Shown one piece after another: positions 1 to 43,050 of a stretch of 43,050 nucleotides of DNA. Origin of the DNA: a virus; the IMG/VR virus record IMGVR_UViG_3300044821_000049, positions 1-43,050 of that record. The stretch is one strand, 5' to 3'. Below the pieces are notes generated by a model that made no database searches, had not been told where the DNA came from, and was given only the letters and a program-made list of their open reading frames with translations. Numbering within the stretch: the first letter of the stretch is position 1; each line of letters begins with the position of its first letter. Made by a program: the position numbers and the translations under genes.

Positions 1-556
1 GGGCGGCATGGAGTCCGCTGTTGTGCCAACGTCCCCCGTAGCATTCCACGGCGACGGAGCCGACCAGGAAGTCGAGGTTATAAGGCTCAATGGCCTTTTG
101 TCTGAGCACAGGGAGCCCAGACAATGCTTTGAAAACGCGATCCTCAGAAGGGCTGCTACGCTCAACCAAGCTCAACTCGCGGCCGAGAGCGGCCATACTC
201 AACTCTTCGATGGACCTGCGCCGTCCAGTGACGGCACGGTGAGCGGCGGAAGAGATTCTGGAACGATACTCAGGAGTGGCTTGAGCCATTCTTGCGAGCA
301 TTCCAGCACTTCTGTTTCGTTGAAAAAATCCAGCTTCCCGGAGCCATCTGACAATTACGGAACGGGAAACGCCGATTCGTTTCGACATCGTCAAAACGCT
401 TTCTCCTGCTTGATGCGCTTGGTACAGGTCGTTCACGTTGGGAGTCGGAAGTCGTTTGGCCATGTGTACAATCTGGAAACTTTGGACGGGTTCTACTTCG
501 CCAATTCCATTGTCGTGCATAATTGCCGATGCTCTGTGAGGATTTTCGCCGAATGA
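1..556 (+). CDS. MuF minor head protein, C-terminal exon with intein C-terminal half (partial)
   Basis: This is the 3' part of the gene that begins at 41981; reading is open from base 2. It ends in a typical intein C-terminus: a GHVYNLET segment, then DGFYFANSIVVHN, with the terminal Asn at 521-523 followed by Cys at 524-526. The residues after the splice point, CRCSVRIFAE, complete the HxNCRC motif of SPP1 gp7/Mu F-type head morphogenesis proteins, whose N-terminal part at the other window end stops at HLN. The intein would total about 271 residues (290 bases at the right end plus 523 here), longer than a minimal Hint domain but too short for a typical LAGLIDADG endonuclease insert. I see no endonuclease motif. 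The spliced protein is expected inside the procapsid near the portal. Confidence 0.85.
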   Translation, partial: GGMESAVVPTSPVAFHGDGADQEVEVIRLNGLLSEHREPRQCFENAILRRAATLNQAQLAAESGHTQLFDGPAPSSDGTVSGGRDSGTILRSGLSHSCEHSSTSVSLKKSSFPEPSDNYGTGNADSFRHRQNAFSCLMRLVQVVHVGSRKSFGHVYNLETLDGFYFANSIVVHNCRCSVRIFAE

Positions 557-633
557 AACCGTTCCTGTTTATCTTTGTGGCGGCGGCCCAATAAGGCCCT
601 GTAGTACTTTCGGCCCATTTACACCCGCTGGCG

Positions 634-663
634 TATGCCCTTATCCTGCCAATGGAGGGCATA
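634..663 (+). promoter_or_regulatory. Hairpin overlapping the ribosome binding site of the 663 gene
   Basis: A perfect 7-bp inverted repeat, TATGCCC (634-640) and GGGCATA (657-663), encloses a 16-base loop. The right arm covers part of the GGAGGG ribosome binding site and the A of the start codon, so folding would hide the start. It may damp translation of read-through transcripts from the head genes. A regulatory role is inference. Confidence 0.35.
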
Positions 664-803
664 TGCTTCTGATCTCGATGGTGATAGCCGCAGGGTTTCT
701 GTGTGTGGTGGCCCGGCAAGCAATGTTACTGAGTGGGCCGAAGTCCGGCCGCAAGCCGGAAGACCTTTCCCGCTTCGACCGTGAGGACGTATGGACGCGG
801 TAG
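663..803 (+). CDS. Small membrane protein, 46 aa
   Basis: The ORF follows a GGAGGG ribosome binding site four bases before the ATG. It encodes a short N-terminal hydrophobic segment (MLLISMVIAAGFLCVVA), enough for one membrane span, then a charged tail rich in Lys, Arg and Asp. It is the first of four tightly packed small genes between MuF and the convergent gene at 1307-1579, and its 3' end overlaps the next gene by 13 bases. I do not recognise the family. A role in lysis or superinfection exclusion is possible for any phage protein of this shape, but nothing here shows it. Confidence 0.5.
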   Translation: MLLISMVIAAGFLCVVARQAMLLSGPKSGRKPEDLSRFDREDVWTR

Positions 804-1015
804 CGATCTCGACTCTCAGGGCGCGCGTTTGCGTCGAGACGCTCGCAGCACTCCGAACGATCGCCAGGTATGGGGATTCCGTTTCGCGCGGGATTGCCGA
901 ACGGGCGGTATTCGATTGCGTTAAGATTTTGCAACCGTTGGCCGATGAGGGGAATCATGTGCGATGCGTTGAAGCGGTTGGCTTGCCTGATATTGGCGCA
1001 TCACCCCAGGGTTAA
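791..1015 (+). CDS. Hypothetical protein, 74 aa
   Basis: The ATG lies inside the end of the preceding gene, after GAGGACGT, which can serve as a ribosome binding site. The product looks like a small helical, soluble protein (a run such as RARVCVETLAALRTIARYG) with three Cys residues but no paired CxxC. The following gene starts within its 3' part. I recognise no domain. The overlaps on both sides suggest it is translated together with its neighbours, though it could be a chance ORF. Confidence 0.4.
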   Translation: MDAVAISTLRARVCVETLAALRTIARYGDSVSRGIAERAVFDCVKILQPLADEGNHVRCVEAVGLPDIGASPQG

Positions 1016-1082
1016 GCGCGACTTCGGGCGGTTCATGGTGAGTTTTTGCGCGTGCGGTTGCTATCACGTGAGGGTAAAATGA
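957..1082 (+). CDS. Hypothetical basic small protein, 41 aa
   Basis: The start ATG follows GATGAGGGG. The product is a 41-residue basic peptide with a Cys pair in CACGC and many Arg, Lys and His residues. Its stop overlaps the start of the next gene in an ATGA junction (1079-1082), the coupling pattern used throughout this genome. That junction is the main support; no family is recognisable. Confidence 0.35.
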   Translation: MCDALKRLACLILAHHPRVKRDFGRFMVSFCACGCYHVRVK

Positions 1083-1312
1083 GCGAAGCTGGCGACAAGC
1101 TCGGGGCCATCATCGCCGATGCGTCAAAGGGCTCTCCACTGGTTCACATCGAGCCAGACACATGCTGTGCAAACAGGCTGCGGAAGGCCCTACCGAAGAT
1201 GGCGCCCGACTGCCTGCTGTGGGAATGTCTGAAGTGTGGCTGTACGTGGCGGCGGTCCATGTCTGGCGATGTCCAGGTGTGGGCGCCGGAACAGTGGGCG
1301 GTGGCGTTATAA
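1079..1312 (+). CDS. Small zinc-ribbon-like protein, 77 aa
   Basis: The start is coupled by ATGA to the previous ORF, with GAGGG upstream. The sequence has CC near residue 30 and a later CLLWECLKCGCTW segment, the second knuckle (CxxC) of a zinc ribbon, followed by Arg-rich residues. Such mini-proteins often bind nucleic acid or host transcription factors, but no specific function can be assigned. Its stop codon overlaps that of the convergent gene 1307-1579: the two TAA stops share TTATAA. Confidence 0.5.
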   Translation: MSEAGDKLGAIIADASKGSPLVHIEPDTCCANRLRKALPKMAPDCLLWECLKCGCTWRRSMSGDVQVWAPEQWAVAL

Positions 1313-1579
1313 CGCGCCAAACGTGGGGCGTTCCGTCCTTGAAATCCAATGGCTTACTTCCGAGATCATCACCAGCCCTGAGGGGTTCTGGCGTGACATC
1401 TCGGTGAGTAGCTTCGCCCTCATCGCATCCGCCCCACGGGTGAACGCTGCCTGCTCCGATAGCATCTCGCGCGTCTTCAGGTAGTCCTTTTGGTATTTAT
1501 TCCGGCAAGCTTTACACCACTTCGCGGAGCCTTCCGTTACCGTCGAGTCTAACTCGCCACCACACTTCGAGCACTCCAT
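1307..1579 (-). CDS. Zinc-ribbon protein with coiled tail, 90 aa
   Basis: Residues 3-25 hold two CxxC knuckles (CSKC and CKAC) 16 residues apart, a classic four-Cys zinc ribbon. A basic linker (RNKYQKDYLKTRE) and a helical tail follow. It lies on the opposite strand to the head operon and has its own upstream TATAAA box eight bases before the ATG without a Shine-Dalgarno sequence, suggesting separate, possibly leaderless expression. A palindrome (1603-1623) sits just upstream and may be an operator. A DNA-binding regulator is plausible, but an HNH-associated zinc finger remnant cannot be excluded. Confidence 0.6.
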   Translation of the reverse strand: MECSKCGGELDSTVTEGSAKWCKACRNKYQKDYLKTREMLSEQAAFTRGADAMRAKLLTEMSRQNPSGLVMISEVSHWISRTERPTFGAL

Positions 1580-1602
1580 AAGCTAAGTTTATACAACTTT
1601 CC

Positions 1603-1623
1603 GGTTACTCGCTTTGAGTAACC
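1603..1623. promoter_or_regulatory. Palindrome between divergent genes, possible operator
   Basis: GGTTACTC and GAGTAACC form an 8-bp perfect inverted repeat around GCTTT, between the leftward zinc-ribbon gene (start 1579) and the rightward protease gene (start 1651). No T-run follows on either strand, so it does not look like an intrinsic terminator. The position suits a repressor site controlling both promoters; this is inference. Confidence 0.4.
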
Positions 1624-1637
1624 CTACATACGCGGGT

Positions 1638-1650
1638 ATTCTGTGGGCGT
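1638..1650 (+). promoter_or_regulatory. TATTCT box seven bases before the protease ATG
   Basis: TATTCT (about 1638-1643) is followed by GTGGGCGT and the ATG at 1651, with no clear ribosome binding site. The arrangement resembles the other leaderless-type starts in this genome, but the GTAC box at -41 is absent here. Confidence 0.3.
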
Positions 1651-3297
1651 ATGGCACAGCACATTTCAGCCGCTTACCTGTCCGTGGCGATGCGACTCCA
1701 GGAGGCGGCCAGCGCTGACCGACTCAGTAACAACGACGTGCGCGCACGGCTCCAAGACGCAATCCAGGACATGCACGCAGGGACCGGGCAGTACGGCTAC
1801 TATCTGGACCACTACGGAGACGACACCAGCGGCGATGTGATTTACTCGTGCGACGGCGACACGTACTCGGCTCCATACGAGATGGCGACGGCGGCCGGCG
1901 CTGCGAAGTGCCTCATTGACGACAGCAAGAAAACCGACGTCGTACCGCGCACGGTGTACGAACCCGAAGCGGACGAAGACGAGCACTATGCGGCCATGGA
2001 AGAAAGCTTCAAGGCGGCGAAGCTTTACACCGGACTGCCACTGTACGAGCGGTTCATCTCGAAGGTGGAACGAGACAAGGCCGACAGCAGCGACTTCGCG
2101 GGCGCGGGCCGATCCTTCCCTATCCTCAAGGCATCGGATGTTGCGGCCGCAGTGCACGCGATGGGTCGGGCCGGGTCGGACAACAAGTCCACCGCAGCCC
2201 TGAAGGCGTCCATTATCCGCATTGCCAAGCGCAAAGGATTCACGAGTTCTCTTCCGCAGGCATGGCAGGGCGACGAGACCGACTCGAAAGAGTCGCAAAC
2301 GGTCGATGCGGGCGCGCTGGACCTCCGAGAGTCGGCGGCGACAGTGGACACGATTCGACTCCAGGAAGCGCGGAGCGATTACGAGATCAAATTGATTTCA
2401 CCCGGCAAAGGGAGCACGGCTTTCTATCCGGCCGAGGTGTTGAAGCGTGACGGGCCGAAGGTTTTTGCGGTTGGCACGCACGTGTACCTGAACCACCCGA
2501 CGCAAGCGGAGGAATCCGCCAGGCCGGAGGGCGACGTGGGAAACCTCGCAGGCGTGCTGACCACGGCGGCCGAGTACCATGAGTCGCACGCGAAGGGTCC
2601 GGGCTTGTATGCGCGCATGAAGGTCTTCGCCGATCACGCCCAGACGGTCGAAGACAAGGCGCCCCACGTTGGCATGTCTATCAGGGCATCGGGCCTTGCG
2701 GAGTCGGGAAAATCGCAGGATGGTGTACCCGTCCTTCGTTCGCTCGTCGCGGCCCAGTCGGTTGACATCGTGACCCGGGCGGGACGGGGCGGAATGATCT
2801 TGACGGAGTCGGCTCGCAGCGGCTCCGATATCACACAGGAGGCCGATCAAATGACGGCTGACGAAGCGAAGAAGCTCGTCGAGGCGGCGGTAGCGGAAGC
2901 TACCCGCCCGCTTCGTGAGCGAGCAATCCAGGGCGATGCCCGGACGGAGGCGGCTCGACTGCTGGAGTCAGCCACTCTTCCGACACCGGCCAAACAGCGG
3001 ATCATCGAGCGGGTAACCGCTTCGATTCCGCGCAACGATGCGGGAGAAATCGACCTCACGAAGTTTCGCGAATCGGTGATTTCTGAGGCGAAGGCCGAAG
3101 GCGAGTATCTCGCACAGATCACCGGCGCGGGCCGAGTCTTCGGTATGGGTGGGGCGGCTATCCCCATTGACACGAAAGAAGCCGAACGGCAAGTAGCCAG
3201 CGACAAACAGAGCGAGGCGGAAGCTATTGCTGTGTTTGAAAGCCTGGGGATGCCGAAGGCTGCGGCCGAAGCGGCTGCGAAAGGACGGGCGGCGTAA
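1651..3297 (+). CDS. Head maturation protease fused to a scaffold-like domain, 548 aa
   Basis: The central part (residues about 240-370) resembles prohead proteases of HK97-type phages. It has a conserved His in YLNHP (H282) and a Ser in GMSIRASG (S343), and the stretch between them is typical of these enzymes. The N-terminal 230 residues are acidic and include a segment of repeated small helices. The C-terminal 170 residues (MTADEAKKLVEAAVAEATRP onward) are Ala/Glu-rich and predicted helical, as in scaffold domains fused to or following proteases. It should process the capsid and scaffold during procapsid maturation. It overlaps the decoration gene by TAATG. The catalytic pair is assigned by pattern only. 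Confidence 0.75.
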   Translation: MAQHISAAYLSVAMRLQEAASADRLSNNDVRARLQDAIQDMHAGTGQYGYYLDHYGDDTSGDVIYSCDGDTYSAPYEMATAAGAAKCLIDDSKKTDVVPRTVYEPEADEDEHYAAMEESFKAAKLYTGLPLYERFISKVERDKADSSDFAGAGRSFPILKASDVAAAVHAMGRAGSDNKSTAALKASIIRIAKRKGFTSSLPQAWQGDETDSKESQTVDAGALDLRESAATVDTIRLQEARSDYEIKLISPGKGSTAFYPAEVLKRDGPKVFAVGTHVYLNHPTQAEESARPEGDVGNLAGVLTTAAEYHESHAKGPGLYARMKVFADHAQTVEDKAPHVGMSIRASGLAESGKSQDGVPVLRSLVAAQSVDIVTRAGRGGMILTESARSGSDITQEADQMTADEAKKLVEAAVAEATRPLRERAIQGDARTEAARLLESATLPTPAKQRIIERVTASIPRNDAGEIDLTKFRESVISEAKAEGEYLAQITGAGRVFGMGGAAIPIDTKEAERQVASDKQSEAEAIAVFESLGMPKAAAEAAAKGRAA

Positions 3298-3701
3298 TGC
3301 TCAATCAGGTATACAACGGCACGGCAACCTCCCGGCGGTTCGCTGCTTGCCCTTCGACAGTCAAAGCCGGGGATGCTGTTCTGCTCGGGTCCATCCCTGC
3401 CGTTGCTTTGGATAACTACCAGACCAACGAAGGCGGAACCACGTTTCTTCTGGGTGGCACGTTCGCCCTAACCGTGATCGGTCAGACTGCGGAAAGCCCG
3501 GCCGTGAATGCGGCTATCAAGCCGGGCGCCAAGCTGTACGCAACCGGCACGCTCGATTCGGCCACGAACATCACAACGGGGCTGACAATCGATGCCAACT
3601 CCAGCAACACGTTCTTCGGGTACCTGGACCCGTCGTACGTTTCGGTAGGGTCCGGAGCCACCGACACAAACGCCCAGGTGATGCTCGGAGGTGGTTACTA
3701 A
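3297..3701 (+). CDS. Putative capsid decoration protein (DUF2190-like), 134 aa
   Basis: A small beta-rich protein between protease and major capsid genes, the usual position of head decoration or cement proteins. It contains VKAGDAVLLGSIPAVALD and a later IKPGAKLYATGTLD segment, the hydrophobic-Gly pattern seen in DUF2190/capsid-fibre proteins. The start overlaps the protease stop and the stop overlaps the capsid start (both TAATG), so these three genes should be made in fixed order. It would bind the outside of the mature capsid. The fold assignment is by similarity of pattern and position. Confidence 0.7.
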   Translation: MLNQVYNGTATSRRFAACPSTVKAGDAVLLGSIPAVALDNYQTNEGGTTFLLGGTFALTVIGQTAESPAVNAAIKPGAKLYATGTLDSATNITTGLTIDANSSNTFFGYLDPSYVSVGSGATDTNAQVMLGGGY

Positions 3702-5086
3702 TGCACGGTGAAAACCTGAACTTTCAGCCCACGGCAACCTATCAGTGGGGCTCTCCGATTGGCCAACAGCCCGGTATGGAAGGCTTCACGGCCACCGGCC
3801 GCAATGCTGGCGCCGCGCACAATCGGCGCGTGACAGAAGCGGCGAAGCTATACGCGTCCGTCATGCGCGGGAAAGAAGACCCGTTCTTTTTGCGTGAGGC
3901 CATTCACCCGACGAATGCATTTGCGAAGCGGTACCTCGCAGAGAAGTATCCGGCTTTATTCGCGGGCGATCCGAACATGTTCGGACTCCGTGAAACAATG
4001 TCGGTCACAGACTACCAGGCCCTTTATGTTGACGTGTTGGACCGCATGTATTACGGCTATTACAACACGTACCCCATCGTGAACAAGGGTCTGGTCAAGC
4101 AGCACACACTCCGCGATTTCCGCGTGGTGTCGCGGTATCTGTTGGACGGCGCGGTTACTCCGTTCCTGCCGGCCGGAGCGGCTAACTCGTCTTCGACTGT
4201 CGGAGGCGATGCGGCGGCGCCCGCACAACAGCGCGCGCTTTTGGGTCCGGTTCCTCAGACCGGCTCGACGCAGCCCAACAGCAACACCGGCCCGATCCAG
4301 TATCAGCCGGAGTTGTACGAAGCGAAAACCGCCGTCAATTGGCGCGCGTTCGTCAACGATGATCTGGGCATCTTCCAGGATCTTTCGAACCGGCTGGCTA
4401 TTTCGGGCAACCGTGGCATCAGCAAGTCCATCACGAAGTTTTTCTTCGACGCGAATGGCCCGAACGCTTCGCTGTACAAGGCGGGCTACGGCAACCTCAT
4501 CACCACGGCGTACGGCGCGGCGTCGAGCAATCCCGTGCTCGGCGTTCAGGGCCTTTCCGACGGTCTCAAGATCCTTGCCGGAATGAAAGACTCGACCGGC
4601 GACCCGATCTTGATCACCGGCCGCATTAAGCTGGTGTACGGTCCGGCGCTCGAAGTGACCGCGAACAACCTCATGAATCAGTTGTCCGTCTTTCTCAGCA
4701 ATGAGGGCGGCGGGCAGGCGGGAAGCACTGGCTTTCCGGCGCAGTTCTTGCAGGTCAACAACTGGCTTGTCCGGAACATGGATCTGGTCATGGACCCGTA
4801 TATCCCGATTGTCGTAACCAACGGCAGTCGCGGTAACACGTCCTGGGCTCTCGTGGTTGACCCGGACACTCAAAACCGGCCCTGTGTCGAGTTCGGCGTG
4901 CTCCAGGGTTATGAGACTCCGCAAATCTTCAGCAAGGTTCCGAATACTCAACGGGTGGGCGGCGCAATCGACGCCATGCTTGGAGACTTCTACAGCATGG
5001 ATCAGGAGTTGAAGATCATCGGCGTGTACGGCGGAACGCAGATTGACGGGCGTTCGACCGTGGCGTCTAACGGTACCGGCTCGTAG
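3701..5086 (+). CDS. Major capsid protein, HK97-fold type, 461 aa
   Basis: Length, location and composition fit a major capsid protein of the HK97 fold. Recognisable stretches include TVTDYQALYVDVLDR-like residues near 105, the HTLRDFRVVSRYLLDGAV segment (P-domain side), and YEAKTAVNWRAFVNDDLGIFQDL near 210, which is common in Mu-like and related capsid proteins. A Ser/Thr/Gly/Pro-rich loop (about residues 160-205) may be an inserted surface loop. The gene is coupled to the decoration gene by TAATG and followed by a stem-loop (5112-5153) that probably sets a boundary or stabilises this abundant transcript. Confidence 0.88.
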   Translation: MHGENLNFQPTATYQWGSPIGQQPGMEGFTATGRNAGAAHNRRVTEAAKLYASVMRGKEDPFFLREAIHPTNAFAKRYLAEKYPALFAGDPNMFGLRETMSVTDYQALYVDVLDRMYYGYYNTYPIVNKGLVKQHTLRDFRVVSRYLLDGAVTPFLPAGAANSSSTVGGDAAAPAQQRALLGPVPQTGSTQPNSNTGPIQYQPELYEAKTAVNWRAFVNDDLGIFQDLSNRLAISGNRGISKSITKFFFDANGPNASLYKAGYGNLITTAYGAASSNPVLGVQGLSDGLKILAGMKDSTGDPILITGRIKLVYGPALEVTANNLMNQLSVFLSNEGGGQAGSTGFPAQFLQVNNWLVRNMDLVMDPYIPIVVTNGSRGNTSWALVVDPDTQNRPCVEFGVLQGYETPQIFSKVPNTQRVGGAIDAMLGDFYSMDQELKIIGVYGGTQIDGRSTVASNGTGS

Positions 5087-5111
5087 CTTACAGGAACGAG
5101 CACGGTTTAGT

Positions 5112-5153
5112 CCTGGGGGTGAGGGGTGGGGGAAACACAGTCTCACTCCCAGG
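5112..5153 (+). promoter_or_regulatory. Stem-loop downstream of the capsid gene
   Basis: CCTGGGGGTGAG (5112-5123) and CTCACTCCCAGG (5142-5153) pair over 12 bases with one G-T wobble, around an 18-base purine-rich loop. There is no T-run, so it is not a standard intrinsic terminator. It could protect the 3' end of the capsid message or attenuate transcription into the connector genes. Confidence 0.45.
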
Positions 5154-5175
5154 TCTGCCCTACGGTTAGGTTGCC

Positions 5176-5622
5176 ATGGCTTTTACTTACAACTACGGCG
5201 CGAACCCTCCGATTGACTATCCTCGATTGCTGATCGCGGATACCAAGGATATCGGCCACGTATTTGAAGACTCCGAGATCATGGCGGCAACCACCATCGT
5301 CACGCTCCAATATCAGAGCGGAATGTACTGGGCTGGCCCACAGGGCGCGAACCTTCCCCAGAACCCAGTTAGCTATCTCCGGATCGCGGCTTGCTTGCTC
5401 GATTGTCTTGCGTCGAATTACGCGCGACTGGCGAACAATCTCAAGGTGCTCGACATCACCATGAACGTGCAAGCGGCGGCCCAGGAGTTGCAAAAACAGG
5501 CAAAGGCGTTCCGCGACACCGACGACAACGCGGGCGCGTTCATGATAATTGAGCAGTGCAACAACGATTGGTCATTTGCGGATCGCTGGTGGAAGACGTG
5601 GGCTCGTTTTTCTGCTCAATGA
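5176..5622 (+). CDS. Head-tail connector (adaptor) protein, 148 aa
   Basis: It lies directly after the major capsid gene, where head completion adaptors of the gp6/gp15 kind are encoded. The sequence is mostly helical (YPRLLIADTKDIGHVFEDSEI, then AACLLDCLASNYARLANNL and a long Gln/Ala helix), matching the helical bundle of such adaptors, which sit under the portal. Trp-rich residues close the protein. Its last seven bases overlap the convergent HNH gene. Function rests on position and general shape rather than a diagnostic motif. Confidence 0.65.
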   Translation: MAFTYNYGANPPIDYPRLLIADTKDIGHVFEDSEIMAATTIVTLQYQSGMYWAGPQGANLPQNPVSYLRIAACLLDCLASNYARLANNLKVLDITMNVQAAAQELQKQAKAFRDTDDNAGAFMIIEQCNNDWSFADRWWKTWARFSAQ

Positions 5623-6053
5623 GGACGCTTATACTTACCATGTCCAGCCGCACACTTTGCACAAAACCGCTTCAAATACTTTCCAATGCGGTACGTGTGC
5701 GTGTTCTCTGGAGTGTACTCGTGGCCACTTGTGCAATGGGTCCTCTCACGCTGTTGCTTGCCAGCTTCACCTCTGCGCACGTTTTCAGCGTGCGTTACAG
5801 GCTCCAGGTGTTGCGGATTGACGCAGCACCGAACGCGGCACAGGTGGTCAAGCGTGAGCCCTTCCAGTATGGGGCCGAGTGTAAGAGTGTACATAAGCCT
5901 GTGAGCAATGATGGGGTTGGGATCAACGCTGCGAATGTGGACCATGGCGTACCCCTTGTTGTTTACACGTCCAGTCCAAAGCCAGCACCCGCTGTTCGGC
6001 TCCGGGGACACGTGGCGCATCAAGCGCTTGATGATAAACTCAGAAGTGGGCAT
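5616..6053 (-). CDS. HNH homing-type endonuclease, 145 aa
   Basis: It contains the HNH_3-type core: GCWLWTG, then AHRLMY, LTLDHLCRVRCCVNPQHLE and THAENVRRG, with the DH and N-H residues of the beta-beta-alpha metal finger. Two further CxxC-like pairs near the C-terminus (CTSGHEYTP and CAKCAAGHGK) look like a second zinc knuckle. I chose the ATG at 6053 because AAGGAGGG lies just upstream; a GTG at 6113 would add 20 residues. It is inserted between two head-tail joining genes, opposite to them, as free-standing phage homing endonucleases often are. It would cut intein- or HNH-free relatives to spread itself. Confidence 0.85.
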   Translation of the reverse strand: MPTSEFIIKRLMRHVSPEPNSGCWLWTGRVNNKGYAMVHIRSVDPNPIIAHRLMYTLTLGPILEGLTLDHLCRVRCCVNPQHLEPVTHAENVRRGEAGKQQRERTHCTSGHEYTPENTHTYRIGKYLKRFCAKCAAGHGKYKRPH

Positions 6054-6142
6054 GCGACCCTCCTTTGGTTGCATTCCTCGGGGAGGGCGCCGCTTGCGAC
6101 GGTGCTTTCCCACACCTCCATTGTACCGCCTGGGGGTGTGGC

Positions 6143-6550
6143 TTGAACCAATCTACTCATCAGGATCTCACCGGAGTTATCACGGCTGTATTCGATGCGG
6201 GGCTGTTCTCGTCGCTGTGCTCGATCTACCAGTTTCCCGACCCAGAAGCGGGCGGCGTGAATGCCTGGGGTCAGATCGATCTCACCAACTCCACACCAGT
6301 CGCGGGGCTGCAACTGATACCGTGCATGTTCGCGCCACAACCACAGGGCGCGCCTGGGTCAAACGAGAAACGCGGGTCAGAGGTTATCGAGCAATTCAAC
6401 GTCTTCCACGTGCTGCTATCCGGCTATTTCGATAGCATCGTTCAGAAGCAGATAGCGCGGATCGATGGCACAGACTATTCGATTCTCAACGTGGAGTCAG
6501 ACTCTCAGGGGATCATGACGCGGCTTGCAGTGAGGTTGTACGCGCTGTGA
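6143..6550 (+). CDS. Head-tail joining protein, 135 aa
   Basis: I chose the TTG at 6143, which follows GGGGGTG; the longer reading frame from 6065 runs antisense through the HNH gene and is probably not used. The product (NQSTHQDLTGVITAVFDAG, a central PQGAPGSNEKRG loop, and a C-terminal SILNVESDSQGIMTRLAVRL strand pair) fits the head closure or neck proteins found in this position. Its stop overlaps the next start in GTGA. The exact neck component cannot be told from the sequence. Confidence 0.6.
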   Translation: MNQSTHQDLTGVITAVFDAGLFSSLCSIYQFPDPEAGGVNAWGQIDLTNSTPVAGLQLIPCMFAPQPQGAPGSNEKRGSEVIEQFNVFHVLLSGYFDSIVQKQIARIDGTDYSILNVESDSQGIMTRLAVRLYAL

Positions 6551-7014
6551 AGCTTACGGCTCAATTCTCGGGGTTCGATAAGCTCTCTTTGCGAGTTAAG
6601 TATCTCCAACGCGCGGCCGCGTTTGGCTTGAAAGCAGGCGTGGCGGAAGCGGGGCTACTCATCGAGACCGAGGCAAAGGCCCAGGTACCCGTTGACACGG
6701 GCAATTTGCGAGATCACATCCACACTGAGACCGTCGAGGACACCGACGAAGTACAACGGGTGAAGGTCAGCCCGGCCAATGAGGCCGATAACAAGTGGGG
6801 ATTTGATCCAGCGTACGCGCGGCGTATCGAGTTCGGTTTTGTCGGTCCTGATTCGCTCGGCCGCGTCTACAATCAACCGGCCCAACCGTATATGCGTCCA
6901 GCGTTCGACAGTCAGCAAGCCGAAGCTAGTGCGCGCATCAAAGACTCTATCTTGATGGAACTGGCGGCGGCGAGCAACGCAGCGGCGGCGGCGCGAAACA
7001 GGCGGCAATCATGA
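6547..7014 (+). CDS. HK97 gp10-like tail completion protein, 155 aa
   Basis: Residues about 30-70 carry the signature of the HK97 gp10 family: AGLLIETEAKAQVPVDTGNLRDHI, where a helix leads into xxPVDTGxLR. The motif RIEFG followed by QPAQPYMRPAFD near residue 115 is also typical. Members act at the head-tail interface or in tail completion. The gene starts with GTG overlapping the previous TGA and ends overlapping the next gene by ATGA. An Ala-rich basic tail (AAAAARNRRQS) is specific to this protein. Confidence 0.82.
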   Translation: MKLTAQFSGFDKLSLRVKYLQRAAAFGLKAGVAEAGLLIETEAKAQVPVDTGNLRDHIHTETVEDTDEVQRVKVSPANEADNKWGFDPAYARRIEFGFVGPDSLGRVYNQPAQPYMRPAFDSQQAEASARIKDSILMELAAASNAAAAARNRRQS

Positions 7015-7451
7015 GCGGGTTAGAGTTAGACCTTCGCCAATTCATGATCAATGACTCGGGTGTTTCGGCTTACCTGGGTTCGCGCTGGTACTTTTTGCAA
7101 TTTCCGCAAGCCAACCGCACATGGCCAGTCGCGACGATTCAGCGTATCTCGACAATCCCGATTACGACCGAGACGCAAGATTCCCGTTGGCAGAAGTCCG
7201 GTTGGTGTCGGCTACAGATTACGGTTTTTTTGAACGGGCCGACATCTGGGGCCGATGCGGATAACGTGGCGTTGGCGATCCAAGACGCCATGCGGTCTTT
7301 CAACCCGGCAGTGCAACCGACTTCGCCACAGGTCAGTTATCAGGGGCCGAATTACAGGATGAATCGGCGTTTACAGTTCCAACCGCAAACGGAGCAACCG
7401 ATTTTGATGGATATTCAGGACTGGAAGGTGTGGTACAGAGACAGTGAATAA
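7011..7451 (+). CDS. Putative tail terminator protein, 146 aa
   Basis: Located between the gp10-like gene and the tail tube gene, where tail terminators (lambda gpU, DUF3168) are normally found. It has a short helix, then WPVATIQRIS and a beta-rich core with WCRLQITVFLNGPTSGADADNVALAIQDAMRSF, resembling the strand-helix arrangement in DUF3168-like proteins. It would cap the tail tube once it reaches full length. It is coupled to its upstream neighbour by ATGA. Confidence 0.65.
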   Translation: MSGLELDLRQFMINDSGVSAYLGSRWYFLQFPQANRTWPVATIQRISTIPITTETQDSRWQKSGWCRLQITVFLNGPTSGADADNVALAIQDAMRSFNPAVQPTSPQVSYQGPNYRMNRRLQFQPQTEQPILMDIQDWKVWYRDSE

Positions 7452-7460
7452 GGAGACAAC

Positions 7461-7931
7461 GTGAGCAACACAATCGAAATCCCGACCCTTTTAGCGTTGC
7501 CGTCAATTGGGTCTCAGCTATGGTACGGAGACGGCGCGTCTCCCGAAAACTGGACGCTGATTACCAACGCGGCACAATATAAGGGCCTGTCACTCAGCGG
7601 AAAAGCTGAGGACGTGACAAACAACAACACAACGAACCCGTGGCGCCGGAAGATCGTAACCCTTCTGGACGCGGGCGACATGCAATTTGACCTGTACTTT
7701 ATCCCGAACGATTCCGGCCACAAGGCCATCGTGGCGTTGTTCACCGGGCGCGGGTTGCCCGGTGCTCCGAACGTGCCGATTCAGTTCAAATTGGTGTTTT
7801 CCGATGCAGCGCAAACGCCGTGGTACTTCGACGGGTTCATCACGAAGCTGGATCTCGCCGGAACCATCGACAGCGTCTGGAAGTTCTCGGCCATGATCAC
7901 GGCTGAAGGTCAGCCCGTCTTCCCGTCATAG
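7461..7931 (+). CDS. Major tail (tube) protein, 156 aa
   Basis: A GTG start follows AAGGAGACAAC, the strongest ribosome binding site in the head-tail set, fitting an abundant structural protein. The sequence has the tail tube pattern: N-terminal strand pair, then GKAEDVTNNNT and WRRKIVTLLDAGDMQFDLYFIPND, a loop, and a C-terminal WKFSAMITAEGQPVF strand. It would polymerise as rings around the tape measure protein. An intrinsic terminator (7957-7990) directly follows, separating tube expression from the chaperone and tape measure genes. Confidence 0.82.
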   Translation: MSNTIEIPTLLALPSIGSQLWYGDGASPENWTLITNAAQYKGLSLSGKAEDVTNNNTTNPWRRKIVTLLDAGDMQFDLYFIPNDSGHKAIVALFTGRGLPGAPNVPIQFKLVFSDAAQTPWYFDGFITKLDLAGTIDSVWKFSAMITAEGQPVFPS

Positions 7932-7956
7932 CCTGTTCAGTCATCGCAGCGTGCGG

Positions 7957-7990
7957 ACGGCCAATCCTTCGGGGTTGGCCGTTTTGCGTT
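7957..7990 (+). terminator. Intrinsic terminator after the tail tube gene
   Basis: ACGGCCAA (7957-7964) pairs with TTGGCCGT (7975-7982) around TCCTTCGGGG, followed by TTTTGCGTTT. The stem of eight base pairs with a T-rich tail is a standard rho-independent terminator. Confidence 0.8.
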
Positions 7991-8002
7991 TATCCTTGAG
8001 CT
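7991..8002 (+). promoter_or_regulatory. TATCCT box six bases before the chaperone ATG
   Basis: TATCCT (7991-7996) lies right after the terminator and six bases before the ATG at 8003, without a ribosome binding site. It has the geometry of the leaderless-type starts elsewhere in this genome, but no GTAC box at -41. Confidence 0.35.
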
Positions 8003-8371
8003 ATGGACCCTATCAGTTACCCTGCCGTTACCATAGGCGGACAAGAATACCGGATTAAATTTCGGTACTCAGACATGAAGCGATTGCTCGACGAAGAGAA
8101 CCTCGACCTGTTCGACGTACCGCTGTTCTCAAAGCGGATCGGCGAAGACATCGTACCGTTGCGCGGCATCGAGTTGATGGATCGGGCGATTAAGTTGTTC
8201 GCCCACGGAACGCGCCATCAGGTCAACATGTCCGTGTCGGAAGCGGCCGACCTGTTGGAGATTCGGGTGTTGCCCGACGTCATCGACTGCCTGAAGTTGG
8301 CAATAAAAAAAGCTTCGACCCAGGAACCGAACCAGAGAGCAACGCCCGGGAACCCGGCGCCGCTTCAATAG
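8003..8371 (+). CDS. Tail assembly chaperone, short form (gpG-like), 122 aa
   Basis: A small protein before the tape measure gene with the features of lambda gpG-type chaperones: an N-terminal strand region (YPAVTIGGQEYRIKFRYSDM) followed by helices. It coats the tape measure protein while the tail assembles. A run of seven A (8305-8311) in the frame ATA AAA AAA GCT permits -1 slippage into the next ORF, giving a long form of about 239 residues. The reading frame after the slip is open up to and through 8389-8721. Confidence 0.75.
   Translation: MDPISYPAVTIGGQEYRIKFRYSDMKRLLDEENLDLFDVPLFSKRIGEDIVPLRGIELMDRAIKLFAHGTRHQVNMSVSEAADLLEIRVLPDVIDCLKLAIKKASTQEPNQRATPGNPAPLQ
8305..8311 (+). other. 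Programmed -1 frameshift site A AAA AAA
   Basis: Seven consecutive A give a slippery heptamer in the zero frame (A)AAA AAA. After the slip, codons from AGC at 8311 are free of stops for 26 codons and join the 8389-8721 frame. The position, near the end of the first of two chaperone ORFs before the tape measure gene, is the conserved place for tail chaperone frameshifting. No pausing structure was checked. Confidence 0.72.
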
Positions 8372-8388
8372 ACTCCGACCAGCGATGG

Positions 8389-8721
8389 TTGAGTTTGTGG
8401 GCGTCGGGCCGGTATGACCTGGGTTTGTCCGATGCTCAATTCTGGGAGTTGACACTGCGGGAGCACATAGCGCTGATGGGACGGAGACGGGCGGCGGAAA
8501 CAGAGCAGGATCGGCGGGCGGCGCTTGTGGCGGCCGTCATCGCCAATTGCCACAGGAACCCGGACAAGCGGCCAGAACCGTTCACCGAAGCGGACTTTAT
8601 GAGCGGCGGCGGGCGGCCACAGCGAGCGAAGATTTACACGGTGTCGGCTGAAGACCAGTTAGAGATGGCGCGCCGCGACACCGAAATCATACGGCAGGTT
8701 CGAGCACAAGGGAGACGTTAA
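8389..8721 (+). CDS. Tail assembly chaperone, frameshift extension (gpT-like), 110 aa
   Basis: This frame is -1 relative to 8003-8371 and is best read as the C-terminal part of a gpG-T fusion (8003-8311 then 8311-8721). A TTG at 8389 has no convincing ribosome binding site, which supports frameshift entry. The segment WASGRYDLGLSDAQFWELTLREH is the helical type seen in gpT-like domains (many phage tail chaperones have a W-[RS]-x-LGLSPxxFW pattern). It links the chaperone to the growing tail tube. Confidence 0.72.
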   Translation: MSLWASGRYDLGLSDAQFWELTLREHIALMGRRRAAETEQDRRAALVAAVIANCHRNPDKRPEPFTEADFMSGGGRPQRAKIYTVSAEDQLEMARRDTEIIRQVRAQGRR

Positions 8722-8725
8722 AACC

Positions 8726-11700
8726 ATGGCATCAAGCGGTAACCCGTTAGGCGATCTCGACATCCTCATCGGCGGCGATATTTCACCGCTTGATAGCGCG
8801 TTGGAGTCTATCAGTTCATCCGCGCAGTCGGCGGCATCGGCGGTAAACTCCGCGCTGTCGTCCACCAGCGGCGCCGATGCTCTGACCACCAGTGTCCAGG
8901 GCACAGCAACGGCCCTAAATTCTATCGCGCCGGCCGCGTCGGGCGCAGGCACAGCGCTCGATGGCGTGGCCACAGCGGAGGGCGGCGTTACTGACAACTC
9001 ATCGGCCCTTGCAACCGCCGTTGCTGGCCTGGGCGAAAAGCTCGACTCGGTCATCGGTGAGTTGCAGGGCATTGCGACCAGCTTGGATTCAGTCAGCCAG
9101 GCCGAACAGCAGGTAGCACAGAACACCCAGGAGACCGCCACCAGTCTCGACAAGATCGCCACCAGCATCGAGAACGTCCAAAAGGTGGCCGAAGCGCTGG
9201 CGGCCGTTGGGTTGGCATCGATCCTTGAGCAGTTCGCCACTGCGGCGATTGACGCATACGGCGAAGCGCAACGCGTCGAGACATCCTTGCGGCTCATGTC
9301 CGGATCGGCCGGTACGGCGGCCGAGATCATGGGGCAACTCGATGACATGTCCACTCGTCTCGGGATACCGTTGGCAAATTTAGAATCGGCAGCACAACGG
9401 GCGTCTACCGTGCTCGGGACCGGCGACGGTCTAACAGCAGCACTCAACGCGGCGGCCAACGCATCGGCGGCTACGGGTGGCTCGTTCGATGCGGTGGTAG
9501 GCTCCATCGATCGCATAGCCACCACGGGCGCGGTAACCGGCCGCCAGCTTCTGGCCCTGGGTCTTCAGTGGCAAGACCTTGCTACAGCCATGGGAACGTC
9601 CATTGAAGACGCACAGGCCACGCTCAAGAAAGGTGGTCAGGATGCGGTCCAGGACGTCGCGGACGTGGTTAACGCGATTCAGCAGAAGTATGGCGACGCG
9701 GCGGCCGCGCAGGCTCAAGGTGTTCTATCACAGATTCAGCAGTTGAAAAACGCGGCAACTCTGGTCATGCAGCAAATCGGTGAAGCCATTGCGCCGGCCG
9801 TAACCGAAATTGTGAACGTGCTGAAAAACACGGTGATACCTGCCGTTAAAGACACGGTCGATGCGTTCAAGGCATTGCCTCCAGGGCTTCAAGATGTAAT
9901 CGTGATCGGCGGCGCGCTGGCAACAGCGCTCGTTCCAGTGGCGGCCGGGTTGGCGACGTTGGGCTTTGCTATTTCCGGCGTGCAAACGCTGCTCGGAACG
10001 CTCGGCGTGTCGTTCGGCGAAACTGCGACAGCGGCGGGTGTTTTTACGGAGGCCGAAGGTGCGGCAACCGTAGCGACTGAGACGTTAGGAACGGCTGCGG
10101 CTACAGCAGGAACAGGGTTGTTATCTGGCATCGGGGCGACAATTGCTTCAATTGCAGCGGTGGCGTTGCCGTCGCTCGTGGCGGCCGTCATAGCGACCCG
10201 AGATCAACTGAACGCGCTGGAAGCGTCGGCGGCGCGGTTTGATGCGACGCTGAAAGGCGCCACTAACACAGCGTTGGTACATGTCGCGGCGTTGAAGGAC
10301 ATGGAAGCGGGAGTTAAAACCGCACTCGGCGCATACGGTTCGGGAATCACCATCATTGGCCAATACTCAGGCGCGACGGCCGCGTTTGTCGCCAAGCAAG
10401 GCGAGTTAAACCAAAAACTCGTGGATGCCAAGAAAGTGTTATCTGATGTAACTGCGGCACACAACGCGGGGTTGGCTCCGCTGTCGCTGGTGACGGCTGC
10501 AACGATCGCCTTAGGGAAAGCTTACGATGCCGCTAATCCCACGCTAAAAGTAACCAGCCTATCGTTCGCCGACCTTGCAAATAATGCAACGCAGGCTACT
10601 TCCGTCATGGAGGCATCGAAGGCCACGTTCATTCAGACAGAGCAGGCGTTTGTCTCGGGTAAGTCTTCGCTTGCCGCGTATGGTGCCGCATGGCAACAGT
10701 GGGCGAAGGATGCAAAGGCGGCCGGCGTGGTGGCAGAAGATCAAACGCACGCGGTGATTGCTCAAACCCAGTCGGCAAGTGACCAGATCGCAAAGCTAAC
10801 AAGTTTGATCGATACGTATGAAGCGCTTGATAATATCGAAAATAAATCAGTGGCTCAGAGTCTGGCCACCGTGGATGCGTGGAAAGCTGTTACGACTGAG
10901 GCCACCAAGCTCGGTCTTGAGGTGACAGACGCAGGCGATCACCTGGAAGTGGGATACACGCAAAAAGCGTTAGAAGCCGGCACCGCATCGGCCAGCTTGA
11001 AGAAATATTTCGTTGACCTGTACGGACAGACCGCTGCGTATACCGTTTTGGTGAATGGCAAGGTTATGCCCGTGCTTCAGTCGCTGGCTGACGGGCTTGC
11101 AAAGAACATCACCCAGGCAGGCGGCTTCGTGTCCGCGATGCAATCGATAACGGACAATACCGGCAAGGCAGCCGGACAGGTCGAAGTACTCAAAGGCAAC
11201 ACCGATACAGCGTCTCAGACTTTTGATTCGGCAAGTACCACGATCATGACGATGTCCGGCAAAACCGAAACGGCAGCCAGCGCGGCCCAGGATCTGAATA
11301 GCGCCTGGGTGGCGGCGGCCCAGGCCCAGGGGAATTATCGCGACGCGGCAAGTCTGGCAGCTGGAGAGATTGACGATGAGACCGGCGCGATTACGGATGA
11401 AACGGATGCCGTGGTTCAGCAGAAAGATCAAGTCAATGAATTAGCAGATGCGTGGGACAGAGAGTTAGCATCAAGCAGTGCGGCGGCAAGCGGCGGCGGT
11501 AAGGGTAGCAGGGGTGGGGCGGCGGGTGGAGGTTTGAACGCTTCGGCAGCATACCTGGATGCGCTGAAGGCGACCGGAGCCAATTCCGCAATGGTGGATG
11601 CGGCGGCGGCATCTATGGGACTTATTCCCAATGGCCCATCATCGTATATCACCGTGGATCAATGGAATGCGCAACACCCTAACTCACTCCAGATGTTGAG

Positions 11701-12562
11701 CTATGGGCCGTCTGGAGCCCAAATGGGGACGTCGTACAATTCCGGCGGCGCGCCAAGTACGGAAAGTACGTCGTCAGAGTCTACCGGATCAACCTCGACG
11801 GTCGCGGCATCGGTGGGAGCGGCGGCGGTTGCCGCGTCTACCAGTGGTCAGAAAACCGCAACATCGACGGCGCTCAACGACCTGATCACCACCGAACAGC
11901 AGTATCAAGTCGCGCTAAACAACACCATCGACGCGTACAACGCTGGCAACGATACGCTGGCACAGGTACAGTCGGCGCTCGACGGCTACAACTCGGCTAT
12001 GCAAGCCGTTCAGGTGGCGAGTGGCCAGACGAGCACCACGACCGAAACCCTCGCGCAGGCTCTCGGGACACAGGCCACGGCATCGGCGACGCTGGCCACC
12101 ACCAGCACGGCCACTGCGGCGACCGTAACGCAGGCGGCGGCCGGCATGACCGGCGCACTGGCTACCACGGCGGCGGCGGCGGCCGCGACGGCATCGGCGG
12201 TAACTGCGGCGGCAACCGCCATGCAGGGATATGCCACCACCACGCGACAGACTAGCCAGGGCGCGACGGATGCGGCGACGGCGGTAAACTCCGCAGCACA
12301 GGCGGCGAACGCAGCAGTACAGGGCATCGCGCGCACGGCGCCCACATGGTACGGCGCGGTAGCTCAACCCGGCGATCTCGTTTCGGGTATCGCATCGGCG
12401 ATTGGATCGGCGCTCAGCAGCGCTCAGCCTGTGGCCAGCATAACGGTAAACGTGTCTGCCGGTACCGTGGTTGGCCAGGGCGGAATGCAACAACTCGCCC
12501 AGATGGTGGGTTCGACGTTGACCACTCAGCTTCGGCAGGTAACCGGACTGAAAATCCCGTAG
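8726..12562 (+). CDS. Tape measure protein, 1278 aa
   Basis: The longest gene, directly after the chaperone pair, with ribosome binding site GGGAGA. Its product is rich in Ala, Thr, Ser and Gln with long coiled-coil regions. Hydrophobic stretches (PPGLQDVIVIGGALATALVPVAAGLATLGFAI near 390, and ATIASIAAVALPSLVAAVI near 470) match the membrane-active segments of tape measures. A Gly/Ser-rich hinge lies near residue 920, and Ala/Thr-rich repeats fill the C-terminal third. I see no obvious muramidase or peptidase motif. At about 1.5 angstrom per residue it implies a tail of roughly 190 nm. Confidence 0.9.
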   Translation: MASSGNPLGDLDILIGGDISPLDSALESISSSAQSAASAVNSALSSTSGADALTTSVQGTATALNSIAPAASGAGTALDGVATAEGGVTDNSSALATAVAGLGEKLDSVIGELQGIATSLDSVSQAEQQVAQNTQETATSLDKIATSIENVQKVAEALAAVGLASILEQFATAAIDAYGEAQRVETSLRLMSGSAGTAAEIMGQLDDMSTRLGIPLANLESAAQRASTVLGTGDGLTAALNAAANASAATGGSFDAVVGSIDRIATTGAVTGRQLLALGLQWQDLATAMGTSIEDAQATLKKGGQDAVQDVADVVNAIQQKYGDAAAAQAQGVLSQIQQLKNAATLVMQQIGEAIAPAVTEIVNVLKNTVIPAVKDTVDAFKALPPGLQDVIVIGGALATALVPVAAGLATLGFAISGVQTLLGTLGVSFGETATAAGVFTEAEGAATVATETLGTAAATAGTGLLSGIGATIASIAAVALPSLVAAVIATRDQLNALEASAARFDATLKGATNTALVHVAALKDMEAGVKTALGAYGSGITIIGQYSGATAAFVAKQGELNQKLVDAKKVLSDVTAAHNAGLAPLSLVTAATIALGKAYDAANPTLKVTSLSFADLANNATQATSVMEASKATFIQTEQAFVSGKSSLAAYGAAWQQWAKDAKAAGVVAEDQTHAVIAQTQSASDQIAKLTSLIDTYEALDNIENKSVAQSLATVDAWKAVTTEATKLGLEVTDAGDHLEVGYTQKALEAGTASASLKKYFVDLYGQTAAYTVLVNGKVMPVLQSLADGLAKNITQAGGFVSAMQSITDNTGKAAGQVEVLKGNTDTASQTFDSASTTIMTMSGKTETAASAAQDLNSAWVAAAQAQGNYRDAASLAAGEIDDETGAITDETDAVVQQKDQVNELADAWDRELASSSAAASGGGKGSRGGAAGGGLNASAAYLDALKATGANSAMVDAAAASMGLIPNGPSSYITVDQWNAQHPNSLQMLSYGPSGAQMGTSYNSGGAPSTESTSSESTGSTSTVAASVGAAAVAASTSGQKTATSTALNDLITTEQQYQVALNNTIDAYNAGNDTLAQVQSALDGYNSAMQAVQVASGQTSTTTETLAQALGTQATASATLATTSTATAATVTQAAAGMTGALATTAAAAAATASAVTAAATAMQGYATTTRQTSQGATDAATAVNSAAQAANAAVQGIARTAPTWYGAVAQPGDLVSGIASAIGSALSSAQPVASITVNVSAGTVVGQGGMQQLAQMVGSTLTTQLRQVTGLKIP

Positions 12563-12673
12563 CGTGGACACGCAAGGCCACGCGTGGAAACCCCACAAAC
12601 GCGGGGCTTGATCGGCGGCCCGTATCGGCGCATCATAGAAGCGTTCAATACTCCTGAAGCTCCTGCAGCATTT

Positions 12674-12711
12674 GGCGGGTTCCTTTCCTCCGAGGGTACC
12701 CGCCTTTTTTT
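12674..12711 (+). terminator. Intrinsic terminator after the tape measure gene
   Basis: GGCGGGT (12674-12680) pairs with ACCCGCC (12698-12704) and is followed by seven T. This is a clear rho-independent terminator. The 110 bases before it (12563-12673) hold no gene that I can support. Confidence 0.82.
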
Positions 12712-12716
12712 CGCGT

Positions 12717-12729
12717 TACACTGAAACCA
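12717..12729 (+). promoter_or_regulatory. TACACT box seven bases before the 12730 ATG
   Basis: TACACT (12717-12722) then GAAACCA and ATG; no Shine-Dalgarno sequence. It immediately follows the terminator T-run, so transcription of the tail-tip genes could restart here on a leaderless message. The box is a weak match on its own. Confidence 0.3.
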
Positions 12730-12939
12730 ATGAAACCCTTAGACGTTGTGCTGTCGCAGCACGCCAGCGACGAACCGACCCTGACGTTAGAAAAGCAAGC
12801 GCGCGACGTCCAGGTACAGGCGCTTCGCGCCGAGATGCTGCGTATCAATGGGTGTCTCGAAACGTGCTGGTGTAAAACGCGGGCCAGTCAACCCGCCAAC
12901 CTGAAACAGACTGTTCTTACCGTTGGAGGGAAGCACTGA
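12730..12939 (+). CDS. Hypothetical protein, 69 aa
   Basis: A small charged protein with a helical centre (LEKQARDVQVQALRAEMLRING) and three Cys in NGCLETCWCK. It follows the terminator after the tape measure gene and its stop overlaps the next start (TGATGG), so it is probably the first gene of a tail-tip operon. I do not recognise it; the short helix could be a minor tail or assembly factor. Confidence 0.55.
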   Translation: MKPLDVVLSQHASDEPTLTLEKQARDVQVQALRAEMLRINGCLETCWCKTRASQPANLKQTVLTVGGKH

Positions 12940-13481
12940 TGGCGAACCGATTCTACGACAAGGGCATCGAAGCATTTCTCGAGGGTTCGATTGCCGCGTT
13001 GTCGGACACGATCAAAGCGGCGCTGGTTTCATCTGCCAGCTACACGCCGAACTTTGCGACCGATCAATTTTTGAATGTGATTTCGGGCGGCGCGATCATT
13101 GCGGCCGGCGTGGCGCTGACGAGTAAGACCGGATCGGCCGGCACTCTGTCAGCCGCAAACACGATCTGGACATCGGTATCGGGATCGGCGGCCGCGTACA
13201 TTCTGCTGTACAAGGACACCGGCACGTCGAGCACGTCTCCGCTCATCGGACTTATCGACACGGCAACCGGGCTACCCGTGACACCCAACGGCGGCGATAT
13301 CACGGCAGCCTGGGCGAGCGGTCAGGTGTTCACTTTGTTTCAGGGTCTGGAACCGGCCGAGAATCCTGGACTTGCGGCCCGGATCAAAGAATGGCTTGCT
13401 GAAGGGCTGAAGATCCGCGTACCCGGCATGTCGCCGGGTGGGCTTTGGCTTCCATCACCGGTTTTGTCGGTGGGGCGGTAG
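12939..13481 (+). CDS. Phage virion-associated protein of unknown function, 180 aa
   Basis: The N-terminal two-thirds match a pattern seen in many siphovirus tail regions: xxDKGIEAFLxGSI, a helix, TIKAALVSSASYTPNFATDQFL, and later YKDTGT, then LIGLIDTATGLPVTPNGGDITAAW. The family is conserved near tail genes, but its exact role is not known to me. A C-terminal extension (GLEPAENPGLAARIKEWLAEG to the end, containing a Pro/Gly motif GMSPGGLWLPSP) adds about 45 residues. It probably belongs to the tail tip or fibre base. Confidence 0.7.
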   Translation: MANRFYDKGIEAFLEGSIAALSDTIKAALVSSASYTPNFATDQFLNVISGGAIIAAGVALTSKTGSAGTLSAANTIWTSVSGSAAAYILLYKDTGTSSTSPLIGLIDTATGLPVTPNGGDITAAWASGQVFTLFQGLEPAENPGLAARIKEWLAEGLKIRVPGMSPGGLWLPSPVLSVGR

Positions 13482-13484
13482 ACC

Positions 13485-14522
13485 GTGTCAGAGCTTTACA
13501 CGACCCTGGGACAATCGACGCTGGCCAGCGGGTACACTGCTGGCTCGGGCTCGCTCAGTCTCACCAGCGCTGCCACGTTCCCGGCATCGGGTACGTTTTC
13601 GGTGGTGGTGGACCCGACAGGTACACCCCTGGTGTTCACGGTAACCGGAGTGTCCGGCTCGACTCTCACGGTGGTAGTGGAGCACGGCACCGATGCGAAC
13701 GTGGCCAGTGGAAAGTCTGTCGTCGAGGTGCAGACTGCGCGCAGCTTCGACGCTATCAGGGCCAACATCTCAGGACTGGGCACCTTTGCAAATCTGCCAA
13801 CGTCCGGGATGAAGAAGGGTGATCGATATAAGTCCACCGACTCACCGCTGGAGTTCGTGTACGACGGATCGGCGTGGCAAGCGTTTGCGCTTGGTTACCA
13901 CGTCAACCTTCCGAAGGTCGCCGATTTCACCTGGGAGAACCAGTCGAGCGCGACGGCATACGACACGGCTGGTGGGCTCGTGATGAGTTGCCCGCCTGGT
14001 AACAACGGCGGCAACTTCGCGTATCTGGTTAAAGCGATTTCTCCGGTGTCGGCTCCGTACGTCTGCGACATCGCATTTTGCCACAGGAATTACATTGATC
14101 AGTCATGCTCGGTTGCGGCCGTCTGGTACGAATCGTCCAGCGGGAAAGCCAAGTGTGCAATTTTGTACACGGACTATGGTACCGATCCACGAGTCCCCAT
14201 GTTTTTTGCTTTCGATAAGCTCAATTCAGGCGGCGCGCACAATTCAACTTACTACACTGATCATTTCAACGGTACCGGACCGTTGATGTGGATGCGCTTG
14301 GTAGATGACGGGACAAACCTGACGGTGTACTCAAGTCTGGACGGAATCCAGTGGGGAATCGTTTTTACCGCAGAAGGCAGAACGGATTTTTGCACCCCGG
14401 ATTATGTAGGTATCGGCGTTGCAAGCGGCAACGGGAACGCGCAAGACGTTCCGATGTTGTACTGCGTACACTTTAACGTGTACGCGGGAGCGCCCTTGAG
14501 TTACGGCTATACGGTGAGTTAA
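13485..14522 (+). CDS. Tail-tip protein with putative lectin-like C-terminal domain, 345 aa
   Basis: It starts with GTG three bases after the preceding stop. The N-terminal 110 residues are Ser/Gly/Thr-rich strands ending in RSFDAIRANIS, a linker common in phage fibre and baseplate proteins. Residues about 135-345 form a beta-rich domain (VADFTWENQSSATAYDTAGG, then RNYIDQS and DGIQWGIVF) resembling a concanavalin-like sandwich with aromatic residues. It could bind host surface sugars. It overlaps the next gene by TAATG. Fold assignment is by strand pattern only. Confidence 0.6.
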   Translation: MSELYTTLGQSTLASGYTAGSGSLSLTSAATFPASGTFSVVVDPTGTPLVFTVTGVSGSTLTVVVEHGTDANVASGKSVVEVQTARSFDAIRANISGLGTFANLPTSGMKKGDRYKSTDSPLEFVYDGSAWQAFALGYHVNLPKVADFTWENQSSATAYDTAGGLVMSCPPGNNGGNFAYLVKAISPVSAPYVCDIAFCHRNYIDQSCSVAAVWYESSSGKAKCAILYTDYGTDPRVPMFFAFDKLNSGGAHNSTYYTDHFNGTGPLMWMRLVDDGTNLTVYSSLDGIQWGIVFTAEGRTDFCTPDYVGIGVASGNGNAQDVPMLYCVHFNVYAGAPLSYGYTVS

Positions 14523-16867
14523 TGTCTGCTCAGTTAGGGCAGTCACAACTTGGACAATTTCAACTTGGTGAAGGTGCTGGGACCAGTCCACCGCCCCCAC
14601 CAAGCCCACAGACAATTTCTCCTTTACAAATCCCGACTAATCAGTCGTGGATGGCTCCTTCGGTTACCAGTCCGCAAACCGTTACGGCCTTGTTGCTTGG
14701 GCCGAATCGAAACTGGATTAACCCAACGGTGTCCGGTCCGATGCTGGTCTCTCCGATCCCCAGTCATCAAGCATGGCCGACGCTCGACAAAGTCACTGTT
14801 GCCCAAATAGTCAGCCCTTCCACCATCGGCAGTCTCCAGTCATGGCCGACAACTGACCGAGTCGCGCACGTCACTCTGATTTCTGGCACGTGCACTATTC
14901 CGACTCATTCAGCGTGGCTTGCTCCAGTCGTCACAGGCGGCCCGAAATACATCGCGGTCAATGGCGGCATTCCTCCGCTGCGCGCGTGGCCACAAACAGA
15001 CCATGTTACAGGTGGCGCGCCGACTCAGGGCCTTTCGGTCTACCTGGGCGGCGTCGATGTCTCCGAATACCTATCGGCAACCCCGTCATCGTGCACGCTG
15101 CAAAGTCAGACTATCGGACGTTGGAAGTTTACTTGCGATCTAATTGCGACCGATGGACTGGCTACGCTCAACCCTCAACTGGGTCAAACGATCATCGTTA
15201 TTGATCATGCTTTCCGCGTATTCATGGGCTGTTTGACGGATGTTGTTTGCGACCGCTACCTGATGACTCAGGGCGCGATTGCGTGGCATTTGACCGCTAC
15301 AGACAAGAGCGGAATTTTTGACCATCGCATAGTCACAGGAACCACCTACCCGGCAGGGTCCGACGTGGTTACTACCATCCTTCAAATTGCGGCGAATTAT
15401 CTCAACGGCGAGGGCATTGTCCTAACTGCGATACCGCCCGTTGGCACGTTCGGCGCGCTGTCTTCGGATCTCATCTGCAATTTCATCACGGTCACATCGG
15501 CGTTTGACTCAATCGCTTCGGATGCTGGTCTTGTGTGGTGGGTCGATAAGTACGGAGTCTTGAAGTGGAGTCCGTTTGACACGCTTCCATCGGCTCCATT
15601 CGTAGTTACCGAAAGCTCGCTAAATTGGCGCAATGCCCAGGGTAAGTATGGGCTGACTGTCACGAGAACCACCACCGACTACTACAACAAACTGTATGCG
15701 GTGAGCAACCTAAACGTGGTTCCTGGGTCCGGATCGGGAGGTACACCACCGACCACGGGCGCGGGTAACACCGAGTCATTCGTCTTCACTCCAGGCCAGC
15801 CCGGAATCCGAACGAATGTAAACTCATCGGGTGTAACAGTGCCAACGGGTATCGTGTGCTCGACGGCTATCAGTTCGGTGGCAAGTCTTACGGTAAACGG
15901 CATTGCCCAGACCGTGGTTGACTTCGGAGCGTACAGCGGGCAAACCCCGAACCCGCCCGATTACCTGTGGTTCTTCACCGGCCCGGCGACTGGCGTACCT
16001 GGGCCTGGGCTCTCACCGGCCGCGATACCGCCCACTGGCTCGGCCATCGTGATCACCTATCAGCCGTACGTCTCGACATCATCGAGCCTTGCTCAGTACG
16101 GCGATACGCTCGCTCCAGTGAATCCGTCGAGTGGCCAACTCCTAGGAACATGCGGAAGCGGAATATACGAAGGCGTGGTATCAGTGAAGGATATCTCGTC
16201 TCAGGCGTTCCTCAATGCTATCGCGGAGTCTGAGTTATCGAGAATCGGCGGCGTGCCAACGATCATTGATTTTGAGACGGATTATCCCGGACTTGAACCC
16301 GGGCAAGCGTTGACAGTCAATATTCCGCTATCTGGGGTAAATAATCTTACAACTCTGATCACCAACGTAAGCGGCATATACATCGCGCCTACGCTGATAA
16401 ACGGGGGAAGCTTTCGGTGGCAAGTGCAATCCCGAAGCAACCTCGACCCGGGCAACTGGGTGAAGTGGTACGAGAGACTCATCGCGCGAACGCTGAACCC
16501 GTTGCCGATCCTTCAATACGAGCAAGCAACCTTTGTGCTCGGGGCGGGTTCGACGCTATCGTCTGGCGTGAATCTCACGAACCCGTACATTGTGGGCCGG
16601 ACCGGGCAAGTCGTTACGCTCATGGCGGCGGCCGCAACGCCACCCACCGGGCAAACGCTTACGCTGCAAATCAGCGTCAACGGGAATCCGATATCGGCTT
16701 TGCAGGTCACTATTCCGGGTGGATCAACGGCGCTCGCTGTGGTGAATATTCCGAAGGCAACGGGGCTGTATCTATTCGCTCAAGATTTGCTCAACGTGAG
16801 CGCATTTTACTCGGGCGGTGGCACGAAGGCCACGGCGGTTACCGTGGCGCTTCGTTGGGCAATGTGA
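14522..16867 (+). CDS. Tail hub/baseplate protein with Trp-repeat N-terminus, 781 aa
   Basis: The N-terminus repeats the QLGQ motif (QLGQSQLGQFQLG), then a Pro-rich linker. About six imperfect repeats of roughly 24 residues with the pattern IPxxxxW follow (residues about 35-160). From TQGLSVYLGGVDVSEYL (about 165) the sequence looks like a phage tail hub domain of the gp27/tail-associated type: YLSATPSSCTLQSQ, DHAFRVFMGCLTDVVCD and GLVWWVDKYGVLKW are typical. The C-terminal 300 residues are beta-rich. It likely forms the tail tip that contacts fibres and host. No peptidase motif was seen. Confidence 0.65.
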   Translation: MSAQLGQSQLGQFQLGEGAGTSPPPPPSPQTISPLQIPTNQSWMAPSVTSPQTVTALLLGPNRNWINPTVSGPMLVSPIPSHQAWPTLDKVTVAQIVSPSTIGSLQSWPTTDRVAHVTLISGTCTIPTHSAWLAPVVTGGPKYIAVNGGIPPLRAWPQTDHVTGGAPTQGLSVYLGGVDVSEYLSATPSSCTLQSQTIGRWKFTCDLIATDGLATLNPQLGQTIIVIDHAFRVFMGCLTDVVCDRYLMTQGAIAWHLTATDKSGIFDHRIVTGTTYPAGSDVVTTILQIAANYLNGEGIVLTAIPPVGTFGALSSDLICNFITVTSAFDSIASDAGLVWWVDKYGVLKWSPFDTLPSAPFVVTESSLNWRNAQGKYGLTVTRTTTDYYNKLYAVSNLNVVPGSGSGGTPPTTGAGNTESFVFTPGQPGIRTNVNSSGVTVPTGIVCSTAISSVASLTVNGIAQTVVDFGAYSGQTPNPPDYLWFFTGPATGVPGPGLSPAAIPPTGSAIVITYQPYVSTSSSLAQYGDTLAPVNPSSGQLLGTCGSGIYEGVVSVKDISSQAFLNAIAESELSRIGGVPTIIDFETDYPGLEPGQALTVNIPLSGVNNLTTLITNVSGIYIAPTLINGGSFRWQVQSRSNLDPGNWVKWYERLIARTLNPLPILQYEQATFVLGAGSTLSSGVNLTNPYIVGRTGQVVTLMAAAATPPTGQTLTLQISVNGNPISALQVTIPGGSTALAVVNIPKATGLYLFAQDLLNVSAFYSGGGTKATAVTVALRWAM

Positions 16868-16868
16868 T

Positions 16869-16991
16869 TTAGTAGCGGGGCGGTTTGTGCGTTCGAAGGT
16901 AATCGATCGCCAGCCCGCCGATCAGTATCAGGGCCGGTGCGGTCATCCACAGGATTCCTACCAGATTCGAAACGAACTCGGCGTGCGTCAT
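16869..16991 (-). CDS. Small membrane protein, 40 aa
   Basis: ATG at 16991 overlaps the stop of 16988-17221 in ATGA. It encodes one clear transmembrane helix (LVGILWMTAPALILIGGLAI) with a basic C-terminal tail (DYLRTHKPPRY), so probably N-out/C-in. Such tiny membrane proteins in a phage can be lysis-related, but no specific motif supports that. A longer ORF from 17093 exists but would overlap the upstream gene extensively. Confidence 0.55.
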   Translation of the reverse strand: MTHAEFVSNLVGILWMTAPALILIGGLAIDYLRTHKPPRY

Positions 16992-17221
16992 CGGCGCGTC
17001 TCCATGTACCGCATAAGCTCCAGCGTACGGGCCTGCGTACCGCCGATCTCTTTTGAGGGGTTCACATTGGCGAGATGCGCGGCCATGTTCCACTCTTGGA
17101 GCGTGGCGTGCTCCATTTGCGCGGCGGTGATACCGACGCTGACGAGATACGGAGCAAGCTTCGATGCCTTTTCGGACTGCTTGGTATTGCGGTATGGGTT
17201 TACCGTGCTTGTGGTGGCCAT
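16988..17221 (-). CDS. Hypothetical protein, 77 aa
   Basis: The product is a helical soluble protein with Met/Ala/Gln-rich segments. It is expressed from the leaderless-type promoter at 17227-17262: TAGTAT lies six bases before the ATG. Its stop overlaps the next gene, a single-span membrane protein, by ATGA, so the two probably act together. I recognise no family. Confidence 0.6.
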   Translation of the reverse strand: MATTSTVNPYRNTKQSEKASKLAPYLVSVGITAAQMEHATLQEWNMAAHLANVNPSKEIGGTQARTLELMRYMETRR

Positions 17222-17226
17222 GGCTC

Positions 17227-17271
17227 TATACTACACGATTACTACAGGCAGTGGAATGGTACCGAAGTACC
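17227..17271 (-). promoter_or_regulatory. Leaderless-type promoter of the 17221 gene (P1)
   Basis: On the minus strand: GGTACTTCGGTACC (17271-17258), then TGTAGTA-ATCG-TGTAGTATA (17246-17227), with the ATG at 17221. The second GTAC starts 41 bases before the ATG and TAGTAT lies 12 bases before it. The same spacing recurs at 19129 and 21104. The first GTAC is part of a perfect 5-bp inverted repeat around TTCG. Confidence 0.7.
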
Positions 17272-17275
17272 GATT

Positions 17276-17599
17276 TTAACCAACGGTTAGGGTTCCGGAG
17301 ATCTTTACGGTTTGAGGTGTTGTGATAGCCTGAGTGTTTTGTGCTGGCGTGCTGGCGGGTACGGCTCCCACGCTTTTTAGCGCCGTTAACACGCTTTCGA
17401 TGGCCGTTGTGATGTCGGAAGGAATAACAGACCCTGTCGTCTTGCCAGCCGTTGCCGCAGCCTGAAGCACTGGGCTTACTGCGCTGGTGACGGCAGCCAG
17501 CTTCACGGTCCCTGTCTGCGGGCCGAAGATTTTTTCGGCCGCGGTAATTGCTGAGGGCAACAACGCCCCCAGCAATGCGATGATGGCCGATGCTCCCAT
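17276..17599 (-). CDS. Hypothetical protein with hydrophobic N-terminus, 107 aa
   Basis: The first 20 residues (MGASAIIALLGALLPSAITA) are hydrophobic like a signal or membrane anchor. The rest is Ala/Thr/Ser-rich and ends in a short strand (VKISGTLTV). It is separated from 17601-17876 by one base. Holin-like proteins and small virion proteins both can look like this. No diagnostic motif is present. Confidence 0.5.
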   Translation of the reverse strand: MGASAIIALLGALLPSAITAAEKIFGPQTGTVKLAAVTSAVSPVLQAAATAGKTTGSVIPSDITTAIESVLTALKSVGAVPASTPAQNTQAITTPQTVKISGTLTVG

Positions 17600-17600
17600 G

Positions 17601-17876
17601 TCAGTTGGCGCTCGGAATTACCCCAGCAATCACCAGCGCGTTGATGGTGACGTTGGGAAACGTCACAAACTCGCCAGTGATCGATGACACCGACTTTTCA
17701 GGACCCCATGAAAACGTGACGGTGTAGATCTTCCACACGTGCGCTCCGTCTGGCGTTGCGCCGATTTGCTCATCAAGCGAGACATCTACCGGGTGATTGG
17801 GTGACAGGCTGACCACGTGATCGCACAGCGGCTTGACGCGTGGGTCTGTGTTGGTGATGAGGTAAAGAGGGTTCAT
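17601..17876 (-). CDS. Hypothetical virion-region protein, 91 aa
   Basis: A beta-rich soluble protein with Pro/Ser/Val-rich segments and no recognisable motif (PDGAHVWKIYTVTFSWGPEK and EFVTFPNVTINALVIAG). It lies one gene downstream of a putative lectin-fold virion protein in the same leftward block, so a tail-fibre attachment role or chaperone function is possible. Evidence for it is composition, position and tight spacing (six bases after 17883). Confidence 0.5.
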   Translation of the reverse strand: MNPLYLITNTDPRVKPLCDHVVSLSPNHPVDVSLDEQIGATPDGAHVWKIYTVTFSWGPEKSVSSITGEFVTFPNVTINALVIAGVIPSAN

Positions 17877-17882
17877 ACACCC

Positions 17883-19067
17883 TCAGTATACGTAGTTTCC
17901 CCCCCCGCAGGTATACGGTTGCGGCGTCAGGCTGGTAAGTTTCTCTATCCACACCTGAGTTGCGTACACGTTGGCTGTGGCCAGCGCGCGCACGCCCCAG
18001 GACCCATTGGTGATCGCTGCGTCGATCCACGTCGCACCAGTGTCCGGGTCCACCGGCGCGATGCTCTGATACGACAGATAGTCCGGCCATGGGTCGCCGA
18101 ACGGATTCCCGACTGGCGTTACAAGGTGGCCGACGTCGAGCGCGTGAACCGATGACGCGCCCTGGAATAAGAAACTGATGATCTGGTCTCCGACTGCCGG
18201 CCGGCAGGTTCCATAGACCGATACCGCCATCACCTTGCCGTAGCAGGGAGACGGCTCAACACCCATCAGTTGATCGGCATCGCCCGACCCGGACCCGGGC
18301 GGCTCAATGTAGGTGGCATCGCCGTCTGGGCCTTGTGTGTGGCCAAAAATTTCGGTGTCGTCTTCCCGCACCTGATACCAGCGTCGCGTTCCTGTCTTTG
18401 GCAACCAGCCGTCGTTATCGTCGGATTGCGTTCGAAGGGAGTCAATACGCACCCGACCGATAAAATCGCTGTAACCATCGTTGGGTTGGCCGTCCCAGAT
18501 AACGTAATTATCGATCTCAAATACATCGGACCCGAGGTACTGCATTCTCAGATTCATCGTGTCCGGATACCCCGTGATCGGCGCGATAAGGCCAGTGGCC
18601 ACGGGCGCGCCGTCAAACCGCAACTCAAACCCGAGGTCGGCAAACGAGCACTGAAATTCTATCGTGTGCCACTCGTTCGGCGGCAAGCCCACCGTGGTTG
18701 TGGTTATCACGCTGTACGTGTAGTCGAGCACGTCCATTTTTCCGTCAGACCTGGTTCTCAGGGATACCATGATTTGGCCTGGGCGCGCGGAGTTGTAGAT
18801 CCGATACCAGATGATTCCGGCCGGAGTAACCGACGTGTTGCTCTGCTGGCGCCAGTCGAGATGAAAGCCCCAAGTGGCCTGCTCATCGAACGTCGTAGAC
18901 CAGTTGGCTTCGCCGAAACCTGTGTTAGTCATTCCGAGGGCATAGCCGTAGCCGTCCCGCCCTATCGGCATCGTGCCACCCGCGCCGATGGTTTGGCTGT
19001 ACGCGTTGAACAGCACCTTCGACCCATCGAACGAGACCACGTCGAAACCCGCCAATTTCCGCAGCAT
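17883..19067 (-). CDS. Putative receptor-binding virion protein with lectin-like fold, 394 aa
   Basis: A beta-rich protein with many aromatic residues, resembling concanavalin-type glucanase/lectin folds used in phage fibres. It contains FHLDWRQQSNTSVTPAGIIWYR, NEWHTIEFQCSFADLGFELRFDGAPVA (a typical heavy-edge strand with WH), and YLGSDVFEIDNYVIWDG; LDNVVVWDG-like endings are common in such domains. The C-terminal 150 residues form a second beta domain. It is encoded leftward, against the rest of the virion genes. Host-surface binding is inferred. A short upstream region divides it from the rightward promoter at 19104. Confidence 0.6.
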   Translation of the reverse strand: MLRKLAGFDVVSFDGSKVLFNAYSQTIGAGGTMPIGRDGYGYALGMTNTGFGEANWSTTFDEQATWGFHLDWRQQSNTSVTPAGIIWYRIYNSARPGQIMVSLRTRSDGKMDVLDYTYSVITTTTVGLPPNEWHTIEFQCSFADLGFELRFDGAPVATGLIAPITGYPDTMNLRMQYLGSDVFEIDNYVIWDGQPNDGYSDFIGRVRIDSLRTQSDDNDGWLPKTGTRRWYQVREDDTEIFGHTQGPDGDATYIEPPGSGSGDADQLMGVEPSPCYGKVMAVSVYGTCRPAVGDQIISFLFQGASSVHALDVGHLVTPVGNPFGDPWPDYLSYQSIAPVDPDTGATWIDAAITNGSWGVRALATANVYATQVWIEKLTSLTPQPYTCGGGNYVY

Positions 19068-19084
19068 GCCTCAATTATGAACCG

Positions 19085-19123
19085 AAAGTACTATTCGCGA
19101 ACGTGTAGTAATCGTGTAGTATA
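19085..19123 (+). promoter_or_regulatory. Leaderless-type promoter of the 19129 operon (P2)
   Basis: GTACTATTC (19088-19096) starts 41 bases before the ATG at 19129, then TGTAGTA-ATCG-TGTAGTATA (19104-19123); TAGTAT is followed by AGGGAC and ATG. No ribosome binding site is present, consistent with transcription starting at the A of the ATG. It drives the operon with the sigma-like gene. Confidence 0.75.
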
Positions 19124-19128
19124 GGGAC

Positions 19129-19356
19129 ATGGAAAGCATAACGATCACATTCGATGTCGAGCACACCTTGAGCAACAGCAAGGGATGGGCGCGCTATAAG
19201 GCCAGCACCACGGCAGGTAAGTTGATCTCGTCGCGCACGGGTAACGAATGGGTTTCCAGCCACGCGGGCGCGCAAATTGCCACCGGTGAGTGCGGGTGGG
19301 TGTTGACGCAAGCGGCCGCGCTTGCAAACTGCAAGGCAAAGGTGAACCGCCGATGA
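19129..19356 (+). CDS. Hypothetical early protein, 75 aa
   Basis: First gene after promoter P2. The start lies six bases after TAGTAT, without a leader. The product is a small beta-alpha protein (ITITFDVEHTLSNSKGWARYKAS) with a Cys pair far apart and no known motif. It is coupled by ATGA to a KOW-like small protein. It belongs to the regulatory block, but its own role is unclear. Confidence 0.6.
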   Translation: MESITITFDVEHTLSNSKGWARYKASTTAGKLISSRTGNEWVSSHAGAQIATGECGWVLTQAAALANCKAKVNRR

Positions 19357-19544
19357 GAGTCAACATCATCACGCGTGGCCAGCGTGTACGGGTCAACACG
19401 CATGGCGCAAACGGCGGCCGGTTGGGTACGGTTACCCGCATTCGGTTTTATGCCGATGCGAAGCGAGTGCACTACGAGGCGCGCGTCTTGATTCAAGGGC
19501 GCGGAACTCAGACGATCCCTTTACACTTCTTGGAGGTAGCGTGA
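19353..19544 (+). CDS. Small basic beta-barrel-like protein, 63 aa
   Basis: ATGA overlap with the previous gene. The product is basic and strand-rich: MRVNIITRGQRVRVNTHGAN, then GRLGTVTRIRFYADAKRVHYEARVLIQGRG. The RVRV-GxxGTVTRI layout resembles KOW/SH3-like folds that bind nucleic acid or ribosomes. Its stop overlaps the next gene start by GTGA. This is a pattern guess, but the three genes clearly form one translation chain. Confidence 0.5.
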   Translation: MRVNIITRGQRVRVNTHGANGGRLGTVTRIRFYADAKRVHYEARVLIQGRGTQTIPLHFLEVA

Positions 19545-19717
19545 AGAAAGTAGCAGCAGTAACCCCGGAACCGAAAGCACCTGGGCCGTATCAAGTGCGG
19601 CTGGACCCCGATTTTAAACGGGAATGGTCCGAGTGGTGTGCGGCCCATGGGCTGATTCAGGGCGCGGCGGTGGCGCGCGCCCTCACGGCATTCATGGAAC
19701 ATGGGGGTGAAAGTTGA
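19541..19717 (+). CDS. Ribbon-helix-helix-like small protein A, 58 aa
   Basis: GTG start overlapping the previous TGA, with GGAGG just upstream. The chain PYQVRLDPDFKREWSEWCAA then HGLIQGAAVARALTAFME has a strand followed by two helices, the shape of CopG/Arc/ribbon-helix-helix DNA-binding proteins (strand residues QVRLDP; helix DFKREWSEWCAAHG; helix GAAVARALTAFME). A partial second copy lies at 20360-20461 next to the paralogous sigma-like gene. It may be a partner or repressor of the sigma-like protein encoded just downstream. The fold is inferred, not shown. Confidence 0.55.
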   Translation: MKKVAAVTPEPKAPGPYQVRLDPDFKREWSEWCAAHGLIQGAAVARALTAFMEHGGES

Positions 19718-19785
19718 TCGATCATGCAACCGTTGAGATGATGTGCAAGCGCATTTGAAGATTTCAGCCCCAGATTGCATCACGG

Positions 19786-20259
19786 GTGGGGGTGACCGAA
19801 GCTGACGACGTTTTGCAGGACGCTTGCGTTGCGCTGCTCAAAACGGCGCGCAAACAGGCAGAGATCCCTTACCCCAAAACCTACGCTTTCGGCGTGCTGA
19901 GACACACACTGTGGAAGCGGTACCAAATCTATTCGCGACGGCGAAAGGCGCATGCGAACCTGATTGAAGCCCTGTACATGCCCACCACAACTGATAGCTA
20001 CGAGAACTACATCGGGCGCGTGTGCGCGGAGTTGCGCGCCATCGTACCGCACAACCGACAGGAGCGGATCGGGCTACAGATCATGCTTGCCATTTTCGAG
20101 GATGGTAAGTTTCGGTCTGAACTGGTGGAAGCTGTGGGCGGCGAAACCGTCTATCGGCTCAGTTTGTCGCGCACGTTGCCACGGGTCCGGCAAACGTTGC
20201 GGAAGCGATTTGAAATCGGTACCAAAGTAACCATAGGCTCGCATGTAGTAAATGTGTAG
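19786..20259 (+). CDS. Sigma-factor-like protein A (ECF type), 157 aa, with upstream in-frame TGA
   Basis: Residues about 4-45 resemble sigma region 2: EADDVLQDACVALLKTARKQ, then YPKTYAFGVLRHTLWKRYQ. The C-terminal helices (ERIGLQIMLAIFE, VYRLSLSRTLPRVRQTL) resemble region 4. It is clearly paralogous to 20556-21083. Upstream, a better start is the TTG at 19714 (after GGGGGTGA, overlapping the preceding TGA), but the frame holds a TGA at 19756-19758 exactly where the paralog has a Trp (CKRI-stop-RF against CLRIWKF). Only the GTG starts at 19786 or 19792 avoid it. It may be a recent nonsense mutation, a sequencing error or a translated stop. The 3' end overlaps a degenerate promoter-like site. 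Confidence 0.6.
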   Translation: MGVTEADDVLQDACVALLKTARKQAEIPYPKTYAFGVLRHTLWKRYQIYSRRRKAHANLIEALYMPTTTDSYENYIGRVCAELRAIVPHNRQERIGLQIMLAIFEDGKFRSELVEAVGGETVYRLSLSRTLPRVRQTLRKRFEIGTKVTIGSHVVNV

Positions 20260-20262
20260 TTT
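20227..20262 (+). promoter_or_regulatory. Degenerate promoter-like site after sigma-like A (P4)
   Basis: GTAACCATAGG (from 20227), then TGTAGTA-AATG-TGTAGTTT (20244-20262). The -10-like box is TAGTTT and GTAC has become GTAA. The expected start position (about 20268-20269) has GGAA/GAA instead of ATG. It overlaps the last codons of the sigma-like A gene. Probably a decayed copy of the P3 type. Confidence 0.5.
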
Positions 20263-20312
20263 ACGTCGGAATCAATCCGGACCTGATACGGTCCCTGGGG
20301 TTTGTCGGCGGG

Positions 20313-20359
20313 TCATCCGGTGTGTGGGTGTTGGTGGTGACGTATTCCATGCTTCTATA
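20313..20359. repeat. Left copy of a 47-bp inverted repeat
   Basis: Exact reverse complement of 21095-21141, extended by one mismatch and three more matching bases. Read leftward it contains the first 12 to 14 codons of the 21104 gene (MEYVTTNTHTPDDP), continuing into an unrelated tail. It ends exactly where homology to RHH-like protein A begins (20360), so it replaced the N-terminus of a second RHH-like gene. Confidence 0.85.
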
Positions 20360-20461
20360 AGAAAGGAGTGGGTCAAATGGTGCGCTCAGCATGGACTCAT
20401 CCAAGGCGCGGCTGTAGCAAAAGCGCTGCGGTTTTACATGGAAACCGGCAATGGCGAATAG
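20360..20461 (+). pseudogene. Truncated second copy of the ribbon-helix-helix-like gene (B)
   Basis: The frame encodes RKEWVKWCAQHGLIQGAAVA then KALRFYMETGNGE, closely matching residues about 27-58 of protein A, but the strand and first-helix start are missing and replaced by the inverted repeat. An open frame extends upstream to 20252, inside the degenerate promoter, and would give a chimeric N-terminus. It is most likely a broken gene, though a chimeric product cannot be excluded. Confidence 0.6.
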
Positions 20462-20546
20462 GATTTTGGTTCATGTCGGCTGCTGGCTTCTGTCTGGTCT
20501 GCTGTTTTCGTTTGCTATGGCTCTGTTCGCATTTTCGGAAGGGTGA
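20451..20546 (+). CDS. Tiny membrane protein, 31 aa
   Basis: ATG lies inside the end of the truncated RHH frame. The product is MANRILVHVGCWLLSGLLFS followed by FAMALFAFSEG, one hydrophobic helix. It ends ten bases before the ATG of the sigma-like gene B. There is no strong ribosome binding site. It could be a chance ORF; a membrane anti-sigma partner would be attractive but is not shown. Confidence 0.35.
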   Translation: MANRILVHVGCWLLSGLLFSFAMALFAFSEG

Positions 20547-20555
20547 TTATTGACG

Positions 20556-21083
20556 ATGGATTCCCGCGAAGAGCTGTGCTTGCGGATTTGGAAGTTCAGG
20601 GGAAAAATGGCGGCGGCGGTAGGCCAGGACTGCGAAGACCTGCTACAGGACGCCTGCGTCGCCGTTCTTGAGTCGGCCCGGAAAGTCGAGATCAAGTATC
20701 CCAAGACGTACGCTTACGGCACGTTGCAGCACACGCTTTTTACCAGTTACAATCGTGGCCGCAGTCTAAAGCGTGGAGGCCACCCGCGTAACCACGTTGG
20801 CCTGGAAGAGGCGGATCACGTCGCGGCCAACGCGGAGGAACCTGACTACATCCGCATGGCCCGAAAAGCGTGTACGCTCATTCGGGCGGTCCCCAAGCCT
20901 AAAAGCAGAACAGAGCGATTAGGGATTCACATTATCCTGAGCATCCTGGAAGGTAGCGACCGTGACTCACTCGTCGAGGTTATCGGCGAAAACGTTTACC
21001 GGAATGCACTATCGCGCACGATTCCGCGACTACGGAAAGTGCTCGCGCAGGAAGGTACTAAAGTACTATCGCAATTGATGTAG
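20556..21083 (+). CDS. Sigma-factor-like protein B (ECF type), 175 aa
   Basis: Full-length paralog of 19786-20259. Sigma region 2-like residues: CLRIWKFRGKMAAAVGQDCE then DLLQDACVAVLES, and YPKTYAYGTLQHTLFTSYNRGRS, matching the DLxQxxxxxxxx core and the basic end of region 2.4. The C-terminal SLVEVIGENVYRNALSRTIP-RLRKVL is a helix-turn-helix-like region 4. Many ECF factors are of this size. The ATG at 20556 is used here; a TTG at 20550 has better spacing from GGAAGGGTG. The stop lies inside promoter P3, so the gene and promoter are physically fused. I infer that it directs late or middle gene transcription from the GTAC/TANNNT sites. Confidence 0.62.
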   Translation: MDSREELCLRIWKFRGKMAAAVGQDCEDLLQDACVAVLESARKVEIKYPKTYAYGTLQHTLFTSYNRGRSLKRGGHPRNHVGLEEADHVAANAEEPDYIRMARKACTLIRAVPKPKSRTERLGIHIILSILEGSDRDSLVEVIGENVYRNALSRTIPRLRKVLAQEGTKVLSQLM

Positions 21084-21098
21084 TAAATCTGTAGTATA
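21063..21098 (+). promoter_or_regulatory. Leaderless-type promoter of the 21104 operon (P3)
   Basis: GTACTATCG (21063) starts 41 bases before the ATG at 21104; TGTAGTA-AATC-TGTAGTATA occupies 21079-21098; TAGTAT is followed by AGAAGC and ATG. It overlaps the final codons of sigma-like gene B. Confidence 0.75.
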
Positions 21099-21141
21099 GA
21101 AGCATGGAATACGTCACCACCAACACCCACACACCGGATGA
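21095..21141. repeat. Right copy of the 47-bp inverted repeat
   Basis: Exact reverse complement of 20313-20359. It spans the end of promoter P3 and the first codons of the 21104 gene. The 735 bases between the copies carry the truncated RHH gene, the 31-aa ORF, sigma-like gene B and promoter P3, so inversion would turn this promoter leftward. Confidence 0.85.
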
Positions 21142-21421
21142 TCCGTTTTGCATGTGCGCGGACTGCCGAGAGATCGGGTTAGCCAATTTCCGCGCGGCTG
21201 TTCAGGAGCGTAACGCGGCGATCGCTGCGCGCCGTCCGGCCCTCATCGCTGCGGCTGAGGCCGCGTACGAAGCGAAATGGCACCGTCGCGGCGAAGTCTG
21301 CGATAAGTGCGGCGAAGTGTCCGATGATATCGCCGCTGTCGGTATCCGCGACGAGTCGAGGGTTTGCCGCACGTGCCGCAATGCGGCAATCGAATCTAGT
21401 TACAGCGACTGGGCCGAATAG
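21104..21421 (+). CDS. Zinc-binding protein with two CxxC clusters, 105 aa
   Basis: First gene after promoter P3 and leaderless. Residues 16-21 hold CMCADC and residues 67-88 hold CDKCGEVSDD then CRTCR, together enough for one zinc ribbon plus a separate Cys cluster. The middle is an Ala-rich helix (AAEAAYEAKWHRRG). Such proteins may bind DNA or RNA polymerase. Its first codons are duplicated in the inverted repeat at 20313-20359. Confidence 0.65.
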   Translation: MEYVTTNTHTPDDPFCMCADCREIGLANFRAAVQERNAAIAARRPALIAAAEAAYEAKWHRRGEVCDKCGEVSDDIAAVGIRDESRVCRTCRNAAIESSYSDWAE

Positions 21422-21449
21422 GCCCTTCGCACTCAAAGAGGCCATCACA

Positions 21450-21743
21450 ATGTACATTCCAATTTCGTTCACCTACCACATGCACTCAGAAAAAGACCCC
21501 GGACCGATTGTGGTCCGGTATTTGGGCACTGACACCCGACCATTCATCACCCTCGACTTCGGAAACAGCGTATCGGTATTTGTAACAGATAAACAACTCG
21601 AAGCGTTGCGGCTGGCCATCGTCGCGTATCAAGACGCCCAGATACTTCAACCTGTCGAGGGCGGTTTACTCACAGCAGAAGACCTCGCAGACAAGGCCGA
21701 GTTACCGACACAATGGGCGAATGCGGAGGACGTCCAGCTATGA
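21450..21743 (+). CDS. Hypothetical protein, 97 aa
   Basis: I chose the ATG at 21450, after AAAGAGGCC. The protein has beta-strand segments (YIPISFTYHMHSEKDPGPIVVR, then FITLDFGNSVSVFVTDKQLEALRLAI) and an acidic tail. It is coupled by ATGA to the ERF gene, so it may help recombination or act on single-stranded DNA, but I recognise no family. Confidence 0.6.
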   Translation: MYIPISFTYHMHSEKDPGPIVVRYLGTDTRPFITLDFGNSVSVFVTDKQLEALRLAIVAYQDAQILQPVEGGLLTAEDLADKAELPTQWANAEDVQL

Positions 21744-22495
21744 GCGGTGAACTGGTTCACCGGGAGTCGCGTGAGGTGACTGCGGCGCCTGAGTATACCG
21801 ACGTGCTGGCCGTGATCGCACGCGCGGCGGCCGATCCATCTGTAGACGTGGCAAAGATGGGCGCCTTACTCCAGTTGCAAGAACATGTCATGGCGGCGAG
21901 TGCAAAGGTCCAGTTTGAAATGGACTTTGCGCGGGCATCGGCAGAGATGCCACTCGTAAGCAAAGACGCGAAACGCGGTATGGGAGCAGCGAGCGGAGTA
22001 ATTCCGTATGCCAGCTACGAGAACCTCAACTCCGTCGTGACGCGCGTTGAGCAGAAGTACGGGTTTACTCGCCGGTTCCTATCTCGGCCAGTTGCTGGCG
22101 GGATTGTCCAGGTGTGTGTGTTGTCTCACAGCGCGGGACATTCCATCGAAAGCGAGATGCAATTACCGCCCGATCCCGGGCCGGGTCGTAACGCTTTGCA
22201 GGCCATGGGCTCATCGCGAAGCTATGGCCGTAGGTATCTCACGCTCGACGTCTGGAATATCGTTTGCATCGGCGCGGATGACGATGGGGAGGCAACCGAT
22301 TTGATTACCGAAGCGCAGGCCCAGACGATTGACGACCTGCTGACTCAGGCCGGGATGTCGCTCGGGACGCCGCAGGCAAAGGAGTCGTTGAAGCGGTTTC
22401 TCGAATTCGCGAAGGCGCCGAAGGTTGGCCAAATAAAGGCTGGCAGGTATGACGAGATCGTGAAAATGCTGCAACGGAAGGCAGCCAGAAAATGA
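21740..22495 (+). CDS. erf: ERF-family single-strand annealing protein, 251 aa
   Basis: Matches the ERF superfamily pattern. After an N-terminal helical region, residues about 50-160 read AASAKVQFEMDFARASAEMP then LVSKDAKRGMGAASGVIPYASYENL, followed by VVTRVEQKYGFTRRF and a C-terminal GSSRSYGRRYLTLDVWNIV, as in P22 Erf-like proteins. It would anneal complementary single strands in phage recombination, working with the exonuclease at 22492. It starts in ATGA overlap with the previous gene and ends overlapping the nuclease. Confidence 0.85.
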   Translation: MSGELVHRESREVTAAPEYTDVLAVIARAAADPSVDVAKMGALLQLQEHVMAASAKVQFEMDFARASAEMPLVSKDAKRGMGAASGVIPYASYENLNSVVTRVEQKYGFTRRFLSRPVAGGIVQVCVLSHSAGHSIESEMQLPPDPGPGRNALQAMGSSRSYGRRYLTLDVWNIVCIGADDDGEATDLITEAQAQTIDDLLTQAGMSLGTPQAKESLKRFLEFAKAPKVGQIKAGRYDEIVKMLQRKAARK

Positions 22496-23232
22496 AAGTC
22501 TACAACGTCGAGCAAGGGACGCCCGCATGGATGGCGCTACGGGCCGGTATCCCAACCGCATCGGAGTTTCATCGGTTCATCACACCGGCGAAGCTGGAGC
22601 GTAGCAAGTCGGAGTCTCACTACATGGCCCGGCTGCTGGCTGAACGGATCACAGGGCGTCCCATCGAAGAGACTGACGGCGAAGGCTACCAATCGCCGTG
22701 GATGAAGCGTGGCAGCGACATTGAATCCCAGGCTATCTCTGCGTACCAGTTTGAGACTGACTGCGAAGTTACGCGCGTGGGGTTCTGTACCACCGACGAT
22801 GGCCTTGTTGGCGCTTCGCCGGACGGGCTGATACTTGCCGCGCATTCAGGTGGGCTCGAAATGAAATCGCCTTCGTTGGCGGTTCACGTCGAGTATCTCC
22901 TAAACCCCCAGGCCCTGGTGAACGAGTACCGGCTACAGTGCTATGGCCAGTTGCTTGTGGGTGAAGGCTGCCTGAACTGGGTTGATCTCGTGTCGTACCA
23001 TCCGAAGCTTCCGCTGGTGGTGGTTCGACTCAACCCCTATTTCGAACCCATGGGCAAAGTGAAAGCGGCCGTTTCAGTGTTCTGCCAGGATCTGGCGGCC
23101 GCGTACAAACGGCTCGAAGCTCAGCATGGGCCGTTCACCCCGACCGTACCGGCCCAGGGGATCGCTTCGGGCCTGTCGGCAGAAGATGAGGAATTGATTG
23201 TTCGCGGGTTGCGAGAGCAGGGAAGGCTTTAA
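22492..23232 (+). CDS. YqaJ-like exonuclease (lambda Exo fold), 246 aa
   Basis: The sequence has the YqaJ/lambda exonuclease hallmarks: N-terminal VEQGTPAWMALRAGIPTASEF, the GASPDGLI motif near residue 107, GGLEMKSPS near 121 (the ExK catalytic pair), and QCYGQLLVGEG. This PD-(D/E)xK enzyme digests 5' ends of double-stranded DNA to give 3' overhangs for the ERF protein. The start overlaps the Erf stop by ATGA. Together they form a Red-like recombination pair. Confidence 0.87.
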   Translation: MKVYNVEQGTPAWMALRAGIPTASEFHRFITPAKLERSKSESHYMARLLAERITGRPIEETDGEGYQSPWMKRGSDIESQAISAYQFETDCEVTRVGFCTTDDGLVGASPDGLILAAHSGGLEMKSPSLAVHVEYLLNPQALVNEYRLQCYGQLLVGEGCLNWVDLVSYHPKLPLVVVRLNPYFEPMGKVKAAVSVFCQDLAAAYKRLEAQHGPFTPTVPAQGIASGLSAEDEELIVRGLREQGRL

Positions 23233-23447
23233 TGGCTCAAATCATTCGTATCAAATGCAAAGATTGCGCGTACTGGAACGAGAGTACCGACAAAACAACT
23301 GGTTTTTGTCGGCGTCACTCTCCAGTAATTTTGTCTCTCGGGGATGACATCGTTGACCCCGAAAGAGATTCGTTTTTTCCCATAACCTATAAAAACGACT
23401 GGTGTGGAGAGTCCGCACCCGTTACCGATGTTGTTGAATGGTCTTAA
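23232..23447 (+). CDS. Small CxxC protein, 71 aa
   Basis: TAATG coupling to the exonuclease. The sequence has CKDCAYWNES, then GFCRRH and a final DWCGE, a Cys2-Cys-His-Cys set that can bind zinc or an iron-sulphur cluster. This type (CxxCxYW...FCRR.....DWCGE) occurs in many phage and bacterial genomes as short proteins of unknown function. A role near recombination genes is suggested only by position. Confidence 0.7.
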   Translation: MAQIIRIKCKDCAYWNESTDKTTGFCRRHSPVILSLGDDIVDPERDSFFPITYKNDWCGESAPVTDVVEWS

Positions 23448-23468
23448 CTCAAAAGGAGTAATCCACTG

Positions 23469-23966
23469 ATGGCAAAGTCTAACTCGCTCACTTTCCGGGG
23501 CGTCCGGTTTTCCCAGGATGCTCTAACAATCGTGGCGCCACCAGAAGCGCCACCGTTTTGCCGTTTAAATTTCCGCAGCGATCTCTCAAGGCCGGTGCTT
23601 AAAGCGATGGAATGGGACACCGGCAAGGGCCTGAAGTCGGGCGGCCTGCTTGGCGGCGAACTCAACGGTATCTCGATGACGCTTGTACCGTCATCGGCCA
23701 CGCTGAAAGATCGGTCCTTGGAACTGGCGGTTTCGACGGTTGACAAGTTTAAGCTGGTGGTAGTAAAAACGAATGGCGAGATTACCGGCTACGAGTTATC
23801 TTTTCAGGTGCGTTCGCGCCAAGAAGATACAGCCGCAGCCGTGTTCATGTACGTCTCGGCGGTTGGCAACGAAAAGGCTCAACTCAAGATCACTTTCACA
23901 AAAGAGCCAAAGCTATCATGCCTGTCGTTGGACGATCCGGCCGAAGGTGAAAACGGCGAAGAGTAG
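23469..23966 (+). CDS. Hypothetical single-strand DNA-binding-like protein, 165 aa
   Basis: AAAAGGAG lies upstream. The protein is beta-rich with a basic middle (FRSDLSRPVLKAMEWDTGKG, then KFKLVVVKTNGEITGYELSFQVRS) and a sharply acidic tail ending in DDPAEGENGEE. The acidic C-terminal tip is a hallmark of single-strand binding proteins, and the gene lies between recombination nucleases. The OB fold is not verified; it may instead be an unrelated recombination accessory. Confidence 0.45.
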   Translation: MAKSNSLTFRGVRFSQDALTIVAPPEAPPFCRLNFRSDLSRPVLKAMEWDTGKGLKSGGLLGGELNGISMTLVPSSATLKDRSLELAVSTVDKFKLVVVKTNGEITGYELSFQVRSRQEDTAAAVFMYVSAVGNEKAQLKITFTKEPKLSCLSLDDPAEGENGEE

Positions 23967-23970
23967 CCTT

Positions 23971-24429
23971 ATGGTGCGACTCACTCCAGAGCAGGCCGAG
24001 AAGCTATTCGCCAACAAGAAACCGAAGGAAACCCGCAAGGGTTCCACTCGGAAACAACGCGATCAACTACCAGAGAATAAGGTCGAAGCGCAGATTGTCG
24101 GCTATCTGCGTGTACTCGGTTGGCGCGTTGCGCGGCGGCAATCTGGGCGCTTTCGCTGCCTGTCGCATCCGGGAGTCGTGACAATCGGCGAACCCGGCGA
24201 AGCAGATTATGAGTGCTTGCGGCCGCTTGTCGGCGGCTGGTTGCCGAACCAGAATTCAGGCAAGTGTCATCACTTTTTTCTTGAAATCAAAGCGCCCGGG
24301 AAGAAGCCAGACGATAATCAATTGCTATTCGGGCGGCGTATGCAGGTGCAAGGCTTCATTTGGGTCTGGTTTGACTCACTCGAAGGTTTCAAGGACTGGT
24401 ACAGGAAGCAAACATACGGCTCAATTTGA
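23971..24429 (+). CDS. VRR-NUC domain nuclease, 152 aa
   Basis: I chose the ATG at 23971; the open frame extends upstream only by chance over the previous gene. Residues 36-130 fit VRR-NUC (PD-(D/E)xK): NKVEAQIVGYLRVLGWRVARRQSG, then EADYEC, HHFFLEIKAPGKKPDDNQ (the ExK motif near 103) and QVQGFIWVWFDSLEGF. Such proteins act as Holliday-junction or flap nucleases in phage replication. An insert between the two halves carries CLSHPGVV and a Trp-rich loop. It closes the recombination operon. Confidence 0.8.
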   Translation: MVRLTPEQAEKLFANKKPKETRKGSTRKQRDQLPENKVEAQIVGYLRVLGWRVARRQSGRFRCLSHPGVVTIGEPGEADYECLRPLVGGWLPNQNSGKCHHFFLEIKAPGKKPDDNQLLFGRRMQVQGFIWVWFDSLEGFKDWYRKQTYGSI

Positions 24430-24460
24430 CATTTTCCGATAGCAACTCAACGGGAAGTGC

Positions 24461-24482
24461 TGTAGTATAAATGTAGTAGTAG
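24461..24482 (+). promoter_or_regulatory. Tandem TGTAGTA element upstream of the 24510 gene (P7)
   Basis: TGTAGTA-TAAA-TGTAGTAGTA: the 4-base spacer is kept, but there is no GTAC at -41 and a normal AAAAGGAG ribosome binding site follows. It resembles a regulatory-protein site rather than the leaderless promoter. Confidence 0.5.
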
Positions 24483-24509
24483 TTCACCATTCAAAAGGAG
24501 ATAGTCACC

Positions 24510-24842
24510 ATGTCAGAACAAAATCAGACAACAGCTTTCCCCACGCAACAGCCAGTCAATCCGGCTGCTGTATTGGAAGCGCGTCGCCACGCGGAGCAGC
24601 AGGTCGCGGCGGCCGTCCAAACGATCGAGAATCAGATCCAGGAACTGGCGGGGTTGTATCGAGAGTTCGGAAAGGAGATCCGCATCGAGTTCGGGCCGAT
24701 CATGAAGCCGAAACGTACCGTGCATCGCCGGACCCACGCGGAGATCGCGGCGGCTGCGGTGGCAGCGGCGCCCGTGGTCAAAGAACCGGCGGCGACACCC
24801 GGGCATGCGGGTAGCGCGAAACAGAAAAGGGGGAGTAAGTAA
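24510..24842 (+). CDS. Hypothetical coiled-coil protein, 110 aa
   Basis: AAAAGGAG precedes the ATG. Residues about 20-60 form a helix (VLEARRHAEQQVAAAVQTIE), then a basic, Ala-rich tail with KPKRTVHRRTHAEIAAAAV and a final KQKRGSK. It resembles short accessory proteins that bind DNA or partner proteins. No family was recognised. TAATG overlap with the next gene shows they are co-expressed. Confidence 0.55.
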   Translation: MSEQNQTTAFPTQQPVNPAAVLEARRHAEQQVAAAVQTIENQIQELAGLYREFGKEIRIEFGPIMKPKRTVHRRTHAEIAAAAVAAAPVVKEPAATPGHAGSAKQKRGSK

Positions 24843-25129
24843 TGGCGTACCAGATCATCCGAACTTACAGCGCTGGCGTCTTTGCTGGCGAAACAAAAAT
24901 ACTCAGTAAAGACGGCAAGCGAGTGGAAATCCGCAATGCTCGCAGGTTGTGGTCCTGGGCCGGAGCAGCTTCGCTCAGTGAGCTTGCTCAACGTGGTACC
25001 AGTAAGCCAAAACTCTGTAAATTCCCGGTGTCTGTCGATCGCCTGGAAATCACGGAAGCCATCGAGTTACTCGATGTAACCGAGGGTGCTCGAGCCTCGA
25101 TTGAGGCCGTTCCTGTATGGACCGAATAG
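24842..25129 (+). CDS. DUF6948-like protein, 95 aa
   Basis: The protein matches my memory of DUF6948: a short strand pair (IIRTYSAGVFAGETKILSKDGKRVEIRNARRLWSW), then AGAASLSELAQRGTSKPKLC and a C-terminal LEITEAIELLDVTEGARASI-EAVPVW. These proteins occur in phage and archaeal mobile elements; their function is unknown to me. The TAG stop is followed at once by the GGGGCC-type repeat array, so any read-through would add a Gly-Pro/Gly-Thr repeat tail. Confidence 0.65.
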   Translation: MAYQIIRTYSAGVFAGETKILSKDGKRVEIRNARRLWSWAGAASLSELAQRGTSKPKLCKFPVSVDRLEITEAIELLDVTEGARASIEAVPVWTE

Positions 25130-25398
25130 GGGCCGGGTCCGGGGCCGGGGCCGGGTCCGGGGCCGGGTCCGGGGCCGGGTCCGGGGCCGGGTCCGGGGCC
25201 GGGTACGGGGCCGTGTACGGGGCCGTGTACGGGGCCGGGGCCGGGGCCGGGGACGGGTCCGGGGACGGGGCCGGGTACGGGTACGGGGCCGGGTACGGGG
25301 ACGGGGACGGGGCCGGGGACGGGTCCGGGTCCGGGTACGGGTCCGGGGACGGGGACGGGTCCGGGTCCGGGTACGGGTCCGGGTCCGGGTACGGGGAG
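25129..25398 (+). repeat. (GGGKMC) hexanucleotide array, 45 units
   Basis: From the G of the TAG stop, 45 hexamers run without a break in phase. Units are GGGGCC, GGGTCC, GGGTAC and GGGGAC (only position 4 is G or T and position 5 is C or A) plus two GTGTAC and a last GGGGAG. All changes are G:C to T:A transversions from a GGGGCC ancestor. Every unit holds a GGG tract, so the plus strand can form G-quadruplexes. Three frames are open (Gly-Ala/Ser, Gly-Arg/Val, Gly-Pro/Thr). I count it as non-coding. It lies just before the replication gene. Confidence 0.9.
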
Positions 25399-25555
25399 TT
25401 AGCTGGCCACGGTAATAGGTGTAAAATCGCCTTGTGCCTGTGGCTGGTTGTCGGTATTCTGAAGGTGTCCCGCTAGCTACGGGGCGCCGAAAATCGCGGG
25501 CCCACGGGAAGGTGCCTCTACACCTTCCCACCTGCGAGACCCTTAGAGGAGGGAC
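25399..25555 (+). promoter_or_regulatory. Promoter and structured leader of the 25556 gene
   Basis: A sigma-70-type promoter is possible: TTGTGC (25432-25437), 17-base spacer, TATTCT (25455-25460). The leader then has CCCGC (25469-25473) pairing with GCGGG (25496-25500), and a strong hairpin GGGAAGGTG-CCTCTA-CACCTTCCC (25506-25529). Its loop CCTCTA is the exact complement of TAGAGG (25544-25549) within the ribosome binding site TAGAGGAGGG. A loop-Shine-Dalgarno pseudoknot could shut off translation. No known riboswitch class was recognised. Confidence 0.55.
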
Positions 25556-26422
25556 ATGAAATCCGGTACAGACGATCATCCAAAGACGCATGATCTAGCG
25601 TCGAAACTCAAGATTAATATTGCGTGGTGCTGCGGTATCCTTGAATGCCTTTGGGCGTTCACGGGAGACTACTGTCCAGCCGGCGATGTTGGTAAGTATT
25701 CCGATACCGCAATCGCCAGGGCTTGCCACTGGACCAGAGATCCCCACGAGTTCGTGGTGGCACTCACCGAGGCTGGGTGGCTGGACGAAAACCAGGTACA
25801 CCGACTGGTGGTGCATGACTGGCATACCCACTGCCCCGACTACGTGAAAAAAAAGGTAAAAAGGGCTGGGTCTGTTTTTATATCGGAAGTTGTTGAAAAC
25901 ACTCAAAACGTGTCCGGACAAAGTCCGGTCATTGACCAGACAATGGCTGCCTCGCGCGCGCGCGATACCCAACCCAACCCAACCCAACCCAACCCAACCG
26001 TGTCCATTGCGGACGTGTCCGCCACGCACAAACACGCGACAGCTCCGAAAACATTTCGAACAGCGGCAGCAAACGGGAATGGAAACCCATCGGCAATACC
26101 GATCCGTCAGCAGCCGATCACAGACTCTGGCTGTGAGGATTGGGCGCACGAGATGTACAAGCGCCATCCGAAGAAAAAGAATCGCGTGTTGGCCGAGAAA
26201 GCAATGACGGAACTGTGGGCCTCCATGCGAGATCCGCCTACAGAATCCGTCGAAATCAGTCGAGTACATAGCCTGTGGTGCGCCACGACCTCATGGACCG
26301 AGAAATCAGGCCAGTACTGCCCGCAACTTGCCGAGTGGATAAACGATCGGGGATACATGAGTGAACCACCGGAAGTGATGGACGATGTTGACAGAATCCT
26401 AAAGGAACGGGGTTTAATGTGA
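25556..26422 (+). CDS. Replication-initiation-like protein, 288 aa
   Basis: The N-terminal 100 residues resemble phage replisome organisers with a winged-helix: LWAFTGDYCPAGDVGKYSDTAIARACHW, then EFVVALTEAGWLDENQVHRL and HDWHTHCPDYVKKKVKRA (the HDW-x-H-APDYVxKR signature in this group). A low-complexity linker follows, encoded by six CCCAA pentamers (25968-25997; TQPNPTQPNPT). The C-terminal about 90 residues (EDWAHEMYKRHPKKKNRVLA) are typical of a helicase-loader-like domain in the same proteins. It probably binds the phage origin and loads the host replisome. It follows the hexanucleotide array, a plausible origin. Confidence 0.72.
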   Translation: MKSGTDDHPKTHDLASKLKINIAWCCGILECLWAFTGDYCPAGDVGKYSDTAIARACHWTRDPHEFVVALTEAGWLDENQVHRLVVHDWHTHCPDYVKKKVKRAGSVFISEVVENTQNVSGQSPVIDQTMAASRARDTQPNPTQPNPTVSIADVSATHKHATAPKTFRTAAANGNGNPSAIPIRQQPITDSGCEDWAHEMYKRHPKKKNRVLAEKAMTELWASMRDPPTESVEISRVHSLWCATTSWTEKSGQYCPQLAEWINDRGYMSEPPEVMDDVDRILKERGLM

Positions 26423-26886
26423 TTGACTCAAGGACAGCAAAAAAATTAATTCACAGGTTGAATGGATTGCCAGGTTATCCCAAGAGGTCTGATGGAGAGG
26501 CCGAGCTAGTGACAGCGCTGATGGAGTCGGCGCAAACCATTCAAATTGCGCAGGCTGTAATTGACTCACTTGCGCAACATGGCGAGCGTTGCCCATTACC
26601 ACTCGACATTCGGCGCGAGTGCCGATGCAAACACGAGGCGCAAGACACGCGTCGCAAGAATTGCGAGTTGTGTGGCGGTATCGGATTTACAATTAAATGG
26701 CGGCTCAAGACTCAAGAGAGACGCGGTGACGCAATCAAGACCACGTGGGAAGACATCACGGAGGACCAGTATTGTGCGTTCGCTTTAACCATCAAGCTAG
26801 ACCCACAGAAACAGGCAGCTTACGAAGGCGCAATTCCATGCTCTTGTCGGAGTTATGTGCCGCAGCAAGCGAGGATAGAAGCATGA
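26419..26886 (+). CDS. Cys-rich hypothetical protein, 155 aa
   Basis: GTG start overlapping the previous stop. The N-terminal half is helical and reads like a helicase loader or winged-helix scaffold (LIHRLNGLPGYPKRSDGEAE). The central part contains CRCKH, then NCELCGGIGF (a treble-clef-like zinc knuckle similar to the CxxCxGxG of DnaJ-like folds), and the end has CSCRSYV. It probably binds zinc and acts next to the replication protein, but no exact family was identified. Confidence 0.6.
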   Translation: MIDSRTAKKLIHRLNGLPGYPKRSDGEAELVTALMESAQTIQIAQAVIDSLAQHGERCPLPLDIRRECRCKHEAQDTRRKNCELCGGIGFTIKWRLKTQERRGDAIKTTWEDITEDQYCAFALTIKLDPQKQAAYEGAIPCSCRSYVPQQARIEA

Positions 26887-27050
26887 GCGACAAACCCAAG
26901 TCGGTATCGGACGATGAGCAACTAGACAAGCGAGTGCGCGAAATCGCTCTCAAGTTGAATATGCGGGCGCTGCAAACGAAGCCGCTAAGTGTTGATGAGC
27001 AACTACGTGAGAAGGAAATTTGGGCGAAACTGGAGGCGATGGGGCTATGA
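26883..27050 (+). CDS. Hypothetical acidic helical protein, 55 aa
   Basis: ATGA overlap with the previous gene. The sequence (DDEQLDKRVREIALKLNMRA then VDEQLREKEIWAKLEAMGL) is entirely helical with two similar DEQL repeats. A simple dimer of helices is likely. No function can be assigned. Its stop overlaps the next start by ATGA. Confidence 0.5.
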   Translation: MSDKPKSVSDDEQLDKRVREIALKLNMRALQTKPLSVDEQLREKEIWAKLEAMGL

Positions 27051-27199
27051 CTCGCGAGCAACTCGACAAGCACGCGGCCAAGATGCGGCGCGAGAACACT
27101 GAGCACATTACAAAGTCAGACGCTGCTATCGGTGGCTGGCGCAAGCGCAGACAGCGCGAGTCACAGCGAAGGGCGCGATGTGTGACAACTGCCAGCTAG
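27047..27199 (+). CDS. Hypothetical basic protein, 50 aa
   Basis: ATG coupled by ATGA to the previous gene. The product MTREQLDKHAAKMRRENTEH then ITKSDAAIGGWRKRRQRESQ is very basic, with an Arg-rich tail, so it could bind nucleic acid. It overlaps the next ORF (start 27178) by 22 bases in a different frame. Supported mainly by coupling and composition. Confidence 0.45.
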   Translation: MTREQLDKHAAKMRRENTEHITKSDAAIGGWRKRRQRESQRRARCVTTAS

Positions 27200-27492
27200 T
27201 CGAGAGCAACGGCTACCAGTGCATGTTGCACGCGCCCGGTACAGCGCTCGAACAGTGCACACCAGCGCACGCGCACGGCATCACGTGGGATGACTGGGAA
27301 TCTCGACGGTGGGCCGTGCTGCGGAGCGAGTATGCGCGCACCATCGGTACGAAATGGGGGAAGCGCTGGCCAACCGCCGCCGAAGTTGAAGCGGCCCGGC
27401 CGATACTTAGTCCGAAGTCTCCGGCCGGTTACGGCATGAAACAAACGGTGCCAAACTATCGCCAGTATGATCGGCATAAGCGGCCCGGTTGA
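27178..27492 (+). CDS. Small zinc-binding protein, 104 aa
   Basis: GAAGGGCG lies before the ATG. The N-terminus has MCDNC and a later NGYQCMLHAPGT, with a further Cys, enough to bind one zinc. A Trp-rich helix (WDDWESRRWAVLRSEYART) and an Arg/Lys-rich C-terminus follow. A DNA or RNA partner is likely. No family recognised. It ends overlapping a TTG that may start the next gene. Confidence 0.55.
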   Translation: MCDNCQLVESNGYQCMLHAPGTALEQCTPAHAHGITWDDWESRRWAVLRSEYARTIGTKWGKRWPTAAEVEAARPILSPKSPAGYGMKQTVPNYRQYDRHKRPG

Positions 27493-27524
27493 CTCGTGAC
27501 CGGCGCGCGGTGTACGCTGCTGGC

Positions 27525-27743
27525 ATGGATGCACCGACACCCGCACCGGCCGCAACACCCGCCGATGGTATCGCGTTTGAACTGCTGTACGACGTGATGA
27601 AGCGCGAGTTTTGCAGGCAGACTGGCCAGCAGTTGGGCATGATACCGCCTATGGACATGCGCGAACCCGAAGACATCGCGGCGTTTGAAGCGCTGTGCCG
27701 CACGTGGTTTTTGCCGTTCATTCCGACCGCTCCGGTGGCGTAG
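27525..27743 (+). CDS. Hypothetical protein, 72 aa
   Basis: I chose the ATG at 27525, because TACGCT lies six bases upstream as at other leaderless starts and TTGACT (27489) sits 18 bases before it. A TTG at 27489, overlapping the previous stop by TTGA, would add 12 residues. The product has an Ala/Pro-rich N-terminus and a helical core (FELLYDVMKREFCRQTGQQL, then DIAAFEALCRTWFLPF) with no recognisable family. Confidence 0.45.
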   Translation: MDAPTPAPAATPADGIAFELLYDVMKREFCRQTGQQLGMIPPMDMREPEDIAAFEALCRTWFLPFIPTAPVA

Positions 27744-27746
27744 CGT

Positions 27747-29111
27747 ATGGCGCGTAAGCAGCCAGCACCCGCGCCCATCCTTGGGGACAATAAAAGCCTC
27801 TCGGTTGAGTGGTGGGCCATCGCCCGCGTCAAACCCTACGAGCGCAACGCCCGCAAGATTCCTCAATCCGCAATCGATAAAGTAGCGACCTCAATCCGAG
27901 AGTTCGGATGGCGACAGCCGATTGTCGTAGACGAGCACGGCGTGATCCTGGCGGGCCACGCGCGGCTGCTGGCCGCTCGGCAATTGCAGGCGACCGAGGT
28001 TCCCGTCCACCAGGCGCTCGGTCTCACTCCGGCGCAATGCAAGGCGTATAGGTTGATGGACAACCGCAGCCATGATGAGGCGCAATGGGATCTCGATTTG
28101 ATAGGCCCGGAACTACTCGAACTCCGCGCGATGGACTTTGATCTCAACCTGACTGGGTTTGACATGAGTCAGGTCAAGACTCACTTACGCGGTGGCGGTT
28201 TGACTGACCCTGATGACGTGCCCGAGGTTCAGCCTGTAGTCGTGACTCAGCCGGGCGACTTGTGGCTGTTAGGCGATCACCGGCTTCTGTGTGGGGACTC
28301 TACCGAGCTTGCAGCCGTCGAGCGGGTGATGGACGGTCAGAAAGCAGACCTAGTGTTTACCGATCCGCCATACAACGTGGTGGTTTGCGGAGGAACCCAT
28401 GACCCTCGAGACCAACGAAACTACGGCAAAGGGCCTAAGATTCAAAACGACGCAATGCCCGATCGGGAATTTATGCAATTCCTGCGTGACGCATTGTTGT
28501 CTTGCGCTGCAATGACGAAGGCGGGCGCTGCGATCTACGTTTGCCACGCCGACACGAAAGGGCGTTTATTCCGTGAGGCGTTTGAGGATGCTGGATTCTT
28601 TTTGCATGCTGTAGTTATCTGGGTAAAGCAGCAGTTCGTGTTCGGGCGCAGCGACTACCACTGGCAACACGAGCCGATCCTCTACGGTTGGATGACTGGA
28701 GCAGCTCATCAGTTCTACGGGGAGCGAAATCAGGGAACGACGTGGAATATTGACCGACCTATGCGAAGCGATATGGCACACCCCACACAGAAACCCGTGG
28801 CGTTAGCCGAGAAGGCTATCGTCAATTCGAGTAAGGCAGGGAACATTATCCTGGATCAGTTTGGCGGAGGAGGATCCACTCTGGTCGCTTGCGAGAAGTC
28901 TGGTCGATCTGCACGGCTGCTGGAAATCGATCCGCAATATGTTGACGTGATAGTACGCCGCTGGCAAGCGTTCACCGGGCGCGAAGCAACGCTCGAAGGC
29001 CACGGGTCCACGTTCGAGCGCGTCGCCGAGGGCCGCGCACTCGAACGCGAGGATCACGACAAAGACGATGCGTTACGATTGATTCAGGAACGCGATGCCA
29101 ACCCCGCCTAA
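27747..29111 (+). CDS. ParB-domain DNA methyltransferase (N6-adenine or N4-cytosine), 454 aa
   Basis: The N-terminal 110 residues are a ParB-like nuclease/DNA-binding domain: WWAIARVKPYERNARKIPQS, then FGWRQPIVVDEHGVILAGHARLLAAR. The MTase has the beta-class order: DPPY (in FTDPPYNVVV, about residue 206) before the SAM-binding FGGGG (in LDQFGGGGSTLVACEKSGR, about 372). The C-terminal tail is highly charged. It methylates phage DNA, probably to evade host restriction; the target base cannot be told from sequence alone. It overlaps the small terminase gene by 17 bases. Confidence 0.88.
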   Translation: MARKQPAPAPILGDNKSLSVEWWAIARVKPYERNARKIPQSAIDKVATSIREFGWRQPIVVDEHGVILAGHARLLAARQLQATEVPVHQALGLTPAQCKAYRLMDNRSHDEAQWDLDLIGPELLELRAMDFDLNLTGFDMSQVKTHLRGGGLTDPDDVPEVQPVVVTQPGDLWLLGDHRLLCGDSTELAAVERVMDGQKADLVFTDPPYNVVVCGGTHDPRDQRNYGKGPKIQNDAMPDREFMQFLRDALLSCAAMTKAGAAIYVCHADTKGRLFREAFEDAGFFLHAVVIWVKQQFVFGRSDYHWQHEPILYGWMTGAAHQFYGERNQGTTWNIDRPMRSDMAHPTQKPVALAEKAIVNSSKAGNIILDQFGGGGSTLVACEKSGRSARLLEIDPQYVDVIVRRWQAFTGREATLEGHGSTFERVAEGRALEREDHDKDDALRLIQERDANPA

Positions 29112-29487
29112 GATCCACATCGAAGAGCTTGAGAAGCTGGCCAGCCTGCAATGCACACAGCCCGAGATCGCGGCCTATTTCAAAGTGAGCTTGCAAGCCG
29201 TCGAGCAGGCGCTTCAGAAGCCAGCGTTCCGCGATGCGTACAACCGCGGGCGGCACAGCGGCATCGTGTCGCTGCGGAGAGCCCAGTTCCAGGCGGCGCT
29301 CAACGGCAACCCGGCTCTTCTCATCTGGCTCGGGAAGCAACTACTCGGCCAACGCGATACGCTGATTACAGAGTCCACTATAAGCGTGAATGAGCAGTCA
29401 ACCTATCGAACCGAGGTCGAAAGCAAGCTCGCTCGTCTCATCGCTGAGACCGGAGCAACTCCGCGCGACCCTCGACAGGTTAACTGA
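29095..29487 (+). CDS. terS: Terminase small subunit-like protein, 130 aa
   Basis: Located directly upstream of the large terminase. The N-terminal helix-turn-helix-like part (IEELEKLASLQCTQPEIAAY then FKVSLQAVEQALQKPAFRDAYNRGR) fits the small subunit, which binds packaging signals. A following helix (RRAQFQAALNGNPALLIWLGKQLLGQRD) is the typical oligomerisation helix. Its 3' 98 bases overlap the start of the large subunit, so translation coupling is expected. The start overlaps the end of the MTase. Confidence 0.75.
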   Translation: MPTPPKIHIEELEKLASLQCTQPEIAAYFKVSLQAVEQALQKPAFRDAYNRGRHSGIVSLRRAQFQAALNGNPALLIWLGKQLLGQRDTLITESTISVNEQSTYRTEVESKLARLIAETGATPRDPRQVN

Positions 29488-30754
29488 GTCCGAACTCGAA
29501 GCGCTCCACTTCAACTGGGATTTCTGGGCTACCGACAAACAACGGCTGCCACCCGGCAACTGGGCGTACTGGCTGATCAAAGCCGGACGCGGATTCGGGA
29601 AGACTCGCACGGGCGCTGAGACAGTCCGTCAGTGGGCTCGAACCAACTCCTACGTCAACCTGATCGGCGCGACTGCGGACGATGCTCGCGACATCATGAT
29701 CGAGGGAGAATCGGGCATCATGGCGATATGCCCGCGCGGTGAACGGCCATTGTATCTCCGTGCGGATCGACAGTTGAGATGGCCGAACGGATCAAAGTCT
29801 CTCATATTTACGGCTGACGAACCGGAGCGGTTGCGCGGCAAGCAGCACATGAAGCTGTGGTGTGATGAGTTGGCGGCGTGGCGTTACGTCGATGACGCGT
29901 GGACGCAAGCAAAGTTTGGGTTGCGGTTGGGCAAGCATCCGCAAGCGATCATCACCACCACACCGAAACCGTTGCCGATTATCAAGGCACTCATCAGCGA
30001 TCCGGCCTGTGTCGTGACGCACGGCAGCACGTACGAGAACCGGGCAAACCTCGCACCATCGTTTTTCGCGGACATCATTCGCACCTACGAAGGAACCCGC
30101 ATCGGCCGGCAAGAACTGTTGGCCGAGATCCTCGACGATACGCCAGGCGCGCTATGGTCTCAGGCGATGGTCGAACTCGCACAGTGCTCGCTCCGCGATG
30201 TGCGGCCATTGATCCGCGTGGTGGTGGCGGTCGATCCGGCAGTGACGGCAAACGAAGGGTCCGACGAAACCGGCATCGTGGTGGCTGGAGTGTCCAGCGA
30301 AAAGGTGTGGGTTCTGGAAGACGGCAGCATTAAAGCCAGCCCGGGAGAGTGGGCGGCGGCCGTCGTGCGACTCGCGAAGAAGTGGAATGCGGATCGAATC
30401 ATCGCGGAGGTAAACAACGGCGGCGACCTTGTCGAGCGCAATATCCGCATGGCCGAGGGCGGCGCAAACCTGCCATTTCGCGCGGTTCGGGCGTCACGCG
30501 GTAAGGCCATGCGCGCGGAGCCTGTGGCGGCGCTGTATGAACGTAACCTCGTGGCGCACGTGCGGCAAGTTGACAATCCCACGGCGCTGAATCAGCTTGA
30601 AGATCAGATGATGTCGTTTGTGCCAGGTATAACAGGGAAGTCGCCCGACAGACTTGATGCCCTTGTCTGGGCTATTACCGACCTTGTCATCGATCCGTTG
30701 ATAGTCCACTCGCCATATCAGCTTGGCGAGTGGCAAAGCATATCCGCCGTGTAA
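29390..30754 (+). CDS. terL: Terminase large subunit, 454 aa
   Basis: Walker A near residue 64 (LIKAGRGFGKTRTGAE), Walker B near 155 (KLWCDELAAW), and the coupling motif TTTPKP near 185. The nuclease domain starts about residue 280 with VAVDPAVT and includes GSDETGIVVAG and NADRIIAEVNNGGD. These fit the Terminase_6/DNA packaging ATPase-nuclease group. The protein pumps DNA into the procapsid and cuts at the end. The N-terminal TESELEALHFNWDFWAT is typical for this family, so the ATG at 29390, overlapping the small subunit, is accepted. Confidence 0.92.
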   Translation: MSSQPIEPRSKASSLVSSLRPEQLRATLDRLTESELEALHFNWDFWATDKQRLPPGNWAYWLIKAGRGFGKTRTGAETVRQWARTNSYVNLIGATADDARDIMIEGESGIMAICPRGERPLYLRADRQLRWPNGSKSLIFTADEPERLRGKQHMKLWCDELAAWRYVDDAWTQAKFGLRLGKHPQAIITTTPKPLPIIKALISDPACVVTHGSTYENRANLAPSFFADIIRTYEGTRIGRQELLAEILDDTPGALWSQAMVELAQCSLRDVRPLIRVVVAVDPAVTANEGSDETGIVVAGVSSEKVWVLEDGSIKASPGEWAAAVVRLAKKWNADRIIAEVNNGGDLVERNIRMAEGGANLPFRAVRASRGKAMRAEPVAALYERNLVAHVRQVDNPTALNQLEDQMMSFVPGITGKSPDRLDALVWAITDLVIDPLIVHSPYQLGEWQSISAV

Positions 30755-30767
30755 AGGGACAACAAAA

Positions 30768-31415
30768 ATGATCTCGTGTGTAATGCTGGCGGGCGGACCG
30801 GGCCGGTTACATTGGCGACTCGACGCGGTCGAATCGTGGATGTCTCAGCGTGGCGTCGAGACAGAACTGCTGGTAGTGTCGGAACTCCCGGTGCTGTCGC
30901 CATTGCCCAACGTGCGCTGGGTGCACGCGGATCCAGGCATGGATATCGGAAGCAAGCGCAACCGCGCGGCGGCGGCCGCGTTCGGCACCTTGATCGCCCA
31001 CTGGGACGATGACGACTGGAGCGCTTCGGGCCGACTCGCACAGCAGGCGGCGGCATTCCAAAACTCGAGAATTCAGGTATGCGGGTATCGGTCGGCGCTG
31101 TTCCTCGACGTGCCACGGCTGGAGGTCTGGCGTTACACCGGCGATGCCCAGTACGTCATTGGTTCCAGTCTGATGTATCGGCGGGAGTGGATAATGCGGC
31201 ATCCGTTTCCGCGACGGCAGACCGGCGAGGACAACGCGGTGGTGACCGCAGCGCGGCGTGAAGGCGTGTTGGCCGTGCTCGACAACCCCGGGCTGCTGGT
31301 CTGTCGGACTCACCCGGAGTGCGTCACGCGGCGCGATCACCGGCGCCTGATGGCAGGTCCGCAGTGGCAACAGACCACCACAGCAGAGTTGCCGGCCGAC
31401 TTCCCTGTGCGATAA
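30768..31415 (+). CDS. GT-A glycosyltransferase-like protein, 215 aa
   Basis: I chose the ATG at 30768 after AAAGGGAC. The sequence fits a GT2/GT-A type fold: an N-terminal strand, KRNRAAAAAFGTLIAHWDDDDWS (a DxD-like motif, residues about 79-84), SSLMYRREW and a late QTGEDNAVVTAARREG. Such enzymes transfer a sugar from a nucleotide donor. It is the first of four glycosyltransferase-like genes between terminase and portal. Its stop overlaps the next start (TAATG). The acceptor is unknown. Confidence 0.72.
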   Translation: MISCVMLAGGPGRLHWRLDAVESWMSQRGVETELLVVSELPVLSPLPNVRWVHADPGMDIGSKRNRAAAAAFGTLIAHWDDDDWSASGRLAQQAAAFQNSRIQVCGYRSALFLDVPRLEVWRYTGDAQYVIGSSLMYRREWIMRHPFPRRQTGEDNAVVTAARREGVLAVLDNPGLLVCRTHPECVTRRDHRRLMAGPQWQQTTTAELPADFPVR

Positions 31416-31894
31416 TGTGTCCAATGTTGTCATACGGTCGGTTGGCGGTGGTATTGGTGACTATCACCGCGGCGTGCCTCTCCGCGCAAGGCCAACCGAC
31501 CGGCTCAGACGTGCGTAAGATGCTCGCCGATCATCACACGTGGGCGATCTCGGCGGCGGCAATGTTGGGCGGCCAGCTTGCCGATGCTGCTACCACCAGC
31601 TATGCTCTCGATTATCGGCACGTGCCAGGCGTGATCGAGACGAACCCGCTTATCGTGCGTATCAACCAGGGCAACAATCAGATATTCGGGCCGGGTGGAT
31701 ACAGCTTCAAGGTTGGCACGTGGGCGGCACAGGCGGCGGTTCAGTACTGGCTTATTCGTCGCGCGGATCGGCAGGGCGGCAACGTGTACGGTGAGCGGCT
31801 GGCAAAGCGGTTTGCCGTCTCAAATTGGATCATCACCGGCCTGTTCGACGGCGTCGCCATTCACAACGCCCGTGTGGCGAAAATACTTCACTAA
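31415..31894 (+). CDS. Exported protein with hydrophobic helices, 159 aa
   Basis: The N-terminus reads MCPMLSYGRLAVVLVTITAA then CLSAQGQPTG, a signal peptide with a likely cleavage near AQG. The mature part has three hydrophobic helices (AISAAAMLGGQLADAATTSYAL, FKVGTWAAQAAVQYWLI and AVSNWIITGLFDGVAI), so it is probably membrane-embedded. The LADAATTSYAL...ETNPL pattern occurs in short exported proteins of Acidobacteriota. The gene is probably a host-derived accessory gene (moron). It is coupled by TAATG to the glycosyltransferase. Confidence 0.6.
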   Translation: MCPMLSYGRLAVVLVTITAACLSAQGQPTGSDVRKMLADHHTWAISAAAMLGGQLADAATTSYALDYRHVPGVIETNPLIVRINQGNNQIFGPGGYSFKVGTWAAQAAVQYWLIRRADRQGGNVYGERLAKRFAVSNWIITGLFDGVAIHNARVAKILH

Positions 31895-31896
31895 TC

Positions 31897-31940
31897 GGTA
31901 CCTTCGTACCATTCCCGACATAGTACGCGTGTAGTATGGT
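31897..31940 (+). promoter_or_regulatory. Leaderless-type promoter of the SLH gene (P5)
   Basis: GGTACCTTCGTACC (31897-31910), GTACCATTC at 31906 which is 41 bases before the ATG at 31947, then CATAGTA-CGCG-TGTAGTATGGT. TATGGT lies six bases before the ATG. No ribosome binding site. The GTACCATTCC block is shared with P1. Confidence 0.72.
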
Positions 31941-31946
31941 GGTGGC

Positions 31947-33809
31947 ATGTACAAACACGCGCTTTGCGCGCTTTTCTCTTTGTCACTAGCGGCGGCGGCT
32001 CCAAGGCCGCCGTTTAACATTTTCGACGTGCAACCGGGCGGTCAGATGTTGCTCACTGCCACGGCGTATATCACTGATCGCGGGATGATTGTCGGATCGA
32101 TTCCCTACGCTCCCATCTCGTGTACCGCAAGTGTCGTAACCGACAGCGGCGGCCACCAGCATGAGGAAAGCATTCCTCCGCGCCCAGTCGGTACGCTGGT
32201 TCCTTCGAGCGGGATCTCGGACGCGAACGGCAATCTGAACTTTACCTACTTTGCGCCGATGGTGGCTTCGTTCGTCCGTATTCAGTGCATTGCAAGCGTG
32301 GCTCCAAGCTATCCTACGGCGACCGGATATTACACGGTCGGAACGGGCGGCCTTGTTCCACTGCAAGCCAGCTACTCATGGCGCAATCCGGTACCGGATT
32401 ATCGGCACCCGGCAGGCATCGGCTTCTTTACTTCGCCTGTCGAGATCGCCATGGAAGGGGCGGCGAACAAAATGAAATCGGATTACGCCAACCCGGTAAC
32501 CTTTCTTCGTGGCGCCCTGCAAATGGGCGGTATCAACGACAGCGGTTCGCCCGTGCCGTGGGTTCCGCTGAGCGGGTATTCCAACGCGTACGGAAATGAA
32601 GCGGACGTACAGGTACCGGGAGTCTACCCGATGCTGGTTGCTCAGGTATTCGGTTACTACGGATGCGCGGCGGTTCAGACGGGCGGCAACACCGCCCCGA
32701 ATAATTACTACAGCGTCTGGCATATAAAGTGCGGGAAGGCCAATGCTGGCGGATCGCCAAAGAAACCGCGCGCACTCATGTCGGCGGGCCAGCAAGCCGC
32801 ACTGCAAAGTGATCCTGTGTGGCAGTCGCTACCACCCGACCAACTCACTGGCTATGATGGCACTGCGGCAATTACACTGTCGCACGTGTCCACGCTCGAC
32901 ACGGCGCAGGCATTCGCCGATGTCCCGCCCAGTGCAAGCTATTTCGACGCGGCGAACCTGATGTTTCAGGCTGGAGTAACGACCGGCTGCGTGCAATCGG
33001 ATGACCCGACCCTCCGGCAGTACTGCCCGGGCAATCTGGTCACGCGTCAAGAGATGGCGGCGTTTCTTGTGCGCGCTATCACCGGAGAGACAACGCCGCT
33101 GAACTACACGCAGACACCCTATTTCACCGACGTGCCAACGTCTAACTCGTTTTTCCCGCACGTCCAGAAGCTTCGCGACTTGGGCATCACGACCGGCTGC
33201 GGTGGGAATACGACACTCTTCTGTCCGACCGACAATGTACCGCGCTGGCAAATGGCTATGTTCTTGATCAGGGCGCGCCTGACACTGAACGGAGCCACGT
33301 TTAATTTCCGGCCGGCGCCGTACTTCGCCGATGTGCCGTGGAACGTCGAGGGCAACGGGCAACCCTTTGCGTTCATTCAGCGGCTGTACGAAGAGCACGT
33401 CACGAACGGATGCCCGGCCCAGGTGCTCTCGTTCTGTCCGGACAACCTTGTCACGCGTGGCGATATGGCATCGTTCATCATGCGAGCACTTTACAACCAG
33501 ACGGTCGATCCGGCCGCGCCGTTGCTGTATCTGGCGGGTCCGGTTTACATGCCGCTTCAACCGGGATTCTCGCAGGACGTGATTATCTATGGCGTCAACA
33601 CCAGCTTTGACGGCGGATACAGCGTCGCGGCGTTGGGCGGCGGCGTGACCATTTCGAATATCCGCATCAATGGTCCGACGCAGATGACGGTTACACTCAC
33701 AGTCAGCGCAACCGCATCGGCAGGCACTCAATCACTGGAACTGTCGTACTTCAACGGCACGCCACAGCGGTTGACTCTTCCGCTGGCCGTGCATATCGGC
33801 CAGTACTGA
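31947..33809 (+). CDS. Exported SLH-repeat protein, 620 aa
   Basis: A short signal peptide (MYKHALCALFSLSLAAAAPR) is followed by an Ig-like region (to about 140) and a middle domain of unknown type. Three SLH-type repeats start near residues 323, 392 and 459: FADVPPSASYFDAANLMFQAG, YFTDVPTSNSFFPHVQKLRDL and YFADVPWNVEG, each ending in a YCPGN/FCPTD/FCPDN...VTRxxMAxFLxRA segment. A last domain of about 100 residues is beta-rich (Ig-like). These Cys-containing SLH repeats (GITTGC...CPDN) occur in Acidobacteriota. It could be a host-surface-directed protein made in infected cells, or a virion adhesin. Confidence 0.75.
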   Translation: MYKHALCALFSLSLAAAAPRPPFNIFDVQPGGQMLLTATAYITDRGMIVGSIPYAPISCTASVVTDSGGHQHEESIPPRPVGTLVPSSGISDANGNLNFTYFAPMVASFVRIQCIASVAPSYPTATGYYTVGTGGLVPLQASYSWRNPVPDYRHPAGIGFFTSPVEIAMEGAANKMKSDYANPVTFLRGALQMGGINDSGSPVPWVPLSGYSNAYGNEADVQVPGVYPMLVAQVFGYYGCAAVQTGGNTAPNNYYSVWHIKCGKANAGGSPKKPRALMSAGQQAALQSDPVWQSLPPDQLTGYDGTAAITLSHVSTLDTAQAFADVPPSASYFDAANLMFQAGVTTGCVQSDDPTLRQYCPGNLVTRQEMAAFLVRAITGETTPLNYTQTPYFTDVPTSNSFFPHVQKLRDLGITTGCGGNTTLFCPTDNVPRWQMAMFLIRARLTLNGATFNFRPAPYFADVPWNVEGNGQPFAFIQRLYEEHVTNGCPAQVLSFCPDNLVTRGDMASFIMRALYNQTVDPAAPLLYLAGPVYMPLQPGFSQDVIIYGVNTSFDGGYSVAALGGGVTISNIRINGPTQMTVTLTVSATASAGTQSLELSYFNGTPQRLTLPLAVHIGQY

Positions 33810-33832
33810 GTTAGCGACCACGATTCAACCAC

Positions 33833-33862
33833 GGCGGGCTCGCTTCGGCGGCCCGCTTTTCT
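33833..33862 (+). terminator. Intrinsic terminator after the SLH gene
   Basis: GCGGGC and GCCCGC pair around TCGCTTCGGCG, followed by TTTTCT. This is a likely rho-independent terminator between the SLH gene and the small exported protein at 33881. Confidence 0.7.
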
Positions 33863-33880
33863 ATTTGGGAGACTGAAACT

Positions 33881-34180
33881 ATGCGACGAGCTTTCCTGCT
33901 GTTTTTGTTCTCGGGGCTGCTGTTGGGCGCGTTCAAAACTGAGCAGTACAACATCACCCAGGCGGCGGCAAATATACCCTGTATGCTCGGGATTTCGGAT
34001 CTCTCGATACCGCTGGCTACCGTCACGGTCACAAAGAATGGTCTGACCCTGAATCCTGATGAGGTAGCCTGGGCGGCTGGCACAACTCCAATTGGCGCGG
34101 TGCTGTATCCGAAGGTGCCACCGAAGCCCGGCGACACGTTCACGATCAGATTTTGGACGTCTCCCAAAGTCTCTCCTTAG
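33881..34180 (+). CDS. Small exported protein, 99 aa
   Basis: The N-terminus MRRAFLLFLFSGLLLGAFK is a clear signal sequence. The mature part (about 75 residues) is beta-rich (IPLATVTVTKNGLTLNPDEV, then FTIRFWTS). GGGAG lies nine bases before the ATG. It may be a periplasmic or cell-surface accessory of the preceding exported proteins. No domain was recognised. Confidence 0.6.
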   Translation: MRRAFLLFLFSGLLLGAFKTEQYNITQAAANIPCMLGISDLSIPLATVTVTKNGLTLNPDEVAWAAGTTPIGAVLYPKVPPKPGDTFTIRFWTSPKVSP

Positions 34181-34187
34181 TACTTCT

Positions 34188-34223
34188 GGGCTATTCTTTT
34201 CAGTAGTAAACCTGTAGTATGAT
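34188..34223 (+). promoter_or_regulatory. Leaderless-type promoter of the 34230 operon (P6)
   Basis: GGGCTATTC (34188), a degenerate form of GTACTATTC, 42 bases before the ATG at 34230, then AGTAGTA-AACC-TGTAGTATGAT (34202-34223). TATGAT is six bases from the ATG (CCCAAC between). No ribosome binding site. Confidence 0.65.
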
Positions 34224-34229
34224 CCCAAC

Positions 34230-34616
34230 ATGCGATATGAGATCCCATACTCTGGCGATTCGGTCACCCAGCCCGGAGACGTTCGGCGCTACGAAATGCG
34301 CGGCGGTGTTCTGACGCTTGTTGAGGTCATTTCGCCTGATTTCTCAAAGCCCTGTCCGTTGGTTCCCGCGCAATCGTGCGGAGTCCCAATCGATCAACGC
34401 GACATCGGCACTCCTGTTGCCTATACTTTGGCGCCGTGTGCCAATCCCGCGTGCCGAAAGACGTTCGTGAAAGCCAAAGTCGAGCTATGCCCAACGTGCC
34501 AAGCGGCGTACAAACGGCAGCTATTACGTGAGCGAGCGAAGCGCAACCGCGAAGCCGCGAAGCGTAAAAAACTCGAAGCGATTTTCGGACAGCGTCAAGC
34601 AAAAGGAGCACTCTAA
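34230..34616 (+). CDS. Zinc-ribbon protein with basic tail, 128 aa
   Basis: First gene of the glycosyltransferase-methyltransferase operon, without leader. Near residue 70, CANPACRKTF is followed by VKAKVELCPTCQAAYKR, a four-Cys zinc ribbon (CxxxxC...CxxC), then a long Arg/Lys-rich helix (RERAKRNREAAKRKK). It may bind DNA and target the modifying enzymes that follow. The acidic N-terminal part (DSVTQPGDVRRYEMRGGV) is strand-like. The end overlaps the next start by TAATG. Confidence 0.6.
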   Translation: MRYEIPYSGDSVTQPGDVRRYEMRGGVLTLVEVISPDFSKPCPLVPAQSCGVPIDQRDIGTPVAYTLAPCANPACRKTFVKAKVELCPTCQAAYKRQLLRERAKRNREAAKRKKLEAIFGQRQAKGAL

Positions 34617-35353
34617 TGTCAGTGTGGCTAACGATACCGTCAGCCCGGCCCGAACCCCAGGCGAAGGCCATCATTGATCAGTGGCGCGGACTCGGTTATC
34701 GGGTTGCGCTGTGGCGCGAGTCTGAAAAGGTCAACCCCATGGGCGGCGGTATTCAGGCCGATCTCGTGAAGGTCGGGCCGGAAGCGTATCCCGGGTACGC
34801 AATCGCGGTGAATCAGTTGATCGGTATTGCGTTGCGACTTGACCACACGGCGCGCTGGTTCGTGATCGGCGGCGATGACGTTCAACCCGATTTGGCACAC
34901 CGGGCCGACGAGATCGCGGCTCAGTGCGAAGACTACTTCGGGACGCTGGCCAATTGCTCGCGCCACGATGACCCGGAAGCTTTGTACGGCGTGATGCAAC
35001 CGACCGGCGACAGGTGGGGCGATAGCCGGGGCGCTTACATTGACCGGATATGCGGGTCCGCGTGGATCGGTCGGGAATTCGCCATGCGCGCGTACGGCGG
35101 TTTGGGTCCTCTGTGGCCTGAGTACAAACACATGTTCGTGGACGAGGAATTGCAAAACGTAGCACGTCGTGAAGGCGTGCTCTGGCAACGCCGCGATCTT
35201 ATTCAGTTGCACCAACACGCGCAACGCACGCCGAACAGTGTCACACCGCCGCATTTGCGGGAGTGGTACGGGCGGGCGCACTGGGACGAAGCAAAGGCGC
35301 TGTTTACGCGGCGGCAAGCGGCTAACTTCCCGCCGTATGAGGTTGAGCCATGA
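34616..35353 (+). CDS. Glycosyltransferase-like protein, 245 aa
   Basis: GT-A-like layout: an N-terminal WLTIPSARPEPQAKAIIDQW, a donor-site region with a DD motif in WFVIGGDDVQPDLAHRADEI (about residue 85), YIDRICGSAWIGREF, and a final MFVDEELQNVARREGVLW (xDE-x-L). This fits small glycosyltransferases of phage and capsule loci, but acceptor and donor are unknown. TAATG coupling upstream and ATGA to the C5-methyltransferase downstream put it in one operon with a DNA-modifying enzyme. Confidence 0.65.
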   Translation: MSVWLTIPSARPEPQAKAIIDQWRGLGYRVALWRESEKVNPMGGGIQADLVKVGPEAYPGYAIAVNQLIGIALRLDHTARWFVIGGDDVQPDLAHRADEIAAQCEDYFGTLANCSRHDDPEALYGVMQPTGDRWGDSRGAYIDRICGSAWIGREFAMRAYGGLGPLWPEYKHMFVDEELQNVARREGVLWQRRDLIQLHQHAQRTPNSVTPPHLREWYGRAHWDEAKALFTRRQAANFPPYEVEP

Positions 35354-36552
35354 CGTATGGCTCTGTCTGCTCTGGCATCGAAGCGGCAACGGTAGCGTGG
35401 GCGCCTCTGGGGTGGGCGCCCGCGTGGTTCAGCGAGATAGAGCCCTTCTGCTGTGACTTACTAAAGCACCATTACCCCAAGATCCCCAACCATGGCGACT
35501 TCACGAAAATTACCAGAGAGCAATCAGGGCCGATTGACCTTCTGTGCGGAGGAACCCCCTGCCAGGACTTCAGTGTCGCAGGACTCAGAGCGGGCCTGGC
35601 TGGCAAGCGTGGTTCACTCACAATCGAGTTTCTTCGCCTTGCTCAACGCTTACACCCCAGGTGGCTTTTCTTCGAGAATGTGCCCGGTATCCTGTCAGCC
35701 GACAACGGACGGGCATTTGGAGTCTTGCTCGGGATGTTGGGCCAACTCGGGTATGGGTTCGCCTATCGAGTCCTGGACGCTCAATATGCCGGAGTACCAC
35801 AGCGGCGCCGTCGCGTCTTCGTTGTCGGATATCTTGGAGACTGGCGATGTGCCGCGGCGGTACTATTTGAGCGCCACAGCCTGCAAGGGCATCCTCCGCC
35901 GAGCAGAGAAGCGCGGGAAGAAGTTGCCGGCTGCCTTGGCGGCGGCTCTGGTAGCCGTGGCTGGTGTCCCGACACCGACCGAATGACGTTCGTGCCCGAT
36001 GTGGCCTACGGGCTGAACGCGCATCCATCGCGCCAGTACGATGCGCAGGCTAATGAGACGTTCATCGCTTTCAACGCGCGCCAAGATCCCGATGTGAGCG
36101 GCGAGATCACCCACCCGCTCGACTGCGATGGGGGAAGCAATGCCGTCGCGTTCACGTGCAAAGATTATGGCGCGGACGCTGGCGACATCGCACCCACACT
36201 GCGTAGCATGGGGCATGATGGCAGCCACGCGAACGCTGGAGGGCAGGTTGCGGTAGCGTTCCAGGAGTCACAGACGGGATGCCGTGAGTACGAGTCAGCT
36301 GGCACGCTCCGCAGCAACGGGCCGGGCCATGATCCAGTGGGAACGCGCATTCGAGAGGGTATGGCCGTGCGTCGGCTGACTCCGCGAGAGTGCGAGCGGC
36401 TGCAGGGGTTTCCAGACGATTACACTCTGGTCCCCTATCGCCGGAAGGCCGCCGCCGACGGTCCCCGGTACCGGGCGATTGGAAACTCGATGGCGGTGCC
36501 AGTGATGCGGTGGATCGGTGAGAGAATTCAAATAGTGGAGGATATGCAATGA
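35350..36552 (+). CDS. Cytosine-C5 DNA methyltransferase, 400 aa
   Basis: All core motifs are present. Motif I is SVCSGIEAATVAW, motif IV is TPCQDFSVAG with catalytic Cys near residue 71, motif VI is ENVPG (about 110), motif VIII is QRRRRVF (about 151), motif IX is RLTPRECERLQGFPD and motif X is AIGNSMAVP. The region before motif IX is a target recognition area of about 150 residues with repeat-like blocks (ITHPLDCDGGSNAVAF, APTLRSMGHDGSH, GGQVAVAF). Methylated cytosine could evade restriction or be an intermediate for further modification by the neighbouring glycosyltransferase-like proteins, though no oxidising enzyme is visible. ATGA coupling on both sides. Confidence 0.93.
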   Translation: MTYGSVCSGIEAATVAWAPLGWAPAWFSEIEPFCCDLLKHHYPKIPNHGDFTKITREQSGPIDLLCGGTPCQDFSVAGLRAGLAGKRGSLTIEFLRLAQRLHPRWLFFENVPGILSADNGRAFGVLLGMLGQLGYGFAYRVLDAQYAGVPQRRRRVFVVGYLGDWRCAAAVLFERHSLQGHPPPSREAREEVAGCLGGGSGSRGWCPDTDRMTFVPDVAYGLNAHPSRQYDAQANETFIAFNARQDPDVSGEITHPLDCDGGSNAVAFTCKDYGADAGDIAPTLRSMGHDGSHANAGGQVAVAFQESQTGCREYESAGTLRSNGPGHDPVGTRIREGMAVRRLTPRECERLQGFPDDYTLVPYRRKAAADGPRYRAIGNSMAVPVMRWIGERIQIVEDMQ

Positions 36553-36647
36553 GGCCGAGATACGCGGAGTGGTTTACAATCCTGTGCGGGTTGACCACGG
36601 CTGTAGCCGTGGTGCTGTGGCTGATGTCTATGGGTGTTTCCCGATGA
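36549..36647 (+). CDS. Tiny membrane protein, 32 aa
   Basis: ATGA overlap with the methyltransferase stop. The product MRPRYAEWFTILCGLTTAVA then VVLWLMSMGVSR has one transmembrane helix with a basic N-terminus. The stop overlaps the next start by ATGA. This coupling supports translation. Its role is unknown. Confidence 0.5.
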   Translation: MRPRYAEWFTILCGLTTAVAVVLWLMSMGVSR

Positions 36648-36814
36648 GTGGAAATGACCCAGTACAGCACGATGACCGAGGTTGGTGGTTTCGCGACATC
36701 GGACCGTATGAGGACGAGTCGGCGGCGAGGCAAGCACAAGAGCACGCCGACATTGCAGAGTCGGAAAGACTCATGCTGGCTGAACTGAAGGCCGCTTTGT
36801 CGAGGGCGCGATGA
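36644..36814 (+). CDS. Small acidic protein, 56 aa
   Basis: ATGA overlap at both ends (36644 and 36811). The sequence (WWFRDIGPYEDESAARQAQEHADIAE) reads like an acidic helix with a Trp-rich start. It may be an adaptor between the methyltransferase and the glycosyltransferase that follows, but nothing identifies it. Confidence 0.5.
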   Translation: MSGNDPVQHDDRGWWFRDIGPYEDESAARQAQEHADIAESERLMLAELKAALSRAR

Positions 36815-37563
36815 AAGCGCCGAAGGTGGTGATTTGCACCATTGCGCGCGGCGGCTGGTATCACCGTGGCGTCGCGCGATTGATCACGGAATTGGCGCGG
36901 TACCAAATGCACGAAATAACCGTGCAAGCGTGGGTCAACACGCTTCCAGAGGGCGCCGAGATCATGATCGAGGACAGCTACGATTACACAGCGTACGGAG
37001 CGAAACCTCACGCGCTATGGGCTGCTCGTGGGATCGGCGCGGACATCGCGATATTGCTGGACGCGTCTTACTATCCCGTCCGACACTTCGGCCCGCTGGT
37101 GGGCCACATCGCCGACCACGGATATTATCTCCAGACGAATGGCTTTAGCGTTGGCCAGTGGGCCAGCGACCGGGCGTTGTGGTCGATGGATTTGCCACGT
37201 GATTTGACACTACATATACCCGATGTCGCTTCCGGTTGCGTTGGTATCGATTTTCGGTCACTTCCCGGGCGGGACTTAGCTTGCCGATGGCTTGAACTGT
37301 CGGTCAGTGAAACGATATGCGGCCCTCACAGCAACTCGGCGGCCGGACCGGAAGCGCGTCGACTGGCTGAGTCGGGCGGATACCGCAATGTCGGCTTCTG
37401 CTCGCATGATCCTCGTGTGGCGGGCCATCGGCACGACCAGACATCTCTATCCGTGGCGGCATACCAGACCAGCGCCAACGTGCGGGTGGATCGGCCGCGA
37501 TTTTGTTCGTATGCGGACCATGTGGCTAACGAGACAGTCTTTGTGTGCAAGGGTGGAATATGA
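36811..37563 (+). CDS. Glycosyltransferase-like protein, 250 aa
   Basis: The sequence has an N-terminal Rossmann-like strand and helix (VVICTIARGGWYHRGVARLI), a central acidic site (LLDASYYPVRHFGPLVGHIAD), and a C-terminal GHRHDQTSLSVAAYQ. A (R)HDQ(S/T)-x-LS segment is common near the end of certain nucleotide-sugar transferases. It lacks a textbook DxD. ATGA coupling upstream and overlap with the next small gene. Function as a transferase is probable, substrate unknown; it could also be a degraded relative without activity. Confidence 0.55.
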   Translation: MKAPKVVICTIARGGWYHRGVARLITELARYQMHEITVQAWVNTLPEGAEIMIEDSYDYTAYGAKPHALWAARGIGADIAILLDASYYPVRHFGPLVGHIADHGYYLQTNGFSVGQWASDRALWSMDLPRDLTLHIPDVASGCVGIDFRSLPGRDLACRWLELSVSETICGPHSNSAAGPEARRLAESGGYRNVGFCSHDPRVAGHRHDQTSLSVAAYQTSANVRVDRPRFCSYADHVANETVFVCKGGI

Positions 37564-37715
37564 CTAAACGGCAGGTGATATTTCTTATGTCGGCGATTGT
37601 CTATGCTGGAGCATACAGCGGTGATAGTTTCTTATCTGTTCAAGAGTCAGTGGATCATGCGATATCCCTGTATGAAGAGGCTGTTGAACAAATGGCCGAG
37701 GCGGGGATAGAATGA
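37560..37715 (+). CDS. Small signal-anchored protein, 51 aa
   Basis: ATGA coupling from the glycosyltransferase stop. The N-terminus (MTKRQVIFLMSAIVYAGAYSG) is hydrophobic, like a signal or anchor, and the rest is an acidic helix (YEEAVEQMAEAGIE). It overlaps the 18-aa ORF at 37712 by ATGA. The coupling supports it. No family. Confidence 0.5.
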   Translation: MTKRQVIFLMSAIVYAGAYSGDSFLSVQESVDHAISLYEEAVEQMAEAGIE

Positions 37716-37768
37716 CGCAGTGCGAGCGGGTGTTTACCGACATCTATGATCGGCGGAGGTTTGCATGA
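37712..37768 (+). CDS. Tiny ORF, 18 aa, bridging two genes
   Basis: ATGA at 37712 and ATGA at 37765 link this 18-codon ORF (MTQCERVFTDIYDRRRFA) to both neighbours. GGAGG inside it is the ribosome binding site of the next gene. It may be a coupling peptide rather than a functional protein. Confidence 0.35.
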   Translation: MTQCERVFTDIYDRRRFA

Positions 37769-38637
37769 AACTGATTGCGCTGATGCCAGTCCGGAACGAA
37801 GACTGGTGTCTCTGGTACACGCTTCCGCGCTTGCTCGACTGGTGTGACGAGGTGGTAGTCGGACTCCACTCGTGCACGGACGGGTCTGTCGAGATGGTGA
37901 ACGAGGTGTCGCGGCAATCGTCCGGGCGGGTCTCGTGGTATCACGTGTCCGATCCCGAGTGGCACGAATGCCAGCACCGGCAACGACTGCTGGACACGGC
38001 CCGCAGTCGCGGAGCAACGCACGTCGTCATCGTGGATGCCGATGAGGTACTCACCGCGAACCTGCTCCACTTGATCCGGCCGTGCGTTGAAGAAAACACA
38101 AAGAACGGCCACATACTTCAACTGCCGTGGGTGTGCTTGGCGCGCGGGCTGGACTTCTATTACGCGGCCGGCCCGTGGTTTAACAACTGGGTCACCACGG
38201 CATTCAGGGATGCGCCTGAGGCCCACTGGAAGGCGCGCGACGGGTACGACTTTCACCATCGTCACCCGATGGGCTTGCGGCCGTTGTTCACGCGGCCCGT
38301 GCCTCAACGTGAAGGCGGCTTGTTCCATCTGCAATTCGTGAGCGAGCGAAGGCTGAAGGCGAAGCAAGCGCTGTACAAGCTCACAGAGCGGCTACGCTGG
38401 CCGGATCGGGAGCCAGTCCAAATGGTAGACAAGCGGTACAATCTCGCCGTGTACGACTCGAACCCGGCGAAGCTGGCCACGTCGGAAGTACCACGTTCGT
38501 GGTGGCCAGACCGCGACGGAGCCCAGGGACTGATTACGGCGCCGGACGTGATACCGTGGCAAGAAACCGAGTGCCAGAAGCTGGTTTATGCGTACCCGAA
38601 GCTCCGCGACGGGCTCGATTTGTTTGGGGTTGCGTGA
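37765..38637 (+). CDS. GT2-family glycosyltransferase-like protein, 290 aa
   Basis: GGAGG precedes the ATG. The product has the GT2 N-terminus (LIALMPVRNEDWCLWYTLPRLL), a strand leading to DEVVVGLHSCTDGS, a D-x-D-like acidic site HVVIVDADEVLTANLLHLIRP (about residue 91), and a conserved Trp-rich later part (WNNWVTTAFRD-like, HHRHPMGLRPLF). It is the fourth transferase-like protein here. Sugar addition to DNA, teichoic-like polymer or virion protein are all possible. Confidence 0.7.
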   Translation: MKLIALMPVRNEDWCLWYTLPRLLDWCDEVVVGLHSCTDGSVEMVNEVSRQSSGRVSWYHVSDPEWHECQHRQRLLDTARSRGATHVVIVDADEVLTANLLHLIRPCVEENTKNGHILQLPWVCLARGLDFYYAAGPWFNNWVTTAFRDAPEAHWKARDGYDFHHRHPMGLRPLFTRPVPQREGGLFHLQFVSERRLKAKQALYKLTERLRWPDREPVQMVDKRYNLAVYDSNPAKLATSEVPRSWWPDRDGAQGLITAPDVIPWQETECQKLVYAYPKLRDGLDLFGVA

Positions 38638-38679
38638 CAAAAAATTAAAGGGAGAGCATCTTCAGTCGATAAGTGCTTT

Positions 38680-38880
38680 ATGAACATGAAACAACGGTCC
38701 GCAATGATCTTCCTACTCGTGATTGCGCTGCTATGCGCGACCTCGATGCCTGCGTTTGCGGGCGGCGCTGCCGACATGATTACGTGCCACTACACGGGCG
38801 GCGATTACGCTAATGCGGCAGTCGCCATTGTTTGCACCTACGTTTTGATCGGCGCGTGGTGTGTCGGGATGGTGCTGTAA
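38680..38880 (+). CDS. Small exported membrane protein, 66 aa
   Basis: A signal peptide (MNMKQRSAMIFLLVIALLCA then TSMPAFAGG) with likely cleavage after AFA precedes a short loop with a Cys, then a second hydrophobic helix (AVAIVCTYVLIGAWCVGMVL). It is followed by a strong terminator (38905-38934). A lysis or exclusion role is possible. Upstream region 38638-38679 holds GGGAGA but at an odd distance. Confidence 0.55.
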   Translation: MNMKQRSAMIFLLVIALLCATSMPAFAGGAADMITCHYTGGDYANAAVAIVCTYVLIGAWCVGMVL

Positions 38881-38904
38881 GTAAAAATCCGTCGTGAGTG
38901 TGTG

Positions 38905-38934
38905 GGCCAGACCGCCGAGTCTGGCCTTTTTTTT
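38905..38934 (+). terminator. Intrinsic terminator after the small exported protein
   Basis: GGCCAGAC (38905-38912) and GTCTGGCC (38919-38926) form an 8-bp stem with a six-base loop, followed by eight T. It is the strongest terminator in the window and ends the operon containing the glycosyltransferases. Confidence 0.88.
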
Positions 38935-38961
38935 CGCGTTCGCATATGCCACACTTCATTT

Positions 38962-39138
38962 GTGGACCCCTTACACCTAAAATCCGACTGGAACAAGCTC
39001 AAGGCGGAAGTGAAGGCCGACGTTATGGCCGAAATTGCCGACCTTTTCTCGGCGCGCGCTGCTCAGTTGCGCGGCGTACAAACGGCGGCTGACCGACCGC
39101 CGAAACCCCCGCCCGAACCACCCGATTCGAACGCCTGA
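38962..39138 (+). CDS. Small helical protein, 58 aa
   Basis: The frame from GTG at 38962 encodes LKSDWNKLKAEVKADVMAEI then ADLFSARAAQLRGV, an amphipathic helix, and a Pro-rich acidic tail (DRPPKPPPEPPDSNA). The GTG has no good ribosome binding site and other starts are poor, so the start is uncertain. Its 3' 116 bases overlap the opposite-strand membrane protein gene, which is unusual. Confidence 0.45.
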   Translation: MDPLHLKSDWNKLKAEVKADVMAEIADLFSARAAQLRGVQTAADRPPKPPPEPPDSNA

Positions 39139-39733
39139 ACAAGAACCCGTACTGGTGGATGACCGCGATTGATACCGCGATGAAAGCCCAACGCAGAAGT
39201 AGCCAGCGCTCCCAGGTCTCCAGGCACCATGGGCCGGCGGCGCTTATCACTACGTGCGCGGTCATCCACACTGTTTGTAGATGTAGGTGCGTGACGTACG
39301 TCTGGCGTGTCGGGAAGGGCCGGCGGTAATGCTCGACACACGTCATCAGGCACACCAGCGCAACGGAGCCAGTCAGCAGCGTTCGAATCTCCAGGTATCC
39401 CCACGCTTTCAAGCCTGGGTGGCAAGCTCCCGCAAGCAGCGACAGCCCCAGGAACATCAGCGCCACGCGGTCTTCGCGGCGCTTCCCGGCTGTCCTCCAC
39501 AGGGCATCCAGCGGAACAGCCAAACGGATTATCAGGGCCATCGAGGTAATAATTCGGTGGTGTGTGAACGTGGAGTAAAACGCGTTGTAGACGATGGCGA
39601 AAGCCACGGCAGACGCAAAGATAATAAAAGAGTTACGCTCAGGCGAACGCAGGATGATGGCAAACAGCACCATGTATCCGACCGACATCAACATATTTTG
39701 CATAGCGGCTTGATCCATGGGTTCGAGTGCCAA
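39023..39733 (-). CDS. Multi-span membrane protein, 236 aa
   Basis: On the opposite strand to the surrounding genes, it has about five hydrophobic segments: LMSVGYMVLFAIIL, FIIFASAVAFAIVYNAFY, ALMFLGLSLLAG, LLTGSVALVCLMTCVEHY and MTAHVVISAAG-LLRWAFIAVSIAVIHQYGF, with a basic C-terminal tail. The ATG at 39733 is used. It is divergent from the 39780 gene with 46 bases between. The C-terminal part overlaps the rightward ORF 38962-39138. A holin or membrane exclusion protein is conceivable, but there is no diagnostic motif. Confidence 0.55.
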   Translation of the reverse strand: MALEPMDQAAMQNMLMSVGYMVLFAIILRSPERNSFIIFASAVAFAIVYNAFYSTFTHHRIITSMALIIRLAVPLDALWRTAGKRREDRVALMFLGLSLLAGACHPGLKAWGYLEIRTLLTGSVALVCLMTCVEHYRRPFPTRQTYVTHLHLQTVWMTAHVVISAAGPWCLETWERWLLLRWAFIAVSIAVIHQYGFLFRRSNRVVRAGVSAVGQPPFVRRATEQRAPRKGRQFRP

Positions 39734-39779
39734 TTTCAGTGTATATTCTCACGCTCAAAAGGATAAAAGGGTTTCAATT

Positions 39780-40058
39780 ATGGCGGGGCCGACATTTGAA
39801 TCAAAGATCACTCTCGGGAATTGGCTGACTATCGGAACAATGGTAGCGGCGGCATGCATCGCGTGGGGTACCATGACCACATCCCAGGCTACGACCGGAG
39901 CGAAGCTGGACAGTATTGCCGTCCGACAAGCAGAGATGCACGATAAGCAAATCGAGACCGATTGGCGTCTCAAGAACGTCGAAAAGCTGCTGGCCGACCA
40001 CATCGCGGTCACCGACACGGCAGCCGAACGTACCCGTCTATACGAAAAGCGCCACTGA
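39780..40058 (+). CDS. Single-span coiled-coil membrane protein, 92 aa
   Basis: I use ATG 39780, after AAAAGGGTT. The N-terminal about 30 residues hold one membrane span (LGNWLTIGTMVAAACIAWGTM). The rest is a predicted coiled coil (KLDSIAVRQAEMHDKQIETD then WRLKNVEKLLADHI) ending in basic residues. Such type II anchored coils are seen in phage holin-associated or spanin-like components. It is 12 bases before the portal start. No lysis gene is otherwise clear. Confidence 0.55.
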   Translation: MAGPTFESKITLGNWLTIGTMVAAACIAWGTMTTSQATTGAKLDSIAVRQAEMHDKQIETDWRLKNVEKLLADHIAVTDTAAERTRLYEKRH

Positions 40059-40064
40059 TACAAT
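40030..40064 (+). promoter_or_regulatory. Leaderless-type promoter of the portal gene
   Basis: GTACCCGTC begins at 40030, 41 bases before the ATG at 40071, and TACAAT (40059-40064) lies six bases before it. No ribosome binding site is seen, and no tandem TGTAGTA is present. The spacing matches P1, P2, P3 and P5 exactly. Confidence 0.6.
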
Positions 40065-40070
40065 GGCGGC

Positions 40071-41984
40071 ATGAACATCCGGCGCGCCTGGAATGCCCTA
40101 TTCGCTCCCGCTACCGAAGCTCCAGCAATCCGTACTCAACCCTCAATCGATCCGCGTGACGCGGCCCTGCTTGCCCTTGCCAATATAGCCGATGAGGCCC
40201 AGGCGCGCGACAATGCGCGCGCACTCGATAATGCCGAATGGGTGGCCGAGATGCGCGAAGCGCTCGAAATGAGCGGGGCTGGCCCGTGGCTTCCGAATGC
40301 GGGCGCCAGGTCTGAAGCTTCCCGGCAGGCCCTTCGCGAGACATCGCCGATCTCATCACAGGGCGCGTTCGGCGATATCGAGCTTGCATTGCAGAACGTG
40401 GAATGGCGGCGCGAGATGAACTTGTCTCTGACCGAATTCTCACGGTGGGGCATTCAGCAAATCATCCTGATTTCGCGGCTTTATTACATCAAGAACCCGT
40501 TGGTTCGGAGGCTGGTGGACGTGTGCGCGGCGTATGTGTTTGCCCGTGGCGTCGAGGTCTCCAGCACAGACGAGACGGCCAACAAAGTACTGGACGATTT
40601 CATGGAGCGTAACAAGTCGGTGGTCGGGATCAACGCCTTGATACGGCAGGAACGGGCAAAGGACACGGACGGCAACCTGTTTCTTGCGCTGTTCTCTGAC
40701 CCTTTTAGCCGTGGGACCGTGGCGGCGCGATGGATCGACGCCACCGAAATCCAGGAGATTGTCACAGATCCAGACGACAGCGAAACCACGTGGTACTTTC
40801 GGCGCGTCTGGACGCAACGGCAATTCAACACTGCAACCGGCGCATCCGAACTTACGGCTACATCGGCATGGTATCCGGCCCTCGGGTACGACCCTGTGGA
40901 CAAACCGCAGACGATTGGCGAACGGCCCGTGTTGTGGGGTTGCCGCGTGCTCCATCGCAAGTGCGGGTCGGTCGGTCAGTGGCTATTCGGGTGCCCGCGC
41001 ATCTATCCGGCCCTCGACTGGGCAAAAGCGGCGCGCCGATATCTTGAGGCGGCGGCTACCGTGGCGGCATCGCTCGCGCAATTCAGCCTCACGCTGACCA
41101 CGAAGGGCGGCCAGGCGGCCCTTGAGGGAGTGAAGCAGCAACTCCAGACCACAGTATCGGCCACCCCGGGCAACTCGCTCTGGGACAAGAACCCAACGGC
41201 AAATAACGCGTCGATGTTTGCCAGCGGACCGGGCACAAAACTTGAGGCGTTTAAGACGAGTGGCGCCGGATTGGACCCGGAAAAGGTGCGCGACTACAAA
41301 CTCATGGTCGCCATGGTCAAAGGCATTCCCGAAACGTTTCTCGGCGATACGAAGACTGGCAACTTGGCAACTGCGGCGAGTCTCGACCGGCCCACGGAGA
41401 CGGTATTCCTTCAGGCGCAGGAGGAATGGATCGAAGATTTGACCACGGTTGCCAAGTACGTGCTGTCGGTAAGTTTGGGAGCGGCGTCGGGCCGGTTGCG
41501 GGAATCGATCGCCGATCCGGCCGGCGTGCGGATCATCAGCGCCCGGGAAGCCAGCACGGGAGTGGCGCCCGGTACCATTGAGGTGAAGGTCACTTTCCCA
41601 TCGATTCGCGAGGGTGACGTACCGGCCCAAATCAACGCGATTGTGGACGCCATGACGTTAGCGAACAAGGGCGGCCAGATTGTGGGCATTGACGAAAAGG
41701 AAGGCGTTCGAAAGCTCGGCGAACTGGTCGGGCTGGAGAACAACGACGAGATCGTAGAGGCGATGTATCCCGAAAAGAAGTACGTCGCCGACCGCTCGGA
41801 AGAACCGATAGACCCGCCAATTGGGAAGGCACTTCCGCCCCCAGGCGGCAAACCTCAGTTCACGGCAGGTCAACCGCAGAACCAACGACCCGAGGACAAG
41901 CCGGTTACCGCCTCGACGGAGTCGGCGCGGCGGCTCATGGACGCGGCTCGAGAATTGCGCGAAGCGGTTGCGAGTCTACAATGA
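40071..41984 (+). CDS. Portal protein, 637 aa
   Basis: Size and location (just before MuF and after terminase in the circular order) fit the portal. It has the portal-type YYIKNPLVRRLVDVCAAYVFA helix near residue 140, a wing region with Trp-rich strands (WIDATEIQEIVTDPDDSETT), the stem helices, and a C-terminal segment (KSVVGINALIRQERAKDTDG, then MVAMVKGIPETFLGDTKTGN) that fits the crown side. A 60-residue Pro/Arg-rich tail ends in a coiled region. Its dodecamer is the DNA gate of the head. The stop overlaps the MuF start (ATGATG). Confidence 0.85.
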   Translation: MNIRRAWNALFAPATEAPAIRTQPSIDPRDAALLALANIADEAQARDNARALDNAEWVAEMREALEMSGAGPWLPNAGARSEASRQALRETSPISSQGAFGDIELALQNVEWRREMNLSLTEFSRWGIQQIILISRLYYIKNPLVRRLVDVCAAYVFARGVEVSSTDETANKVLDDFMERNKSVVGINALIRQERAKDTDGNLFLALFSDPFSRGTVAARWIDATEIQEIVTDPDDSETTWYFRRVWTQRQFNTATGASELTATSAWYPALGYDPVDKPQTIGERPVLWGCRVLHRKCGSVGQWLFGCPRIYPALDWAKAARRYLEAAATVAASLAQFSLTLTTKGGQAALEGVKQQLQTTVSATPGNSLWDKNPTANNASMFASGPGTKLEAFKTSGAGLDPEKVRDYKLMVAMVKGIPETFLGDTKTGNLATAASLDRPTETVFLQAQEEWIEDLTTVAKYVLSVSLGAASGRLRESIADPAGVRIISAREASTGVAPGTIEVKVTFPSIREGDVPAQINAIVDAMTLANKGGQIVGIDEKEGVRKLGELVGLENNDEIVEAMYPEKKYVADRSEEPIDPPIGKALPPPGGKPQFTAGQPQNQRPEDKPVTASTESARRLMDAARELREAVASLQ

Positions 41985-43050
41985 TGGACGAAGTGTTGAT
42001 CGATACGACCTTGTTTCAATCGTTGGCGGAATCGCTCGAATCGAAGGCCCGGGCGCGCGTCGTTGATCCGATCATCGAAGCAATTACCGCGATCCTTGCC
42101 AAGCGCTTTCGCGCCCAGGCGAAGGTGGCGCCCGATGGCGGCCAGATCGCGCATGCGACCGACCTCAAGACGGCGGCCCGACTCGATGACCTGCTGGAGC
42201 GGGCGGCCGACTCCGGAGCGGATTATCTCAAGGCGGATCTTGGGTTGGAAGGCGTTGAACCGCCGAACCTCACCCGGCAAGGCGCGGAACTGCTGGCTGA
42301 CCTGGACCGGACATCGGCGCGCGAAGTCCGTTCGATTATCAAGGACGGCACGCTCCAGGGTCTGGACAGAGACGAGATCCGCGCACAGATTGAGGCAGCA
42401 TTCCGGGACTGGGCCGATGCGCGGGCCGGAGCGGCTGCGCTCCAGGAGGTCTCGACGGCGTTCCACGATGGAATGTTGGCGGCGGCAAAGGACAGCGGCG
42501 CCGATCTCGTCAAAGAATGGCTGGTTGATTCAAACCCGTGCCCTATCTGCGAAGACAATGCAGGCGACGTGCTCGCACTCGATGAGCCGTTTGCAAGCGG
42601 CGTAATCATGGCGCCGCAGCACCTAAATTGCTTACCTGGGGATACTGTAGTATCTTCCAGTGGCAGGATTTCTTCGTGTTATCGACGGTTGTTTGAGAGG
42701 GAACTGGTCTGCCTTAGAATCGAGGGAAATGTGGATCTGGCCATCACTCCAAATCACCCGGTATTGTCGCAACGTGGATGGATTCCCGCTGGTAGCGTTC
42801 AGGTTGGAGATTATTTGCTGCAATGTGTTGACCCAGGCGCCGCGGTCGTGTTGATGGACCCACACGATTACAACGTGGAAACCAGAATCGAGCAGATAGC
42901 GGACACGCTTCGGGTGGCGGGCGGCATGGAGTCCGCTGTTGTGCCAACTTCCTCCGTAGCATTCCACGGCGACGGAGCCGATCAGGAAGTCGAGGTTGTA
43001 AGGACCTATGGCCTTTTGCCTGAGCACCTGAAACCCAGACAGTGCTTTGA
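41981..43050 (+). CDS. MuF minor head protein, N-terminal exon and intein N-terminal half (partial)
   Basis: The frame is open from ATG 41981 to the window end. Residues about 1-200 are helical, ending with SNPCPICEDNAGDV (Cys187 and Cys190), as in SPP1 gp7/Mu F proteins. The conserved HxN (HLN, 214-216) is followed by Cys217 at 42629-42631, which opens an intein: CLPGDTVVSS, then LRIEGNVDLAITPNHPVLSQ and RGWIPAGSVQVGDYLL (the Hint block with TPNHPV). The C-terminal half and extein are at 1-556. The intein interrupts exactly the NCRC motif. Spliced MuF is needed for head assembly. Confidence 0.85.
   Translation, partial: MMDEVLIDTTLFQSLAESLESKARARVVDPIIEAITAILAKRFRAQAKVAPDGGQIAHATDLKTAARLDDLLERAADSGADYLKADLGLEGVEPPNLTRQGAELLADLDRTSAREVRSIIKDGTLQGLDRDEIRAQIEAAFRDWADARAGAAALQEVSTAFHDGMLAAAKDSGADLVKEWLVDSNPCPICEDNAGDVLALDEPFASGVIMAPQHLNCLPGDTVVSSSGRISSCYRRLFERELVCLRIEGNVDLAITPNHPVLSQRGWIPAGSVQVGDYLLQCVDPGAAVVLMDPHDYNVETRIEQIADTLRVAGGMESAVVPTSSVAFHGDGADQEVEVVRTYGLLPEHLKPRQCF
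42919..43050 (+). repeat. Direct repeat of window bases 1-132 (diverged circular overlap)
   Basis: The last 132 bases match bases 1-132 with about 14 substitutions and no indels. Both encode the same intein segment (MESAVVPTSxVAFHGDGADQ). Differences fall mainly in the second half and include non-synonymous changes (Pro/Ser, Leu/Thr, Asn/Tyr, Arg/Leu, Glu/Lys). This fits the two ends of a circular contig from a mixed population rather than a terminal repeat. Confidence 0.8.

Follow-up and report, generated by a model that had tools for sequence, protein, structure and literature searches.

We found that a tailed phage probably expresses dispersed non-structural genes from a co-regulated set of leaderless promoters, which host RNA polymerase would read and to which two regulator sites are added. 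The set lies in the window, by which we mean the whole 43,050-nt stretch analyzed (IMG/VR record IMGVR_UViG_3300044821_000049). Its five members are recognized by elements in fixed registers before start codons that lack ribosome-binding sites (Table 1).

The first-pass annotation had described such a family at the starts 17221 (minus strand), 19129, 21104, 31947, and 40071. Each has GTAC beginning 41 bases before the ATG, exact to the letter, and the fuller GTACYATTC occurs in three exact copies (17221, 19129, and 31947), with 21104 reading GTACTATCG. TANNNT at -12 to -7 was seen at all six starts named there, including 34230 (TATGAT). We searched for GTACYATTC-N15..25-TANNNT-N3..9-ATG and found 3 matches in the window versus 0 in a backwards control. 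The test proposed for refuting the family, occurrence of the motif in genes or shuffles, came out in its favor, and the boxes at the family starts are beyond chance. In profiles built without the tested site, 17221, 19129, 21104, and 31947 ranked 4 to 7 of 86,032 positions. In contrast, 40071 came at rank 216, and the sister phage described below has not retained its GTAC box. We therefore dropped it from the family as a chance GTAC; the TACAAT 6 nt before its ATG may be a plain leaderless -10. On the basis of its tandem repeat and of the sister phage, 34230 is the fifth member; a 3-bp shift of its tandem explains why the fixed-register profile misses it. The core of the annotated reading, a family of leaderless promoters, holds once 40071, the identity of the -35 box, and the description "unusual for a phage" are corrected.

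A capsid search of viral contigs identified IMGVR_UViG_3300044821_000062 (G001) as a syntenic sister with the same promoter family at five corresponding places. Searches of viral contigs with the sigma and portal proteins gave no relatives. The contig of one capsid relative was binned together with an alphaproteobacterial MAG, which is too weak for a host call.

We compared five window and five sister promoters, whose counts are not fully independent. T-35, G-24, T-23, G-13, T-12, A-11, T-7, and C-1 are invariant in 10/10. Among these, T-35, T-12, A-11, T-7, and C-1 fit the prediction for a sigma-70-type promoter that starts transcription at the A of the ATG. Measured from the start codon, the sigma-70-type -10 (T-12, A-11, T-7) is present in all ten, and the initiator is C-1/A+1 in nine and C-1/G+1 in the tenth. 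GTACYATTC, annotated at a normal sigma-factor position, is not itself the -35 hexamer: it belongs to an upstream dyad and is followed by a weak -35, TTC, whose first T is invariant. Beyond T-35, this weak element is mostly TTCNNN and resembles the sigma-70 TTGACA only in its first bases, so a different sigma may be at work.

As annotated, the family starts have no Shine-Dalgarno sequence, whereas internal genes of the same phage carry AAGGAG or GGAGG. Among gene starts hand-picked from open reading frames and homology, TANNNT lies 5 to 9 nt before 12 of the 29 window starts without a ribosome-binding site and 0 of the 16 with one, compared with 3.4% of all ATG/GTG. The excess before starts without a Shine-Dalgarno sequence has a binomial probability of 8e-11 (1e-5 with the family left out). 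The sister gave 9/19 versus 0/9 for [TC]ANNNT. Together with the fixed -10 register, the C-1/A+1 initiator, the missing ribosome-binding sites, and conservation in the sister, this genome-wide excess makes leaderless initiation at the family starts a well-supported prediction. Several further boxes fall outside the family (Table 1). The sister equivalent of the 1651 promoter is TTGGAG-N17-TATTCT, 7 nt before the start, and the stretch around 19074-19079, AGTACTTTCGGTTCATAATTGAGGCATG, is identical in the sister. In relatives, TTGCGC-N17/18 plus a -10 box is followed by a start codon 5 to 9 nt behind at 16 sites.

Table 1. Promoters, related boxes, and candidate regulatory proteins in the window
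Feature	Coordinates	Strand	Details
Promoter of gene starting at 17221	17228..17270	-	Dyad GTACTTCGGTAC 17259-17270; T-35 at 17256; tandem TGTAGTA 17240-17246 and 17229-17235; -10 TAGTAT 17228-17233; sister 28762(-)
Promoter of gene 19129	19079..19122	+	Half-decayed dyad GAACCGAAAGTACT 19079-19092; tandem 19104-19110, 19115-19121; -10 TAGTAT 19117-19122; sister 31114
Promoter of gene 21104	21055..21097	+	Dyad GTACTAAAGTAC 21055-21066; tandem 21079-21085, 21090-21096; -10 TAGTAT 21092-21097; sister 33110
Promoter of gene 31947	31898..31940	+	Dyad GTACCTTCGTAC 31898-31909; tandem CATAGTA/TGTAGTA 31919-31936, shifted register; -10 TATGGT 31935-31940; sister 2254
Promoter of gene 34230	34180..34223	+	Degenerate dyad GTACTTCTGGGC 34180-34191; tandem AGTAGTA/TGTAGTA 34202-34219, shifted register; -10 TATGAT 34218-34223; sister 4254, with perfect dyad
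Tandem without GTAC box	24461..24478	+	TGTAGTATAAATGTAGTA; upstream of leadered gene 24510
Decayed promoter copy	20219..20261	+	GTACCAAAGTAA, TGTAGTA-N4-TGTAGTT; no start codon behind; end of first sigma-like gene
-10 box CATAAT	19074..19079	-	6 nt before divergent ATG 19067
Sigma-70-like near-leaderless promoter TTGAGT-N17-TATTCT	1614..1642	+	Structural-block gene 1651, ATG 8 nt on; outside family
-10 box TATCCT	7991..7996	+	6 nt before ATG 8003; sister TATGCT, 6 nt; outside family
-10 box TACACT	12717..12722	+	7 nt before ATG 12730; sister TACAAT, 7 nt; outside family
58-aa protein, candidate tandem binder	19541..19717	+	61-64% in sister; ribbon-helix-helix-like by pattern
ECF-sigma-like protein, first copy	19786..20259	+	Without N-terminal part
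ECF-sigma-like protein, second copy	20550..21083	+	Ends inside promoter of gene 21104

The best-conserved element of the family is the tandem TGTAGTA-N4-TGTAGTA, with a period of 11 bp, of which the TAGTAT boxes are part. Both the tandem and the sister conservation are features that the first-pass annotation had not picked up. Allowing up to 2 mismatches, we found 7 copies in the window and 5 in the sister, with 0.0 expected. The tandem ends either 6 or 9 nt before the ATG. In 4 of the 10 promoters it is shifted by 3 bp while TANNNT stays at -12 to -7 and the GTAC box at -41/-42, so the tandem is separable from the core promoter. At 34230, one of the shifted promoters, the start is fixed by a conserved N terminus (MRYEIP versus MVYELP in the sister). 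In the 21104 promoter, the TAG of the first tandem copy doubles as the stop codon for the sigma-like gene upstream, and gene 31947 encodes a secreted-looking product with an S-layer homology domain. The tandem was absent from all phage records among thirty capsid relatives, and among the other loci examined only two AT-rich near-matches (L087 and L101) occurred beyond the sisters. A collection-wide search with GTAGTAATCGTGTAGTATRGNNNCATG gave 0 matches, and GTACYATTC-N18..22-TAGTAT-N5..7-ATG gave 23 scattered matches in IMG/VR, roughly the chance level by estimate.

GTAC-N4-GTAC, a dyad at -49 to -38, has the GTAC box as its right half. The dyad occurs 3 times in the window and 4 times in the sister, confined to family promoters; dyad-like matches in the thirty capsid relatives showed no excess over the control.

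What the sequence shows directly is the set of elements, their fixed registers, the sister conservation, and the lack of ribosome-binding sites; where transcription starts, which host sigma is used, and which proteins bind with what effect are predictions. In this reading, the host's primary (sigma-70-type) factor would direct its RNA polymerase to TANNNT at -12 to -7 and the weak -35 from T-35. Transcription would begin at the A of the start codon, yielding an mRNA that lacks a leader and is translated without Shine-Dalgarno pairing. Just upstream of the -35, in a class II activator position, the dyad probably binds a dimeric protein, which would offset the weak -35. The tandem, which lies over the spacer and the -10, probably serves as operator for a phage regulator, which would shut the promoters off by covering the -10. 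A candidate binder is the 58-aa protein listed in Table 1, which was modeled as a possible strand followed by two helices (pLDDT 68). It gave no Pfam hit and no Foldseek match, and its ribbon-helix-helix assignment was unconfirmed by Pfam, Foldseek, or the structure model.

Alternatively, the phage's own ECF-like sigmas could read the promoters, with GTACYATTC as the -35 and TGTAGTAT as the -10. Two proteins resembling sigma-70 region 2 are indeed encoded between promoters 19129 and 21104, a promoter copy lies at the end of each gene, and sigma-like proteins of another subtype occur in seven of the long relatives. Their matches are below the cutoffs: Sigma70_r2 scored 22.3 (19786) and 22.8 bits (20550) against a curated cutoff of 24, and TIGR02937 scored 17.5 and 21.3 bits against 42.9. 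A structure model is all-helical, with low confidence. The first copy is cut short by an in-frame TGA (19756-19758) where the second has a tryptophan codon, and the spacing from GTACYATTC to TGTAGTAT varies (18 versus 15 to 16 bp). The sister keeps the whole promoter family with no sigma-like open reading frame, as searched with Pfam and with a profile from this clade's sigmas, and has other genes at the corresponding place. The two window sigmas are thus probably not the reader; we rejected a phage ECF sigma as the main reader and consider this alternative unlikely.

We also considered whether the dyad is a LexA operator, through which the host SOS repressor would let DNA damage switch the phage genes on. 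The cyanobacterial LexA box, RGTACNNNDGTWCB (PMC3091678), has the same letters and spacing, and it fits exactly at 17271(-) and 21054 in the window and at 33060 and 4203 in the sister, although this box may not be the host's. Compared by sequence only, several phage copies depart from the consensus, the D position being broken (C), and 19129 and 34230 have only half sites. Moreover, the dyad lies upstream of the -35 rather than over it, and there is no integrase among the proteins searched, so no lysogenic switch is expected. We judge control by LexA to be quite improbable.

It is very unlikely that the boxes act in translation or as RNA elements, as first proposed for the start-associated sequences (SAS) of cluster K mycobacteriophages. 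They do end 6 to 9 nt from the start codon. However, they contain no Shine-Dalgarno-like complementarity, and their invariant positions match -35, -10, and +1. In addition, the tandem recurs 49 nt upstream of gene 24510 (24461), which has its own AAGGAG ribosome-binding site, and in decayed form without a start codon (20244).

That the promoters are recent copies made by ordinary sequence duplication, with boxes under no selection, is hardly credible: a diverged tandem duplication does span 19541-21104 and takes in one promoter copy, but orthologous promoters (e.g., 19129 and 31114) retain the boxes and differ in the intervening bases, and the shifted pair is shifted in both phages.

L5-type stoperators are asymmetric 13-bp sites bound by the lysogeny repressor. 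Like them, the sites described here scatter one short sequence over a phage genome for coordinate control; unlike in that system, we saw no lysogeny gene in this phage. Such stoperator/operator arrays are named in the work on cluster K (PMC3203893). The cluster K SAS and its extended form (ESAS) resemble our family as a repeated motif a few nucleotides before non-structural start codons, kept beside different genes, with an upstream inverted repeat that varies in consensus between subgroups (PMC3203893). The SAS, GGGATAGGAGCCC, is a 13-bp sequence containing AGGAG with a suggested translational role, whereas our family starts have no AGGAG or other Shine-Dalgarno sequence and their positions fit -35, -10, and +1.

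Leaderless SigA-like promoters (PL1, PR2, and PL2) were predicted earlier in cluster O mycobacteriophages, the Corndog group (PMC4351075), so "unusual for a phage" was too strong. There, too, sigma-70-like phage promoters are placed so that +1 coincides with the initial base of the start codon, and the genomes carry a repeated dyad. The cluster O dyad, TGTTCGG-N3-CCGAACA, has >30 copies, mostly off promoters, whereas ours is found only at promoters and with a tandem of 11-bp period. More broadly, bacterial leaderless genes are marked by TANNNT some 10 bp ahead of the translation start (Zheng et al. 2011, PMC3160421), and our family starts likewise have this box instead of a Shine-Dalgarno sequence. 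Such TA-led genes reflect a genome-wide property of host genes, whereas here the box belongs to a regulon with shared upstream sites. Less usual than leaderlessness is a regulatory code held in common while genes are swapped behind it: between the sisters, the first genes behind 3 of the 5 promoters are unrelated.

We tentatively suggest that the leaderless promoter with tandem and dyad could be an exchange junction, where accessory genes are swapped under one phage-encoded regulator reading the 11-bp tandem. Because transcription and translation would both start at the ATG, a gene placed behind the promoter would be expressed under phage control without a leader or ribosome-binding site of its own. 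For an uncultured phage group, promoters anchored at start codons offer exact, testable start points that need nothing beyond the sequence, and they allow gene starts to be corrected. Across the clade, the regulator sites of the family diverge while the leaderless layout stays. In the two sister phages, the near-identical switch sequences stay put even where the genes behind them were replaced. If true, a conserved leaderless promoter with unrelated genes in the sisters would be a simple plug-in means of expressing accessory phage genes.

The first-pass annotation had described promoters with GTAC from -41 and TANNNT before the ATG at 17221(-), 19129, 21104, 31947 and 40071, and at 34230 a -10 box of this kind with a degenerate box at -42. 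Direct reading of the sequence agrees for GTAC at the five starts and places TANNNT at -12 to -7 in all six; the annotation's pattern matched three times in the window and never in a backwards control. We found that the strongest conservation lies in an overlooked element, TGTAGTA-N4-TGTAGTA, a 7-mer present twice with an 11-bp period (the tandem). With up to two mismatches, the tandem has seven copies in the window (17246-, 19104, 21079, 24461, 20244, 34202, 31919), versus 0.0 expected under a first-order Markov model. The GTAC box forms the right-hand half of a GTAC-N4-GTAC dyad, found three times in the window, each at a family promoter. In leave-one-out profiles, 17221, 19129, 21104 and 31947 ranked 4 to 7 among 86,032 positions, but 40071 fell to rank 216. 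A shifted tandem, present with one mismatch, explains the low rank of 34230 in this test, which assumes a fixed register. As claimed earlier, family starts lack a ribosome-binding site: Shine-Dalgarno sequences are absent there and present at internal genes.

We retrieved a sister phage, IMGVR_UViG_3300044821_000062 (G001), by capsid search (capsid, 84%). It is syntenic with the window and circularly permuted, its contig breaking within the terminase gene. The window's record ends carry a direct repeat (1-132 / 42919-43050, 90% identical), probably redundancy left by assembling a circularly permuted genome from strains that differ slightly. G001 has five tandems with at most one mismatch and four dyads, at family promoters only. 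At 19129 and its sister copy, the boxes are kept and the spacer from GTACTATT to the first TGTAGTA is mostly different.

Family promoter pairs and conserved non-family -10 elements in the window and sister phage, by position of the gene start
Feature	Window position	Window element	Sister position	Sister element
Family promoter	17221(-)		28762(-)	
Family promoter	19129		31114	
Family promoter	21104		33110	
Family promoter	31947		2254	
Family promoter	34230		4254	
Non-family -10	1651	TTGAGT-N17-TATTCT		TTGGAG-N17-TATTCT
Non-family -10	8003	TATCCT		TATGCT
Non-family -10	12730	TACACT		TACAAT
Non-family -10, divergent	19067(-)	CATAAT, inside 28-nt stretch identical in both phages		

When the promoters were aligned on the start codon, T-35, G-24, T-23, G-13, T-12, A-11, T-7 and C-1 were invariant in 10 of 10, although counts from these two phages overstate independence because the phages are related. 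The distance from the tandem's end to the start codon is 6 nt in six promoters and about 9 nt in the other four (31947, 34230 and the sister copies of both), where the -12 to -7 hexamers are TATGGT, TATGAT, TATGCT and TAACCT and the GTAC box is unmoved at -41/-42. Since the GTAC box, -10 and start codon keep their geometry while the tandem slides, this alignment argues that the tandem is a recognition site of its own and not simply the -10. C-1 before A+1 (G+1 at the sister's GTG start) is compatible with a transcription initiator.

TANNNT near -10 of the start codon is a signal for calling leaderless genes (Zheng et al., PMC3160421). Among hand-chosen gene starts, TANNNT lay 5 to 9 nt upstream at 12 of 29 window starts without a Shine-Dalgarno sequence and at 0 of 16 with one, against 3.4% of all window ATG/GTG (binomial, 8e-11; 1e-5 without the five family members). 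In the sister, [TC]ANNNT gave 9 of 19 versus 0 of 9 (background, 9.6%).

None of the genes served by family promoters belongs to the recognised structural block (the portal at 40071, the capsid at 3701 and adjoining genes), where the tandem is absent. At the first three of the five pairs tabulated, the two phages have unrelated first genes, so the promoter changes less than the gene it precedes; at 17221, a homologue of the window's first gene lies further down the sister's operon. First genes at 31947 and 34230 are 29 to 33% identical to their counterparts. The 31947-33809 product looks secreted and carries S-layer homology repeats (CPxxxVTRxxMA type), and no relative was found in the annotated phage collection. 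The window also encodes an N6/N4 DNA methylase whose N-terminal part is ParB-like (27747-29111) and a C5-cytosine methylase (35350-36552), and has an array of 12-nt (and 18-nt) repeats within small ORFs (25081-25449).

The window carries a pair of ECF-like sigma genes that share 46% identity, with region 2 scores (22.3 and 22.8 bits) below the Pfam cut-off of 24. An in-frame TGA at 19756 interrupts the first copy; at that position the second encodes tryptophan. No sigma gene was found in the sister with Pfam and a clade profile (the record appears complete). The family is kept there, so the window's sigmas are not required for the motif. Region 19541-21104 holds a small protein, sigma-like gene and promoter as a tandem duplication that has diverged; its first promoter copy is decayed. 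A 51-nt inverted repeat (20309-20359 / 21095-21145, 98% complementary) flanks the second sigma-like gene, and gene 21104 begins within it; the promoter at 21055-21097 would be inverted if the arms of the repeat recombined.

We screened 30 further records with a capsid relative and found the tandem in none of the phage records among them. Six (G008, G011, G013, G017, G022 and G025) have their own family, TTGCGC-N17/18-TANNNT (or CATAAT or GATAAT), with TTGCGC within a TACTTGCGCAAGTA-like dyad and, at many sites, GTAC or GTAG immediately adjoining. At 16 sites the start codon follows after 5 to 9 nt, and at 4 a ribosome-binding site lies further down; these sites are not all independent because G008, G011 and G022 are closely related. 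A near-leaderless layout thus extends beyond the sister pair, with different regulator sites. Sigma-70-like proteins (L149-L155) are encoded by these six and by G015, seven long relatives; they differ in subtype from those of the window, and their region 4 was assessed by visual inspection of the sequences.

The elements, their registers, their conservation and the missing Shine-Dalgarno sequences at family starts are read from sequence. We propose that host RNA polymerase with its primary sigma would recognise TANNNT plus a weak -35 from T-35 and start transcription at the ATG. A dimeric protein may aid the weak -35 from the GTAC dyad, whose centre (about -43.5) is a class II activator position, and a phage regulator on the tandem would cover the -10 and turn the promoter set off; both roles are assigned by position only. 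The best candidate for the putative tandem regulator is a 58-aa protein (19541-19717), restricted among the genomes compared to the two tandem-bearing phages. A less likely rival reading takes the dyad for a LexA box of the cyanobacterial type, which it resembles (PMC3091678). The only host hint, a weak one, is the capsid relative L147 (WLXB01000068.1; 58% over 81 residues), whose contig is binned with an alphaproteobacterial MAG.

Leaderless SigA-like promoters have been predicted in cluster O mycobacteriophages (PMC4351075), and cluster K mycobacteriophages have start-associated repeats with variable inverted repeats (PMC3203893). Leaderless phage promoters are thus already predicted; here, a predicted leaderless core is combined with two promoter-restricted sites.
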